From contig JAFGMC010000001.1 of assembly GCA_016927735.1 (NCBI GenBank), positions 1 through 61,327 on the forward strand: a DNA stretch of 61,327 bases, read 5' to 3'. Shown piece after piece: positions 1-61,327 of the stretch. The DNA is from Alphaproteobacteria bacterium (GTDB taxonomy: Bacteria; Pseudomonadota; Alphaproteobacteria; Rs-D84). The translations under genes were made by a program, and so were the position numbers. The notes beneath the pieces are model-generated. The model saw only the letters and a list, made by a program, of their open reading frames with translations. It was not told where the DNA came from and did not search any database. Every line of letters begins with the position of its first letter. The first letter of the stretch is position 1.

Positions 1-84
1 ATTGTAATTGCAACAACTGCAAAAACCGATGCAGAAGCACTCAGCTTGCTGACCAAAATTGGTTTACCGCTGGTATTGAAATAA
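1..84 (+). CDS. rplE: 50S ribosomal protein L5, C-terminal fragment truncated by window start
   Basis: Frame 1 reads IVIATTAKTDAEALSLLTKIGLPLVLK*, an L5-like C-terminus, directly upstream of rpsN. Confidence 0.8.
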   Translation: MVIATTAKTDAEALSLLTKIGLPLVLK

Positions 85-102
85 TAGTATAAGGAAAAAA
101 AG

Positions 103-405
103 ATGGCTAAGAAAGCACTGATAAACAAACAGGCACGCCGCCAAAAACTGGTTGCAAAATATGCAAAAAAGCGTGATGCGCTGAAGGCAAAAATGTCTGT
201 TACAGCAACGCCTGATGAACGTATGGAAGCGATGAAAAAAATGGCAACAATGCCACGTAATTCAAATCCTACACGTTTACACAATCGTTGTTCGGTCACT
301 GGACGTTCTCGTGGATTCTTTCGCATATTCGGTTTGTGTCGTCAACAAGTTCGTACTTTGGCGTCAGAAGGTAAATTGCCAGGTGTTCGTAAGTCAAGTT
401 GGTAA
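103..405 (+). CDS. rpsN: 30S ribosomal protein S14
   Basis: MAKKALINKQARRQKL...RCSVTGRSRGFFRIFGLCRQQVRTLASEGKLPGVRKSSW; spc operon position. Confidence 0.98.
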   Translation: MAKKALINKQARRQKLVAKYAKKRDALKAKMSVTATPDERMEAMKKMATMPRNSNPTRLHNRCSVTGRSRGFFRIFGLCRQQVRTLASEGKLPGVRKSSW

Positions 406-414
406 AAATAAAAA

Positions 415-447
415 TGTAAAGCATAAAACTTTGCAAATAAGGAGCAA
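415..447 (+). promoter_or_regulatory. hairpin plus Shine-Dalgarno cassette upstream of rpsH
   Basis: TGTAAAG cataaaa CTTTGCA stem (one U-G wobble) followed by AAGGAGCAA. Confidence 0.5.
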
Positions 448-450
448 ATT

Positions 451-849
451 ATGTCATTGTCGCATCCAATTGGAGATATGTTGACCCGCATTCGTAATGG
501 ACAGAATGCAGGTAAAGAGTTTGTAACTCTTCCAAACAGCAAACTGCGTGTAGCAGTATTGCATGTTTTGAAAGATGAAGGTTTCATAACTGATTTTCGC
601 GAAGAAAAAATAGACGAAAAACGCGCGAATTTGGTTGTGAATTTAAAATACGTTGGTGGTAATGGTGCAATTCAGAATATTTCTGTTGTGTCTAAACCAG
701 GCCGTCGTGTATATTCTGGCAGCGTAAAAATGCCAAAAGTATTGAACGGTTTGGGTATAGCTATTGTATCCACACCAAATGGGGTTATGACAGATCACAA
801 AGCACGTTTAATGAACGTTGGTGGTGAAGTGTTGTGTAGAGTTATCTAA
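451..849 (+). CDS. rpsH: 30S ribosomal protein S8
   Basis: MSLSHPIGDMLTRIRNGQ...GEVLCRVI. Confidence 0.98.
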   Translation: MSLSHPIGDMLTRIRNGQNAGKEFVTLPNSKLRVAVLHVLKDEGFITDFREEKIDEKRANLVVNLKYVGGNGAIQNISVVSKPGRRVYSGSVKMPKVLNGLGIAIVSTPNGVMTDHKARLMNVGGEVLCRVI

Positions 850-855
850 TGAATT

Positions 856-888
856 GTAAAGCGTAAGGCTTTGCGACTAAGGAGCAAA
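856..888 (+). promoter_or_regulatory. hairpin plus Shine-Dalgarno cassette upstream of rplF
   Basis: GTAAAGC gtaag GCTTTGC stem followed by AAGGAGCAAA. Confidence 0.5.
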
Positions 889-892
889 TAGT

Positions 893-1444
893 ATGTCTCG
901 TGCAGGAAAATATCCAGTTGAAATAAAAAACGGCGTATCAGTTGAAATCGTCGATAATAATATGGTAATAAAGGGACCAAAAGGTAAATTGAATTTATCT
1001 TTGGGTACAAAGAATGCCAAATTGGTTGATATTAAAATCGAAAATAACGAAGTTGTTATCACACCAAAAGATGCCGAAGATAAACCATCGCGTGCAATGT
1101 GGGGAACAATGGCTCGCAATGTAAATTCTGCGATTATTGGCGTCAGCGAAGGTTTTGCAAAAGAAATGTATATGAAAGGTGTTGGATACAAAGCATCTGT
1201 TCGTGGTAAAGAATTAATTTTGATTGCGGGTTTCTCTCATGATGTTGTTATGCCAATTCCAGAAGGTTTAACAGTTGAAATGGGCGCGTTACCAACAGAA
1301 TTCGTTGTTAAAGGTATAGATAAAGTTTTGGTTGGACAATTTGCAGATCAAATTCATAAAGTCCGCAAAGCAGATCCTTATAAGGGTAAGGGTATATTCT
1401 ATAAGGGTGAAAAAGTCCGTCGTAAAGAAGGTAAAAAGAAGTAA
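893..1444 (+). CDS. rplF: 50S ribosomal protein L6
   Basis: MSRAGKYPVEI...ADPYKGKGIFYKGEKVRRKEGKKK. Confidence 0.98.
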   Translation: MSRAGKYPVEIKNGVSVEIVDNNMVIKGPKGKLNLSLGTKNAKLVDIKIENNEVVITPKDAEDKPSRAMWGTMARNVNSAIIGVSEGFAKEMYMKGVGYKASVRGKELILIAGFSHDVVMPIPEGLTVEMGALPTEFVVKGIDKVLVGQFADQIHKVRKADPYKGKGIFYKGEKVRRKEGKKK

Positions 1445-1479
1445 TAGTTAAATTTATGTTTCTAAAAAAGGAGCAAAGA

Positions 1480-1644
1480 ATGACAATTCTAGATACAAGC
1501 GTTTTGACAGAAGTTTCTTCAAAAGTTGTAGCGGGTATACTTCTCTTCTTGACAGTAGTTCCTGGAGTGGTTTCTATGTTCTATAGAAAAGAAGAATTTG
1601 GTAATAAGGTAAACGATAAAGTTAATAAATCTAATGTTAGATAA
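1480..1644 (+). CDS. small single-TM hypothetical protein (54 aa) inserted between rplF and rplR
   Basis: ATG at 1480 preceded by AAAAAAGGAGCAAAG; MTILDTSVLTEVSSKVVAGILLFLTVVPGVVSMFYRKEEF... has one hydrophobic segment. Confidence 0.6.
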   Translation: MTILDTSVLTEVSSKVVAGILLFLTVVPGVVSMFYRKEEFGNKVNDKVNKSNVR

Positions 1645-1743
1645 ATTTTGCTGGCATTGTGCGATAAAAAAGCTAAGATGCAAGGCAGAATAAAAGACAA
1701 AAAATAATTTCCGCTGTTACGGGAATGTAAAAAAGGAAACGAA

Positions 1744-2100
1744 ATGTTAAAACATTTTACTACAGACGAAAGACGCAAGCTGTCAACTCGTGGTGCGTTA
1801 AAGAGAAAAAATCCTGGAAAAATCCGCTTGTCGGTTTTCCGTTCGGGTCGTCATATTGAAATCCAAGCTATTGATGATGTTAATGGCAATACAATTTGTG
1901 CTGCATCTTCCAAGGAAAAAGCTTTTAAGGGCAAAGGTTGGGATGTTGCTGGTGCAGAATTAGTTGGTAAATCTTTTGCTGAACGCGCAAAAAAAGCAAA
2001 AATTACTGACGTTTGTTATTTTGATCGTGGTGGATATCGTTATCATGGTCGCGTAAAAGCTCTGTGTGAAGCAATTCGCACAGGTGGTGTAAAAATATAA
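1744..2100 (+). CDS. rplR: 50S ribosomal protein L18
   Basis: RLSVFRSGRHIEIQAIDD...FDRGGYRYHGRVKALCEAIRTGGVKI. Confidence 0.97.
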   Translation: MLKHFTTDERRKLSTRGALKRKNPGKIRLSVFRSGRHIEIQAIDDVNGNTICAASSKEKAFKGKGWDVAGAELVGKSFAERAKKAKITDVCYFDRGGYRYHGRVKALCEAIRTGGVKI

Positions 2101-2111
2101 AAATATTCAAT

Positions 2112-2145
2112 TTACAAAGCAGAAAGCTTTGTAACGAAGGAGCAT
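2112..2145 (+). promoter_or_regulatory. hairpin plus Shine-Dalgarno cassette upstream of rpsE
   Basis: perfect 9-bp inverted repeat TTACAAAGC agaaa GCTTTGTAA followed by GAAGGAGC. Confidence 0.55.
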
Positions 2146-2150
2146 AAGTA

Positions 2151-2702
2151 ATGGCACGTTATGATGATAAAAAATTGCAAACAGACAACTTGGTAGATAA
2201 ATTAGTTTCTATCAACCGCGTTTCCAAAACTGTAAAGGGCGGACGTAATATGTCTTTCTCTGCTTTGGTTGTTGTTGGTGACAAGGCAGGTCGTGTAGGA
2301 TTTGGTAAAGGTAAGGCATTAGAAGTACAATCTGCAGTGCAAAAAGCTACAAAAGCAGCGAAAGCAAAAATGGTTCGTGTACCATTAAAAGAAGGTCGTA
2401 CATTACACCATGATGTTGATTCTAAATATGGTGCAAGTAAATTAGTTGTTCGCAGTGCAGTTCCTGGAACTGGAATTATTGCAGGTGGTTCATTGCGTGC
2501 AGTATTTGAATGTTTGGGAATTCAAGACGTTGTTGTTAAGTCACAAGGTAGTAATAATCCAAATAATATGATACGTGCAGCATTTGCAGCATTTGCAAAA
2601 ATGAATTCTCCAAAATCAGTTGCTGCCAGACGCGGTAAAACTGTTGCAGAAATTATTGCAGGCCGTGATGGAAAGAAACACACCGAAGAAGTACAAGATT
2701 AA
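2151..2702 (+). CDS. rpsE: 30S ribosomal protein S5
   Basis: [35 protein letters not shown]... Confidence 0.98.
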
Positions 2703-2751
2703 TAAAATTGTGCTTGGGTAATAGACTGGAAATATTCAAAAGGTAAGTAAC

Positions 2752-2928
2752 ATGTCAAAAATAATTGTAAAACAGATTAAAAGTATTATCGGACAGCCAG
2801 AGTCTCATATTAAAATTATAAAAGCTTTGGGTTTGGGTCGTATTGGAAAAGCAAAAGAATTAGGTGATACACCTTCTGTTCGTGGCATGATCGCAAAGGT
2901 TTCTCATATCGTAGAAATCGTAAAATAG
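2752..2928 (+). CDS. rpmD: 50S ribosomal protein L30 (absent from the ORF track because it is shorter than 60 aa)
   Basis: MSKIIVKQIKSIIGQPESHIKIIKALGLGRIGKAKELGDTPSVRGMIAKVSHIVEIVK*. Confidence 0.95.
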   Translation: MSKIIVKQIKSIIGQPESHIKIIKALGLGRIGKAKELGDTPSVRGMIAKVSHIVEIVK

Positions 2929-2956
2929 TTTTTTGTAATAATAAGGAATAAATAAA

Positions 2957-3415
2957 ATGAAATTAAATGCATTAATGGATAATTTTGGAGCACGCAAAAG
3001 TATTAAACGCGTTGGACGCGGTATGGCTTCTGGTTATGGTAAAACAGCTGGTCGTGGACATAAGGGACAAAAAGCCCGCAGTGGATCTCGTAAACAGAAA
3101 ACATTCCAAGGTGGACAGATGCCAATTTTGCGTCGTTTCCCAAAATTTGGATTTACAAATCCTTTCGCAAAAACTTATGTTACAATTAATTTAGGTGATA
3201 TTGAAAAATTCATCAAAGCAGGCAAAATTGATGTGAAAAAAGAAATCACTATGGATTCTTTATTAGAAGCGAAAATTATCAACCGCAGATTATCAGGATT
3301 CAAAATTTTGGCCAAAGGTGAAATTAAATCCGCTATTAATATTATTGCAGATAAATGGTCTAAGACAGCTGAAGAATCTATTACAAAAGCCGGTGGTACA
3401 ATAAAGAGCAAATAA
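2957..3415 (+). CDS. rplO: 50S ribosomal protein L15
   Basis: KRVGRGMASGYGKTAGRGHKGQKARSG... Confidence 0.98.
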   Translation: MKLNALMDNFGARKSIKRVGRGMASGYGKTAGRGHKGQKARSGSRKQKTFQGGQMPILRRFPKFGFTNPFAKTYVTINLGDIEKFIKAGKIDVKKEITMDSLLEAKIINRRLSGFKILAKGEIKSAINIIADKWSKTAEESITKAGGTIKSK

Positions 3416-3457
3416 TTTATTTTGCTGAACCTGGATATCGAGAGAGACAAAAGAATA

Positions 3458-4777
3458 ATGAAATTTATAAATGATTTTTTCAAAAACCTTTCAGATTTAC
3501 AAAAACGCATTCTGTTCACATTGGGTGCGTTAATTGTTTATCGTATCGGTTCTTTTATACCATTGCCTGGTGTAAATGCTTCGGCGGTTTTACATTTATT
3601 CACAGGTGAAAATAATGGTATGATGGGAATGTTTGATATGTTCAGTGGTGGATCTTTATCACGTATGTCTGTTTTGGCATTAAACATTTTCCCTTATATA
3701 TCTGCATCTATCGTTATTCAATTATTGTCAGCAACAAGTAAATCTTTGGGCGAATTGCGTAAAGAAGGTGAGACAGGACGTATAAAAATTAATCAGTACA
3801 CACGTTATTTAGCAGTATTATTGGCCGTGGTTCAGGGTTGGGCAATTGTTCGTGGATTGGAATCAATGGCACCAGTTAATGGTACTTATGCGGTCGTTAA
3901 TCCAGGATTTTCATTTGAGGTTTCAGCCGTTATCGCTTTGGTTGGTGGAACTGTATTTATTATGTGGTTGGCAGAACAAATTACTGCACGTGGTATAGGA
4001 CAGGGCGCTTCACTTTTGATTTTTGCGGGTATCGTTGCACAAATTCCAAGTGGTATTGCAAAAGTTTTGTCATTTGGTTCTGTTGGTCAAATGTCACCAG
4101 CAATGATTGCTTTGATAATAATTTTTGTTGTTAGTATTGTTGCATTGATTGCATTTATGGAACAGGCACAACGTCGTATACAAATTCTTTACCCACGCCA
4201 AGTAATGGCAGGTGGTGTTTCAAATACTAATGCATCATATTTACCAATAAAAATAAATTTATCTGGTGTTATGGGGCCTGTATTTGCATCAAGTATAATG
4301 ATGTTGCCAGCATTTGTACAACGTTTTGCACAAAGTGAGAACTTGGTTGTTCAAAATATTATAGGATTTTTGACATACGGTACATGGTCTTATATTTTAT
4401 TGTTCACTTTGCTTATTGTATTCTTTGCATATTTTCAAACAGCAGTTGTATTTAATTCTGAAGAAACAAGTACAAATTTGAAGAATGCTGGTGGATATAT
4501 TCCTGGTGTTCGTCCAGGTGAACAAACAACCCGTTATCTAGATGGTATGGTTTCCAGAACAACAGCAATCGGTGTTGTATATCTAGTTGTTGTTTGTGTT
4601 TTACCAATTGTACTTAATACTCATGTGGGGATGCCATTGATGATTGGTGGTACAAGTGTATTGATTGTTGGTGGTGTCGTATTGGATACTATGAATCAGG
4701 TTCAATCATACTTGGTTGAAAAACAATACAACGGTGTTATTAAAAAAGCACAAAAGAAAGGACGTTTTCGCGTCTAG
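3458..4777 (+). CDS. secY: Sec translocase subunit SecY (start moved to ATG 3458)
   Basis: MKFINDFFKNLSDLQKRILFTLGALIVYRIGSFIPLPGV...; multi-TM SecY signatures. Confidence 0.97.
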   Translation: MKFINDFFKNLSDLQKRILFTLGALIVYRIGSFIPLPGVNASAVLHLFTGENNGMMGMFDMFSGGSLSRMSVLALNIFPYISASIVIQLLSATSKSLGELRKEGETGRIKINQYTRYLAVLLAVVQGWAIVRGLESMAPVNGTYAVVNPGFSFEVSAVIALVGGTVFIMWLAEQITARGIGQGASLLIFAGIVAQIPSGIAKVLSFGSVGQMSPAMIALIIIFVVSIVALIAFMEQAQRRIQILYPRQVMAGGVSNTNASYLPIKINLSGVMGPVFASSIMMLPAFVQRFAQSENLVVQNIIGFLTYGTWSYILLFTLLIVFFAYFQTAVVFNSEETSTNLKNAGGYIPGVRPGEQTTRYLDGMVSRTTAIGVVYLVVVCVLPIVLNTHVGMPLMIGGTSVLIVGGVVLDTMNQVQSYLVEKQYNGVIKKAQKKGRFRV

Positions 4778-4789
4778 GGAAAAACAAGT

Positions 4790-4817
4790 TTGACTTTTGT
4801 TGTATTTGATATAGAAT
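4790..4817 (+). promoter_or_regulatory. putative sigma70 promoter upstream of rpsM
   Basis: TTGACT - 16 bp - TAGAAT. Confidence 0.6.
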
Positions 4818-4871
4818 AATGCAGCGAAAAGACAAAGAATTGTAAGAAAAAAATAAAAAGGAAAATATAAG

Positions 4872-5249
4872 ATGGCACGTATAGCAGGTGTGAACATTCC
4901 GTCAGAAAAACGCGTTGAAATTGCGTTACGATATATTCATGGTATCGGTCCAGCAAAATCTGCACAGATTTGCAAGGCTTTGAAATTGAAAGATACTTTA
5001 CGCGCAAAAGATCTGACAGATACAGATATTGTAAGTATTTCTAATTATATCGAACAAAACTTCAAAGTAGAAGGTGATGTTCGTCGTGAAGTTCAAATGA
5101 ATATTAAACGTTTACAAGATTTGAAGGTATATCGTGGTGTTCGTCATCGTATGCGTCTGCCAGTTCGTGGACAACGCACACAGACAAATGCACGTACCAG
5201 AAAAGGTAAACGTGTTGTTGTTGCAGGTTCTGCATCAAAGGGTAAATAA
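4872..5249 (+). CDS. rpsM: 30S ribosomal protein S13
   Basis: [30 protein letters not shown]... Confidence 0.98.
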
Positions 5250-5279
5250 AAATAAAATCGCAAAAATGAAGGTATCATA

Positions 5280-5663
5280 ATGGCAATTGCAAAAACTAAA
5301 AAGAAAGTCGTTAAAAAAGTATCACATGGTATTGCCCATGTGGTTGCGACCAATAACAATACTCGTATTACAATCACAGATCAATCGGGCAGTGTTTTGA
5401 CTTGGGCAACAGCAGGTGCTAATAATTTTAAGGGTGCAAAAAAATCTACACCATACGCTGCAACGATTGTTGCTGACAGTATTGGTAAGAAAGTTGCTGA
5501 AATGGGAATGAAAACAGTTGATGTTCTGATGCGTGGTATTGGTCAAGGACGTGAATCTGCTGTTCGTGGTTTATCTAATGCTGGTTTAATTGTACAAAGT
5601 ATTACAGATACAACCCGTGTTCCACATAATGGATGCAGACCTAAAAAGGTCCGTCGCGTATAA
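5280..5663 (+). CDS. rpsK: 30S ribosomal protein S11
   Basis: GIAHVVATNNNTRITITDQSGSVLTWATAGANNFKGAKKSTPYAA... Confidence 0.98.
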   Translation: MAIAKTKKKVVKKVSHGIAHVVATNNNTRITITDQSGSVLTWATAGANNFKGAKKSTPYAATIVADSIGKKVAEMGMKTVDVLMRGIGQGRESAVRGLSNAGLIVQSITDTTRVPHNGCRPKKVRRV

Positions 5664-5667
5664 TTTA

Positions 5668-5696
5668 AAAAATCCGGTAAAAACCGGATTTTTTTA
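5668..5696 (+). terminator. Rho-independent terminator after rpsK
   Basis: AATCCGG taaaaa CCGGATT + T-run. Confidence 0.85.
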
Positions 5697-5717
5697 TAAA
5701 AATTTCTTATAAACTAT

Positions 5718-5746
5718 TTGACTTCTATATGTTTCTGGTATAGAAT
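5718..5746 (+). promoter_or_regulatory. putative sigma70 promoter for rpoA
   Basis: TTGACT - 17 bp - TAGAAT (overlapping TGGTATAGAAT). Confidence 0.65.
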
Positions 5747-5824
5747 TCGCGGGCGCTTGCGGGATAATCTCGTACCGTACACTGTTAAGGTGAAAATAAT
5801 AAACTAAGCCTAATGGAGAAACTT

Positions 5825-6853
5825 ATGATTGAAAAAAACTGGATGACTTTGATAAAGCCTAAAAAATTGAATATCAAAATCGATGAACATAATTCTAATA
5901 TTGCTACATTAATTGCAGATCCTTTGGAAAAAGGATATGGTTTGACACTGGGTACTGCTTTGCGCCGTGTTCTGTTGTCTTCATTGCAAGGATGTGCACC
6001 AATTTATCTTAAAATCGATGGAGTCCAACACGAATTTTCTAGCTTGTCTGGTGTTCGCGAAGATGTAACAGACATTATATTGAATTTAAAAGGTGTTTAT
6101 TTTAAAGCCCTGACCGAAGGTCAACATAAAGCATATTTGAAAGTAAAAGGTCCAGCAGTTGTGACAGCAGCAATGATTGAAACAACTGGCGGTGTTGAAA
6201 TTATGAATAAAGATACCGAAATTTGCAATATGGACAAGGGTGCAAGTTTGGATATTGAAATCACTTTATCAACTGGTCGTGGATATGTTCCATCTAATGC
6301 ACATACAGAAGAATTGCCATTGGGTGTAATTCCTGTGGATTCTATTTTCTCTCCTATTTTGAATGTTGAAACGCATGTTTCTGAAACTCGCGTTGGTCAG
6401 TCAACAGATTTTGATAAATTGGAAATGAAAGTAAAAACCAACGGCAGTATTTCACCAGAAGATGCAATTGCATATGCAGCTCGCATTTTAGCAGACCAAT
6501 TAGTTGTATTTATTAACTTTGAAGATCCTGCACAAATCAGTATCAGCAAAGAAGAAGAAAAAGCAAAAGATGCATTGCCATTTGATCCAAAATTGTTAAA
6601 GCATGTAGATGAATTGGAATTGTCAGTTCGTGCAAATAATTGTTTGAAAAATGACAAGATCAACTGGTTGGGTGAATTGGTTCAAAAAACCGAAGCAGAT
6701 ATGCTGAAAACACCAAACTTTGGTCGTAAGTCTTTGAATGAAATCAAGGCTCAATTAGAAGCAATGGGTCTGGGTTTGGGTATGGATGTTCCAGGTTGGC
6801 CACCAGAAAATATTTCTGAGTTATCAAAAAAATATGAAGATCCATATAAATAA
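5825..6853 (+). CDS. rpoA: RNA polymerase alpha subunit
   Basis: EKGYGLTLGTALRRVLLSSLQGCAP...; C-terminal FGRKSLNEIKAQLEAMGLGLGM. Confidence 0.98.
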   Translation: MIEKNWMTLIKPKKLNIKIDEHNSNIATLIADPLEKGYGLTLGTALRRVLLSSLQGCAPIYLKIDGVQHEFSSLSGVREDVTDIILNLKGVYFKALTEGQHKAYLKVKGPAVVTAAMIETTGGVEIMNKDTEICNMDKGASLDIEITLSTGRGYVPSNAHTEELPLGVIPVDSIFSPILNVETHVSETRVGQSTDFDKLEMKVKTNGSISPEDAIAYAARILADQLVVFINFEDPAQISISKEEEKAKDALPFDPKLLKHVDELELSVRANNCLKNDKINWLGELVQKTEADMLKTPNFGRKSLNEIKAQLEAMGLGLGMDVPGWPPENISELSKKYEDPYK

Positions 6854-6863
6854 TAAATAAACA

Positions 6864-6951
6864 GTGATGGTTCAAATTTTGTTGGGCCATCACAAAACTT
6901 TCATAATTCTGAAATTTTCAGGTTATGAAAATGTCTTATCCCCGTGCGGGG
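6864..6951 (+). promoter_or_regulatory. three consecutive hairpins in the rpoA-rplQ spacer
   Basis: GTGATGG/CCATCAC; TTTCATAA-TT-CTGAA/TTCAG-G-TTATGAAA; CCCCGTGCGGGG. Confidence 0.55.
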
Positions 6952-6976
6952 TTGTAACAAAAAAAGGAGTAACAGC

Positions 6977-7522
6977 ATGAGACATAGAATGGCAGGACGT
7001 AAACTTAATCGTGATACAAATGCACGCAAGGCTTTGTTTATAGGTTTGTGTAAAAATCTGATTGAAAAAGAACAAATTAAAACAACTTTGCCAAAAGCAA
7101 AAGATTTGCGCGGTATTGTTGAAAAGCTGATTACCAAGGCGAAAGTTGATAGTGTTGCAAATCGTCGTTTGTTGGCATCCCAATTGGGTAACAGTGGCGC
7201 AGAAACTGTAAAAAAATTATTCACAATCTTGGGTCCACGTTATGTAAATCGTCCAGGTGGTTATACACGTGTATTAAAAGCAGGATTTCGTTATGGTGAT
7301 GCAGCCCCTATGGCAATTATTGAATTGGTTGATAGGGATGAAAATGCAAAAAAAGCAGCACCTGCAAAAACTGAAACTGTAAAATCTGAAAAACCAGCAG
7401 TTGAAAATGCAAAAAAAGCAGCAAAGGCACCAGTATCAAAAATTTCAAGAGAAACTGGCAGTGCAAAAGCGACATCAGTAAAGAAAGAAGTTTCTGTTAA
7501 ACGTCGTGCAACTGGAAAATAA
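6977..7522 (+). CDS. rplQ: 50S ribosomal protein L17 with Lys/Ala-rich C-terminal extension
   Basis: [45 protein letters not shown]... Confidence 0.97.
7339..7423 (+). repeat. 22-bp direct repeat inside rplQ extension
   Basis: tgaaaatgcaaaaaaagcagca at 7339-7360 and 7402-7423. Confidence 0.8.
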
Positions 7523-7549
7523 TATAAATATATTATATTTAATTTTATA

Positions 7550-7578
7550 AAAAATCCGCAATTTGGCGGATTTTTTAT
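7550..7578 (+). terminator. Rho-independent terminator after rplQ
   Basis: AATCCGC aattt GCGGATT + T-run. Confidence 0.85.
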
Positions 7579-7684
7579 TTTTATTTGGAAATATTTCACA
7601 TAGAATTTACTTAGAATTTTTTGTTAAAATGCTTTCATTAAATTAGTTTTTCTGGTAAAATTAAGCAAGTGTTGGAGATTTTAT

Positions 7685-10465
7685 ATGAAGAAAATTTTGT
7701 TTTTCCCCATAGTAATGGTATGTTTTGTGCTATGTGCGAATGCTGCTGTGCCGTCCCAAAGACGTAGTCAACCAACTACTGAAACTGATGGTGTTTCTTC
7801 GGTATCTGCACGATCTGCGATAAGATCTACAACAACTAGATCATCTGTATCAACTCCCAGTTCAACATCTCTACGAACAACTTCTGCACGATCTGCCGCA
7901 CCTGTTGCACAAACCACTGTCAGTGCGCGTGCAGGGACAACACAAAAAGTTATAAATACCGGTACAAAGATTTCTGCTGCAAATAAAAATATTGTTGTTA
8001 ATGAAGTTTGTAAACAAAAATACGAAGGTTGTATGGATTCTTTTTGTATGTTGGATAATGAAAACGGTGGACGTTGTTTATGCAGTAATCGTAAGTCAGA
8101 ATTGGATAAAGTTTTAGCGGAAATTCAAAAGCTGGATGCTCAAAGTTATAAAATGGCAACCGAGGGTGTAGAAAGAATAGAAATGGGTGCTGATGCTGAT
8201 GCTGCTATTGCGGCTGCAAACAATTCTGTAAAAAATTTATTAGAAGATAAAGAGTCTTCTACACGTAAACGTACGTTGGATTTGAATTTATGGAATCAAA
8301 CAGAAACAACAGATGAAGAAGACTTGTTTGCTGAAAAAGAACAAGGCGCATTGGATGGTAAAACAGGGGATGAATTATATAATTCAGTATCACAAATATG
8401 TGTTGCGCAAATCCCTGAATGTTCAAATGATATGCCAATGCTTCAAATGATTTATGCACAAAATATAAAATCTGATTGTGCAGCTTATGAAAACGATTTG
8501 ACCAAACAAAAAAATGCGAGTTCACAAAAATTAGCTGCTGCTGAAAAAGCTTTGCGTGATGCAGCTTTGGATTCATTGCGCGCTGCAAACAAATATGATC
8601 TGGGTCAATGTACAATTGAGTTTAAAAAATGTATGTCAAATACCGCAGGGTGTAAAGATGACTTTACGGGTTGTGTCGGAATTGCGGCTGCTGAAAATGC
8701 ACAAATGTCCAGCAGTTCTAAATCTTCTATGAAAAAGGTAGATATCAAAGGTTCTAATACAAAAATATCAGTTGCTGCATCAACAATGGATGCACTAGAA
8801 TCAAAAAAACCGATGTGTGATAATATTACAAATTCATGCGTTGCGGTAAAAGATCAAGTTTGGATAACTTTCTTGCGCGAAGTTGCACCAACATTAAAAA
8901 CAGCGGAATTATTGGCTGAATCTGATTTGCGTACAAACTGTATTGCAAATATATCATCTTGTTTCCAAAAAGCATGTAAAGATACTATGGATCCAAATGA
9001 TCCAGATGGTTCTTATGATATGTGTTTATCACGTCCAGATACTGTAAAATCTTTATGTAAGGTTCAAATTGATCCTTGTGTTGCGGCGGAACCACAGATA
9101 ATGGATTTTGTAAAGGCCCGTTTGGCTGCAATGCGTGTTGACGCATGTACACTGGAAGTTAAAGAATGTTTCACAAATGAAAACACATGTGGTGAAAATT
9201 TCCAAAATTGTATAGGTTTGGATTTGTCTGATATAAAGAAAATGTGCCCAATTGATAAATTGGTTGCTTGCCAGAAAAATGGATCTTTGAACGGAATTGA
9301 TGAACTGGATGATATTATCAAAGGAATTTATTTGAGTATAGATAATTCAATGCTTACACAATGCCAAGCTGCTGTTTCGGAAAAAATGATGGAACTGTGT
9401 GGCGGTACAGATCGTTGTGGTGCATTTGATGATGATAAATATATAGGTACAGAAAGTTTGGCCAGCTATAAAAATAATGACGGTGATTATGTTATAGAAG
9501 GTTTGATTTCTTTTGGAAATGTAAAGGTAGAAAAAACACAGAGTACAGATTCTGATGTTAAATTTGGCCGCTATGAAATCAACATAAACGATTACAAAAA
9601 TAATATGGATTCAACAGATGTTTTGAAATCGCGTGTGATTGCATCATTACAATCTACTGCAAACAAAATTAATCAAAAGATTGCAATATTGTCACAAGAT
9701 CCAAAAATTAAAATGTGTGTTGAAGGTCGTGATATGAGTCAGATATCGGGTAATAGAGCAAATAAAAATTCTGAAGCAAGATATCCTAACTTATTAGATA
9801 GTTCAATATTAACCATAATTAATTCTGGTTTGGAAAAAGCTAATTCTAATTACTCAAAAACTTATGATAATTTGGTAAAAACAGCAGTGGAAAACCAGGG
9901 TCATGATATCAAGTCTGTAATGTGTGCTGCGATGGCATCGGAAAAGAATCCACCAAAAACATGTAAATCAAGATCTAGATTCGGATTCTGTACAGAATAT
10001 GAAGTTATAAATCCATTTGAAAATATTTTCAGCGAAACCAGTGAAAAAGGTATGTCTGGTGATATGTATTCAACAAGATATGTAATTACTGGTGCAAAAG
10101 TTTCAACCTTGGCTGATATTGCAGCAGCTGGTAGATCAGATTTTACACAGACAGATGAAAAAGGAAATATGGTTGGAAAGGTTTCTATGTCAGCAGTTTA
10201 TTCACAATCTGACAGTACATGTAATATAACAACTGTCACAACAATGTGTGAAAGTATGAAAGAAATTATAACAACAGAAACAACCGATAGTTGTGATGGT
10301 GGTGGTTTCTCATTGATTGGAAGTAGTAGTTGTGATGGAAGTAGTGGTGGTATATTGTCTTTCGGTAGTGGAAGTCAGAGTACCAAAACCGTGGAAAATT
10401 TCCGAGGTGTTTCATGTATTAAATTTATGGAACCAAAGACTGTTACAAATTCTATAAGTATGTAA
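7685..10465 (+). CDS. large secreted Cys-rich protein, twin-CX6C paralog family (P1, 926 aa)
   Basis: signal peptide MKKILFFPIVMVCFVLCANA; S/T/R-rich linker; VCKQKYEGCMDSFC...RCLCS; CTIEFKKCMSNTAGCKDDFTGC; CTLEVKECFTNENTCGENFQNC. Confidence 0.9.
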   Translation: MKKILFFPIVMVCFVLCANAAVPSQRRSQPTTETDGVSSVSARSAIRSTTTRSSVSTPSSTSLRTTSARSAAPVAQTTVSARAGTTQKVINTGTKISAANKNIVVNEVCKQKYEGCMDSFCMLDNENGGRCLCSNRKSELDKVLAEIQKLDAQSYKMATEGVERIEMGADADAAIAAANNSVKNLLEDKESSTRKRTLDLNLWNQTETTDEEDLFAEKEQGALDGKTGDELYNSVSQICVAQIPECSNDMPMLQMIYAQNIKSDCAAYENDLTKQKNASSQKLAAAEKALRDAALDSLRAANKYDLGQCTIEFKKCMSNTAGCKDDFTGCVGIAAAENAQMSSSSKSSMKKVDIKGSNTKISVAASTMDALESKKPMCDNITNSCVAVKDQVWITFLREVAPTLKTAELLAESDLRTNCIANISSCFQKACKDTMDPNDPDGSYDMCLSRPDTVKSLCKVQIDPCVAAEPQIMDFVKARLAAMRVDACTLEVKECFTNENTCGENFQNCIGLDLSDIKKMCPIDKLVACQKNGSLNGIDELDDIIKGIYLSIDNSMLTQCQAAVSEKMMELCGGTDRCGAFDDDKYIGTESLASYKNNDGDYVIEGLISFGNVKVEKTQSTDSDVKFGRYEININDYKNNMDSTDVLKSRVIASLQSTANKINQKIAILSQDPKIKMCVEGRDMSQISGNRANKNSEARYPNLLDSSILTIINSGLEKANSNYSKTYDNLVKTAVENQGHDIKSVMCAAMASEKNPPKTCKSRSRFGFCTEYEVINPFENIFSETSEKGMSGDMYSTRYVITGAKVSTLADIAAAGRSDFTQTDEKGNMVGKVSMSAVYSQSDSTCNITTVTTMCESMKEIITTETTDSCDGGGFSLIGSSSCDGSSGGILSFGSGSQSTKTVENFRGVSCIKFMEPKTVTNSISM

Positions 10466-10470
10466 AAAAT

Positions 10471-10501
10471 AAAACGTCTGAATATTTTCAGACGTTTTTT
10501 T
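10471..10501. terminator. bidirectional terminator between convergent genes
   Basis: AAAACGTCTG aatatttt CAGACGTTTTTT. Confidence 0.85.
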
Positions 10502-10503
10502 AA

Positions 10504-11427
10504 TTAAATATCATTTAAATCTTTAATAATTCTAACCGCTTTGGATTCCCATTCTTCGATTCGTTTATCCAGATCCATAATATTTGTTTCTGCCAGATAA
10601 ATAGCTGGTTTTGTATTATGTTTTTCTGCAGCCTCTATTACTTTTTTAATTGGAGAAACTTTTTGTTTTCCAGATGCAAACCAACTTTCGTCATCGGCAA
10701 TCCAAAAATCCGAATCAGAATGCGTAATAATTGCCAATCCTTTTGATATTACAACTTCATCATCTATGACAAATTCATAATTATTTTTTTTAATATGTTT
10801 AATCAAGTTTGAATTTTCTAAATCGTCTTTTTCTGGGATATTATAATCAAAATTAATATCTTTAAATACTGGTGCCGAATTTTCTTCACTTTCTTCTGGA
10901 CTTTCTGTTTCTAAGAAATCAAAATTTTCTGGCAATGGCAATCCAGAATCTTTTGAAGTTTTAATTTCCGGTTCTTCTTTCTGTATATGAACATCTTTCA
11001 TATCAAAAGCTGATTCAGGTCTTATCCCAGTTTTTTGTCGTGCACGAAGAAAAGAACCTTTTAATTCGGTTGGAATTCTATCTGGAAAAGGTAATATTTC
11101 TTCTTCTGATTTTTCTTCTTTTTTAGTTTCTTTTGGTTTTTCTTTTTTCTTCGCTTTTATAAATTTAATTGTGAATAAAGGTTTTTTTGTTCTTATAATC
11201 ACTGTTATAGTTGATATATATAAAGGAATTGCGGATATTATAATAACACCGAAAGTGAAACCTGCAAAACCATGTAATCTGGAATTTAATAAAACTGACC
11301 AATTTGATAATGAAAATAAGTTAAATCCGAAAAGTATAATTAAAATAATATAAAGTACAATGATATAAGAACCAGTCCATATCACTACATTTTTATTGGC
11401 TTTTAAGAATTCAATAATTTTTTTCAT
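10504..11427 (-). CDS. hypothetical membrane protein (two N-terminal TM segments, charged cytoplasmic tail)
   Basis: 307-aa ORF; hydrophobic stretches near residues 10-35 and 50-75, then KKEKPKETKKEEKSEEE region. Confidence 0.75.
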   Translation of the reverse strand: MKKIIEFLKANKNVVIWTGSYIIVLYIILIILFGFNLFSLSNWSVLLNSRLHGFAGFTFGVIIISAIPLYISTITVIIRTKKPLFTIKFIKAKKKEKPKETKKEEKSEEEILPFPDRIPTELKGSFLRARQKTGIRPESAFDMKDVHIQKEEPEIKTSKDSGLPLPENFDFLETESPEESEENSAPVFKDINFDYNIPEKDDLENSNLIKHIKKNNYEFVIDDEVVISKGLAIITHSDSDFWIADDESWFASGKQKVSPIKKVIEAAEKHNTKPAIYLAETNIMDLDKRIEEWESKAVRIIKDLNDI

Positions 11428-11618
11428 ATTGCTTAATAATAGACGGAATATAATTATTTGTCAAGTTTATGTGTATGGGTTATAAATAATATAAAAATAA
11501 AAATTATTGGGTTTAATAACTTTATTTAATACTGATAAACCCCTTTTGGTTATATGTAAAAAATACTTTTTTTATATAGTGTTTAATGATATAATCAAAT
11601 AGATTAAAGGGAGATATC

Positions 11619-13673
11619 ATGCACAAATTATTCAAGTCATTTGGACTTTCACTTGTTGGGATAGGGTCTGTTTTTATATTGGGTGCCGCGTGTGCCGCAG
11701 AAACAGGTCGTGCGACTTATAATAATGTTAATTCAGCCAATCGTGCAACTTTTGTCTCTGGACAACAACGTATGCCGACAATGGCAATTATACCTGGAAC
11801 TACAACTGGTAATCTTGTTGTAAATACTGGTACAACACCAGCGGTTGTTCCTTTATGTCCAGATGGCAGTGTTATGAATTCTGATTACAAAGTTGAAAAT
11901 TGCATGGATGATGTTTTATCTTGTGTAAATAATGGTGCATTACCTGGTGGATTAAATGATTTGTTTAACGAAGATTTGCGTAATTCTATTTTCAATGGAA
12001 TGAACCTTTGTGCGGTTCAAGTTGATAAATGTTTAAAGGATGTTCGTATAAATTGCAGAAATGTTTACAGCACTTCATCTGATTTCTGGATTGATTTTAA
12101 TTCAAGAAAGATTCAACCAGAATATTTTTCATTTGTTTTGCGTAAAACTGGTTTGACTCCAAACCAAGCAGAAAATACTTGTTGGTTATTGGATAAAAAT
12201 ACATATGGATCATCTTTTGATGCTATTTCTAATGACGGAAGTGTCACATCAGAATATAACAATAAGATTGGTGCATATAATAACCAAAGTGGCGGAAATT
12301 TAATTAAAAATTCACCACAAGGTGTCGCAGTTAATAATAATAATATTGGTGTCGATGGACAACGTGGTCACTATGCACGTTGGGATGCGGCAGCTGGTGA
12401 ATGTTTGGTACGTGTTGCTGCATATAACAAAGATTCACAAATCAAAAACAGTTGGTTGTTTGGTACATTGGGTAACGATGAACCAGCAGAAGTTTGGAAG
12501 GCAGCTGGTAAAAGCTTCTCTTGTAACAAAGATTTATTTGGATTCTCTTTGTTGAAAAATACAAACACAGTTGCGGTTGTTGGTGTTGGTGGTGGAACCG
12601 TTGTTGGTGCCGGTGTTGGTGCATTGGCTGGACATGGTAAACGCAGCTTTGATTGTAATAACAAAGATCATTTGAAAGAATTGACCAAAGAATTACGTGC
12701 AACAGGGAAGGTTGCTGTTTTAAACGAATATATGGATAACACATATTCAATTTCTTCTTCTGGTGTTGATGTAGATTCAGAACAATGTGAATCAATTGTT
12801 GAATTGTATGATACATATCAACAGGCCAAAGTTGCTGATAAAAGTTGTTCTGAGAAAACAGTTGCAAATACATCAAGCAATGAAACGAGAATAACATTCA
12901 CACAGTCTAATTTCCATGCTATTCCAAATGAAGTTAATGGATTTGATTATTCCCAGTATTTTGTTGAAGGAAATGAAACAGCAATTGCAATGCCTGTGCA
13001 GTTAACAACAGAACAAATAACAACCTTGAAAAATGGTGGATCTGTTGAAGTTGTTGTTCCTGGTAATAGCTCTACAGAAATTGCTAGTTCAAGCAATTGC
13101 ACTAAATTCCGTAGTTTAAATTTAGCGAAAAGGGACGGCAGAGGTGTTTATTGTACCGGTACATCAGCAAATTGTATTGAAAAAGAAGATTTCGTAAAAG
13201 AAGTCAGACGTCTGGGTGGTGTATTAGAACCAGTAACAATATTGCAAGGTGAAAAATCAAATATGTTGGCTGCTACTGCGATTGGTGCCGGTGTTGGTGC
13301 TGCAAGTGGTGGTTTGGCAACAGCAATCACAGCATTCGTTGAAAAGAACAATATTAACTGTCGTGTTGGTGATGGTTTGCAAAAGGTTGACTTTGGAAAA
13401 TCTTATAGCATCGGTTCATTAAAAGATTTCTATGTAAAGTGGAACTTGCGCTTGCCAGATACAATTATGCCAACTGCAACGGCTACAGATTGTGCCTCGT
13501 GGACAAATGCTTGTGCGACACTGAAAGATTTGAACCAGTGCGCAGCCGCACAAATCAATTATAAACCTGTTAATTCAACAAATACTACATTGGTAAGCAC
13601 TGCATGCGTTGTTTCCGGCAGTACATGTACAGTTAATCATCCAGTTGCGGTGTCTAATGGTGCATGCCAGTAA
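11619..13673 (+). CDS. secreted Cys-containing protein with two glycine-zipper segments (P8, 684 aa)
   Basis: signal peptide MHKLFKSFGLSLVGIGSVFILGAACAA; CMDDVLSC and CAVQVDKC pairs; SFSCNKDLFGF...VVGAGVGALAGHG and ATAIGAGVGAASGGLATA. Confidence 0.88.
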   Translation: MHKLFKSFGLSLVGIGSVFILGAACAAETGRATYNNVNSANRATFVSGQQRMPTMAIIPGTTTGNLVVNTGTTPAVVPLCPDGSVMNSDYKVENCMDDVLSCVNNGALPGGLNDLFNEDLRNSIFNGMNLCAVQVDKCLKDVRINCRNVYSTSSDFWIDFNSRKIQPEYFSFVLRKTGLTPNQAENTCWLLDKNTYGSSFDAISNDGSVTSEYNNKIGAYNNQSGGNLIKNSPQGVAVNNNNIGVDGQRGHYARWDAAAGECLVRVAAYNKDSQIKNSWLFGTLGNDEPAEVWKAAGKSFSCNKDLFGFSLLKNTNTVAVVGVGGGTVVGAGVGALAGHGKRSFDCNNKDHLKELTKELRATGKVAVLNEYMDNTYSISSSGVDVDSEQCESIVELYDTYQQAKVADKSCSEKTVANTSSNETRITFTQSNFHAIPNEVNGFDYSQYFVEGNETAIAMPVQLTTEQITTLKNGGSVEVVVPGNSSTEIASSSNCTKFRSLNLAKRDGRGVYCTGTSANCIEKEDFVKEVRRLGGVLEPVTILQGEKSNMLAATAIGAGVGAASGGLATAITAFVEKNNINCRVGDGLQKVDFGKSYSIGSLKDFYVKWNLRLPDTIMPTATATDCASWTNACATLKDLNQCAAAQINYKPVNSTNTTLVSTACVVSGSTCTVNHPVAVSNGACQ

Positions 13674-13696
13674 GTAGTGGATAATTAAAACGATAC

Positions 13697-13722
13697 AAAA
13701 ACCTGCCATAGGCAGGTTTTTT
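13697..13722 (+). terminator. Rho-independent terminator
   Basis: AACCTGCC ata GGCAGGTTTTTT. Confidence 0.85.
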
Positions 13723-13827
13723 ATTATCTAGTGCTTTGTTTCCCTGTTATATACAAAGGGTAGGGCTAATTATTCATTATTATTATCATGTTTTTATATT
13801 TAGTAATGGGATAATTTTTGTATACTC

Positions 13828-13931
13828 ATAAAAAGTAATTTGTTATTTAACCACCATCCATTTTTATTAATATTAGATGGCATATTATCAAAAACTTCAA
13901 GTTGATCATTATATAAAAAGTAATTTGTTAT
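13828..13931. repeat. pair of 19-bp direct repeats in intergenic region
   Basis: ataaaaagtaatttgttat at 13828-13846 and 13913-13931. Confidence 0.85.
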
Positions 13932-14009
13932 CTATACCTATGTATGGGGTATTAAATAAAAACTCTTATTTGTAATAATTTTTATATAGAATATGAAAAT
14001 ATCTGGTTA

Positions 14010-15791
14010 TTAACTAGTACAAGAATTTGCAAGAATTTCAATTGTGACGTTGCGACAATTTTCATCAGATTTTAGTCCGATTGTTGTACAATTAATCCAG
14101 CCATTACCAACGGTTTTAATATTGTTACTGTTAATGCCATTGTCGATTAATATTTTTCCGACATTTTCAGCACGTTTTTTACTCAGAGCATTATTTATTG
14201 CTTCACTTCCAGTTTTGTCAGTATTTCCAGAAACCAAATAACATACATCAGTCTGATTTTCTTTTACTTTTTCCGCAAAACTTACTAACTTACCCTTGAA
14301 TGGATCTTTTATATTAGATTCATTTGGGTTAAATGTACCTTGTGAAGGTAATGTTATCTGCGTTATTTTAGTTGTTTCTTGTTCAACATTATCATCAACA
14401 GTTGAATTTGAAGAACTGGCAATAGGTAGTTTAAAGTTATTGCTTGGTACAAAATTAATAGATGATTTAAATTCTTTTATTTTACAAAATATACCGTCAA
14501 TTTCTTTTGGTGAATTACATACACATTTTTTATTAACAAATTCAAAACCAAAAGTACAAGCGCATTTATTATCAGTTGTTTTAAATGCAAGTTTATCAGT
14601 TCCACAATCAACACTGATTGGTTTATCTACGCATTTACCTTCGGTATAAATTTTATTTGTATCATTGCACTCACAGCTTCCTTCGACTTCTGTTGCATCA
14701 GTTCCACAGTCAATTTTTTCTATTTTTATCTCTGTTATTTCTGTCTGAAGTTCTTCTGCTGCAACAGTGATAGTTTCATATTTTCTACTATTAATTTCAT
14801 CAGAGTTTTCTTTTACGGCATCTTTACCACCGTTTATAAGCATATTACCAATTGCACCAGCTGCAATTCCAGCGCCGGCGGCAATCATACCTGTTTGAAC
14901 CTTTTGGGCAGCAGCAGATTTTTGTGCGTCCCATGCGGCACCTGCGGCAGCATCACCAGTTAATGCATCTGAAACACTGACAAATGCACCACCAGTTTTT
15001 CCAATAGATTTATTGTCATACAATCCAGTAGTCGCTTTATCAAGAATTTTTTCTGATTCAATTCCCGGTGCTAATCCCAATGCTTCTTTGGTTGTTTTAA
15101 GTTCTGCAGCTAGTGTTTTGTATTCTGTATAAAGGGGTGTTAAAACATTTGCACCTGGCAATACAACTTCTTTTTCACCACCTTTGATATTTCTTCCTTC
15201 ACCATAATCGCATTGGAATGTGGCCAGATGTGCCTTCATATCTCTTTCTGCGGCTTCGTCTGCAGATTCTTCGGCTTTGCCTTCTAATAATTGGCTGACA
15301 CCGTATCCAGTTGCACCAATCGCAGCCGCTGTTAATGTGCGATTTTCAATAGAGTTTTCCTTGTCTTTCATTGCTTGGGCATTTTTTTCCAAGTCTGTTA
15401 TTTTATCGCTGGAAACTTCTTTTGCAACTGGGGTTATTTCTTCTGGATTTATTTCTTCCGATTCTGTTTTCTTAGTTTCTTCTGTTGTTTTTTCATCTTT
15501 ATCAGAGGCATCTTTTTTTGTGAACAATCGTTTTAAAACACCTGTTTTTTCTTCTTCTTTGATTTCTTTTTGTGGTTCAGTTTTAGTGTTAATTTTAAGA
15601 GGTTCAGTTTTACTGCTGATGGTATTGGTTATACCTGTAAATTTTGTTGGTTCTATTTTTTTTAATATAGGTTCTTCACGATTTATTGTATTTTCTACAT
15701 CTTTTTTAGTTTCATTATTAGTGATAGGGTCTGCATAGCCAAAAGGCATTAATATTAAGATAGAAAAGAAAATCAATAATAATTTTTTCAT
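14010..15791 (-). CDS. secreted OmpA_C-domain protein with Cys-rich EGF-like middle and glycine zipper (593 aa)
   Basis: C-term CYLVSGNTDKTGSEAINNALSKKRAENVGKILIDNGI (OmpA-like); CGTDATEVEGSCECNDTNKIYTEGKCVDK...CACTFGFEFVNKKCVC. Confidence 0.88.
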   Translation of the reverse strand: MKKLLLIFFSILILMPFGYADPITNNETKKDVENTINREEPILKKIEPTKFTGITNTISSKTEPLKINTKTEPQKEIKEEEKTGVLKRLFTKKDASDKDEKTTEETKKTESEEINPEEITPVAKEVSSDKITDLEKNAQAMKDKENSIENRTLTAAAIGATGYGVSQLLEGKAEESADEAAERDMKAHLATFQCDYGEGRNIKGGEKEVVLPGANVLTPLYTEYKTLAAELKTTKEALGLAPGIESEKILDKATTGLYDNKSIGKTGGAFVSVSDALTGDAAAGAAWDAQKSAAAQKVQTGMIAAGAGIAAGAIGNMLINGGKDAVKENSDEINSRKYETITVAAEELQTEITEIKIEKIDCGTDATEVEGSCECNDTNKIYTEGKCVDKPISVDCGTDKLAFKTTDNKCACTFGFEFVNKKCVCNSPKEIDGIFCKIKEFKSSINFVPSNNFKLPIASSSNSTVDDNVEQETTKITQITLPSQGTFNPNESNIKDPFKGKLVSFAEKVKENQTDVCYLVSGNTDKTGSEAINNALSKKRAENVGKILIDNGINSNNIKTVGNGWINCTTIGLKSDENCRNVTIEILANSCTS

Positions 15792-15805
15792 AGTTTTAAA
15801 ACAGT

Positions 15806-17116
15806 TTATTTTCCATTTGTTTGTTCTGTAGGTAGAATTTCTTGTACCGATGTTGTTGTTTTATCTCCACCCAATTCGCTTTTCGCAGCATCTAATGCAC
15901 CGCTTGCTTTTTGTGAATCCATTGCGCGACCAATTGAACCGGATGAAATCGCCCCCGCTGCAACACCAACGCCGGCACCCAACATAGCAGAAGAGGCCGA
16001 TGTTTGTTCACGTGTTAAACGATATGCATTTTCTTTATAAGTTGTCACATCAATTCCAAACCAATCCTGATTACAATCAAATGAATCCCCAGCATATGAT
16101 TTTTTTGATGCCATTGGTGATTCAGAATTTCCAGCAAACAGATTTACCGTGAACACGCAATCCAGACTGCGTTCGTCAAATAATGCACCAAATCTTTTGC
16201 ATTCATTAGACATTAAGTCACGCAATTCATATAAACGTGCTTCGTCTTTTTGTACCTGAACCTCTGCATTATTACGCAATGTCCCAAAAACTTGTTGGAT
16301 TCTGTTGGTCAAACCGTTATCAATTTTTTGACAATCACTCGCAATACTGGCACATGCAGAAACAGCCATGTCGCTGGTGGATTTTCCAATACATTTTGCA
16401 AAATTATTACCACATTGTGAAATCATACATTTGTTATATTTATTTCCACAATCAATCGTTTCATTATAAGAAGACATTTTTGCATTAAAATCACGATCTT
16501 CCCTTATTTCGGCTGCAAATAATTGAAATTCTTCGCCAGAACAATTTGAACTGCGTTTACAAGAATTTAATTTATCACCCCAAATTGTATCGCCATCGCC
16601 CGAACATCCTGAAAAGTCATTTTTACATTTTTGTTTCATACATGTTCGTAAGTCTGTATCGCAAGAATTTTTTCCAGAAGTAAGCGCATTTGTCGCAGCT
16701 TTTTTTGCAATGGTTTGTATATCGTTTGCATCCAGTGCAGCACGTTGATTGCGTATCATATCCGCACGTGTGTCTGCTGATTTATCACCAGAACTTGAAA
16801 CAGTATTTTCCAATATCGAATTAAACTGTGAAGATTTGTTTTCAATAATATTGTTTTCTGTTATTTGGTTTTCTTCGGTTGTTTCAACAGGGTCTTCAAT
16901 TATTTGTTCAATATTTGATTCTTGAATATTTACAGATGGCATTCTGCTGGCGACATTTGCCCGTGGTGCAGTGCGAGTTGTTCCAACCGCAACCCTTTGC
17001 GCAACCTTGGTTTCTGCAAATGAATCAGATGTAAAACAAAGAATAGATGACAAGCAACCTATTGCGGCAATTTGCAATAATCTGGATTTTGAGAAAATGA
17101 CTTTATCAAATTTCAT
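15806..17116 (-). CDS. secreted Cys-rich protein, twin-CX6C modules plus glycine zipper (P6, 436 aa)
   Basis: CDTDLRTCMKQKCKNDFSGC; CGNKYNKCMISQCGNNFAKC; AMLGAGVGVAAGAISSG. Confidence 0.88.
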   Translation of the reverse strand: MKFDKVIFSKSRLLQIAAIGCLSSILCFTSDSFAETKVAQRVAVGTTRTAPRANVASRMPSVNIQESNIEQIIEDPVETTEENQITENNIIENKSSQFNSILENTVSSSGDKSADTRADMIRNQRAALDANDIQTIAKKAATNALTSGKNSCDTDLRTCMKQKCKNDFSGCSGDGDTIWGDKLNSCKRSSNCSGEEFQLFAAEIREDRDFNAKMSSYNETIDCGNKYNKCMISQCGNNFAKCIGKSTSDMAVSACASIASDCQKIDNGLTNRIQQVFGTLRNNAEVQVQKDEARLYELRDLMSNECKRFGALFDERSLDCVFTVNLFAGNSESPMASKKSYAGDSFDCNQDWFGIDVTTYKENAYRLTREQTSASSAMLGAGVGVAAGAISSGSIGRAMDSQKASGALDAAKSELGGDKTTTSVQEILPTEQTNGK

Positions 17117-17120
17117 TTTA

Positions 17121-17993
17121 TTATTTTAATCTCTCGCAGGCTGTATCATAAAATTTACATAATAATGTTGCCATCGATTTTTCAGAACCGTAACCAACAG
17201 CACATTTATTTCTCATATTATTTTGACATACATTTTTTATACAATCTTCACGCGCCTTGTTATTTTTACATGAATCTTCGGCGGACTTTAAACCATTTTC
17301 ACGTTTTGATTGATAAGATTGTACAATATTAGAAAGTAGAGTATCTTGACCCTTAATAGCCGCGTCACGCTGGGAAATTAAATCGGTACGAATACTGCTG
17401 ATAAATGTGTCGCAACCATCAGCCTCTGCTGCGCAGGAAGAAAAGAATTTATTAAAATCAGAATCTTGTTCGCATGTAGAAAAATCAGAGGTGCAATGTT
17501 TTTTACCAGTTAAACAGATTTGCATCTCAGAACTGCAAGTATTACTATTTTTTGTTTTATTTAATGCAGAAGCCAAAGAATTCATTTCTGCACTGATACC
17601 GGCGGCCTTGCAGGATTGTTCAATTAATTTATCATAAACATTTGATACATCATCCGCGACACATCCAGAAATCTTTTTTATACATTCATCTGTTGCCCAT
17701 GCATAACGTTTACCTGGATCGGTTGGTGCAGATTTGAGTTCTGTGTCGGACAAAGTATTACGAGAAGATGTTCCAATAGATAAGCTGCGCAGACCAGCAT
17801 TTTCCGGTGCGCCCGCCTGGGATGTTCCACAAAGTTGACAACGGGTTGCAGGATTCAATCCAATATTTATACTGCATGCAGAATCTAAACATTTAATAAG
17901 ATCAGCATTAGAGCATGAAGCAGCGTTTGCTGAAAAAAAACCAGCGGACGCAAAACATATTGCAGTTATAAATAATTCTATGCTTTTCTTCAT
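17121..17993 (-). CDS. secreted Cys-rich protein, twin-CX6C module (P7, 290 aa)
   Basis: signal peptide; CSSEMQICLTGKKHCTSDFSTC; CIKKISGC. Confidence 0.88.
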   Translation of the reverse strand: MKKSIELFITAICFASAGFFSANAASCSNADLIKCLDSACSINIGLNPATRCQLCGTSQAGAPENAGLRSLSIGTSSRNTLSDTELKSAPTDPGKRYAWATDECIKKISGCVADDVSNVYDKLIEQSCKAAGISAEMNSLASALNKTKNSNTCSSEMQICLTGKKHCTSDFSTCEQDSDFNKFFSSCAAEADGCDTFISSIRTDLISQRDAAIKGQDTLLSNIVQSYQSKRENGLKSAEDSCKNNKAREDCIKNVCQNNMRNKCAVGYGSEKSMATLLCKFYDTACERLK

Positions 17994-18051
17994 TTCTCTC
18001 TTTGTCTAATTGTATCAAAAAATGGGGGGCAGGGCAAAGAGAAAAACATAT

Positions 18052-18960
18052 TTATATAAAATAAATATAAATTACCAGCAGTGATAAATAAATAATACCT
18101 GTCAGCTTTGATATCTTTTTAAAGTGTGATAATTGCCAACATAAAAGTGCAGTTGCGCCAACCATTACCCAAATATCCAATGAAAGTGTATATTTTGAAA
18201 CAGTTAATGGTGACATAAATGATGCGCCTGCAACAGCCAGAGATATGTTTGCAATATTAGACCCCAGAATATTCCCAAGAATAATTCCACTATGTTTTCT
18301 TATAGATGCGATTATTGTGACCAATAATTCTGGAACAGAAGTTCCAGGTGCAACAATTAAAATTCCCATAATTCGTTCATTCAAACTGTAATTCAAGGCA
18401 ATTGTTTCCAGCGCACTCATAAAATATTTGCTGCCGAAATAAAGCCCGAGTATACCGGCAATTAATGGTATAAGAATCTTTTTTATATGAATATATTCAG
18501 GCTTGTTTTTCTTTAATGTATTAATATTTTTTATACGATATGCAATTATATATGCCAGAAAAATAGAAAATAAAACCATTCCATCAATTCTGGATATTGT
18601 TCCATCAATAACTGTCCACATCATTGCGGTTGCCGCCAAAAAGACAAAATATAGTTCTAATTTTCTTTTATGATAATCAATTGTAATTGGGTGCAGTAAA
18701 ACACCAATAGCAAAAATACCGAGAATTAAAAAAATGTTTGAACCAATCGCATTACTGATTGCCAGTGAACCATAACCTTTTGCGCTGGATAGTATTGAAA
18801 CAATAATTTCAGGCGCGGTTGTTCCAATTCCTATTATAACAACTGATACTATGAATTCAGAAATACCAATTCTACGTGCCAGCCGACTGCACCCTTTTAC
18901 CAGCCAATCGGCGCCAAAAACCATAGTAATTAAACCAATAAAAAGAATAAGCCAAGACAT
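18052..18960 (-). CDS. yrbG: calcium/sodium antiporter (CaCA family, YrbG-like)
   Basis: two inverted repeats GIGTTAPEIIVSILSS...NAIGSNIFLI and APGTSVPELLVTIIASI...NILGSNIANIS. Confidence 0.92.
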   Translation of the reverse strand: MSWLILFIGLITMVFGADWLVKGCSRLARRIGISEFIVSVVIIGIGTTAPEIIVSILSSAKGYGSLAISNAIGSNIFLILGIFAIGVLLHPITIDYHKRKLELYFVFLAATAMMWTVIDGTISRIDGMVLFSIFLAYIIAYRIKNINTLKKNKPEYIHIKKILIPLIAGILGLYFGSKYFMSALETIALNYSLNERIMGILIVAPGTSVPELLVTIIASIRKHSGIILGNILGSNIANISLAVAGASFMSPLTVSKYTLSLDIWVMVGATALLCWQLSHFKKISKLTGIIYLSLLVIYIYFI

Positions 18961-19045
18961 GAATTTGATTATATCATATTTAAAAATATTTTCTAAGTAG
19001 ATACAATTCTTAGATTTTAATATAAATCTGTAATTTGATAATTGT

Positions 19046-19067
19046 TTTTTGTCTGGACAGACAAAAA
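19046..19067. promoter_or_regulatory. operator-like perfect inverted repeat upstream of the autotransporter gene
   Basis: TTTTTGTCTG ga CAGACAAAAA (10-bp arms, 2-bp centre). Confidence 0.6.
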
Positions 19068-19104
19068 CGTTTTATGGTAAAATCCATGGTAAGAGAGAAT
19101 TTTA

Positions 19105-22100
19105 ATGAAGTATATCAAGATTTTTTTGTTTGCATGTTTTTTTGCACCTTCGTCTTTGTTTGCAGCGAATGATTTTCAAGTTGCAGCACAATTATTATCA
19201 GCCGCAAAAAATGCGGATATCCAACAGGTTCAAGCGCTGGTAAATAATGGCGCAAATATTAATTATATTGATAATACAGGTTTGTCTGTTGTTTGTACTG
19301 CTTTGATGAATAATGATGTTCGCGCGGCGCAAATTCTTCAAATGTATGGTGCAGATGCGTCAAAATGTGATATGCAAATTAAGAGATATAATCAAAAATT
19401 ACCCAAAGAGCAATCTGGGGGTTTGTTTAGCGGGCTGTCCTCTGCCCAAAGCATAGCATTAGCGGCGGCGGGAGCCGCCGTTGTTGTTGGCGGTTTATTT
19501 TTCCTGACAGATATGTTAGATGCTGGTAATACAAATACTACATCTACTACGGATGGGACCAGACCTGGTGGTGATACCACGGATCCAACAACCGCAACAG
19601 CTGCTTTTGTTTTGCCGTATGGACCGGCTATGCCTAATGCTACTTCTGAGACGGCTAATTATATAACAAACCTTAATTATTACAGTCCTTCGGCAGATGG
19701 TATTTTAAAAGACAATTTTGCTTTGATGACAAATACCTATGCACAAAATTATTTATTAATGATGCATGGTTATTCACCGCTTGCACGTGGTTATATGGGA
19801 ATGCGAACATTACGTGATACAACAACACGTGCACCAATCAGTTTGGCTGGAAATAATTTGGGGTCTGAACCGGTTTTGGGTGCACGCCCAACCAATGTTG
19901 CGCTGATTACAACAAATGGTATAAACGCAACATCAAAACCAGCTGGCGAAATTTCTGAAACAGGTTCTTCATTAGATGACAAGTTGTTGTTGTGGACAAC
20001 AACAAATGTAAATGGTACTGCGGCCAGTGGTGCCAGCAACGATATGATATCCAGTAAATATTATAATAATAAAATTGTTCGTGGGGCTGATAACAACTCA
20101 TTAATTGATGATTCAACAGAAGAGGATTCTGTGTCTTTAAGTTTATATGATTTATCTGGATATGGAACTGTTATTAATAATACATTTTCGACTGAATTAG
20201 ATGATTTGTTGGCAAAGGTTGTTGGTGGAAAAGATACAGGATACACAACAGCTGATTATGTTGGATTTATGCCAAATGGTCAAATGACAATTTTCAGAAC
20301 TGGTGGTGGTGTGGGGATGAAAACCGGATCTGGTGCGGTATCTGGAACATATACTGACGAAGGTGATGGTGTGTGGGGTACAGGGGATACTCTGGACTTA
20401 TTTGGTCATACTTTGATTGTAACTGTTGATTCAACAGGTTTGGGATTTACTGCAACAGATGGTACAAATACATATAACGGGTATCGCGGAACTGATGGTT
20501 TAGTGTATTTTGATAGTGATGATGATGCAGCCGCAGACCAGGCCTATACAATTGAAACCGGTGGCGATTTAATATTGTCAAAAGAATTGGGTGCAATGGA
20601 TTATCTTAATTACAAGGCACTTTATACAGCTGGGCTTTTATGGGCAACAGGGGATTTGTCAAATGGTCGTTCAAAACCAGATATTGTCGCAAATGCTTCA
20701 GTAATTGATCCTTTACATGAACGTGATGCCGCAACAATTTTAGATATTTTATCGGTATCATCTACGGTTCGTCAAACCGCATTTATAAATTTAATTAATC
20801 AATATTATGATGTCGATACAACAGATGGTGTTGCGGGTGCAGATGCGTTACCAGGTACAGATGCTGCCAGCTTCTTTGGTGGACTGGGATCTTCATTTTC
20901 ACCAATTACAATTTTTTCGACAGGTGCTGCGGAAACAGATAGTTCTTATTCAGGAGCCACGTTGAGTGCCACTTTTGAAAACTCTGCACCATTAATATTC
21001 AGTAATTTGGAACATTTATTTATGTCTGTTGTTGCTGTTGGATTAACAGGAACCGGTACAAATGGAACAACTAGTGTTTCAAGTTATTCGCCATCTGGTA
21101 AAATAGCGTTAACCCAATGGCACGATACAGATGCGGATAAGTATTATAAATCACGTGTTTGCGGTATTGGCGGCAGTGGTGCAAATGGTATAGATCCTTG
21201 GTGTTTTTCGGCGGCTGGTGTGACGGATGAATTGGCAGTGGCCAGTATGGCCGGTGCAGTGGGTGTAATAAAATCTGCATTTGATTATTTGAATAATAAA
21301 CAATTATTCGCTTTGTTGGCATTGACATCTGATGGTCCATACCTTGCAACGAATACATCTGGAACCGCAATAACAGATACTGAATTAACATCTTATTTAA
21401 AAGCAATGTATCAAATGCCAGAAGAGTATCAGTACAGATGGGAATTTGGCAGTGAAGATTATTTGGATGTATTCAAAGAAGTTTTCGGATACGGATTAAT
21501 TAATCTGGAACGTGCAACAAAACCGGGCAGCAAGATTTATTATTATGATGGTACCAATATAGTATCTACCAGTGGTGATGCATATTGGCGTTCAGCTTCG
21601 AGTACTATTTTCCGATCATCAATTATATTTAATCCACGAACTTCATCAATCAGTGCACCGTTTTACGATGTTTTAACCAGTGTTGATGGAACATTGTCTT
21701 TGCCACGTATTTGGGAAAATGAATTTACACTGGGGACAACTGATATTCGTTCATTATATATGGGTGATATTCTGGGTGAATTCAAAGTTAATAAAGATGA
21801 AACACAAAAATTTAAAACAGGAAATATGACATTTGAAATGGCTGTATCTGAAAAACCTTATGCTGATAATATGGGTGGATTAGATAATTTACAGTTTGGA
21901 TATGATGTTGGTAATTTCGAATTAAGCGCGGGCTATCAAGGATATTTTACAGATGGTGTATCCAGATTTGATGGAACTGCTAATCCTGTTTTATCTTTGG
22001 CTTCGCATACTGTTTCGTCCAGTGCAAAATATAAATTTGGTAATTGGTCATTTGGTGCACGTGGATTTTCTGGAAGTATAACCGATGAATCATTATTAGA

Positions 22101-22758
22101 AAATGATCCAACTGTGACGAATCAATATCAACCTGCAAATTTAGGATTGATACAAGGTGCTGAATCAAATGTTACATGGGGTAGTGGAAAATTTGCAATT
22201 ACATCGTCAATTGGTACCGCACATGAAACAGATACTGTTTTGGGTGCACAAACTGGTGGATTATTGGGTTTGGGACAGGGTGATACAACTTATATTGATA
22301 CAGTCGCAACATATGCGCCGGTCAAAGATATAAATTTCTCTTTGCGTTCTACATTTGCAACTACACATGCAAACCCTACTGGTGAATATATATTGGGCAT
22401 GTCGGATATAGAATCCAATGCATTTTCAATTGGTGTTGATGCTGGTAAATTTTCATTTGCGATTGCGGCCCCGTTAACAATAACTTCTGGTGATATGCAA
22501 TATGCATATGCTGATTATGAAACTGTTGAAAACGCAGATGGAAATTTTGATTTGATTGTAAATGATACACATATAGAAGATTTGAATTTGTCACCAGAAA
22601 ATCGTGAAATTCGCTTTTCGGGTGCGTATCGTGTAAAACTGGGAACATTTACAGATGGCGCTTTTGGATTTATGTATCGTGTTAACCCAAATAATATCAG
22701 CGAGTTTGGAAATGAATCAATATTTATGATGAAGTTTACGCATAAGGTTGGAATATAA
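19105..22758 (+). CDS. subtilase-like autotransporter with N-terminal ankyrin-like segment (1217 aa)
   Basis: signal peptide; ALVNNGANINYIDNTGLSVVCTALMNNDVRAAQILQMYGAD; VASMAGAVGVIKSAF...GYGLINLERATKPG as in S8 autotransporters; C-terminal beta-barrel-like repeats. Confidence 0.7.
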   Translation: MKYIKIFLFACFFAPSSLFAANDFQVAAQLLSAAKNADIQQVQALVNNGANINYIDNTGLSVVCTALMNNDVRAAQILQMYGADASKCDMQIKRYNQKLPKEQSGGLFSGLSSAQSIALAAAGAAVVVGGLFFLTDMLDAGNTNTTSTTDGTRPGGDTTDPTTATAAFVLPYGPAMPNATSETANYITNLNYYSPSADGILKDNFALMTNTYAQNYLLMMHGYSPLARGYMGMRTLRDTTTRAPISLAGNNLGSEPVLGARPTNVALITTNGINATSKPAGEISETGSSLDDKLLLWTTTNVNGTAASGASNDMISSKYYNNKIVRGADNNSLIDDSTEEDSVSLSLYDLSGYGTVINNTFSTELDDLLAKVVGGKDTGYTTADYVGFMPNGQMTIFRTGGGVGMKTGSGAVSGTYTDEGDGVWGTGDTLDLFGHTLIVTVDSTGLGFTATDGTNTYNGYRGTDGLVYFDSDDDAAADQAYTIETGGDLILSKELGAMDYLNYKALYTAGLLWATGDLSNGRSKPDIVANASVIDPLHERDAATILDILSVSSTVRQTAFINLINQYYDVDTTDGVAGADALPGTDAASFFGGLGSSFSPITIFSTGAAETDSSYSGATLSATFENSAPLIFSNLEHLFMSVVAVGLTGTGTNGTTSVSSYSPSGKIALTQWHDTDADKYYKSRVCGIGGSGANGIDPWCFSAAGVTDELAVASMAGAVGVIKSAFDYLNNKQLFALLALTSDGPYLATNTSGTAITDTELTSYLKAMYQMPEEYQYRWEFGSEDYLDVFKEVFGYGLINLERATKPGSKIYYYDGTNIVSTSGDAYWRSASSTIFRSSIIFNPRTSSISAPFYDVLTSVDGTLSLPRIWENEFTLGTTDIRSLYMGDILGEFKVNKDETQKFKTGNMTFEMAVSEKPYADNMGGLDNLQFGYDVGNFELSAGYQGYFTDGVSRFDGTANPVLSLASHTVSSSAKYKFGNWSFGARGFSGSITDESLLENDPTVTNQYQPANLGLIQGAESNVTWGSGKFAITSSIGTAHETDTVLGAQTGGLLGLGQGDTTYIDTVATYAPVKDINFSLRSTFATTHANPTGEYILGMSDIESNAFSIGVDAGKFSFAIAAPLTITSGDMQYAYADYETVENADGNFDLIVNDTHIEDLNLSPENREIRFSGAYRVKLGTFTDGAFGFMYRVNPNNISEFGNESIFMMKFTHKVGI

Positions 22759-22785
22759 AAAAAATCGCTTATTACGCGATTTTTA
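22759..22785. terminator. terminator between convergent genes
   Basis: AAATCGC ttatta GCGATTTTT. Confidence 0.8.
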
Positions 22786-23205
22786 TTTAGAATTTCTAAC
22801 ACTTGTTAAATTAAATCTTGTAAATTTAAAGTCAGAAAAAAACTTTTTAAATTTATTCAAAGCATCAAATAAATTTATATCAAAAGAATTATGCTCTCCG
22901 TTTTCTTTATCAATAATATCATATTCTTTTTTAAATTTTTCCCACCATTTTTTTGCAAATTCAGGTGTGACATATTCTGTTGTTCTATTATGTATGTGAA
23001 ATTGGGTTCCTGAATATTTTTCGTTTTCTTTGACAGTGTTTTTGTTTTTTGTGAATTTAGCGAGCCATTTATCTTCATCGTATAACCCGTAACTTTCAGT
23101 ATCTGGCATCTCTTCTTTTGCCAGACCACTTTCATGTATAATAATTTTACTGCCATTCAAACCATTAATTTTTATCGGGAACTTAACTTTTGTATTTGTA
23201 GACAT
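22783..23205 (-). CDS. hypothetical protein (start placed at ATG 23205)
   Basis: MSTNTKVKFPIKINGLNGSKIIIHESGLAKEEMPDTESYGLYDEDKW...; no recognised family. Confidence 0.6.
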   Translation of the reverse strand: MSTNTKVKFPIKINGLNGSKIIIHESGLAKEEMPDTESYGLYDEDKWLAKFTKNKNTVKENEKYSGTQFHIHNRTTEYVTPEFAKKWWEKFKKEYDIIDKENGEHNSFDINLFDALNKFKKFFSDFKFTRFNLTSVRNSK

Positions 23206-23291
23206 TTTCAATACCTGTGTATTAATTGTTTTAAGTAATATAATACAAATATAAATATTGTCAATAAGTAAATTATGGATAAAACACAAGA

Positions 23292-23816
23292 TTACTTACA
23301 AACAATAACCATTGCAGGACGCATAACAGTATCCCCAAACATATATCCAGGTTGTATTTCACCAACAATTGTATTTGGAATTGTTTTTGTCGAACAAGGT
23401 TCATCTGATTTTGGTGTATCAACTACTTGTATTGCGTTATGGAATAAAGGGTTCAATTGCTGACCAACTGTTTCTATTTTTGTTATACCAATCTTTGTCA
23501 ATGTAGATTCCAATGTTTTGGCAATTGATATAATACCTTCATCTTCTGGTGCGTGTGAAACGGCTGCGGTGATTGCATCCATAACTGGTAGAAATTTTTC
23601 TGCTACGGATATCGCACGATTACGAACAGCGGATTCTGTATCCAATGCTGCGCGCCGACGTGTATTTTCCAGTTCTGCTGCCAAACGCAAGTATTTATCG
23701 TTTAATTCCAAAATCTGGACAGTCAAAGATTCAACTTCTGAATCTTTTTTTTGTTCGGTTTCCATAGTCTTTATTTCTTCTGCATTTTGATTTTCAATAA
23801 TTTCTTTTTCTTCCAT
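23292..23816 (-). CDS. grpE: nucleotide exchange factor GrpE
   Basis: KYLRLAAELENTRRRAALDTE...NPLFHNAIQVV...IVGEIQPGYMFGDTVMRPAMVIV. Confidence 0.95.
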   Translation of the reverse strand: MEEKEIIENQNAEEIKTMETEQKKDSEVESLTVQILELNDKYLRLAAELENTRRRAALDTESAVRNRAISVAEKFLPVMDAITAAVSHAPEDEGIISIAKTLESTLTKIGITKIETVGQQLNPLFHNAIQVVDTPKSDEPCSTKTIPNTIVGEIQPGYMFGDTVMRPAMVIVCK

Positions 23817-23846
23817 ATTAATACCACTTAAATTTATTAAATAATT

Positions 23847-24548
23847 TTACACGCTTTCTATTATAGGTAAAAAATTATCAGGTTTCAAGGATGCCCCACC
23901 AACTAATACACCATCTACATTTGGAATTGACATTATTTCGGCAGCATTGCTTCCATTTACACTGGCACCGTATAATATGGGTGTCCCCGTCAGACCCATA
24001 TTTTCCAATATATTTGCAATAAATGTATGTGTTTTGCTGATTTCATCTATTGTTGGTGTCAGATCGGCGCCAATTGCCCAACGGGGTTCATATGCAACAA
24101 TTACATCGGCTTTTACATCAGCAGGTATGGATTCGCGCAGACCAGATTCAATAATTTTCATTGTTTTACCAGCTTGCTTTTCTTCCATGGTTTCACCAAT
24201 ACAAATAATTGGTATCAATCCTGATTCAATTGCGCATTTTGCCTTTTGTTTAACGGTATCATTTGTTTCAGAATGATATTGGCGACGTTCACTGTGTCCA
24301 ACGATTACATATTCTGCATTGGCATCCATCAACATTTTTGCAGATACTTCCCCAGTATATGCACCATTTTCATGACTGCTGACATCTTGTGCACCGATTG
24401 AAATTTTATCAGATTTTTTACCCAACATTGTAAAAGGTACACAAATTATAACTTTGTTTTTTGTATTGATTGATTGCATTGCATTAATCATTATTTCTAA
24501 TTCTGCAACGGAACCATTCATTTTCCAATTCCCGGTAATAATTTTCAT
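23847..24548 (-). CDS. tpiA: triosephosphate isomerase
   Basis: GNWKMNGS; VGHSERRQ; VAYEPRWAIG; GVLVGGASLKPDNF. Confidence 0.98.
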   Translation of the reverse strand: MKIITGNWKMNGSVAELEIMINAMQSINTKNKVIICVPFTMLGKKSDKISIGAQDVSSHENGAYTGEVSAKMLMDANAEYVIVGHSERRQYHSETNDTVKQKAKCAIESGLIPIICIGETMEEKQAGKTMKIIESGLRESIPADVKADVIVAYEPRWAIGADLTPTIDEISKTHTFIANILENMGLTGTPILYGASVNGSNAAEIMSIPNVDGVLVGGASLKPDNFLPIIESV

Positions 24549-24596
24549 TTGATTTTATCCTCTGTGTTTTGCTAGGATATCCCAAAAGGAATTATA

Positions 24597-26015
24597 ATGC
24601 TAGAATATTTACGCGATATGTCCGGTAAGCCGGTTGCAAAGATTTTGATTGGAATTTTAATGTTCTCATTTGTGGGTTGGGGTGTGGCCGAATGGGTTTT
24701 GAGTAACACTTCTCGTGAGGGTACTCTTATAAAAGTTGGTGATACAGTAATAACCCCGGGGCAGTTTAATAATGAAAAAACCAGGGAAATGGCCAGATTG
24801 TCAAGACCAGAACAAAAAAGAATTTATACAGAACCAGAATACGCAAACGCTTTTTTGGAAAATGTTATAAAAGATTTAACAAATAATGCGATGGTTGAAA
24901 ATCGTGCAGCAGATTTGGGTTTTATTGTTACAGACAAACGTGTAATACATGAAATTCGTATGTTCCCAGAATTTAAAGACAAAAAAGGTGCTTTTTCACC
25001 GGAATTATTTATGAGACTTTTGGATGGTTCTGGATTCACAGAAGAACAATTTGCTGATTATCTTCGCAGTCAGATTTTGCGTTCAATGGTTTTAGGCTCT
25101 ATGTCTGTTCCAGTGAAAGTACCTGATTTTGAGGTCAAGGTTGCATATAATGCGCGCTATGGTGAAAAAGTAATTGATTATACCGAAGTAAAATTCAGTG
25201 ATTTTAAAATCGAAAATCCAACCGAAAAAAGTTTACGTGAATTTTATAATAATAACCCAAAAATGATTCCAGAATCCAGGGTGGTATCGTATGTACTGGT
25301 TCCTGCAAAAATGGATAAACCGGATAGTTATGATGCTGGATATACAAATGCTCAGAAACTAGAGGATGAAATTATTTCTGGTGAATCAATGGCTGCGGCG
25401 GCGAAAAAAGTAAATGCAAAATTTGTTTTATTACCATCATTTTCCAAGGAAAAAAGACCAACAAATCAATTGCTGACCGATTCAATTGTTTCAAAAATAT
25501 TTTCTATGGAGCAGGGTCTAGAAAGTGAAATTATGGAAACAAAACAAGGTTTTGTTATTATGCGTGTTGAAAAAATTAATTCCGAATATGCTGCAGATTT
25601 TAAATCTGTAAAGGATAGTCTGGTTTCATCATGGAAAGCAGAAGAACAGAAGAAAAAAGCATATTTGAAAGCTAATGATTTATTAATAACTTTGAATAAA
25701 ACAAAGGTTTTAAAAGATAAGAAAACAACAACAATTTCCCGCATGAAAGGTGCACCAACAGATGTTCTTGTTGCTGCATACTCAACTGGTGCAGTAAATA
25801 ATGCAATAGTCCCAAGCAAAAATGCTTTTTATGTATTACATATTGTAAAAGAAATTGAACCAAAGGTTGATAACGCAAAAATGGCAACTATGCGAAAAGA
25901 AATACAAAGTATAAAAACTCGCCAAGTTTTGGCTGACTATAATGCATTCTTGATACGCGAATATCCAGTAAAGGTTAATGAAAAAGCATTCCAAAAATTA
26001 TTTGGCAGAAAATAA
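24597..26015 (+). CDS. ppiD: peptidylprolyl isomerase/periplasmic chaperone, PpiD/SurA_N type
   Basis: MLEYLRDMSGKPVAKILIGILMFSFVGWGVAEWVL N-terminal TM plus SurA_N-like region; downstream of tpiA. Confidence 0.85.
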   Translation: MLEYLRDMSGKPVAKILIGILMFSFVGWGVAEWVLSNTSREGTLIKVGDTVITPGQFNNEKTREMARLSRPEQKRIYTEPEYANAFLENVIKDLTNNAMVENRAADLGFIVTDKRVIHEIRMFPEFKDKKGAFSPELFMRLLDGSGFTEEQFADYLRSQILRSMVLGSMSVPVKVPDFEVKVAYNARYGEKVIDYTEVKFSDFKIENPTEKSLREFYNNNPKMIPESRVVSYVLVPAKMDKPDSYDAGYTNAQKLEDEIISGESMAAAAKKVNAKFVLLPSFSKEKRPTNQLLTDSIVSKIFSMEQGLESEIMETKQGFVIMRVEKINSEYAADFKSVKDSLVSSWKAEEQKKKAYLKANDLLITLNKTKVLKDKKTTTISRMKGAPTDVLVAAYSTGAVNNAIVPSKNAFYVLHIVKEIEPKVDNAKMATMRKEIQSIKTRQVLADYNAFLIREYPVKVNEKAFQKLFGRK

Positions 26016-26045
26016 AAAATATACAAATCATATAATAAATAAAAA

Positions 26046-26072
26046 ATTGCGGGGAAATCCCGCTTTTTTTTA
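26046..26072. terminator. terminator after ppiD-like gene
   Basis: GCGGG gaaat CCCGC TTTTTTTT. Confidence 0.8.
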
Positions 26073-26080
26073 TAATTTAA

Positions 26081-27181
26081 TCACGCGGCTTTCTTGATAT
26101 CTTGTTTAATACCACGTATATATTTTCGCAGTTCATCAATTGGTATCAGATTACCATCGCGTTTTTCCGCACTCCAATAATCCCAACCGTTAAAGCTGGC
26201 ACTGCGTTGCATCTTTGCAGCCATGACATGTATTGATGCTTTGCCATATAAACTGTGTGTCAGTTGACCATCGCGTGTTATCATTACGCGTTCGCCCTTT
26301 GGACTGACCAATGTTTGACCCGCATACAACAAACCACCATCAATAAGTTCGCTGAATGCGACCCTGATTTCATCACGTTTTGGTAATGTTATTTCTATAT
26401 CTGACAAATCTATTGTTTTAATATTTTCGAGTCTTGCACGTGCGGCTTCTACATAAGATTCATCTTGTTCAAAGCCTATAAAATTTCGACCCAGCTCTTT
26501 TGCCACGGCTGCTGTTGTACCACTGCCCATAAATGGATCTAAAATAATATCCCCTACCTTGGTAGAAGATAAAATTACACGTCTTAATAAATCCATTGGT
26601 TTTTGAGTCGTATGAAGGCTTTTACCTTTTTCATTTTTTATACGTTCTTCGCCCAAACAAATATTTAAATCCCAATTTGAACGCATTTGTTTACCACCGT
26701 TCAATTTTTTCATAGTTTCGTAATTAAAAGTGTACTTACCAGTTTTTTGTGGTGTTGCCCAAATCATTGTTTCGTGGGCATTTGTAAAACGGGTTCCCCG
26801 AAAATTAGGCATAGGATTGTTTTTTACCCATACAATATCGTTCAGAATCCAAAATCCCAGATCTTGCAAAATGCTACCGACGCGAAATATATTATGATAG
26901 CTGCCAATAACCCACATTGCACCATCTGGTTTCAATACGCGTTTGCATTCTGTTAACCAAGCCCTTGTAAATTCATCGTATTCTTTATTTGATTCAAAAG
27001 AATCCCATGAATCCCGAACAGCGCGCGCGGCAGTTTGATCTTCGGGACGATAAAGGGTTTTATTTCCCAATTGTAAATTATAAGGAGAATCTGCAAAAAC
27101 AGCATCAACAGAGCCGTCTGGCAAATCGCGCATACGTTCTATACAATCACCAACGAAAATTTTGTTCAGATATTTTTTCAT
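26081..27181 (-). CDS. ccrM: cell-cycle DNA adenine methyltransferase, CcrM-type (GANTC)
   Basis: FADSPYNLQL; MWVIGSYHNIFRVGSILQDLGFWILNDIVWVKNNPMPNFRGTRFTNAHETMIWA; DPFMGSGTT; C-terminal domain present. Confidence 0.93.
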   Translation of the reverse strand: MKKYLNKIFVGDCIERMRDLPDGSVDAVFADSPYNLQLGNKTLYRPEDQTAARAVRDSWDSFESNKEYDEFTRAWLTECKRVLKPDGAMWVIGSYHNIFRVGSILQDLGFWILNDIVWVKNNPMPNFRGTRFTNAHETMIWATPQKTGKYTFNYETMKKLNGGKQMRSNWDLNICLGEERIKNEKGKSLHTTQKPMDLLRRVILSSTKVGDIILDPFMGSGTTAAVAKELGRNFIGFEQDESYVEAARARLENIKTIDLSDIEITLPKRDEIRVAFSELIDGGLLYAGQTLVSPKGERVMITRDGQLTHSLYGKASIHVMAAKMQRSASFNGWDYWSAEKRDGNLIPIDELRKYIRGIKQDIKKAA

Positions 27182-27350
27182 TCTCTGGTACTAATTTTAT
27201 CATAATTTGACATCTTAAAAAAGCCTTTGGGGTACCAGTTAAGTGAAATAAATAACTTGATTTTTGTAAAAACGTCTTTTTTATATAAAAACTTTACTTT
27301 GCACTTTCCTCTTTACAGTTTACCCCCAGATTTGCTAACTTAAAGTAGTT

Positions 27351-27851
27351 ATGAGATGTCCATATTGTAATTCTACCGACAGTCAGGTAAAAGATTCACG
27401 TCCTGACACAGAAGATGCGATTATTCGCCGCCGTCGCGTATGCAATGAATGTGGTGCAAAATTTACAACTGTTGAACGTGTCCAGGTGCGTGATTTGATG
27501 GTTCGTAAAAATAGTGGTAAACTGGAACAATTTGATCGTGAAAAACTAAAACGTAGTATAAAAATAGCTTGTAGAAATCGCGATGTCAGCGATGAACAAA
27601 TAGAAAAGGTTGTGACATCAATACATCGCAGACTCGAAACTGAAAACGCTGAGGATTCGATTAGTAGTGAAATGGTTGGAAAAATGGTATCTGATTCATT
27701 ATTGAATCTTGATCAAATAGCATTTATACGTTTTGTATCGGTTTACAGAAAATTTTCCAAAGTTTCTGATTTTAAGAAAATTATCAGTCAAATCCCAGAG
27801 GTAAATGAAGGCACAAAATGCTGTGAATTACCCAAAACATCGTTGTTTTAA
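27351..27851 (+). CDS. nrdR: transcriptional repressor NrdR
   Basis: MRCPYCNSTDSQVKDSRPDTEDAIIRRRRVCNECGAKFTTVERVQ. Confidence 0.97.
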   Translation: MRCPYCNSTDSQVKDSRPDTEDAIIRRRRVCNECGAKFTTVERVQVRDLMVRKNSGKLEQFDREKLKRSIKIACRNRDVSDEQIEKVVTSIHRRLETENAEDSISSEMVGKMVSDSLLNLDQIAFIRFVSVYRKFSKVSDFKKIISQIPEVNEGTKCCELPKTSLF

Positions 27852-27853
27852 TT

Positions 27854-29575
27854 ATGAAAAAATTCTTAACTTTTTTAATAATATTGTTTATTCCAATGAC
27901 ATTATGCGCAGCGGATTTGCCAGTTATCATGTCAGATGAAGATGCAGAAATTTATACCAATATTTTTGATTTGCAATCACGTGAAAAAATTGATGCAGCT
28001 ATGAAGTTAGAAAAACAAATATCTGATCCAATGCTTATGAATGAGGTTTTGTATCAAAGATATACATCCAAGACTTATCATACACGTGGCAAAGAAGTTT
28101 CAGATTGGATGGTGAAATATTATAATATGCCAGGTGCAGAACGTATGTATGCATTATCAAAAATAAAAAAGACAACTGTACGTTCACCAAGGCTTCCTGG
28201 GGTAATAACAGGAAAATCTATTGAAAACCCGCAGTCAGAAAACTGGACACAGAAAAAATATAGCGGTGAAACATATACAAAAATAAACATATTTAAGAAA
28301 GCTATTCGTACAGGCAGTACAAAAACAGCCAGATTGTTGCTGGAAGATAATTCTTTTAAAAAGAAATTAACAGAATCGGATTATGGCAGATTGTCTGGTC
28401 GTTTATCTTTTGTTTATTATACCAATGGTGAATATGAATTAGCAAAAAAATGGGGTTTTGTCGCATCAGATGCCAAGTCAGAATATGGTTTATGGACAAT
28501 GGGTTTATTATATTACAAAGAAGAAAAGTTTGATGAAAGTCAAAAGTATTTCAGCGAAATTTTAAAACTGGAACAAATAAATGATGCCAGAAAGACCGAG
28601 GCAGCATTCTGGGCAGGTCGTGCAGCAGATGCAAATGATGATAGAAAAAGCGCGAAGGCATATTGGAAAATAGCAGCAATACATCCAATGGCTTTTTACG
28701 GTGCGCTGTCTGCGACAATGTTGGGTGACACACCAGATTATGAATTTTTTGAACAAGATTCTACAGATGAAGATATAGAAGAATTAAAAAATACTAAATA
28801 CGGTAAGATGGCATTGGCTTTGTTGCAAATAAAACAAAATGACAGGGCAGAACAATATTTAAAATTACTTATAACATCCAAGGCAACAGATAAAACACTG
28901 CATGCTGTGAATTCGGTTTCAACAGCGTTTGGTTTACCACGTGTTTCTATGCAGGTTGCATCTGTTGTTCGCGATCGCGGTATTTTGGAAATTGATAAAG
29001 ATATTATTTATTCCGCGCAATATCCATTGCCAGATTGGGAACCGATGGGTGGGTGGTCAATTGATCGTGCATTATTATTTGCAATAACAAAACAAGAAAG
29101 TGGATTTAAAACAGGTGCAAAATCCGGGGCAGGTGCCAAGGGATTAATGCAATTAATGCCAGGTACTGCAAGATTGGTTGCACGTCAAAATAAAATGAAA
29201 ATGTCTGATATTGATATGTCCAATCCAGAACATAATATGTTTTTGGGACAACAACATATTGTAGATTTATTGGCACATCCGAATATTAATAATAATATTA
29301 TAAAAATGCTGGCGTCTTATAATGCTGGTATGGGAATGCTTGTTAAATTTCAGAGAAATTTTGATACATCGGACCCATTATTATATATAGAAAGCTTTCC
29401 TGCATATGAAACACGAAATTATATGAAACGTGTAATATCAAATTTATGGTTGTATCGTGCGCGTTTGTCACAACCGCTGACATCTATGGAACAATTATCA
29501 GAAGGTGAATGGCCATTGTATAACAGCGAAGACGAATATGTTCAAAAGCAAATAGCAGATAGATTGGCAATATAA
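27854..29575 (+). CDS. soluble lytic murein transglycosylase (SLT)
   Basis: ALLFAITKQESGFKTGAKSGAGAKGLMQLMPGTA...LASYNAGMGMLVKF...YETRNYMKRV. Confidence 0.93.
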   Translation: MKKFLTFLIILFIPMTLCAADLPVIMSDEDAEIYTNIFDLQSREKIDAAMKLEKQISDPMLMNEVLYQRYTSKTYHTRGKEVSDWMVKYYNMPGAERMYALSKIKKTTVRSPRLPGVITGKSIENPQSENWTQKKYSGETYTKINIFKKAIRTGSTKTARLLLEDNSFKKKLTESDYGRLSGRLSFVYYTNGEYELAKKWGFVASDAKSEYGLWTMGLLYYKEEKFDESQKYFSEILKLEQINDARKTEAAFWAGRAADANDDRKSAKAYWKIAAIHPMAFYGALSATMLGDTPDYEFFEQDSTDEDIEELKNTKYGKMALALLQIKQNDRAEQYLKLLITSKATDKTLHAVNSVSTAFGLPRVSMQVASVVRDRGILEIDKDIIYSAQYPLPDWEPMGGWSIDRALLFAITKQESGFKTGAKSGAGAKGLMQLMPGTARLVARQNKMKMSDIDMSNPEHNMFLGQQHIVDLLAHPNINNNIIKMLASYNAGMGMLVKFQRNFDTSDPLLYIESFPAYETRNYMKRVISNLWLYRARLSQPLTSMEQLSEGEWPLYNSEDEYVQKQIADRLAI

Positions 29576-29586
29576 AAACAAGTTTT

Positions 29587-29952
29587 TTATTTGTGTCTAT
29601 ATTTATTTTCTTTTCTTTTACGACCCAAACATATCATTTTTTCTAACATAGATTTTGCAAAAAAATCTTCTGGATTAATCAGATTTTTTGAATTTAATTC
29701 AGCAAGTTTTTTTTGAACATTTCCATCTGCTGTAAAAGCAATACAAATTTCATTACCTTGGTCGCAAATTTTGAGATATTTATCGCCAGTTGAAACGGGG
29801 CAATTTTTGTTGCAGCTATGGATACAATGAAAATAATCAGAGGTCGAAATATTAATGCCATTTCCATAATCTGGTTTAACACCTTTTTTGGTTAATGAGA
29901 TTATGTTAAAAGAAATTTTTTTATCTAGTCTATAATCCGTATCCTTAAACAC
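29587..29952 (-). CDS. hypothetical protein (GTG start at 29952 proposed)
   Basis: RBS-like AAAGGATTTAAT upstream of GTG; Cys-containing, no recognised family. Confidence 0.5.
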   Translation of the reverse strand: MFKDTDYRLDKKISFNIISLTKKGVKPDYGNGINISTSDYFHCIHSCNKNCPVSTGDKYLKICDQGNEICIAFTADGNVQKKLAELNSKNLINPEDFFAKSMLEKMICLGRKRKENKYRHK

Positions 29953-30058
29953 ATTAAATCCTTTAATTTGTATCTGGTATAATAATAGACAAAATTTTAT
30001 TAAAGTCAATTATTTGATGTTTTTATTTTTTATATTATATGTTTATAATAATCTCAAT

Positions 30059-30661
30059 ATGAAAAGTATTCCGAATTTCAATTTTGAAAAAGAAGCTGGT
30101 TTCCAGTTTATTGCTGGCTGCGACGAGGCTGGACGTGGTCCACTGTGTGGCCCAGTTGTTGCAGCTGCTGTGATTTTTCCGGACAGAAATATAGAATTAC
30201 CAATATTAATTACAGATTCAAAACAGATGAATCATAAGACGCGTAAAATCGCATATGATTGGATTACAGAAAATACAATTTGGGCGGTTGGCCAGTGCAG
30301 TGCAGAAGAAATTGATGATATAAATATTCTTTGGGCATCAATGTTGGCAATGAAACGCGCTGTTGAATCTTTATCACAAAAGCCAGAATTTTGTTTGGTT
30401 GATGGGAACAGAATGCCAAAGGAGTTGATTGGAAAATCCTTGGTCAAGGGGGATGCGAAATCTGTGTCTATTGCGGCGGCATCAATTATTGCAAAAGAAA
30501 CACGTGATAAAATTATGTGTGATTTGGCATTGCAATTTCCAGAGTATTGTTGGGATAAAAATGCTGGTTATCCAACCAAGATGCATTTGCAGGCAATTGA
30601 AAAATATGGTATAAATCAGCATTACAGAAAAACATTCAGACCGATAAAGGATTTATTATGA
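30059..30661 (+). CDS. rnhB: ribonuclease HII (start ATG 30059)
   Basis: FIAGCDEAGRGPLCGPVVAAAVIF...DGNRMP...KGDAKSVSIAAASIIAKETRD. Confidence 0.97.
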   Translation: MKSIPNFNFEKEAGFQFIAGCDEAGRGPLCGPVVAAAVIFPDRNIELPILITDSKQMNHKTRKIAYDWITENTIWAVGQCSAEEIDDINILWASMLAMKRAVESLSQKPEFCLVDGNRMPKELIGKSLVKGDAKSVSIAAASIIAKETRDKIMCDLALQFPEYCWDKNAGYPTKMHLQAIEKYGINQHYRKTFRPIKDLL

Positions 30662-31827
30662 ATATAAGAAGTTTCGAAAATATAGACGTTCGTGGAAAAT
30701 TTGTTTTATTGCGTGATGATTTTAATGTTCAAATTATTGATGGTAAAATTAAAGATTCTTTTAGAATAACACAGAGTATGCCAACAATTCGTAAACTGTC
30801 AGAATCTGGCGCAAAAGTTGCAATAGTTGCACACTTTGGTCGTCCAAACGGGGTTCGCGATATGGGACTCAGTCTGGCACCGATTGCAGAATATATGAAA
30901 ATACCATTTATTCCAGATTGCTTGGATAAAGATTTTATGCAGGATATGAAAAATGGCGATGTTGTATTACTTGAAAATGTTCGTTTTTATTCGGGTGAAG
31001 AAGAAGATTGCCCTAAATTTTCAGCAAAGTTAGCAAATGGATTTGATGTTTTTATAAATGATGCCTTTGCGGTCAGTCATCGTGCACATGCCAGTACAGT
31101 TGGTGTTACAAAGATATTACCATCGTACGCTGGTGAATTATTATTATCAGAAATAAAGCAGTTAACAAAAATTATAGAAAATCCAAAGCGCCCATTATTA
31201 TCAATTGTTGCAGGCGGAAAAGTTTCTACAAAAATAGGTGTTTTAAAATCTTTGGCAAAGTTATCTGACAAGCTGATAGTTGATGGTGCAATTGGAACAA
31301 CTTTTGCCTTTGCGAATGGTGCCAATGTTGGGAATTCATTATATGAACCAAATATGAAAGATACTGCACTGGAAATTATGGAATTTGCAAAACAAAATGA
31401 TTGTGAATTGTTTATCCCAATTGATAAGGGTGTCGGTAAAGTATTTTCAAAAGATGCGGATCGTGTAAATAAACCTTTATCAGAAATCCAAGATGACGAT
31501 ATTATTATGGATTCTGGTATTGAAACAACCAAACGTAATATTGAAATAATTAATAGTGTCAAAACGGTTCTTTGGAATGGTACTTTTGGAATGGCAGAAT
31601 GGAACGATAAATGGGGTTATGCCAGCTTTGAAATTGCCCGTGCGATTGCAAAACAAACCAGGGCAGGTGAATTAGAAAGTATTGTCGGTGGTGGTGATAC
31701 AGTTGCTTTGCTGGAAAAAATTGATATTAAAGATGATATTACATATATATCAACCGGTGGTGGGGCATTTCTCGAGTTTATCGAAGGGTTATCATTGCCG
31801 GGAATAAAAGCTTTGGAAATTGCATAA
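30658..31827 (+). CDS. pgk: phosphoglycerate kinase
   Basis: GKFVLLRDDFNVQI...VAHFGRPNG...VLLENVRFYSGEE...GGGDTVALLE; ATGA overlap with rnhB. Confidence 0.98.
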   Translation: MNIRSFENIDVRGKFVLLRDDFNVQIIDGKIKDSFRITQSMPTIRKLSESGAKVAIVAHFGRPNGVRDMGLSLAPIAEYMKIPFIPDCLDKDFMQDMKNGDVVLLENVRFYSGEEEDCPKFSAKLANGFDVFINDAFAVSHRAHASTVGVTKILPSYAGELLLSEIKQLTKIIENPKRPLLSIVAGGKVSTKIGVLKSLAKLSDKLIVDGAIGTTFAFANGANVGNSLYEPNMKDTALEIMEFAKQNDCELFIPIDKGVGKVFSKDADRVNKPLSEIQDDDIIMDSGIETTKRNIEIINSVKTVLWNGTFGMAEWNDKWGYASFEIARAIAKQTRAGELESIVGGGDTVALLEKIDIKDDITYISTGGGAFLEFIEGLSLPGIKALEIA

Positions 31828-31828
31828 T

Positions 31829-31853
31829 AAAACCGGCAAAATGCCGGTTTTAT
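31829..31853 (+). terminator. terminator after pgk
   Basis: AAAACCGGC aaaat GCCGGTTTTAT. Confidence 0.85.
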
Positions 31854-31959
31854 ATTGTTAATACTTGTATTTTGGAGAAAACTACCTACATTTATGATAA
31901 ATTCGCGAATCGGATTTTTGTATGGTATAGTTTCAATTAAGTAAATAAGGATTTAAAAA

Positions 31960-32544
31960 ATGGCTTTGATTCCAATGGTTATAGAAGAGTCTCCACGCGG
32001 TGAACGCAGTTTTGATATTTATTCCAGGTTGTTGCGTGATCGTATAATTATGCTGCAGGGAGAATTTGAATCTCATATGGCAAATACAATTATTGCTCAA
32101 TTATTATTCTTGGAATCTGAAAACCCAAATGCTGATATATCTTTATATATAAACAGTCCTGGTGGTGATTTGTCTGCATGTTGGGCAATTATGGATACAA
32201 TGCAATACATAAAATCGCCTGTTTCAACAATTGGTGTTGGATTGGTCGCATCTGCTGGCAGTGTTATTCTTGCGGCTGGGGAAAAAGGTAAAAGATTTGT
32301 ATTACCAAATACCAGTGTAATGATACACCAGCCATCTGCTGGTGCACAGGGACAGATTACTGATATGGAAATTCAATTGAATCAATTCCAGAGAAACAAG
32401 AAAAAATTAACAAAACAGATGTCTGAATTCACTGGTCGCAAAGAAAAAGAAGTATTTGATGCGATGGAACGTGATAATTGGATGACCGCCAGCGAGGCAA
32501 AAGATTTTGGTTTGGTCGATGAAATTTTGCAAAAAAAAGTATAA
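31960..32544 (+). CDS. clpP: ATP-dependent Clp protease proteolytic subunit
   Basis: [70 protein letters not shown]. Confidence 0.98.
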
Positions 32545-32583
32545 ATTGTTAACCCTGATCTAAATTACTTATGGGGGATTAAA

Positions 32584-33861
32584 ATGAGCGAAGATAAAAA
32601 TAAATCAAAAGATATTAAACAATCTGGTGAACATGAGCAGCAAGTTTGTAGCTTTTGCGGCAAGGCTGTTTTTGAAGTAAAAAAGCTGGTTTCCGGCAAA
32701 AATGTTTGCATTTGTGATGAATGTATAAATCTTTGTAATGATATTATGGCTGATGATATGCGTACTGAAATCAATCGTGACGCTTCTAAATTGCCCACAC
32801 CATCAAAAATTTATAAATTTTTGAACGATTATATAATTGGTCAAGACGAAGCAAAACGTACATTATCTGTTGCGGTTTATAATCATTATAAACGTCACAG
32901 TGCTGCGGTTGCGTCTAATATAGAAATCCAAAAGTCAAATGTTTTGATGATTGGTCCAACAGGTACTGGTAAAACTTTGTTTGCGCAAACGCTTGCGCGT
33001 ATTTTGAATGTTCCTTTTGCAATTGCAGATGCAACAACATTGACCGAGGCTGGTTATGTTGGTGACGATGTTGAAAGTGTTCTGACACGTTTATTGCAAA
33101 ATGCTAATTTTGATGTGGATCGTGCACAAAAGGGTATTATCTATATTGATGAAATAGATAAAATTTCACGCAAATCTGAAAATCCATCACTGACACGTGA
33201 TGTATCTGGCGAAGGTGTACAACAGGCATTATTGAAATTAATTGAAGGTACAGTTGCAAATGTTCCAGCAGGTGGTGGTGGACGTAAACACCCAGGAGAA
33301 ACAACTGTTCAACTGGATACTGGAAAAATATTATTTATATGTGGCGGTGCATTTGATGGATTAAACAAGATTGTTGGTAATCGTATATCTGCACGATGTG
33401 GTATTGGTTTTGGTGCTAATGTTCAATCTAAACGGGAACGTGAAGAAAAAAACAATTTTTCCGAAGTTCAACCAGAAGACCTTGTAAAATTCGGAATTAT
33501 TCCAGAATTGGTTGGTCGTATGCCAGTTATAACAACACTTACTGAATTGGATGAGGCTTCATTGGTAAAAATTTTAACTGAACCAAAAAATGCAGTTGTT
33601 AAACAATTTACAGCAATGTTGGAAATGGATGGTATCAAACTGAATATAACAGAAGATGGTTTGATCGAGATAGCTAAATTGGCAGCAGTACGTAAAACTG
33701 GTGCACGTGGATTACGTAGTATTTTGGAAAAGATTTTATTACAGCCTATGTTCGAAGCACCCGATAAAGAAGATCTGACGGAAATAGTAATTGATGCAGA
33801 TGTTGTTGCAGGTAAAAAGGCCCCTATAGAAATATTAGAAGGCGCTAAGAAAGCTGCTTAA
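32584..33861 (+). CDS. clpX: ATP-dependent Clp protease ATP-binding subunit ClpX
   Basis: [46 protein letters not shown]. Confidence 0.98.
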
Positions 33862-33885
33862 TAAATTTTATTTCTCTATATTTAA

Positions 33886-33911
33886 AAAACCGGATTTAAA
33901 TCCGGTTTTTT
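33886..33911. terminator. terminator between clpX and convergent gene
   Basis: AAAACCGGATTTAAATCCGGTTTTTT. Confidence 0.85.
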
Positions 33912-33928
33912 ATTCTTTATATAAATAT

Positions 33929-34687
33929 CTAGAAATGTTCAGCTTTTTTTGCAGTTGAAACACTCTGCATTTTATCAAACAATGTTGTGGCACTGCTGGT
34001 ATCTGTTGGGTAATCTACAACTGGTGCAGTTCCCGTACTTGTTTTTTTATCAGATCCATTTAATACAATAATTCTTGTTGGCAAAAGATTATCACCTTCG
34101 CATTCAATATAATATTTACTTAGGTCAAAATATTTTCCATAACAACGTTGATTTAAAACACCGACCCAACCATTTTGTGCAAGTTCTTTGCATGTTGGTT
34201 GTGTTCCAGTTTTAACTTCGCCGGTTGGTAATGTTTCAGTTGGGTTATCCAAAACACCATTGCACCATACTTGCACAAAGTTTCCATCAACCGATGTAAG
34301 GCTTCCATTAGAAGTTGTTTTTCTTGTACCAAAGCAATCACCATTTAAGACATTGATATCAAAATTTGAATCTATTCCATTACCACTTGCAAGTTCTGTT
34401 TTAGACATAGTAACAGTATCAGTATCATCTTCTACAACAGTAGCTTCTGGACAAATTATTTTCATACCCCAACAATTACTTGTGGTGTCCCAAACATTTG
34501 TATCAAAACCAGCTCCCATTTTGCTATAACAGTTTGTTGGACTGGGTCTGCAAACGGTTGGTTGTAACCACCATGGAACACTTGAAGAAGTATCAGGAGC
34601 AGGGGCACCCAAAACATTACAAGTAATGCCCACACATAAAATTCCGAAAATTAAAGATTTAGAAAATAATTTTTTCATATTATACAT
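33929..34687 (-). CDS. secreted hypothetical protein with threefold Cys-aromatic-Gly repeat
   Basis: signal peptide MKKLFSKSLIFGILCVGITCNVLGA; SNCWG..., GDCFG..., QRCYG... units. Confidence 0.75.
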   Translation of the reverse strand: MYNMKKLFSKSLIFGILCVGITCNVLGAPAPDTSSSVPWWLQPTVCRPSPTNCYSKMGAGFDTNVWDTTSNCWGMKIICPEATVVEDDTDTVTMSKTELASGNGIDSNFDINVLNGDCFGTRKTTSNGSLTSVDGNFVQVWCNGVLDNPTETLPTGEVKTGTQPTCKELAQNGWVGVLNQRCYGKYFDLSKYYIECEGDNLLPTRIIVLNGSDKKTSTGTAPVVDYPTDTSSATTLFDKMQSVSTAKKAEHF

Positions 34688-34732
34688 TTTTTGTCTCTTT
34701 CATTTTATCAGATTTTTCAATCAGTCGCAATA

Positions 34733-37123
34733 CTAGTTTGTTGAAATTGTAGTTGGATCAACACAAGATCCCCATTTTGTATTAGAACTAGTTTCTGTGT
34801 AAAATAAATCCCATTGTTCATAATTTGGATATTTATCTGATAATATTGCCCATGGTGTATCAACCCAAATACCACCCAATCTTTCACATTCTGTGGACAA
34901 TTCTTTACCCATTTCAACCTTTAATGAATCCATAACAACATTGACATCACCTAATATAGCAGTAGGTATAATATTACTTGATTCTGATGGTCTGATACAT
35001 GTTTGCAGTGCATAACGAACAACTTTTTGGTACAAACTACCAATATAATCAGCCCCACATATTGAATCTTCGGTTGTACCACCAGTATTTATTTTTATAG
35101 GTATAGCAGTTCCACCAGGACACATATAGCCTTCTGGACAAAGTGAACATCTGTTTTCAGCGATTGGTGTTCCATTATAAGTACCATCAAGTGTCATATA
35201 ATAACCAACATTGCAACTTGTATATTTTTTATATAACGGACATATGTACCCAGGTGGAACAAGATCTTCCTCTTCTTCATCATTAGTACCAATAAAACCG
35301 GTGTCAGTAAAGTTTGCATTTGTACTCGAGAATATTAAATTACATTGTTCAATAGAAGCATATTTCTGTTCGCCTGGGGCATATGTACGACATGCAAAAG
35401 GATATCCATGAACTATATCACTGGATGGTGAAGTGCATATACTGTTCACATATTCTTCCAAAGTTATTTTACAGTCTTTTGCAATTTTCTGGTCAGTTAT
35501 ATCTTGCATAGTTGTGACCAGTTCTGTCAGGCCCGTATCACCACCACCATAAAGATTACTGCAAGCGTCTAATTTTTCTTTACACATTTCTTCGGACAGT
35601 TCCAGGCGTGCACCCAAAAGTAATTGCTCTTTTACGTTACTAAAATCTTTCAAAGATTTACTTTGTGTATCATAACAATTATTAACAACATCGATACATT
35701 CTGTTTTTACCTGTCTGATACGTTCTTGTTGTCCTTGGTAAATTTCTGATATTGCCTGACGCATAAATTCCTCCCAGACATCATCAGATAAATCACTGCA
35801 AGTTGAAAGACCGCGTTTTGCAGATTCTTTCTTTTTATTTAATTCATTTATTAACAAGCGATTTGTTTGATTTGATAATACATCACCAGACAATGATGTT
35901 TGCAATTCCAGCTGATAGAAATTTGAACTGTAAATAGGTTCACCAGTATCATTATTTAAGTATTTACCTGTGATATCGAGACAATGAATATAATTATTAC
36001 CACATGCAGCATCTGCAGTAACATCTTTGCGAACTTGGGCAATACAATCGTTAATAGATGTGGAATTTTGTGTATTGTAATTATCCAGTCTGGCCTTGTT
36101 CATTTCATATTCTGTTTCACGTATAGCGCCGGATGCGGTTGTAGTTTTTTTTGCCAAATTATTTGAAAGGTTAGAGCAATCATTTTCAATATACATTCCA
36201 TATGCGGCAACAACCATATTCAATGTTGTCTTAGAGTCACAGCTGTCACTTGCAAAAGAAAGGCATTGTGCATGTACAGCATTGTAAAGTTTTTCACCTG
36301 TTAAATTAATAATATCTGCGCCCGCCGCCAAATCCGTAGTTGACCAAATTGCATTTATATCACCAGCAATATCTAATTTTCCCTGGGTTGATAATGATTT
36401 CGATTTTGTGCTATTCAGAACGGCACTTATACCACCTAGTTGTTGTGCGCTGGCAGAAGTATCTTTTTCTCCGGATGCGTTTGATTCACCAACAGTTGCA
36501 GTAAGCATAGATTTTACTTCTTTACTTGTTTTTGAAATTACATCTATATTTAAATCTTTAAAATCTTGCAACTGTTGTTCAGTTTGAGATAAAGCGCGTT
36601 CTTTGGTTTTTATTTCTGCGAGTTTAGAAGAGCAAATACAGCGACGATATGTTTCATCTTGTTTTGCACAAAACTGATCCATACATGTAAAATAGGTATC
36701 ACGGCAAGCATTATAACCAGTTCCAAAAGTTTTAGAATCAGGGGAAGCAGTTGTTGCAGCCACAGTACTTCTGGATGTTGATGTTGTTTTTTGTGATATT
36801 GCAGATCTGCCTTTATTAACTATATTTTTTGAATTTTTAGCCGTTCTTGCAGATCTTGCAGAAGAAGTTTTTCCTTTATCAGCAACAGAGGCTCTTGATA
36901 CAATATTGGTGTCAGAATTACGATTTGAAATATCGCGTGTGGTAACATATGTATTATTTGTGGTGGTCTTGGGATTATTTCTGTCCGATATTTTCTGAGT
37001 AATCCCACTGCGTTGAATAATAGTATTTGTTTGTCTATTTACAGAATTGTCATCACGCAAAGCAGCAGCGGCATAACCAATGCCGATAAAACAACATAGA
37101 GTAAAAATCAAAACCTTTCTCAT
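34733..37123 (-). CDS. large secreted Cys-rich protein, twin-CX6C paralog family (P4, 796 aa), with GYxCPGG-type C-terminal region
   Basis: ACRDTYFTCMDQFC...RCICS; DDVWEEFMRQAISEI; CSLCPEGYMCPGG. Confidence 0.9.
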   Translation of the reverse strand: MRKVLIFTLCCFIGIGYAAAALRDDNSVNRQTNTIIQRSGITQKISDRNNPKTTTNNTYVTTRDISNRNSDTNIVSRASVADKGKTSSARSARTAKNSKNIVNKGRSAISQKTTSTSRSTVAATTASPDSKTFGTGYNACRDTYFTCMDQFCAKQDETYRRCICSSKLAEIKTKERALSQTEQQLQDFKDLNIDVISKTSKEVKSMLTATVGESNASGEKDTSASAQQLGGISAVLNSTKSKSLSTQGKLDIAGDINAIWSTTDLAAGADIINLTGEKLYNAVHAQCLSFASDSCDSKTTLNMVVAAYGMYIENDCSNLSNNLAKKTTTASGAIRETEYEMNKARLDNYNTQNSTSINDCIAQVRKDVTADAACGNNYIHCLDITGKYLNNDTGEPIYSSNFYQLELQTSLSGDVLSNQTNRLLINELNKKKESAKRGLSTCSDLSDDVWEEFMRQAISEIYQGQQERIRQVKTECIDVVNNCYDTQSKSLKDFSNVKEQLLLGARLELSEEMCKEKLDACSNLYGGGDTGLTELVTTMQDITDQKIAKDCKITLEEYVNSICTSPSSDIVHGYPFACRTYAPGEQKYASIEQCNLIFSSTNANFTDTGFIGTNDEEEEDLVPPGYICPLYKKYTSCNVGYYMTLDGTYNGTPIAENRCSLCPEGYMCPGGTAIPIKINTGGTTEDSICGADYIGSLYQKVVRYALQTCIRPSESSNIIPTAILGDVNVVMDSLKVEMGKELSTECERLGGIWVDTPWAILSDKYPNYEQWDLFYTETSSNTKWGSCVDPTTISTN

Positions 37124-37188
37124 TCTCTGTTGAATGTTAGCAAAAATACGAAAATCAGAGCAAGTAATAAAATATAATAAAGTTATAA

Positions 37189-37212
37189 AAAAATCCCACC
37201 ATAAAGCGGGAT
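37189..37212 (-). terminator. terminator after infA
   Basis: minus strand ATCCCGC tttat ggtGGGAT TTTTTT. Confidence 0.6.
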
Positions 37213-37217
37213 AGAAA

Positions 37218-37472
37218 TTATTGTACCTGTGCGGTTTGTCCAGGTGTTGGTTTATTACGTTCTACAAAAGTAATACGACCCTTGTCCAAGTCATAAGGTG
37301 TCATTTCAACACGAACCTTTTCGCCAACATTAACCCAAATACGGGCTTTTCTCATTTTTCCACAAACAGTTGCCAAAATTTCATGACCATTTTCCAACTT
37401 TACACGAAACATGGTGTTTGGTAATTTGTCTTCAACTGTGCCACTTAATACGATTGCATCATCTTTTGCCAT
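37218..37472 (-). CDS. infA: translation initiation factor IF-1
   Basis: [67 protein letters not shown]. Confidence 0.96.
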
Positions 37473-37598
37473 AAAACACCCTTTAAATTGTATTTGGGAT
37501 AGTATTAGTTAATACAAAAAAAATCAAGATATTTTTATCTGCTTGCGTGACAAGCCTGCATTTGATAAAATTATATATAATAATGTAGGTGGTTTCTT

Positions 37599-39731
37599 AT
37601 GAAGTTAAAAGTATTTTTGGCCTTGATTTGTTTTTTTCCTGGTGTTGTATCAGCAGCAGACAGAAGCGAGGCCCGGGTTGGTGTTCCGCGGGCATCACAG
37701 GCTGGTGCACGTGCACCTACTGTGACCAAGGGTTTGGTTGCTCCGGATATGCCAAATATTTCCGATCAAACAGAAGATGTTTCGATTGTTTCAGAAGAAA
37801 TACCAAATGAAATATCAGAAAATAAAGAAGCTGGTAAAATTAATAAGCCAATTAGTTGCCGTGATGAATATCGCACATGTATGGACGAATTTTGTTTGTT
37901 GGATGAAACCGAGGGTTATCGTTGTGCATGTTCTGCAAATATTTATCAATCAAAATCTATAATACAAGAAATTCAGAAAATACAATCTGATGCTGAAAAA
38001 TTATATACCGAAGGTGTGGAACGTGAAAAATTGGGGGCCAAGGTAAAACTAGTATTTGGTGAAAGTGAAAAAGCGAAAAAAGCTTCACGAGCTTCGGGAC
38101 TCAGTTTTGCAGAATGGATGAATTCAGATACTGGTGAAGATGGTGAAACTTTGGATAATGATTCCGATATTGGTGATGGTTTGTATAATATCGCATCGAA
38201 TTATTGTGCAAGTAAATTGGCAACATGTTCTGGTTCTGCAGAAATGGAAGAAACATTATACTCGCGCGTAATTGTCCAAGATTGTAAAAATTTCAACAAT
38301 TATCTTACCGAACAAAAAAGTAATGCAGAGTCCAATAAAAAAATAGCAGAAGCAGCTGTACGCAAGGCACGTTTGGAAATGCTGGATACAACTAATAAAT
38401 ATAATCGTGGTGAATGCTTGTTGGCATATAAATCTTGTATAGCAGACAAGGGTGGTTGTGGGTCTAATTTTGAAAATTGTTTAGATTCAGAGTTATTGGG
38501 TCGTCGTTCAAATGCATGTGAAAATGTTCTGGATCAATGTATGGCGGTCAAAGATTACGTTATTCAAGATTGGGAAGCTGAATCAAAAACAGTTTTAGAT
38601 GAAGCTGCAAAATATGCAGACAAAAATCGCCGAAGCACTTGTTTTGCAAAAATTCAGGCCTGTTTGGAAGATGGGTGTTCCACAGAAAGTAATCCTGCCT
38701 GTTTGACAGATGTAAATGTTGCAGCAGGTGTTTGTCCTATTATTGATGAGTGTAATGAAATTATCCCGGGTATAAAAAATTCTGTTAATGATAAGTTGGG
38801 CTTTTTACGCGCACAGTTCTGTCAGAATGATGTTGATAAATGCTTGCAAGATAAATGCGGTAAAAATTATAACGCACCAGAATGTTTGGGTAAAAAGACT
38901 TCACAAATTACTGCATTATGCCCACAAACTATGTTCCCATCATGCAAAGGTGAAAAACAATTTAATATAATTGTCCAGGCAACATTGTTGCAAATGGATT
39001 ATCAAATGTTGCAAGGTTGTACAAATTATTTTGGTGAACAATTGGGTAAAACATGTGGAACAGATATGTCTTGTTTGCCAGATGATTCAACAGTTGCATC
39101 TATGAAAAAGATTCCTAATACAGAAGCTGGGTTGGCAAATTTGCGTGAAACAGTAATTGAAAATTCCAGAACAGCAGTTGATGAATTCTTTAAAAAGTTT
39201 GAAAAAGATATTACAGTTGCAGCTTGTAAAGATAGTAAGAAACCAACAGGTCGTTCATCTTTGTCGGATAGCGTGTTTAACAGTGCAAAAATTGTTGCCC
39301 AGATTGGTGCAGAAAATAGGGCACTGCGTCAACTGGAAACAAAAATTGCGGAATTATCACGTGCACAAACTTTGGAAGAGGCTGAAAAAAATTGTTATGC
39401 TACATATGAAGTTGAATCAGCTGATAAATCAACCAAAAATTATAGTTATATAAAGAGTGTGGCTTTTGAACCATCGTTACGTAATTGTCATGTATGTCGT
39501 TTACAACAAGTTTGTGAAAAAGGTGGCGAAAGTAAGAGCACTTCTGCATTAAAGGCTGCTGCGGGTGGTTTAACAGCTGGTGCATCTGCTGGATCAATGG
39601 TGTCACCAGGATGGGGAACAGCAATTGGTGGTGTGGTTGGTGCAGTCGGTGGATATTTTGGTGGTCATGCCAGTGGTGGGATAGAAGAATTTTGCCAGGA
39701 AATTGAATCCTGCGAAGATGTTAATATGTAA
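37599..39731 (+). CDS. large secreted Cys-rich protein, twin-CX6C paralog family (P2, 710 aa)
   Basis: SCRDEYRTCMDEFC...RCACS; CLLAYKSCIADKGGCGSNFENC; RNCHVC. Confidence 0.9.
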   Translation: MKLKVFLALICFFPGVVSAADRSEARVGVPRASQAGARAPTVTKGLVAPDMPNISDQTEDVSIVSEEIPNEISENKEAGKINKPISCRDEYRTCMDEFCLLDETEGYRCACSANIYQSKSIIQEIQKIQSDAEKLYTEGVEREKLGAKVKLVFGESEKAKKASRASGLSFAEWMNSDTGEDGETLDNDSDIGDGLYNIASNYCASKLATCSGSAEMEETLYSRVIVQDCKNFNNYLTEQKSNAESNKKIAEAAVRKARLEMLDTTNKYNRGECLLAYKSCIADKGGCGSNFENCLDSELLGRRSNACENVLDQCMAVKDYVIQDWEAESKTVLDEAAKYADKNRRSTCFAKIQACLEDGCSTESNPACLTDVNVAAGVCPIIDECNEIIPGIKNSVNDKLGFLRAQFCQNDVDKCLQDKCGKNYNAPECLGKKTSQITALCPQTMFPSCKGEKQFNIIVQATLLQMDYQMLQGCTNYFGEQLGKTCGTDMSCLPDDSTVASMKKIPNTEAGLANLRETVIENSRTAVDEFFKKFEKDITVAACKDSKKPTGRSSLSDSVFNSAKIVAQIGAENRALRQLETKIAELSRAQTLEEAEKNCYATYEVESADKSTKNYSYIKSVAFEPSLRNCHVCRLQQVCEKGGESKSTSALKAAAGGLTAGASAGSMVSPGWGTAIGGVVGAVGGYFGGHASGGIEEFCQEIESCEDVNM

Positions 39732-39758
39732 TAACAATATATGTCGGAGAGAGATAAT

Positions 39759-42254
39759 ATGATACGTAAAGTTTTAAACCTTGGTTTGTTTGCATCAGTT
39801 TTATGTTTGGTGCATTTGGCCGCGTACCCTGCAACTGTTTCTCGTACTACTAAGGGACAATCCGTTATACAATCTGGTACAAACGTACGTGTAAAGGTTG
39901 CGGCAACAGGGTTGTATTCACAAGAATGTTATGACGCATATTATGGATGTATGGATCAATTTTGTAATATAGATAATACCAGTGGTGGAACTTGTTCTTG
40001 CAGTGATGAAAATACAAAATATGAACAACAATTAGCATCAATCAAAAAACAATTAGACGAAGCGAACAATATAAAAACAGTTGAAGTTGAAAAAATTCAG
40101 GCTGGTGCACAAGCGGATATTATATTCAAGGGCGAACGTCAATATGATGAAAAAGGTAATATTTTATCCGTAGGTAAATTGACGGCTGCCCAAGAAAAAG
40201 AACAAAAGAAAAACGATTTGCTGGCTATGTTTAATGATAGTTATAGCGAAGACGAAGATGTTTTTGAAAATACATATGATGATATAGCTAATAAAATAGG
40301 TAACGCACTTTACACTGCGGCTGATGATCTTTGTCTTTCACAAATGCCAGAATCTTGCACAAAAGATATAGTATTCTTGAAACAAATGTATTCACGTCAA
40401 ATTGTTTCGGATTGCAAGGCTTTTGAAAATGATATTGCAAAAAGACAGGCAGCTGCTGATGAAGAATTGGCAAATGCACGTTCAGATGTTCGTGCTGCAT
40501 TAAAGAAAAGCTTTGATGATGCAAATAAATACGATCGTGGAACTTGTATGGTTGAATTTAAGAAATGTATGCAAACTGAAGACGCGTGCGGTAAAGATTG
40601 GACCAATTGTGTATCTACTATTGCGTCTGAAAATATGCAGAATAATAAAGCAGCCAGTACAGCAGGCACGACTGTTGCAAATGTATCAAAGTTTGATATA
40701 ACAGATTCCACAATGGAAATATTGGATTCAAAACGTAATATTTGTGAAAAAGTTTTGAATCAGTGTGTTGCAGTTCGTGATATGGTTTGGCCTGATTTCC
40801 TGCGTGAAGCAGCACCAACAATAAAAGTTGCGGAATTGGCAGCAGAATCAAATTTGCGGCAATCTTGTTTGACTGATATTTCCAAATGTATTCAAAAAGC
40901 CTGTAAAGATGACATTGTTGGTAAGGGTGTTGATACAATGGATTCTTGTTTATCCAGACCAGATATGGCACGTTCTTTTTGTAAGGTTCAAATTGATTCT
41001 TGTGAACGTATGGAACCATTGATTTGGGGATATGTAAAAGATAAATTGGCAGCAATGCGTGTTGATGCATGTACCCAAGAAGTCAAAGATTGCTTTACCT
41101 CTGAAGACAGATGTGGAAAAGATTTCAGTAATTGTATTGGAATGGATTATGATTATATCCATGATATTTGCCCAATTGATAAACTGGTTGTGTGCAAGGC
41201 AAATAATCCAAGTTTTGCAATGGATGATTTGGATTCTATGTTGATGGGACTTTATTTGAATATAGATAACTCGGCCTTGGATAATTGTCAGAACTTGGTT
41301 AACAAAAAAATGGCAGAGGTTTGTGGCAGTACAACTGATTGTAATAAATTCGCATCTGACGATACAATTGGTACTGGATCTTTGCGTGCCCAAAAAGATG
41401 ACACTATATATCGTGTGACCGGTATGATTTCATTTGGAAGTATTAAGATGGGTGATTCAGTTGGTAAAACACTGGATGACGGAACAAAATTAGAACCAGG
41501 TGAATTGGGTGTACAAGAATATATCGCAAATATTCGCAGCAAAAATTCCAGTATCTCAAGTTCAAAAGGTATTATATCTTCTATTGAAGAAGAATTGAAT
41601 AATATATCTGGTACAATAAATCGTACTATTGAAATGATAGAACAAGATCCTGAAATACAATATTGTATAAATGGACGTGACTTATCACAAATAACTGGAA
41701 AGTCTGGTGATAAAACAGTTGGTCGTTTCCCTAATTTATTGAATCAAATCAAAATGCAAATCGCAATAGCAGCTTTGCGCCAGGCAAATGATAATTACAA
41801 TAAAAAACTGAATGCTGAAATATCAAATGCAACCCAGAATGCTTCGATTGATTTGGCACAATATATGTGTCAAAAGATTGCTGAAAGTGGTGGATCGGGC
41901 GGTGGTGTTGGTGAAGCCAGCACACCTTTGGTACCACCATATTCTATAAGTTATGATGTTGGTTCTGGATTATCCACAGCAGATCTTATGAAGGGGGGGT
42001 CTGGTGTTTTGAAAACCGGGGGTGCAACATTTAGTGATAATGGATATCTGGGCGGTTCAAAGCTAACTGGTGGTGGTATGACCAAAGAAACCAGTGCTAT
42101 ATTCAGTCGTGATACCAGAAAATGTCATATATGCAGCACGGTCAGTACAGAAAATTGTAAAACAACCGGAAGTTCAAGCTGGTTCCATAACAGTAAAAAT
42201 ACAAGCTGTACTACGAAAGCTGGTGAAACAAAATGTGAAGACTTTCAAATGTAA
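39759..42254 (+). CDS. large secreted Cys-rich protein, twin-CX6C paralog family (P3, start ATG 39759)
   Basis: ECYDAYYGCMDQFC...TCSCS; CMVEFKKCMQTEDACGKDWTNC; CTQEVKDCFTSEDRCGKDFSNC; colinear with P1. Confidence 0.9.
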   Translation: MIRKVLNLGLFASVLCLVHLAAYPATVSRTTKGQSVIQSGTNVRVKVAATGLYSQECYDAYYGCMDQFCNIDNTSGGTCSCSDENTKYEQQLASIKKQLDEANNIKTVEVEKIQAGAQADIIFKGERQYDEKGNILSVGKLTAAQEKEQKKNDLLAMFNDSYSEDEDVFENTYDDIANKIGNALYTAADDLCLSQMPESCTKDIVFLKQMYSRQIVSDCKAFENDIAKRQAAADEELANARSDVRAALKKSFDDANKYDRGTCMVEFKKCMQTEDACGKDWTNCVSTIASENMQNNKAASTAGTTVANVSKFDITDSTMEILDSKRNICEKVLNQCVAVRDMVWPDFLREAAPTIKVAELAAESNLRQSCLTDISKCIQKACKDDIVGKGVDTMDSCLSRPDMARSFCKVQIDSCERMEPLIWGYVKDKLAAMRVDACTQEVKDCFTSEDRCGKDFSNCIGMDYDYIHDICPIDKLVVCKANNPSFAMDDLDSMLMGLYLNIDNSALDNCQNLVNKKMAEVCGSTTDCNKFASDDTIGTGSLRAQKDDTIYRVTGMISFGSIKMGDSVGKTLDDGTKLEPGELGVQEYIANIRSKNSSISSSKGIISSIEEELNNISGTINRTIEMIEQDPEIQYCINGRDLSQITGKSGDKTVGRFPNLLNQIKMQIAIAALRQANDNYNKKLNAEISNATQNASIDLAQYMCQKIAESGGSGGGVGEASTPLVPPYSISYDVGSGLSTADLMKGGSGVLKTGGATFSDNGYLGGSKLTGGGMTKETSAIFSRDTRKCHICSTVSTENCKTTGSSSWFHNSKNTSCTTKAGETKCEDFQM

Positions 42255-42255
42255 T

Positions 42256-42283
42256 AAAAATCCGGCAACCGCCGGATTTTTTA
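42256..42283. terminator. terminator between convergent genes
   Basis: AATCCGGC aacc GCCGGATTTTTT. Confidence 0.85.
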
Positions 42284-42296
42284 ATGTATAATTTTA

Positions 42297-43172
42297 TTAT
42301 TTTGATATTTCGCCTTTTATATGTGGATGGGACACATAACCAGTTTTTGTTTCAAGATATTTTTTCCAATTAGGATCATTTGCGTAATTCTTTTTAAATA
42401 TCGACAAAGTTTTTTTATCATAAGTTAATTGAAAATCTTCAAATTTAAAGTCTTCAATATTTTTTATATCAGGATTTAATTTCATTATTGGCAGAGGATA
42501 AGGTTTTCTTTGGATTTGCAATTTTGCTTGTTCAATATGATTTAAATACACATGGTAATCGCCGAATGTGTGTACAAATTCACCAGGTTTCAAATTACAC
42601 ACCTGAGCCATCATTTGCGTAAATAAAGCATAAGATGCAATATTAAAAGGTACCCCAAGAAAAACATCAGCACTGCGTTGATATAATTGGCAACTCAATT
42701 TCCCATTTGCAACATAGAATTGAAATAAAAGATGACAAGGTGGCAAAGCCATATTATCAATTTCACCGACATTCCATGCACTTATAATATGTCTGCGTGA
42801 ATCAGGATTATTTTTAATTGTTTTTATACAATTAGATAACTGATCTATATGTTTACCATCAGCTGTTGGCCACGAACGCCACTGGCTACCATAAATGGGG
42901 CCCAAGTTACCGTTTTCGTCTGCCCATTCATCCCATATTTTTACACCATTATCGTTTAGATATTTTATATTTGTGTCACCTTTTATAAACCATAGTAGTT
43001 CAAATATTATGGATTTAAGATGTAATTTTTTTGTGGTTAAAAGTGGAAATCCATCGGATAAATTATATCTGTTTTGATAACCAAAACAGCTTTTGGTACC
43101 AGTGCCAGTACGATCAGTTTTAATAACACCGTTTTTGAGAATATATTCTATTTGGGATAAGTATTGTTGCAT
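42297..43172 (-). CDS. thyA: thymidylate synthase
   Basis: [50 protein letters not shown]...[12 protein letters not shown]. Confidence 0.98.
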
Positions 43173-43193
43173 GTTATTTCCTTTTGTTTATAA

Positions 43194-43229
43194 AAGAATA
43201 ACTCCTGCACTCTCTTCAGAGTTATTCTT
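43194..43229 (-). promoter_or_regulatory. long hairpin in the thyA 5' leader
   Basis: perfect 11-bp arms AAGAATAACTC / GAGTTATTCTT with 14-nt loop. Confidence 0.6.
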
Positions 43230-43253
43230 AAACTTTCAGATGTTTATTTCAAC

Positions 43254-43283
43254 AAAAAATCCGCCATTTGGCGGATTTTATTT
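43254..43283 (-). terminator. terminator after MotB/OmpA-like gene
   Basis: AAAATCCGCC atttg GGCGGATTTT-type inverted repeat. Confidence 0.7.
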
Positions 43284-44521
43284 TATCTGTTGGTCAGGCG
43301 CAATTCTATGCGACGATTTTTTTGCAGACTGACAGAGTCATTTCCCAGTTCAACTGGATACATTTCACCAAATCCGCTTGGTATTAATCTGCGTTTGGAT
43401 ACACCAGAATTTGACAATTCATCAGAAACTGCTGTGGCACGCAACAAAGATAATTGCGTATTGTTTTTGTATTTTGGGTTGCCTGGAATAACAGGTGTTC
43501 TATCTGTATGACCATCAACACGGATAATCCAATTTACATCTGTTGGGATTTTACCTTCTAGATCCTTGATTACGTTTGCAAGTAAACGTAATTGATTTTT
43601 ACCTTCTGGTGATAGTGTATATTCACCACTGGCAAACAAAATATCACTGGAAATAATAAATCTATCACCATCTTGTTTAATACTGGTTCTGTCACCCAGT
43701 GCCAATTTTATTGCTTTGTAAAAATCAGATTGATATTGGGATACTTTGGTCAGTTCAGCAACCTTGTCAGCCAATGCTTTGTTAAGGCGACTGGATAATT
43801 CAACATACTGAATTTCTTGTGATTGCGATTTTGCCTCTGCCGCATCCAGTGAAGCTTGTAATTTTGCCAATTGTTCTGATAATGCCATACGTTGCGCTTC
43901 CATATCGGATTGTAATTTACGACGTTGTTGTTCCAATTCAGAAGTTTTTTGCTTGTCTACGGTTGCTTGATTTAATTGAGAGTTCAATAAAGCAATCATT
44001 TCTTGCATATCGTTTTCAGATTTTTGCAATTCATAAACCTTATTTTCATAAGATGTTACCAGTTCTTGCAAACTCATATCTTTTTCTTGTAATTCAGAGC
44101 CCAGCTGATTAATTTGATCTTCAAGATTTGTTTTAGTGTTTTGCAGTTCAACAGTTTTATTCTGAAGCTCGGCAGTTTTGTTTTGCAATTCAGCAGTTTT
44201 GTTTTCAAGAATTTTAGTTTTATTTTCCAATTCATTTCTGCTGTTTTGTAAATTTTCCAGTTCACTGCGTGCCAAAATCAATAAACGTTTTGCTTCTTGT
44301 TCATCTGCGGTCATTTGAATAATTGACTGTGATTGCTGGGCATTTGTCTTTTTTAATTCAACAATAGTTTTAATACCGGTGCTTTTATTAAAAACGCTGG
44401 TTGTTGTCCATAAGAACACAAATACAATTAATAAGAAAATAAGTATAATCACCAGGTTGGAAAATAAATCCACAAATCCAGGCCATGTATTAGTCTTTTC
44501 GCGAAAACGAATATTTAACAT
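43283..44521 (-). CDS. MotB/OmpA-family protein with long coiled coil
   Basis: N-terminal TM; heptad coiled coil; C-term INWIIRVDGHTDRTPV..., LSLLRATAVSDEL, RRLIPSGFGE. Confidence 0.85.
   Translation of the reverse strand: MLNIRFREKTNTWPGFVDLFSNLVIILIFLLIVFVFLWTTTSVFNKSTGIKTIVELKKTNAQQSQSIIQMTADEQEAKRLLILARSELENLQNSRNELENKTKILENKTAELQNKTAELQNKTVELQNTKTNLEDQINQLGSELQEKDMSLQELVTSYENKVYELQKSENDMQEMIALLNSQLNQATVDKQKTSELEQQRRKLQSDMEAQRMALSEQLAKLQASLDAAEAKSQSQEIQYVELSSRLNKALADKVAELTKVSQYQSDFYKAIKLALGDRTSIKQDGDRFIISSDILFASGEYTLSPEGKNQLRLLANVIKDLEGKIPTDVNWIIRVDGHTDRTPVIPGNPKYKNNTQLSLLRATAVSDELSNSGVSKRRLIPSGFGEMYPVELGNDSVSLQKNRRIELRLTNR
44139..44243 (-). repeat. five 21-bp tandem units encoding ELQNKTA heptads
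   Basis: 44139-44159, 44160-44180, 44181-44201, 44202-44222, 44223-44243. Confidence 0.75.
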
Positions 44522-44554
44522 TTGTGATTCCTCTCTCTCTCGTATTTAATTTAA

Positions 44555-45346
44555 TCAGGTCAATTTTGAAACTGTTTTTTCCAATTTTTGAACCGCCCGT
44601 GATAATTCTTTGGTTGCCAAGTTTATTTGTGGCAGAGTCCCCATTGTATCAAACCCGTTTGATTCAGATATTCTTGCACGTGCTGACAAGTTTTCTTCCA
44701 GATCACGAAATATGGAATTCTGTGCAAGTTGTACCTGTAATCCCAAAAATCCAACAATCAAACTGCCCGCCAATCCGAACAGAGAACTGGTAAATGCGGT
44801 TCCCATTCCAGCAAGTGGTTTCGCAAGTCCCATTTGAACAGCATTCATTATATTTTCATCATCAAAATTTAAATTGCCAACCAATTCTGCGAATCCACCG
44901 ACAGTGTGTATTAATCCCCAAAATGTCCCGAGCAATCCTAAAAATATTAATGTGTTTGTTATGTATCGCACAGATTCACGTTGATCCTCGAACCTGCCTA
45001 TTATCATATCCAAAAAATTGCTCAACGTATTCGTTGAAATCACATTATTATTTTTTTCGCTGTGTTGTAATATTATCGCAACAGGTCGCAGTAAACGTGG
45101 TGGTAATTTAGAACTTTTATTTTCAACAAAATATTTTTTCATCCATCTGTATTCAGGAAGTAATTTGAAAATGTCAGCAAAGCACAATCCAATACCAAAT
45201 ACAGTTGCACCTATGATTATGCCATTCAACCAAATGTTTGTGACAGCAATACTCAGGAATTGTTTATTGAACAAAATTACCCCGGCAATTACAAACGCAG
45301 CAAACAAAGCCATTCTATTAAGATTTCTGTGAAACTGATTACTCAT
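44555..45346 (-). CDS. MotA/TolQ/ExbB-family proton channel protein
   Basis: YITNTLIFLGLLGTFWGLIHTVGGFAEL...GLAKPLAGMGTAFTSSLFGLAGSLIVGFL. Confidence 0.88.
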   Translation of the reverse strand: MSNQFHRNLNRMALFAAFVIAGVILFNKQFLSIAVTNIWLNGIIIGATVFGIGLCFADIFKLLPEYRWMKKYFVENKSSKLPPRLLRPVAIILQHSEKNNNVISTNTLSNFLDMIIGRFEDQRESVRYITNTLIFLGLLGTFWGLIHTVGGFAELVGNLNFDDENIMNAVQMGLAKPLAGMGTAFTSSLFGLAGSLIVGFLGLQVQLAQNSIFRDLEENLSARARISESNGFDTMGTLPQINLATKELSRAVQKLEKTVSKLT

Positions 45347-45495
45347 CTACATCTCGCTTTCATTGGATAATAGTAAAAATATGTGAATAAAGTCAATAGA
45401 GATTATTTTCTTGATTTTATTAGAAAAATGTTCATAATGACCTTGTTCCTGCTGATATCATAGGGGTGTCGGCTGACTAAACCAAAGGAAATAAA

Positions 45496-45834
45496 ATGGC
45501 TTTTTATGAAAGCGTCTTGGTGTTTCGCCAGGACCTGACGGAGTCGCAAGTTAAAGAAAAAGCGACAAAATTCGAAAATATTATCAAAGAACTTAATGGT
45601 TCTGTTAAATCCACAGAATTATGGGGTTTAAAAAATTTATCCTATGTTATTCGTAAAAATCGCAAGGCTCACTATGTTATGTTTAATATAGAATTGCCGG
45701 GTGCACAAGTTACAGAACTGGAACGTCGTTCTCGTATTGATGAAGACGTTATTCGTTTCTTGAACGTACGTGTTGAAGAATTGTCAAAAGATCCATCAAT
45801 TATGATGAAGAAAAACAGCGAAGAGGTTGAGTAA
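45496..45834 (+). CDS. rpsF: 30S ribosomal protein S6
   Basis: [21 protein letters not shown]...[22 protein letters not shown]. Confidence 0.97.
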
Positions 45835-46061
45835 TGGCAGTACGCGCAGCGATTTATCGCAAAAAATCAAACCCATTAAAGGGTAAAGAAATTGACTATA
45901 AAGATGCCAAGTTGTTGGGTCACTATATTACCGAACGTGGAAAAATAGTACCATCACGCATCAGTGGTGTTTCCCAGAAAGATCAACGTTCTTTGGCACA
46001 GGCCATCAAACGTGCACGTCATTTGGGATTGTTACCATTCGTACGTAACAACTTGGGCTAA
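45834..46061 (+). CDS. rpsR: 30S ribosomal protein S18
   Basis: [51 protein letters not shown]. Confidence 0.98.
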
Positions 46062-46104
46062 ATTAAATTTGGGATTTATCCCTAACTTTGAAAAAGGACA
46101 GATT

Positions 46105-46683
46105 ATGAAAATTATATTAACAGAAAAAGTAAACAATCTTGGTAATATTGGTGACACAGTAGAAGTAAAAACTGGTTATGCCAGAAATTATTTGTTGCCA
46201 AATGGCAAAGCTTTGCGTTGGTCAGCTGCAAATGTTGCTGTATTTGAATCTAAGAAAGCAGAACTGCATGCAAAACAAGATGCAGCTAAAAAATCAGCAG
46301 AATCATACGTTGATGCGGTTAAAAATGCAAAACTGCATATGATTCGTCAAGCTGGTGATACAGGTCAATTGTACGGTTCTGTATCCAGTCGTGATATTGC
46401 ACGTATGTTGGTTGATATCGCAAACGTTAAAATAGACTCAGCCCAGGTAATGCTCGGCAGTCCTATTAAATCAGTTGGCAGCTTTGATACAAAAATTGCT
46501 TTGCATCCAGACGTTATTGTGCCAGTAAAAGTTTATGTTGCACAAACCCAAGATGAAATTGATGCTTTGGTTGCTGGTAAAGTTTTAACTTTTGGAACAA
46601 AGAAAGTTGAAGAAGATATAGAAGAAACAATTATCACTGAAGAAGTTGCAGAAGAAGCTGAAGAGAAATCAGAAAAAGAATAA
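46105..46683 (+). CDS. rplI: 50S ribosomal protein L9 (start ATG 46105)
   Basis: MKIILTEKVNNLGNIGDTVEVKTGYARNYLLPNGKAL. Confidence 0.97.
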   Translation: MKIILTEKVNNLGNIGDTVEVKTGYARNYLLPNGKALRWSAANVAVFESKKAELHAKQDAAKKSAESYVDAVKNAKLHMIRQAGDTGQLYGSVSSRDIARMLVDIANVKIDSAQVMLGSPIKSVGSFDTKIALHPDVIVPVKVYVAQTQDEIDALVAGKVLTFGTKKVEEDIEETIITEEVAEEAEEKSEKE

Positions 46684-46705
46684 ATTTTTATCAGACTTTG
46701 ATTTT

Positions 46706-46736
46706 AAAAGACCGCACCCCCTTGTGCGGTCTTTTA
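46706..46736 (+). terminator. terminator after rplI
   Basis: AAAAGACCGCAC cccctt GTGCGGTCTTTT. Confidence 0.9.
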
Positions 46737-46777
46737 ATTATCTTTCAAAAACATGTTTTTAATTTTATAATAGTTAT

Positions 46778-47434
46778 ATGAAGCTGGAATCATATGGCAT
46801 TTTAATCGAAATCAGACCAATTGGTGAACGTGATTCGGTCGCGCGTATCTTTACGCGTGATTATGGTGTTTTGTGTGGGATGTTAAAAGGTGCACAAATT
46901 TCGAAAAAAAATAGATCATTGGTGGGGCAGGTTGGCAGTGTATCTTGGAATGCGCGTGTTGATTCACAACTGGGTGTTTTTCATTGGGAATCAGAAAAAA
47001 ATCTAGGTGCAATTATAATGATGAATCCAAAGTCACTGGGTTGCATGAATTCTGTTTTTGCACTGGTTGCGACCTTATTACCAGAACGTGAAAATTATGA
47101 GACGTTATATTTGCAAACTGAAAACTTACTTAATGGTCTTATTTTACAAACTGACAATATTAACGACCAATATTTATATTGGGAAACAGGTTTATTACAA
47201 GAACTTGGATATGCGCTGGATATGGGAAAATGTTCTGGTTGCAAAACAACAGATAATTTAAATTATTTATCACCAAGAACTGGGCGTGCCGTTTGTGATG
47301 AATGTGCAAAACCTTATTTAGACAAGTTGTTTAAATTACCACTTACACTGGACGTGACAAAAAAGTTCCTGGAAAAAATTTATGAACACCAGGGTGGTAC
47401 AATACCTCTATCACGTAAAATTTTATCAATATAA
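46778..47434 (+). CDS. recO: DNA repair protein RecO
   Basis: ESYGILIEIRPIGERDSVARIFTRDYGVLCGMLKGAQ...CSGCKTTDNLNYLSPRTGRAVCDEC. Confidence 0.9.
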   Translation: MKLESYGILIEIRPIGERDSVARIFTRDYGVLCGMLKGAQISKKNRSLVGQVGSVSWNARVDSQLGVFHWESEKNLGAIIMMNPKSLGCMNSVFALVATLLPERENYETLYLQTENLLNGLILQTDNINDQYLYWETGLLQELGYALDMGKCSGCKTTDNLNYLSPRTGRAVCDECAKPYLDKLFKLPLTLDVTKKFLEKIYEHQGGTIPLSRKILSI

Positions 47435-47517
47435 TTTTTTTGTCAACTTAATATTTCTCTTGCGATTTTTTGAAAATTTGGTAGGATTCCTTTCGTTCAA
47501 TAGAAAAGGAGAAAACT

Positions 47518-48345
47518 ATGACTTGGACAGTACTAGTTCTGATATTGGGAGTTGCTCTCTATTTGTTCGGTGATATGATCATCAAACAAAAAGGTGGAAA
47601 ATCTCAAGAATCTAGAATGAATTTGATAAAAAATTCAGCAAAAGTTCTGGCAATCGTTTTGATCGCTGGCAGTGTATGTCGTCTGTGGACACCATACTAT
47701 CTGACATCAGTCAATCCATCTATATTGCAAGAGATGGCACAGGGTATGCAGGAAAAGAAGAGCATGAATAATAATCGTGAAGTTCGTCGTTATGTTCGTT
47801 CTAATATGAACAAAATGGTGGCTGATGCACCAGTAATAGGAAAAGCTGATGCAGAAAAAACAATATTTGTTTTCACAGATTATTCTTGCCCATATTGCCG
47901 CCGTGTACACGGTGAATTGCAACGTGTGTTAAAAGATCGTTCAGATGTTCGTGTTGTTGTAAAAAACTTTGCGATACATGGACCATTGTCTGATTCACCA
48001 GCACGCGCTGTTATTGCTGCAAAATTGCAGGGTGACGACAAAGCTGCAGTATTAGATAACGCATTAATGACTCGTGAATTTTATTCTCAGAATGATTTGA
48101 AAGATCAATCAAAATTGGGTGATAAGGTTCATAGCAATGTTATGAAAATGGCAAAAGAAGCTGGTTTGGATGTTAAAAAACTAGAATCTGATATGAAGGG
48201 ACCAGTTGTTGCACGTGAATTGGCACAGGTTCGTGAATTAGCAGAACGTTTCCAAATTGGTGGAACACCATTCTTGATTATTGGCGACAGTGCTTTTCCA
48301 GGCGCTATCCCATACGATCAAATCATGGGTGCTTTGAATAAGTAA
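47518..48345 (+). CDS. DsbA/Com1-like thiol:disulfide oxidoreductase with N-terminal TM segments
   Basis: IFVFTDYSCPYCRRVHGELQRVL...ARELAQVRELAERFQIGGTPFLIIGDSAFPGAIPYDQI. Confidence 0.92.
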   Translation: MTWTVLVLILGVALYLFGDMIIKQKGGKSQESRMNLIKNSAKVLAIVLIAGSVCRLWTPYYLTSVNPSILQEMAQGMQEKKSMNNNREVRRYVRSNMNKMVADAPVIGKADAEKTIFVFTDYSCPYCRRVHGELQRVLKDRSDVRVVVKNFAIHGPLSDSPARAVIAAKLQGDDKAAVLDNALMTREFYSQNDLKDQSKLGDKVHSNVMKMAKEAGLDVKKLESDMKGPVVARELAQVRELAERFQIGGTPFLIIGDSAFPGAIPYDQIMGALNK

Positions 48346-48365
48346 TTATTTAAAAGCTTATAAAT

Positions 48366-48393
48366 AAAAAATCCGGCAATTGCCGGATTTTTT
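48366..48393. terminator. terminator between convergent genes
   Basis: AATCCGGC aatt GCCGGATTTTTT. Confidence 0.85.
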
Positions 48394-51124
48394 ATTTTCC
48401 CCAAGTTGTATCAATATTATATTCAGCCAAAAGCGGTACAGATAATTTTGCAACATTCTCCATTTCGAATTTAATTTGTTTCGCAAATTCTTCGGCCATG
48501 TCGCGGTCGCATTCAAAAACCATTTCATCATGCACCTGCATAATCATTTTTATGTTTGAATTATTACCAGGTTTTTTATCAATATTTATCATCGCCAGTC
48601 GCATTAAATCCGCTTCGAAACCTTGGATTGGTGCGTTGATTGCAGCACGCAATGCATACGAACGCAACCTTGGATTTTTTATTTCTGGTAATTCTATTCT
48701 GCGACCCCATGGTGTATAAACGCATGCATGTTGGGTTGCAAATTGTTTTGTTTCTTCCATATATTCTTTTATTTCGGGCAGTCCCGCCATATAAGAATTT
48801 ATTATATTTTGTGCCTCGGTTCGGGATACATTTAATTGTGCCGCCAAACCGAAAGATGAGATTCCATAAATAATAGAGAAATTTACAGTCTTGGCTTTAC
48901 CGCGTAAATCTTTTGGTACAGGAACACCGTCAGCAACCCCAAAAATTTTTCTGGCAGTTTGTTCGTGAATATCAAATCCATTCTGAAAAGTTTCCTTGAA
49001 CATTTTTACATCTGCAACATCAGCCAATAAACGCAGTTGAATTTGTGAATAGTCAGCTGAAATTAAAACCTTGTTAACAGGTGCAATGAAACACTTACGA
49101 ATTTCTTCACCCAGCTCTGTCTTAATCGGGATATTTTGCAGGTTTGGGTCACGACTGGACAAGCGACCTGTATTTGTGCTGGTTTGTAAATAAGTTGTAT
49201 GAATTCTTCCATCACGACCAATTTGTCGCGGCAATGCGTCTGCGTAAGTTCCAGCCAACTTTGCAATAGACCGCCAACCTAACACTTTTTCTATGACAGG
49301 ATGACTGTCAGCTAATTCGTTTAAAGTATCGGCATCGGTTGAACGTTTTTTATTCTCAGATAATTTCAATTCATCAAATAAAACGGTTCCCAGTTGTTTT
49401 GGACTGGCTATATTAAAGTCATGTCCAGCGATATCCCATATTTCTTTTTCCAATCTGGTCAACTGTTCATGAAATATTTTAGAAAGTTGCTGTAGTTTGG
49501 ATTTATCAATCAAAACACCAGCGCGTTCTATTTTTAACAATATTTGCAATAGTGGCAGGTCACAACTTTCATAAAGCTTTTTGAATTTTTCATTTTTATC
49601 AAGTTGTGGTTTAAATAATTCATATAATGCAAAACAAACATAAGAATCTTCGGCAGCATAAGGTGCAGCAATATCAATATCCAATTCATCAAAATGTTTA
49701 TCTTGTGTCTTTGATTCAAACAATGACGAAAAAGAAATATTTTCATGATCCAAATATATTTTTGCCAAATCGTCCAACCCATGCGAATGCAAAGATCCAT
49801 GCAAAACATAAGACAACAACATAGTATCATCAATTGGTGCAATTGCTTTTGTATCCCAATTTTCGTTTTCCAGGATATGTAAATCGTATTTCAGATTATG
49901 TCCGACTTTAATTATATTTGGGTTTATTAAATATGGCCACAGTTTTTGTTTAACCGTATCAATTGATAATTGGGTTGGAAGAACAGCCTCGTTTTCATCG
50001 AATAAACTGGTCGGTTTATTTTTATGGCGAATTGGAATGTAAATTCCATATGACGAATCAGACGCCATGGATATTCCAACAATTTTATCTTCCATTTGAT
50101 TTAGACCAGTTGTTTCAGTATCCAGTGCCAGAACATCTTTAATTGTTGATAAAAATTCATCCAGTTCTTGTTCAGAATTAATAATTTTATATTTTGATAT
50201 TGGCTTTTGTTGATGCGTGTTTTTAACTTCAAATTTTTCATCAGTTGTTAGTGTGTTTAGTTCTGTTTCTGATGGGAATAATTTTTCAATCCGCGTCGCC
50301 AAAGAATTACTTTCAATTTCATTTCTGACAAAATTCAAAGCATTTTTTACATTGAATTTAAATGGTGATAATGTTAAACCATTCAAATCAACATCTGTTT
50401 TCAGTGTGACAAGTTGTTTTGATATGCGTGCTTTATGTTCATTGTTAATCAACAAATTTCTGATTCGTTCGTTTTCTATGGAATTTATATTTTTATAAAG
50501 TTCGTCCAGTGTTCCGAATTTATTAATAAGCTCGGCTGCTTTTTTTGGACCTATACCCGGGATGCCTGGAACATTATCAGACGAATCGCCAATCAGACTT
50601 TGTGCATCTATAACTTGATCAGGTCGCACACCAAATTTTTCAAAAACACCAGGTTCACGAATTTCCTGTTCTTTCATACCGTCATACAGAAAAATACAAT
50701 TCGACACCAACTGCATTAAATCTTTGTCACTTGTAATAATTCTGGTACCACCATCATGTGTGCAAAACTGTTTGGATAATGTTGCGATAACATCATCTGC
50801 TTCTACATCAGGAATACTGAGGACTGGCATACCCATAGATCTTGCAGCGCTGCGAACTAATTCCAATTGTGCAATCAGGTCTTCTGGCGTATCACCCCTG
50901 TTAGCTTTGTATTCTGGATATATATCATTACGAAAGTTTTTTCTGGTTGCATCAAAAACACAAACAACAATATCATCGGGTTTTGCGGCCGCCAGAACAG
51001 GTAGAATCATACTGAAAAATCCATAAACAGCACCTGTCGGCGTACCATCACTGCGCGATAATCGCGCACGTACACCGTAATAAGCCCTGAACAATAAAGA
51101 GTTTCCATCAATAAGTGTAAGCAT
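48392..51124 (-). CDS. polA: DNA polymerase I
   Basis: MLTLIDGNSLLFRAYYG; LALDTETTGLN exonuclease; ISADYSQIQLRLLADVA; QVHDEMVFE. Confidence 0.98.
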   Translation of the reverse strand: MLTLIDGNSLLFRAYYGVRARLSRSDGTPTGAVYGFFSMILPVLAAAKPDDIVVCVFDATRKNFRNDIYPEYKANRGDTPEDLIAQLELVRSAARSMGMPVLSIPDVEADDVIATLSKQFCTHDGGTRIITSDKDLMQLVSNCIFLYDGMKEQEIREPGVFEKFGVRPDQVIDAQSLIGDSSDNVPGIPGIGPKKAAELINKFGTLDELYKNINSIENERIRNLLINNEHKARISKQLVTLKTDVDLNGLTLSPFKFNVKNALNFVRNEIESNSLATRIEKLFPSETELNTLTTDEKFEVKNTHQQKPISKYKIINSEQELDEFLSTIKDVLALDTETTGLNQMEDKIVGISMASDSSYGIYIPIRHKNKPTSLFDENEAVLPTQLSIDTVKQKLWPYLINPNIIKVGHNLKYDLHILENENWDTKAIAPIDDTMLLSYVLHGSLHSHGLDDLAKIYLDHENISFSSLFESKTQDKHFDELDIDIAAPYAAEDSYVCFALYELFKPQLDKNEKFKKLYESCDLPLLQILLKIERAGVLIDKSKLQQLSKIFHEQLTRLEKEIWDIAGHDFNIASPKQLGTVLFDELKLSENKKRSTDADTLNELADSHPVIEKVLGWRSIAKLAGTYADALPRQIGRDGRIHTTYLQTSTNTGRLSSRDPNLQNIPIKTELGEEIRKCFIAPVNKVLISADYSQIQLRLLADVADVKMFKETFQNGFDIHEQTARKIFGVADGVPVPKDLRGKAKTVNFSIIYGISSFGLAAQLNVSRTEAQNIINSYMAGLPEIKEYMEETKQFATQHACVYTPWGRRIELPEIKNPRLRSYALRAAINAPIQGFEADLMRLAMINIDKKPGNNSNIKMIMQVHDEMVFECDRDMAEEFAKQIKFEMENVAKLSVPLLAEYNIDTTWGK

Positions 51125-51178
51125 AATTCAATAGATAAATCAGGGCAGATTTTAACTGCCCTGAGATTTTTTGTTTAA

Positions 51179-51718
51179 TTAAAATACATAACGCAGTTTT
51201 ATACGGAAATCATAACCGAACAAGTCTGGTTTCAGAGTATAAAATTCTACGAAATTAGGTACATACAATGCACGTGCTTCTAAATCAATTTTAAACGGCA
51301 TTACAGGCATATCAAATGTTATACCCAACATACCTTGGTATGCAGCAGTTGATGAAATATCGGTTGTGTCTGCATATGTACCATTAAATGCTGTACCAAT
51401 ACCGATACCCATGTATGGCTTGATAACTGTTGATGGCATTTTCAAGTATGCATTCAACATAGCCAAATCCATTTTAATGTCAGAATTGCTTAGATGATTA
51501 TATTCAACTTCGGCACGTAATACTGGGATATCAATACCGAACACTGCACCATATGTAAATGCTGAATCACTGGCCTTGTCATCACCACTGAATAATGTGA
51601 TACCACCAGAACCAGCAGTTGCGCCAGCATAGACATCCATAACTGCCCCAGCATTTGCATTAGCTGTAAAACCCAGAACAGAAACCAAAGTCAAAAGACC
51701 GGTTGTTTTTAATTTCAT
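51179..51718 (-). CDS. small outer-membrane beta-barrel protein (start ATG 51718)
   Basis: signal peptide MKLKTTGLLTLVSVLGFTANANA; alternating strands; C-terminal FRIKLRYVF. Confidence 0.8.
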   Translation of the reverse strand: MKLKTTGLLTLVSVLGFTANANAGAVMDVYAGATAGSGGITLFSGDDKASDSAFTYGAVFGIDIPVLRAEVEYNHLSNSDIKMDLAMLNAYLKMPSTVIKPYMGIGIGTAFNGTYADTTDISSTAAYQGMLGITFDMPVMPFKIDLEARALYVPNFVEFYTLKPDLFGYDFRIKLRYVF

Positions 51719-51765
51719 ATTTTTCTCCTTTGTGTAATAATATGATAAGACAAAGAGAGTCATAT

Positions 51766-52290
51766 ATGCAAGAAAATAAACCGGTTTTAATTGTTGGGTT
51801 GGGAAATCCAGGGGATAATTATAGATATACAAGACATAATGTTGGTTTTATGGCGGTCGACTTTTTAGCAGGTTCAGATTCAACTTGGAAAAAAGAAAAA
51901 GATGCGCAGACAACGCACATCAATGTTGATGGGTATAAAGTAATAATTGCAAAGCCACAAACATTTATGAATAACAGTGGGATTCCTGTTCAGGCTTTGA
52001 TGGTTTTTTATAAAATCCCGCTTGAAAATTTAATTGTAATTCACGATGATATGGATTTAAAAACGGGCAGTGTCCGGGAAAAAATTGGTGGCGGCAGTGC
52101 AGGGCACAATGGAATAAAATCTCTGGATAATAATGTTGGTAAAGATTATACGCGTATCAGAATTGGGATTGGTCACCCACGTGATACAGGTTCATTAATT
52201 GATCCATCTGATTGGGTTTTGGGAAAATTTTCAAGTGATGAATTAAAAGAAATAAAGTCTGCAATAAAAACGATAAAAATTATTGATTAG
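51766..52290 (+). CDS. pth: peptidyl-tRNA hydrolase (start ATG 51766)
   Basis: LIVGLGNPGDNYRYTRHNVGFMAVD...KPQTFMNNSG...HDDMDLKTG...GGGSAGHNGIKS. Confidence 0.97.
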   Translation: MQENKPVLIVGLGNPGDNYRYTRHNVGFMAVDFLAGSDSTWKKEKDAQTTHINVDGYKVIIAKPQTFMNNSGIPVQALMVFYKIPLENLIVIHDDMDLKTGSVREKIGGGSAGHNGIKSLDNNVGKDYTRIRIGIGHPRDTGSLIDPSDWVLGKFSSDELKEIKSAIKTIKIID

Positions 52291-53285
52291 TACTTTACGT
52301 TGTGTGGTATATAAAAACATCCATTAATATCACAGAATTTTGTGCCATCAGAACCGCCCTTGATATAACATGATAATTCTTCTGTTGTAGAGTGTACACC
52401 ACCATCACTGGTTTTCCCAGCAGCACATGGTTGATGAACCCCACCAGGGCAGAAATACCCTGCGGTACATGGTGTGCATTCAAGTATGCTGTTGGTACTA
52501 TAATGAGTGGTATCGTAAAATTCACTTTCGAAACCAGAAAAACAATTTATGTAATATCTACATTGATTGCTGGCAACAAAAAGATATACATCGCCTGTTT
52601 CACCACCTAAAATAGGAGTTGTACATTGTGTCCATTGGGCATATAAAGTTGTGTTAGCAGTTTTATTCCATACATGCGCTGATGAACCATCAGAATTATA
52701 GTATTTTGTTCCACCAGTTACAGCATCAAAATAACCATTAAACACATAACCTGAACGTGTTGAAAAAGATGTTATTGTCGGCATAGGATTATTATATACA
52801 GCGGTTACAGAAGGTGTGCCACCAGATCCACCATTTGAATTTAATGTCACAGTGTATGATAATGCAGAACAACTTGCATTATATTGCCCCTCGTTTTGAA
52901 TATCACCATAACCAGGTAAACATGCCGTCATCCAAACACACATGTTACTGTAAGTAGTTAATGTACATGTTGAATTTACAGTTGCGCATGGTTCACATGG
53001 TTCGCATGATGTAGTTCCAACCAAATAAAAACCAGTATTACAACTGCAATTATCATTAATAAAAAATGCATTTGCCGCACAATTTTGTAAACAACATGGG
53101 TTTGGGGACAACGTTGTAACTTCTGAATAAGTAGCAGGACTTGATAGTACTTGTGTTGGTTGTGTTGTACAAGATGAAGTAGCAATTACTGTTGAATTTG
53201 TACAATCAATAGCATATGAAGTGTTAATTATACCGGATATAATTATACTAACAAATATATGTAAAATTATTATTGATTTTCTCAC
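52287..53285 (-). CDS. secreted Cys-rich protein with InlB/Flg_new-type repeat (GTG start 53285 proposed)
   Basis: YTVTLNSNGGSGGTPSVTAVYNNPMPTITSFSTRSGYVFNGYFDAVTGGTKYYNSDGSSAHVWNKTANTTLYAQWT; CTPCTAGYFCPGG. Confidence 0.8.
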   Translation of the reverse strand: MRKSIIILHIFVSIIISGIINTSYAIDCTNSTVIATSSCTTQPTQVLSSPATYSEVTTLSPNPCCLQNCAANAFFINDNCSCNTGFYLVGTTSCEPCEPCATVNSTCTLTTYSNMCVWMTACLPGYGDIQNEGQYNASCSALSYTVTLNSNGGSGGTPSVTAVYNNPMPTITSFSTRSGYVFNGYFDAVTGGTKYYNSDGSSAHVWNKTANTTLYAQWTQCTTPILGGETGDVYLFVASNQCRYYINCFSGFESEFYDTTHYSTNSILECTPCTAGYFCPGGVHQPCAAGKTSDGGVHSTTEELSCYIKGGSDGTKFCDINGCFYIPHNVKY

Positions 53286-53348
53286 CTGTAAATAATCCTT
53301 TGTTAAACCAAAGTTTAAACTAAAAAATATGAACAAGTCAAACAAAAA

Positions 53349-53374
53349 CCCGTACATTTAATTAAATGCACGGG
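53349..53374 (-). terminator. near-perfect 26-bp palindrome, terminator of the lipoprotein gene
   Basis: CCCGTACATTTAATTAAATGCACGGG (one mismatched pair) followed by TTTTTG on the minus strand. Confidence 0.75.
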
Positions 53375-53398
53375 TTAATAAATGTTTATATACAATAA

Positions 53399-53854
53399 TT
53401 ATCTTGATCTGTGTAATAAACTATCCAATGTTTCAACGGTTGAAAGATACGATTTACTTTTGTTGTAAAGATTTGTCATAGTAGTTTCATTTGTTGGTAG
53501 TGGATCGCCTAACTCTATACGTGCTGTTTCAACTACAGCTTTAAACGCTTTTGTTGAATCATAAAAGTTATTTATAAAACCATTATAATTCCTAACAGCT
53601 TCTTGAGAAAATTTTGAATTAAAATAATTTGTTATATCTGATTCAACGGTTTTTGCTGGTTCAACAGCAGCACGAACTTGATTCGCATACATTGCACTAT
53701 CTGCACGTGCTTGATCAACTTTTACCTTGTTTGGATCAATTTGTGTAACAGATTCATCTTTTTCGCATGATGTGAATGTTGGTGCCAGACCCATTGCCAG
53801 CAACATCATTAAATAAACTTTTTTTATATTATAAGGCATAACTTTTTTAAACAT
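53399..53854 (-). CDS. putative lipoprotein with Bacteroidetes-like signal
   Basis: MMLLAMGLAPTFTSCEKDESVTQID... Confidence 0.75.
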   Translation of the reverse strand: MFKKVMPYNIKKVYLMMLLAMGLAPTFTSCEKDESVTQIDPNKVKVDQARADSAMYANQVRAAVEPAKTVESDITNYFNSKFSQEAVRNYNGFINNFYDSTKAFKAVVETARIELGDPLPTNETTMTNLYNKSKSYLSTVETLDSLLHRSR

Positions 53855-53895
53855 TCTACACTCCTTTTGTTGTGTTTTTATGTTTATGTATATAC

Positions 53896-53923
53896 ATTAT
53901 AGTCCAGAAATATGATTTGTCAA
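53896..53923 (-). promoter_or_regulatory. perfect-consensus sigma70 promoter for the lipoprotein gene
   Basis: minus strand TTGACA - 16 bp - TATAAT. Confidence 0.75.
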
Positions 53924-53964
53924 ATATATAAAGAAAATAACAAAACATATGTTAATAAGTATTT

Positions 53965-56900
53965 TTAATATTTTATAAGTAAATTATTAAGAGTATTTGT
54001 TGGATAAACAGATCCGCTGTTGTTTATTTTATTACAGTTTACGCTTTCACCGCCAAATGTATAATCGGAATTTAATGTTCCCCATACCTTACTGTTAAAA
54101 TCAAATACACATTTTGATCCAGAGTTAGCGTCCAAACTATAAAAATTGTATGGATACATTGTTTGTTGGACCTCTGTATCTGATGGTTCGCCAGCAGAAT
54201 CTAAATTAAATAATGGGCTCATATAAACACCTGTATCATAACCGATAACAATGAAATATCCACCATCACACTCTAATCCTTGCCCGCTCGGCCAGCCAGT
54301 TGCAGCATCAACATCTGTTGCTGATAATGTTCCATCAACACATAATAATATATTTATACTGGATTTATAGTAATTAACATCACCATCAAATGCGGCGACA
54401 AAAGTGACACTGGTTGTTGGGCCAGAACTTGGGGCACATATATTTGAAGACTGAGAATATTGATTTGTATAATAATAATTGTTAAGAATATATGGCTCGA
54501 GTCCTGGAACCGACAACAATGATTCACAACAATTACCATAGATATCTTTAAATCCATCTGGGCAACAGTTTGTCCAGGATGATGAAATAAACAATTGGTC
54601 TTCAATTGTACATATTTGTTTATCCGAAGATAAATTAGAAGCAAGTTCGCAAGTAGTCACACCATCAATAATTATAGGTACATATCCAGCACCACAAGAT
54701 GTATCGCGACAACTGTCAATAAGTTCAGTTGTTCCTGTATTTTCTGCAAACCAAGATAACAAGGTATCTGTATCTGATGAAGTTTCCTTTATCATATTTT
54801 GTGGAATTGTATCCAAATCGGTGTCTTGACGAAATTCGCAATTTCCCCAAATTTTTTCTGCAATACGACATGTCCCACAATCAGGTTGACCAAATGTTCC
54901 ACATGTTGCGCAAATATCATATACACAAGATTGACTGGATGGGTCACAATTTATAGATTCGTTCGTTCTGACGGAATTTATTCCGTAGTTTTCTGTATAG
55001 AAATCACCACTAGAAGCAGAAGGTGTTTTTCCAAATTTTGTCATTATGCTTGAAATAGAATCACCTCCAGCATCTGCCACGCATTGAACAACATCTTCCC
55101 AACAAGCAGAGCGATTTATAATAGATTTTCTATTAACAGACTTATCAACACTTTCACAAAGTCCGAAATTACCAGAAACAGATTTGCAAGTTTGAATAAT
55201 ACAAGCCTTGCCAACTTCGCGACAAGTTTGAACAATAGTGTCGAATGTTTTATCTGTTTGAATTTCCGTCATACCGCCAACCCAATCAGAATCACCACCA
55301 GTCATTTGTAATAAGGCAGTGCAGGCGGTTTTTACACCATCGCACATTTCATTAACAGTTTTATCCGCAGTCACACCAAAAATAGAAAGTGCACGTGCAT
55401 CAAAATCAGAAATTGATTTAGCTGTGTCTGATAAGCATTCTGTTGTCAAAGATGTACAGCTTTGACGCATATCTTCCAACTTTTTTTCTTGGGCCAGTTT
55501 TATCTGTGATAATGCATCTTCTATAAATGCGTCCCAAACATCATCGGCAATATCTTGGCAATTTTCCATTGCAGGTTCTAAATAAGTTTTCTTTGAATTT
55601 AAAAAAGTCACAAATTGACTGTTGCCACTGACTTCTGTCCAATTCTGATTACCTGTTGGTCTGGTTATCAGATTACCCAAATTAACTAAATTCACAGTCA
55701 AGAATGCTTCGCCTGTCGAAGGATCAATATATCTTCCAGTAATATCCAAACATTTGCCCAGATCTGTGCCGCAAACAGATGAACTGGTCATCATATCCAG
55801 TATTTTCTTTTTACATGCAAGAATATCATCAGAATTACGTTTTTGATGAATGTCCAGTCTGGACATATCCAGTAATGCGCTGCCTTCACGAACTTTATCA
55901 ATAGCTTGCTCTTGCATTGTTTCGTATGCCTTGGCGACTGTATTACAATCTTGTTCAATTGCCATTTGATAACTGCTTTCTACAATTGATGCGCCATCGG
56001 CGTCACAAATCTCGGCTGCCATTTCGCGACATACAGGAATTGCTGCATTGTAAAGAGCTGTTCCTTCTTTTGCGCTGGTTGCAGCGCCGAGTGTAGAATC
56101 TATATCGTCAAAAGCAGAATCGGTATTCAAAGATAAAGATATTGCAGATAAATCTTTGTTAAAGTTATTATCAGTTGTGCTGGCTTTTAATTTTTTTGAT
56201 ATCTGATCCAGAATACTTTTCGAATCTGATTTATCATCTTGTTGGTATGCAACTTCCCCATCAGTTGCAGTTGATATAGCAGCAGCGTCTTCTTCATCCA
56301 TATTTACAGTTAATAAACGTTCATTAAAATCCAGAATTTTATCTTCAACTTTTGACATTTTTTCTTTTATTTTATCAAAATCATGAATTCTGGTTGAACA
56401 AGCACATCTTTTTAATTGTGTATCTTTGTTTGCACAAAATTCATCCATACAGCTGTAATAAACCTCACGACATTTTTTATAATTAGGTGCTGCAGAAGCA
56501 TTATCATTTTTTACATCATTATTTGTTGCAGCGCGCGCAACACTGGCGCGGGTTGCCGATCTATTGACTTTTATTGATTCAGCTGTTCCACGATTTGCAG
56601 TTGTACGTAAAGATACAGCAGGTGTTTCAATAGCAGAACGGTTTATACTGGTTCTTCCTGAAACTTTTTGATTTACAGTTGAACGACCCTGAACGGTTAT
56701 GTTTCTTGGATTGTTTGATAGATTTGTTTTTGTAGATTCACGTGTTGTCACAGATCTATCTTTGGAATATGTGGAAGCATCTGCTTTTTGAGAATTATTA
56801 ACAGTCCTTGATGCAGATGATATTGCTGGCGTATAAGAATTGTCAGTTTTTTGGCGCACAGAAACAACAGCGTTTGCAGCATTTCGTTTTGCAGCAGCAC

Positions 56901-56988
56901 GCGCACTGTCAATTATATCATCAGCATAAACCGCATGAATCCCAAGCGGTACAACGCAAATAGCAAAAAGCAATGCAAGTTTCTTCAT
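53965..56988 (-). CDS. large secreted Cys-rich protein, twin-CX6C paralog family (P5, 1007 aa)
   Basis: KCREVYYSCMDEFC...RCACS; DDVWDAFIEDALSQIKLAQEKKLEDMRQSC; CREVGKACIIQTC. Confidence 0.9.
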   Translation of the reverse strand: MKKLALLFAICVVPLGIHAVYADDIIDSARAAAKRNAANAVVSVRQKTDNSYTPAISSASRTVNNSQKADASTYSKDRSVTTRESTKTNLSNNPRNITVQGRSTVNQKVSGRTSINRSAIETPAVSLRTTANRGTAESIKVNRSATRASVARAATNNDVKNDNASAAPNYKKCREVYYSCMDEFCANKDTQLKRCACSTRIHDFDKIKEKMSKVEDKILDFNERLLTVNMDEEDAAAISTATDGEVAYQQDDKSDSKSILDQISKKLKASTTDNNFNKDLSAISLSLNTDSAFDDIDSTLGAATSAKEGTALYNAAIPVCREMAAEICDADGASIVESSYQMAIEQDCNTVAKAYETMQEQAIDKVREGSALLDMSRLDIHQKRNSDDILACKKKILDMMTSSSVCGTDLGKCLDITGRYIDPSTGEAFLTVNLVNLGNLITRPTGNQNWTEVSGNSQFVTFLNSKKTYLEPAMENCQDIADDVWDAFIEDALSQIKLAQEKKLEDMRQSCTSLTTECLSDTAKSISDFDARALSIFGVTADKTVNEMCDGVKTACTALLQMTGGDSDWVGGMTEIQTDKTFDTIVQTCREVGKACIIQTCKSVSGNFGLCESVDKSVNRKSIINRSACWEDVVQCVADAGGDSISSIMTKFGKTPSASSGDFYTENYGINSVRTNESINCDPSSQSCVYDICATCGTFGQPDCGTCRIAEKIWGNCEFRQDTDLDTIPQNMIKETSSDTDTLLSWFAENTGTTELIDSCRDTSCGAGYVPIIIDGVTTCELASNLSSDKQICTIEDQLFISSSWTNCCPDGFKDIYGNCCESLLSVPGLEPYILNNYYYTNQYSQSSNICAPSSGPTTSVTFVAAFDGDVNYYKSSINILLCVDGTLSATDVDAATGWPSGQGLECDGGYFIVIGYDTGVYMSPLFNLDSAGEPSDTEVQQTMYPYNFYSLDANSGSKCVFDFNSKVWGTLNSDYTFGGESVNCNKINNSGSVYPTNTLNNLLIKY

Positions 56989-57043
56989 TTCTGGTAATCA
57001 TGTTAGCAAAATTATGAATTTTTGAGCAAGTATAAAAAATTAA

Positions 57044-57128
57044 TGGTGGGACTAAGGAGATTTGAACTCCTATGGATTTCTCCACTACCACCTCAAGGTA
57101 GCGCGTCTACCAGTTTCGCCATAGTCCC
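57044..57128 (-). tRNA. tRNA-Leu (anticodon GAG), CCA encoded
   Basis: minus strand GGGACTA...CTACC TTGAGGT GGTAG...GTTCAAATC...TAGTCCCACCA; cloverleaf arms pair. Confidence 0.95.
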
Positions 57129-57217
57129 AATTATGGCGCAATAGTACAAGAATCATTTTTTTTTTCAACTGTTTTATGATAGAATGTGTCAGAGAATAAT
57201 AATTAGGATGTAGGCTC

Positions 57218-58663
57218 ATGAAAAAAATATCTAAATTAATGGTTAATTGCTCTTTGTTGTTTTTAACACCTTTTGCTGCAAATGCTGCGGGCACTTATTA
57301 TAATGGGACTTATCAACCGACCCAACAGCGATATAATACAACTGGATATTATCCATCGGCTAATCAACAACAAAATAGTTATAACAATTACTATTCTCAA
57401 TATCAACAGCCACAATACCAACAGGTTCAACAGCAACCTTCGACCCAGCAAAGAAATTTTTCTGAAACCCAGCAAGGTTTTTATTTAGATGGTGGAATTT
57501 CACGTGAAACAGCAATGTGGCAATTCGAAATGAAAGATGCGGGCAGTATTTTAAGTTATAATAATATTTCATGGAATGTGTTTGATGTAAATGGTGGATA
57601 TAAATTTGATATGGGAAATACGCCTACCCAAATTGATGTGGGTATAAAAATTGGATCACAGGCCGCTGAATCGACCATGGTTGATGATGATATTACAAAT
57701 GGTGGTTACTTTATAACACAGTGGGTTGATAGTGGTACAGGGGATATTATCGGTGATCAAATTGGTCATGCTTTATCTATTGGAACAACCAGTGGTGGCA
57801 GCATGTTCGGATTTAATATTGGTTTCGGTTTGACAGACTTCTTTAAATGGGGTAATGCAAAAATTACACCATCTATTGGTTATAGAAATTTTGGGTACAA
57901 GTTGGAAACAAAACAAAATTACGGTCTTTCTGTAGATACTTCTAGTTGTTTTATAATTCCGGACACTGGTGAAATTCAATGTGATTCTGCAATTGTTATA
58001 CATTACGCTGATGGTACAGATCAAGTTTTATGGCGTGATGATATGACAGATCCATTGGAAATAGTTGGTACAGATCCAGAAAGTGTTGATATTGGTGGAA
58101 CATATTATTATCAACAACCTGGTGTCAGTCATTCTTATGAAGTGACATGGTCTGGACCTTATGCTGCCTTGGATATAAGATATGATATTAATCAATATAA
58201 TTCTGTTGATGGACGTATTGAATTGGGACTTCCTTCTTATACAGCCACAGGAAATCAGCCATATCGTTCTGATTGGCAACATCCAAAAAGTATAGAAGAT
58301 AGTGCAGGTATCGGTTCGGCAATGCATTTTGGTTTGGCTGGAAACTGGAATACAGCATTGACAGATACTGTAATGTTGTCGGTTGGTTTGACATATGATT
58401 ATTATTCTATCAGTGGCGCCAACGCTAAAACTTATTTGAGTGAAGATTATTATATGGGAATATACGATGCGTTATTGACCGCATGGGAAACAGGCGGATT
58501 TACAGAAGCAGATATGTTGGATCCAACAACTGGTGACCCGACGGCTTTGAATATCAAAGCTTTGGAAAGCAGTTGTCCAGGTTGGGTTTGCAGCGCAGAT
58601 GGTGAAATAGAATCATTCTATAAATCTATGGGTATCAGGGTAGGTCTGAGTGCAAAATTCTAA
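57218..58663 (+). CDS. omptin-like outer-membrane beta-barrel protein with N-terminal Q/Y/N-rich segment
   Basis: GSQAAESTMVDDDITN resembles OmpT LGSRGGNMVDQDW; SYEVTWSGPYAALDIRYDI resembles GYKQRFKMPYIGLTGSYRY; C-terminal GLSAKF. Confidence 0.65.
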   Translation: MKKISKLMVNCSLLFLTPFAANAAGTYYNGTYQPTQQRYNTTGYYPSANQQQNSYNNYYSQYQQPQYQQVQQQPSTQQRNFSETQQGFYLDGGISRETAMWQFEMKDAGSILSYNNISWNVFDVNGGYKFDMGNTPTQIDVGIKIGSQAAESTMVDDDITNGGYFITQWVDSGTGDIIGDQIGHALSIGTTSGGSMFGFNIGFGLTDFFKWGNAKITPSIGYRNFGYKLETKQNYGLSVDTSSCFIIPDTGEIQCDSAIVIHYADGTDQVLWRDDMTDPLEIVGTDPESVDIGGTYYYQQPGVSHSYEVTWSGPYAALDIRYDINQYNSVDGRIELGLPSYTATGNQPYRSDWQHPKSIEDSAGIGSAMHFGLAGNWNTALTDTVMLSVGLTYDYYSISGANAKTYLSEDYYMGIYDALLTAWETGGFTEADMLDPTTGDPTALNIKALESSCPGWVCSADGEIESFYKSMGIRVGLSAKF

Positions 58664-58674
58664 AGTGAAAATAT

Positions 58675-58710
58675 CCAAGCCAGTCTAAAATAACTGGCTT
58701 GATTTTTTTT
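58675..58710 (+). terminator. terminator
   Basis: CAAGCCAGT ctaaaata ACTGGCTTG ATTTTTTTT. Confidence 0.9.
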
Positions 58711-58745
58711 GTGTAATTGTTATTCTTGTCCTTCAGAGGCTTTTT

Positions 58746-59369
58746 ATGAAAAATATTTTAAAATGTATCTTAATATTCAGTTCTGTTTTTTTATCCCCAA
58801 TTGTTGCTGGGGCTGCAGATTTGACCAGTACAGCATCTGTAAATGTGACTAGTGATACAGCTTCCAATGCAAAAATTATGGCTTTTAATGAAGCGCGCAG
58901 ACAAATAACAACAGATGTGTTATCTAATTATACAGATAAAGAAAAATTTAATGAATTAATAAAAAATACAGATGATTCTAAACTTACAAATTTGATTTCA
59001 TCAACAAACATAGATGGCGAGCGGTTATCATCAACAACTTATTCGGCAAATATTAAAATGACACTTGATACTGTGGAAGCAAAAAAATGGTTGTCTGAAA
59101 ATAATATTCCAAATTGGTTGGGAAATAATGAAGCGTTGGTTGTTGATAGGGCAACAGTTGTTATTGATATTCCAGATGGATTGCGTGATTGGATAGATTT
59201 AAATCATGCAATACAGACTGAAAAACTGGATATTGAAATAAAAAGAATTTTTGGCGATCAGGTGACAGTGACAGTTCTAATGACAGATAGGTCTAAAATA
59301 ATTGCAGTGGTACGGATTTTGGGTTGGAAATATTCAGAAAATAATGGTTTTTTAAGAATATGGAAATAA
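58746..59369 (+). CDS. secreted hypothetical protein (207 aa)
   Basis: signal peptide MKNILKCILIFSSVFLSPIVAGA; no recognised family. Confidence 0.75.
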   Translation: MKNILKCILIFSSVFLSPIVAGAADLTSTASVNVTSDTASNAKIMAFNEARRQITTDVLSNYTDKEKFNELIKNTDDSKLTNLISSTNIDGERLSSTTYSANIKMTLDTVEAKKWLSENNIPNWLGNNEALVVDRATVVIDIPDGLRDWIDLNHAIQTEKLDIEIKRIFGDQVTVTVLMTDRSKIIAVVRILGWKYSENNGFLRIWK

Positions 59370-59548
59370 ATTATCAACACTTTATAACCTTATAAGCAAA
59401 ATATTATTTTTTAATAAGAAAGGTTTTGATAAGGTAAGTTTTTCAATTGACAATATATCGCAAAATATGCAAAAATAGTGTTGTCAGAAGGATAAAAAAC
59501 CGCCTAGGATAAATTGTTATTTAAATTAGGTATCAGGTTGGGGGATAA

Positions 59549-60685
59549 ATGCTAAATAAAGCTAGTTTTTTTAAAGGAAAGTCAAATATTGCAATAAAAA
59601 AATGGTTGTTGGCCATGGCTTTGGTTTTTATGGGATTTAGCAATGTACAATCACAAGATAAAGATGCTTCTCAACAAGATAATCAAAAAAAAGAAATAAA
59701 TACAAACGATGAATTTAATAAGGGCTCATCAAAAATTGCCCAATTTCCTGTCGATTCTTTGGATTTGAATTTCTTGGCGAAATTACCATTGGACGAATTT
59801 TTGAAACTCGTTCGGTCCCCTGGTGAAAGTGTTGATATTGATTCTATATTTGCAATGCCAGATAATGAATTTTATGCATATACTAATAAATCGTTTCGTG
59901 CACCAGCAAGAACAGAGGTTGATACGGTATTGGTTCATGATTGGAATAAATTTGAGAAGTTCGGAAAGTTTTATGATGCCTATATTTCAGATGGTATTTA
60001 TTACAGTAATCTTAATTTGATAAAATTGAATTATTATAAGGCTGTTGGTAACGATGCCGAGACAGTTAAAATTGTTGGGTTGAAAAACGACAGAATTAAG
60101 TCTAATTGGTTTCATGAACATAAACATGCCGAAGATTGGTGGAGTTTGTTGGGTAAAATTGCAACATTAGATTTAAAAGAAATTTCTGAAATTGCCGTTC
60201 ATAATGAGATAGCAGCACGTTTTGAAGAAGAATACAGAATGGCTGGAAAAGATGCATCAATGGATAAAATTTTAAGCAAAATTTTAGATGATGCAAATAA
60301 AAGCTTTTATATATATATAAAGAACAAACAGTTTATTACAGAAACAGATTATATGTTGTCTGTTGTAAAAGCTCAGTTGAACATGTTGCAAAGTAGACCA
60401 AATTTGGCTGGTAAATATGGACAAGTTCCATTTAAACAAATTTTGCGTGATAAATATACATTTGATGGTGTTTGTTTATTTGATAAAGTTTCTATGGATA
60501 CACGTATTAGATTGGATGAATTTATATCTGGTGTTCTTGATTTTGAAGAATTCTCGAATGATATGTCCAGTTTAAAAACAAAAAGAAAAATGGATATTGC
60601 AGAGATCAAGTCTATTCAGAAAAGTGTTTTTGTAAAAAATAATACAAAGCAGATAGTTATGAAAAGCGAGAGGGAAGGCAGATGA
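59549..60685 (+). CDS. secreted protein with HExxH zincin-like motif
   Basis: signal MALVFMGFSNVQSQ; NWFHEHKHAEDWW (codons 60113-60127 encode HEHKH) then AVHNEIAARFEEE. Confidence 0.75.
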   Translation: MLNKASFFKGKSNIAIKKWLLAMALVFMGFSNVQSQDKDASQQDNQKKEINTNDEFNKGSSKIAQFPVDSLDLNFLAKLPLDEFLKLVRSPGESVDIDSIFAMPDNEFYAYTNKSFRAPARTEVDTVLVHDWNKFEKFGKFYDAYISDGIYYSNLNLIKLNYYKAVGNDAETVKIVGLKNDRIKSNWFHEHKHAEDWWSLLGKIATLDLKEISEIAVHNEIAARFEEEYRMAGKDASMDKILSKILDDANKSFYIYIKNKQFITETDYMLSVVKAQLNMLQSRPNLAGKYGQVPFKQILRDKYTFDGVCLFDKVSMDTRIRLDEFISGVLDFEEFSNDMSSLKTKRKMDIAEIKSIQKSVFVKNNTKQIVMKSEREGR

Positions 60686-60951
60686 AACTTAGATATCTTA
60701 TTTTACCAATATTGATACTATCTTCCAGCGGTCCTGCAAGTGCCGAGGTTACGCTTGGTGTATGTACTCTTGTCAGTTGTGCAACAGGGTATTATAAAAA
60801 CAGCACAGTTTGTACAGCTTGTCCAACACCTGGAACCAGTGCCGATCATAATACTGGTGCTATAACAACTTGTTATATTACAGCAAATGATCCATTATCT
60901 GATACAACAGGTACGTACGTTTATACAACTAATTGTTATTATACAAATTAA
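60682..60951 (+). CDS. short secreted Cys-rich protein
   Basis: MKLRYLILPILILSSSGPASA signal; CATGYYKNSTVCTACPTPG; ATGA overlap with upstream gene. Confidence 0.7.
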   Translation: MKLRYLILPILILSSSGPASAEVTLGVCTLVSCATGYYKNSTVCTACPTPGTSADHNTGAITTCYITANDPLSDTTGTYVYTTNCYYTN

Positions 60952-60963
60952 TGGAATACAGCT

Positions 60964-61327
60964 GTGGTAAATCAAAACAGATTCTTTCATAATAAAGTTT
61001 TTGTAACTTTATTTGGTGTTTTAATAGTCCCTTTATTAAGATTACTTGGTATGGGTGGTGGCGATGCTTTTGCCACTGATACGGCCTGTTATGCAGGTCA
61101 ATGTACTTTAAATAATACACGTTGGGTTACTTGCGGGACATCCCAGGTACAAATGCAAACATGTACTTCTTGTACATATGAAGCATGGGTTTGTCTTGAT
61201 TATCCGTATTGTTCAGAATATGGGCCAATGCCTACAAGTGGTACATATTGGAAAGATACGGGCAGTTGTGTAACTGCTACAAATCAATGCTCTTATGTTG
61301 GACAAACATCCAGTACATCTTGTACGA
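60964..61327 (+). CDS. secreted Cys-rich protein, 5' part only (open at window end; GTG start proposed)
   Basis: VVNQNRFFHNKVFVTLFGVLIVPLLRLLGMGGGDAFATDTACYAGQCTLNNTRWVTCGTSQVQMQTCTSCTYEAWVC... Confidence 0.55.
   Translation, partial: MVNQNRFFHNKVFVTLFGVLIVPLLRLLGMGGGDAFATDTACYAGQCTLNNTRWVTCGTSQVQMQTCTSCTYEAWVCLDYPYCSEYGPMPTSGTYWKDTGSCVTATNQCSYVGQTSSTSCT

Follow-up and report, generated by a model that had tools for sequence, protein, structure and literature searches.

Large Cys-rich exported proteins encoded in the window

Five long genes, P1 to P5, lie in the 61,327-nucleotide stretch of Rs-D84 DNA that was analysed (the window). They encode members of an undescribed family of large, Cys-rich, exported proteins. 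Our preferred reading, held at about even chances, is that the family forms an order-specific, multi-subunit envelope scaffold, stapled by disulfides and located in the periplasm or at the outer surface. We infer the assembly of nine members together, their location and the scaffold role. The five genes are:

7685-10465, forward strand: P1, 926 aa; signal peptide; basic S/T/A/R-rich linker; core domain at 7982-8698; 40 Cys; adjoins rplQ
37599-39731, forward strand: P2, 710 aa; core domain at 37830-38504; 36 mature Cys; C-terminal Gly-zipper at about 39534-39674
39759-42254, forward strand: P3, 831 aa; core domain at 39900-40634; 36 mature Cys
34733-37123, reverse strand: P4, 796 aa; core domain at 35957-36733; 25 of 31 orthologs have an odd mature Cys count
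53965-56988, reverse strand: P5, 1007 aa; core domain at 55726-56499; 43 Cys

A sequence-only reading had assigned the five proteins to one paralogous exported family, which our analysis confirms: they are intact, exported, Cys-rich paralogs. All five reading frames are open throughout and each begins with a strong hydrophobic signal segment, as had been claimed. In P3, an in-frame ATG located 18 bp upstream (39741) is also possible; the start at 39759 gives the better signal peptide. The sequence motifs listed by that reading were each found in the protein named, except for the “LYN” box attributed to all five, which is LYT in P3. The same reading overlooked other paralogs, further Cys-rich genes nearby and the absence of DsbB and VKOR.

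The five members counted at first are real but too few. A search with a profile of P1-P5 found more members on contigs C1, C7, C8, C13 and C14 of the same genome (764 kb, 90% complete). The same core of about 230 residues is present in nine proteins, which occupy about 2.9% of this reduced genome, and at least three further members, on C1, C7 and C8, are divergent. The codon pattern for CMDxFC is found at nine places in the genome, its reversed control at none. Chance sharing of motifs is ruled out by this control, by the profile search and by CX6C shuffles. The divergent relative on contig C1 (L031:6653-9715) is a Cys-rich protein of 1020 aa in which C-x6-C modules recur (13 CX6C); it also has two Gly-zipper stretches.

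When 22 members, drawn from six families within the order, are aligned, 12 positions of the core domain are invariant. Among them are the two Cys of CMDxFC, CxC, G and L in GxxLY, and several Cys further on. After the signal peptide, the elements follow each other in the order CMDxFC, CxC, GxxLY, C...DC, CX6C and CGxxFxxC. In some distant members, the first Cys is absent or the motif is replaced by LDDFC-type variants. The linkers of P1, P4 and P5 are basic and the C-terminal parts of family members are variable. In another taxonomic family of the order (G386; L123, L131, L138), long GRSGRSG-type repeat arms precede the core domain.

Distribution and orthologs

The family was found in 114 of 114 genomes and 18 of 18 genera of the order Rs-D84, and in none of the 380 other Alphaproteobacteria and 397 other Pseudomonadota sampled. 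Thus, among the Pseudomonadota sampled, it is restricted to one order. Copies outside the taxonomic family of the window are fewer and more divergent. The only look beyond Pseudomonadota was a scan for a peptide pattern in 84,980 species genomes, which gave 546 confirmed stretches. Among the 79 loci listed of these 546, the titles are only proteobacterial, with one “uncultured bacterium”. The closest public relatives are metagenome-assembled genomes labelled “Alphaproteobacteria”, “Rickettsiales” or Candidatus Enterousia, many of them from rumen or faeces. Ca. Enterousia belongs to GTDB order Rs-D84, whose members have reduced genomes, are fermentative, lack a respiratory chain and probably depend on partners (PMC12306168).

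A maximum-likelihood tree built from core domains pairs the nine members of the source genome one to one with those of two other genomes, G068 and G188. Eight of the nine ortholog trios form clades, the C7b trio being drawn unresolved, and long-branched distant members are placed unsurely. The tree has two subgroups, P1/P2/P3, where P1 and P3 are sisters and P2 comes next, and P4/P5/C7a/C7b/C13/C14. P4 and P5 had been described as a second subgroup; both do lie inside it, but the closest paralog of P5 is located on contig C14 and is not P4. Orthologs of P2 and P3 have a median identity of 65% with the window proteins; the median is 53% for P4 and 45% for P1, against 77% for ribosomal protein L17. 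The gene order P4-P2-P3 recurs in about thirty loci. In the window, infA sits between P4 and P2. In most P1 loci, rplQ adjoins P1. Several relatives (L068, L069, L071-L074, L091) carry tandem arrays of two or three P1-type genes; P2 and P3 are not duplicated in this way.

Neighbouring genes

Besides P1-P5, the window carries further genes for exported Cys-containing proteins:

11619-13673, forward strand: associated exported Cys-rich protein, 684 aa; 23 Cys; five CX6C; Gly-rich hydrophobic segment
17121-17993, reverse strand: associated exported Cys-rich protein, 290 aa; 21 Cys; first of a three-gene run
15806-17116, reverse strand: associated exported Cys-rich protein, 436 aa; 17 Cys; two C-x6-C-x4-C-x6-C modules; Gly-zipper; second gene of the run
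14010-15791, reverse strand: associated exported protein, 593 aa; 15 Cys; C-terminal OmpA-family domain (Pfam PF00691); third gene of the run
33929-34687, reverse strand: small exported Cys-containing protein, 252 aa; 11 Cys; conserved downstream of P4

The protein encoded at 11619-13673 has no Pfam match and is conserved downstream of P1 in relatives. More generally, homologs of the nearby Cys-rich genes recur close to P1 or to P4/P2/P3 in relatives. Several of their products have CX6C modules and Gly-rich hydrophobic segments; they are grouped with the core family by neighbourhood.

Other genes of the window deserve mention. A membrane protein with an OmpA domain (43283-44521, reverse strand) adjoins 44555-45346 (reverse strand), whose product has no Pfam match and looks to us like a MotA/TolQ/ExbB channel. 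Many relatives also have the two genes next to P2-P3, with identities of about 60%. A 1217-aa exported protein (19105-22758, forward strand) has an ankyrin-repeat match near its N-terminus, unusual for an exported protein. The product of 57218-58663 (forward strand) matches a Protochlamydia outer membrane protein family, PF17251, above the cut-off. Adjoining P5, 52287-53357 (reverse strand) encodes a Cys-rich protein (24 Cys) with a Listeria-Bacteroides repeat and without the core domain. Also near P5, 53399-53854 (reverse strand) and 59549-60685 (forward strand) have a Bacteroidota-like look; one has a lipoprotein-type N-terminus ending SCEKDE and the other is an exported protein. These genes may have been acquired horizontally from gut Bacteroidota, or may reflect a binning problem.

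Searches for known families and folds

No family match above a curated cut-off or over most of a protein was obtained in Pfam, NCBIfam or PHROGs, where only short sub-threshold matches appeared. The core domain alone has no Pfam match at E ≤ 0.01, and its profile has no significant match to PDB sequences. At the sequence level, the family thus appears to have no known relative in any library searched. These results and the genome surveys bear out the earlier view of clade-limited paralogs without a recognisable Pfam or other known family; no strong match to a characterised family was found, and none of the five lacks an export signal. A match of P5 to the NCBIfam thiamine phosphate synthase model covers 60 residues, lies far under the cut-off and was discarded. 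The Gly-zipper of P2 gives weak matches to PF13441 and PF05433 over about 45 residues, below curated cut-offs. Because the PHROG matches of P2 to tape-measure proteins span the Gly-zipper alone, a phage origin was rejected. In viral contigs, none of 18 pattern matches encodes a relative.

AlphaFold2 models of P3 (mean pLDDT 74.9, pTM 0.46) and P2 (73.8, pTM 0.41) are mostly helical, and their local confidence is good. In view of these low pTM values, we trust the helices and not the domain arrangement. In the P2 model, C-terminal strands flank a low-confidence Gly-zipper helix pair on both sides. Foldseek searches of the PDB with these two models, of pTM 0.41-0.46, gave best E-values above 1, and BFVD gave no fold match, with nothing below E = 0.001.

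Possible envelope structure or contact apparatus

The earlier suggestion of a “major envelope or extracellular structure” is plausible. An envelope structure fits the presence of the family throughout the order, the fixed orthologs, the conservation of Cys, the Gly-zipper and the nearby OmpA-domain gene. LpxC was found in 18 of 20 genomes of the order, so that an LPS outer membrane is likely. Together with MreB, RodA and MrdA, encoded in published genomes of the order (PMC12306168), this suggests an ordinary LPS outer membrane and peptidoglycan that need no replacement scaffold. Loss of LPS as the reason for a substitute scaffold is accordingly unsupported, LpxC being present.

The main rival, compatible with an envelope scaffold, is a secreted or surface apparatus for host or partner contact. 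Adhesins or a nanomachine would serve attachment and nutrient uptake, the core forming a stalk and the basic arms binding anionic surfaces. Surface proteins are often tandemly duplicated, and the tandem P1-type copies of several relatives point this way, as do the basic linkers of P1, P4 and P5 and the variable C-terminal parts. Rs-D84 bacteria also have many hypothetical membrane-bound proteins, and partner-dependent lives are thought likely for them (PMC12306168). In contrast, the fixed repertoire and the strong conservation of P2 and P3 resemble a housekeeping structure more than a surface in an arms race, and no adhesin or secretion-system domain was found in Pfam and NCBIfam searches. We regard a contact apparatus as rather unlikely, if worth keeping in mind.

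Cysteine patterns and redox context

P2 orthologs share 36 invariant Cys, most of them common to P1 and P3 too, and 28 of 31 have exactly 36 mature Cys, counted after removal of the signal segment by a simple rule. Across 85 P1/P3 orthologs, 33 columns are at least 95% Cys. The variable Cys of P1/P3 come in pairs: 792/826 in 62 of 62 cases, another pair in 30 of 30 and a third in 11 of 12; in P4, the pairs are 637/659 (25/25) and 662/668 (24/24), all without correction for kinship. The mature count is even in P1 (49/55), P2 (29/31) and P3 (30/33) and odd in P4 (25/31). Parity and pair counts ignore relatedness, so they do not represent independent events.

The commonest Cys spacing is of six residues (C-x6-C), not that of CxxC or CxxCH clusters, and would place both Cys on the same side of a helix. 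P1, P2, P3 and P5 each contain more CX6C pairs than any of 500 shuffled versions; P4 does not. Because of the paired variation and the even counts, disulfides are favoured over metal ligands in P1-P3, and the patterns argue strongly for intramolecular disulfides in these proteins. P4 may carry an unpaired Cys that could cross-link. The signal segments argue strongly for export of the family members. Other exported proteins of the window (e.g. 27854-29575, 51179-51832 and 58746-59369) carry 0-1 Cys, which makes the Cys-rich family an exception.

A candidate oxidant of the family is encoded in the window:

47518-48345, forward strand: DsbA-like thiol oxidoreductase; CPYC motif; N-terminal hydrophobic segments; Pfam PF01323

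A DsbA-like protein is present in 19 of 20 genomes across the order. DsbB and VKOR were found in none of the 20, positive controls being detected, and DsbD in one. Proteins with 36 invariant Cys in a lineage lacking DsbB and VKOR imply a further oxidation route or another job for the thiols. For one clostridial DsbA, small thiols are reported to be able to restore the oxidised form in E. coli (PMC12453122). The thiols could also stay reduced, which counts against the scaffold.

In that case, the proteins would be reduced, exported metal- or cofactor-binding proteins used for metal storage or electron transfer, with Cys as ligands. The lack of DsbB and VKOR and the rarity of DsbD favour this idea, as does the tendency of obligate anaerobes to exclude Cys from exported proteins (PMC12453122). 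The paired gain and loss of Cys, the even counts in P1-P3, the dominance of C-x6-C spacing and the conserved DsbA-like oxidase all argue against it and make it improbable. Secreted effectors or toxins aimed at hosts or partner cells would also be exported, large, lineage-specific and without known family, but their occurrence in all sampled genomes of the order as one-to-one orthologs with conserved housekeeping neighbours, and the lack of any toxin domain or viral relative in Pfam, viral-contig and BFVD searches, make this very unlikely.

The proposed disulfide-stapled scaffold compared with known systems

In the envelope scaffold that we favour, each member would have a Sec signal peptide, usually followed by a flexible, often basic S/T/R-rich arm. 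The core would then run from CMDxFC...CxC through a long helix to GxxLY...C...DC, and through a second long helix to C-x6-C and CGxxFxxC, before the variable C-terminal part. The mature proteins may fold as mostly helical bodies stapled by disulfides, and the C-terminal glycine-zipper hairpin of P2 may insert into a membrane. The membrane-anchored DsbA-like protein would probably make the disulfides and be re-oxidised without DsbB or VKOR, for example by small-molecule disulfides.

In the chlamydial outer membrane complex (OmcA, OmcB and MOMP), disulfides within and between proteins brace the envelope (PMC6752827). Both systems have Cys-rich exported proteins in a host-associated diderm with a reduced genome, and, judged from sequence alone, the highly Cys-rich exported proteins with paired Cys found here share this part of the chlamydial way of working. 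However, the Pfam families of OmcA and OmcB gave no match at E ≤ 1 with whole proteins or at E ≤ 0.01 with the core, and, unlike Omc proteins, the Rs-D84 family consists of large helical proteins in nine groups. Chlamydia trachomatis has DsbB, whereas in the 20 genomes of the order searched the DsbA-like protein was found in 19 and DsbB in none. As for the intermolecular cross-links of the chlamydial outer membrane, the sole hint here would be the odd Cys of P4.

Cys pairs at helix-repeat spacing staple helices in the twin CX9C and CX3C helical hairpin proteins of the mitochondrial intermembrane space. Only this principle is shared; the Rs-D84 proteins differ in their CX6C spacing, far larger size and Sec-type signal, and no sequence or fold match was found. 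P2 also has a C-terminal Gly-zipper segment in common with glycine-zipper envelope proteins of the Rickettsia 17-kDa antigen or SlyB type, but this concerns about 45 residues of one member, the other ~650 residues of P2 being unrelated.

Significance for Rs-D84

Rs-D84-type bacteria are gut inhabitants of termites, livestock and poultry. Their envelope biology is undescribed, and they are believed to need partner cells. Being order-specific, present in every genome sampled and as large as about 2.9% of the genome, the family is an obvious candidate for a structure involved in this partner dependence. A disulfide-rich envelope scaffold is already a known kind of structure; the sequence family itself is without known relative. 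It also offers a test case for the rule that anaerobes without DsbB or VKOR keep Cys out of exported proteins. More speculatively, and with doubt clearly outweighing confidence, the nine members and the co-located Cys-rich and OmpA genes would form one unknown envelope machine that defines the order, its DsbA returning to the oxidised state with no need of DsbB, VKOR or a respiratory chain. If true, an anaerobic lineage expected to shun exported Cys would have built its envelope from Cys.
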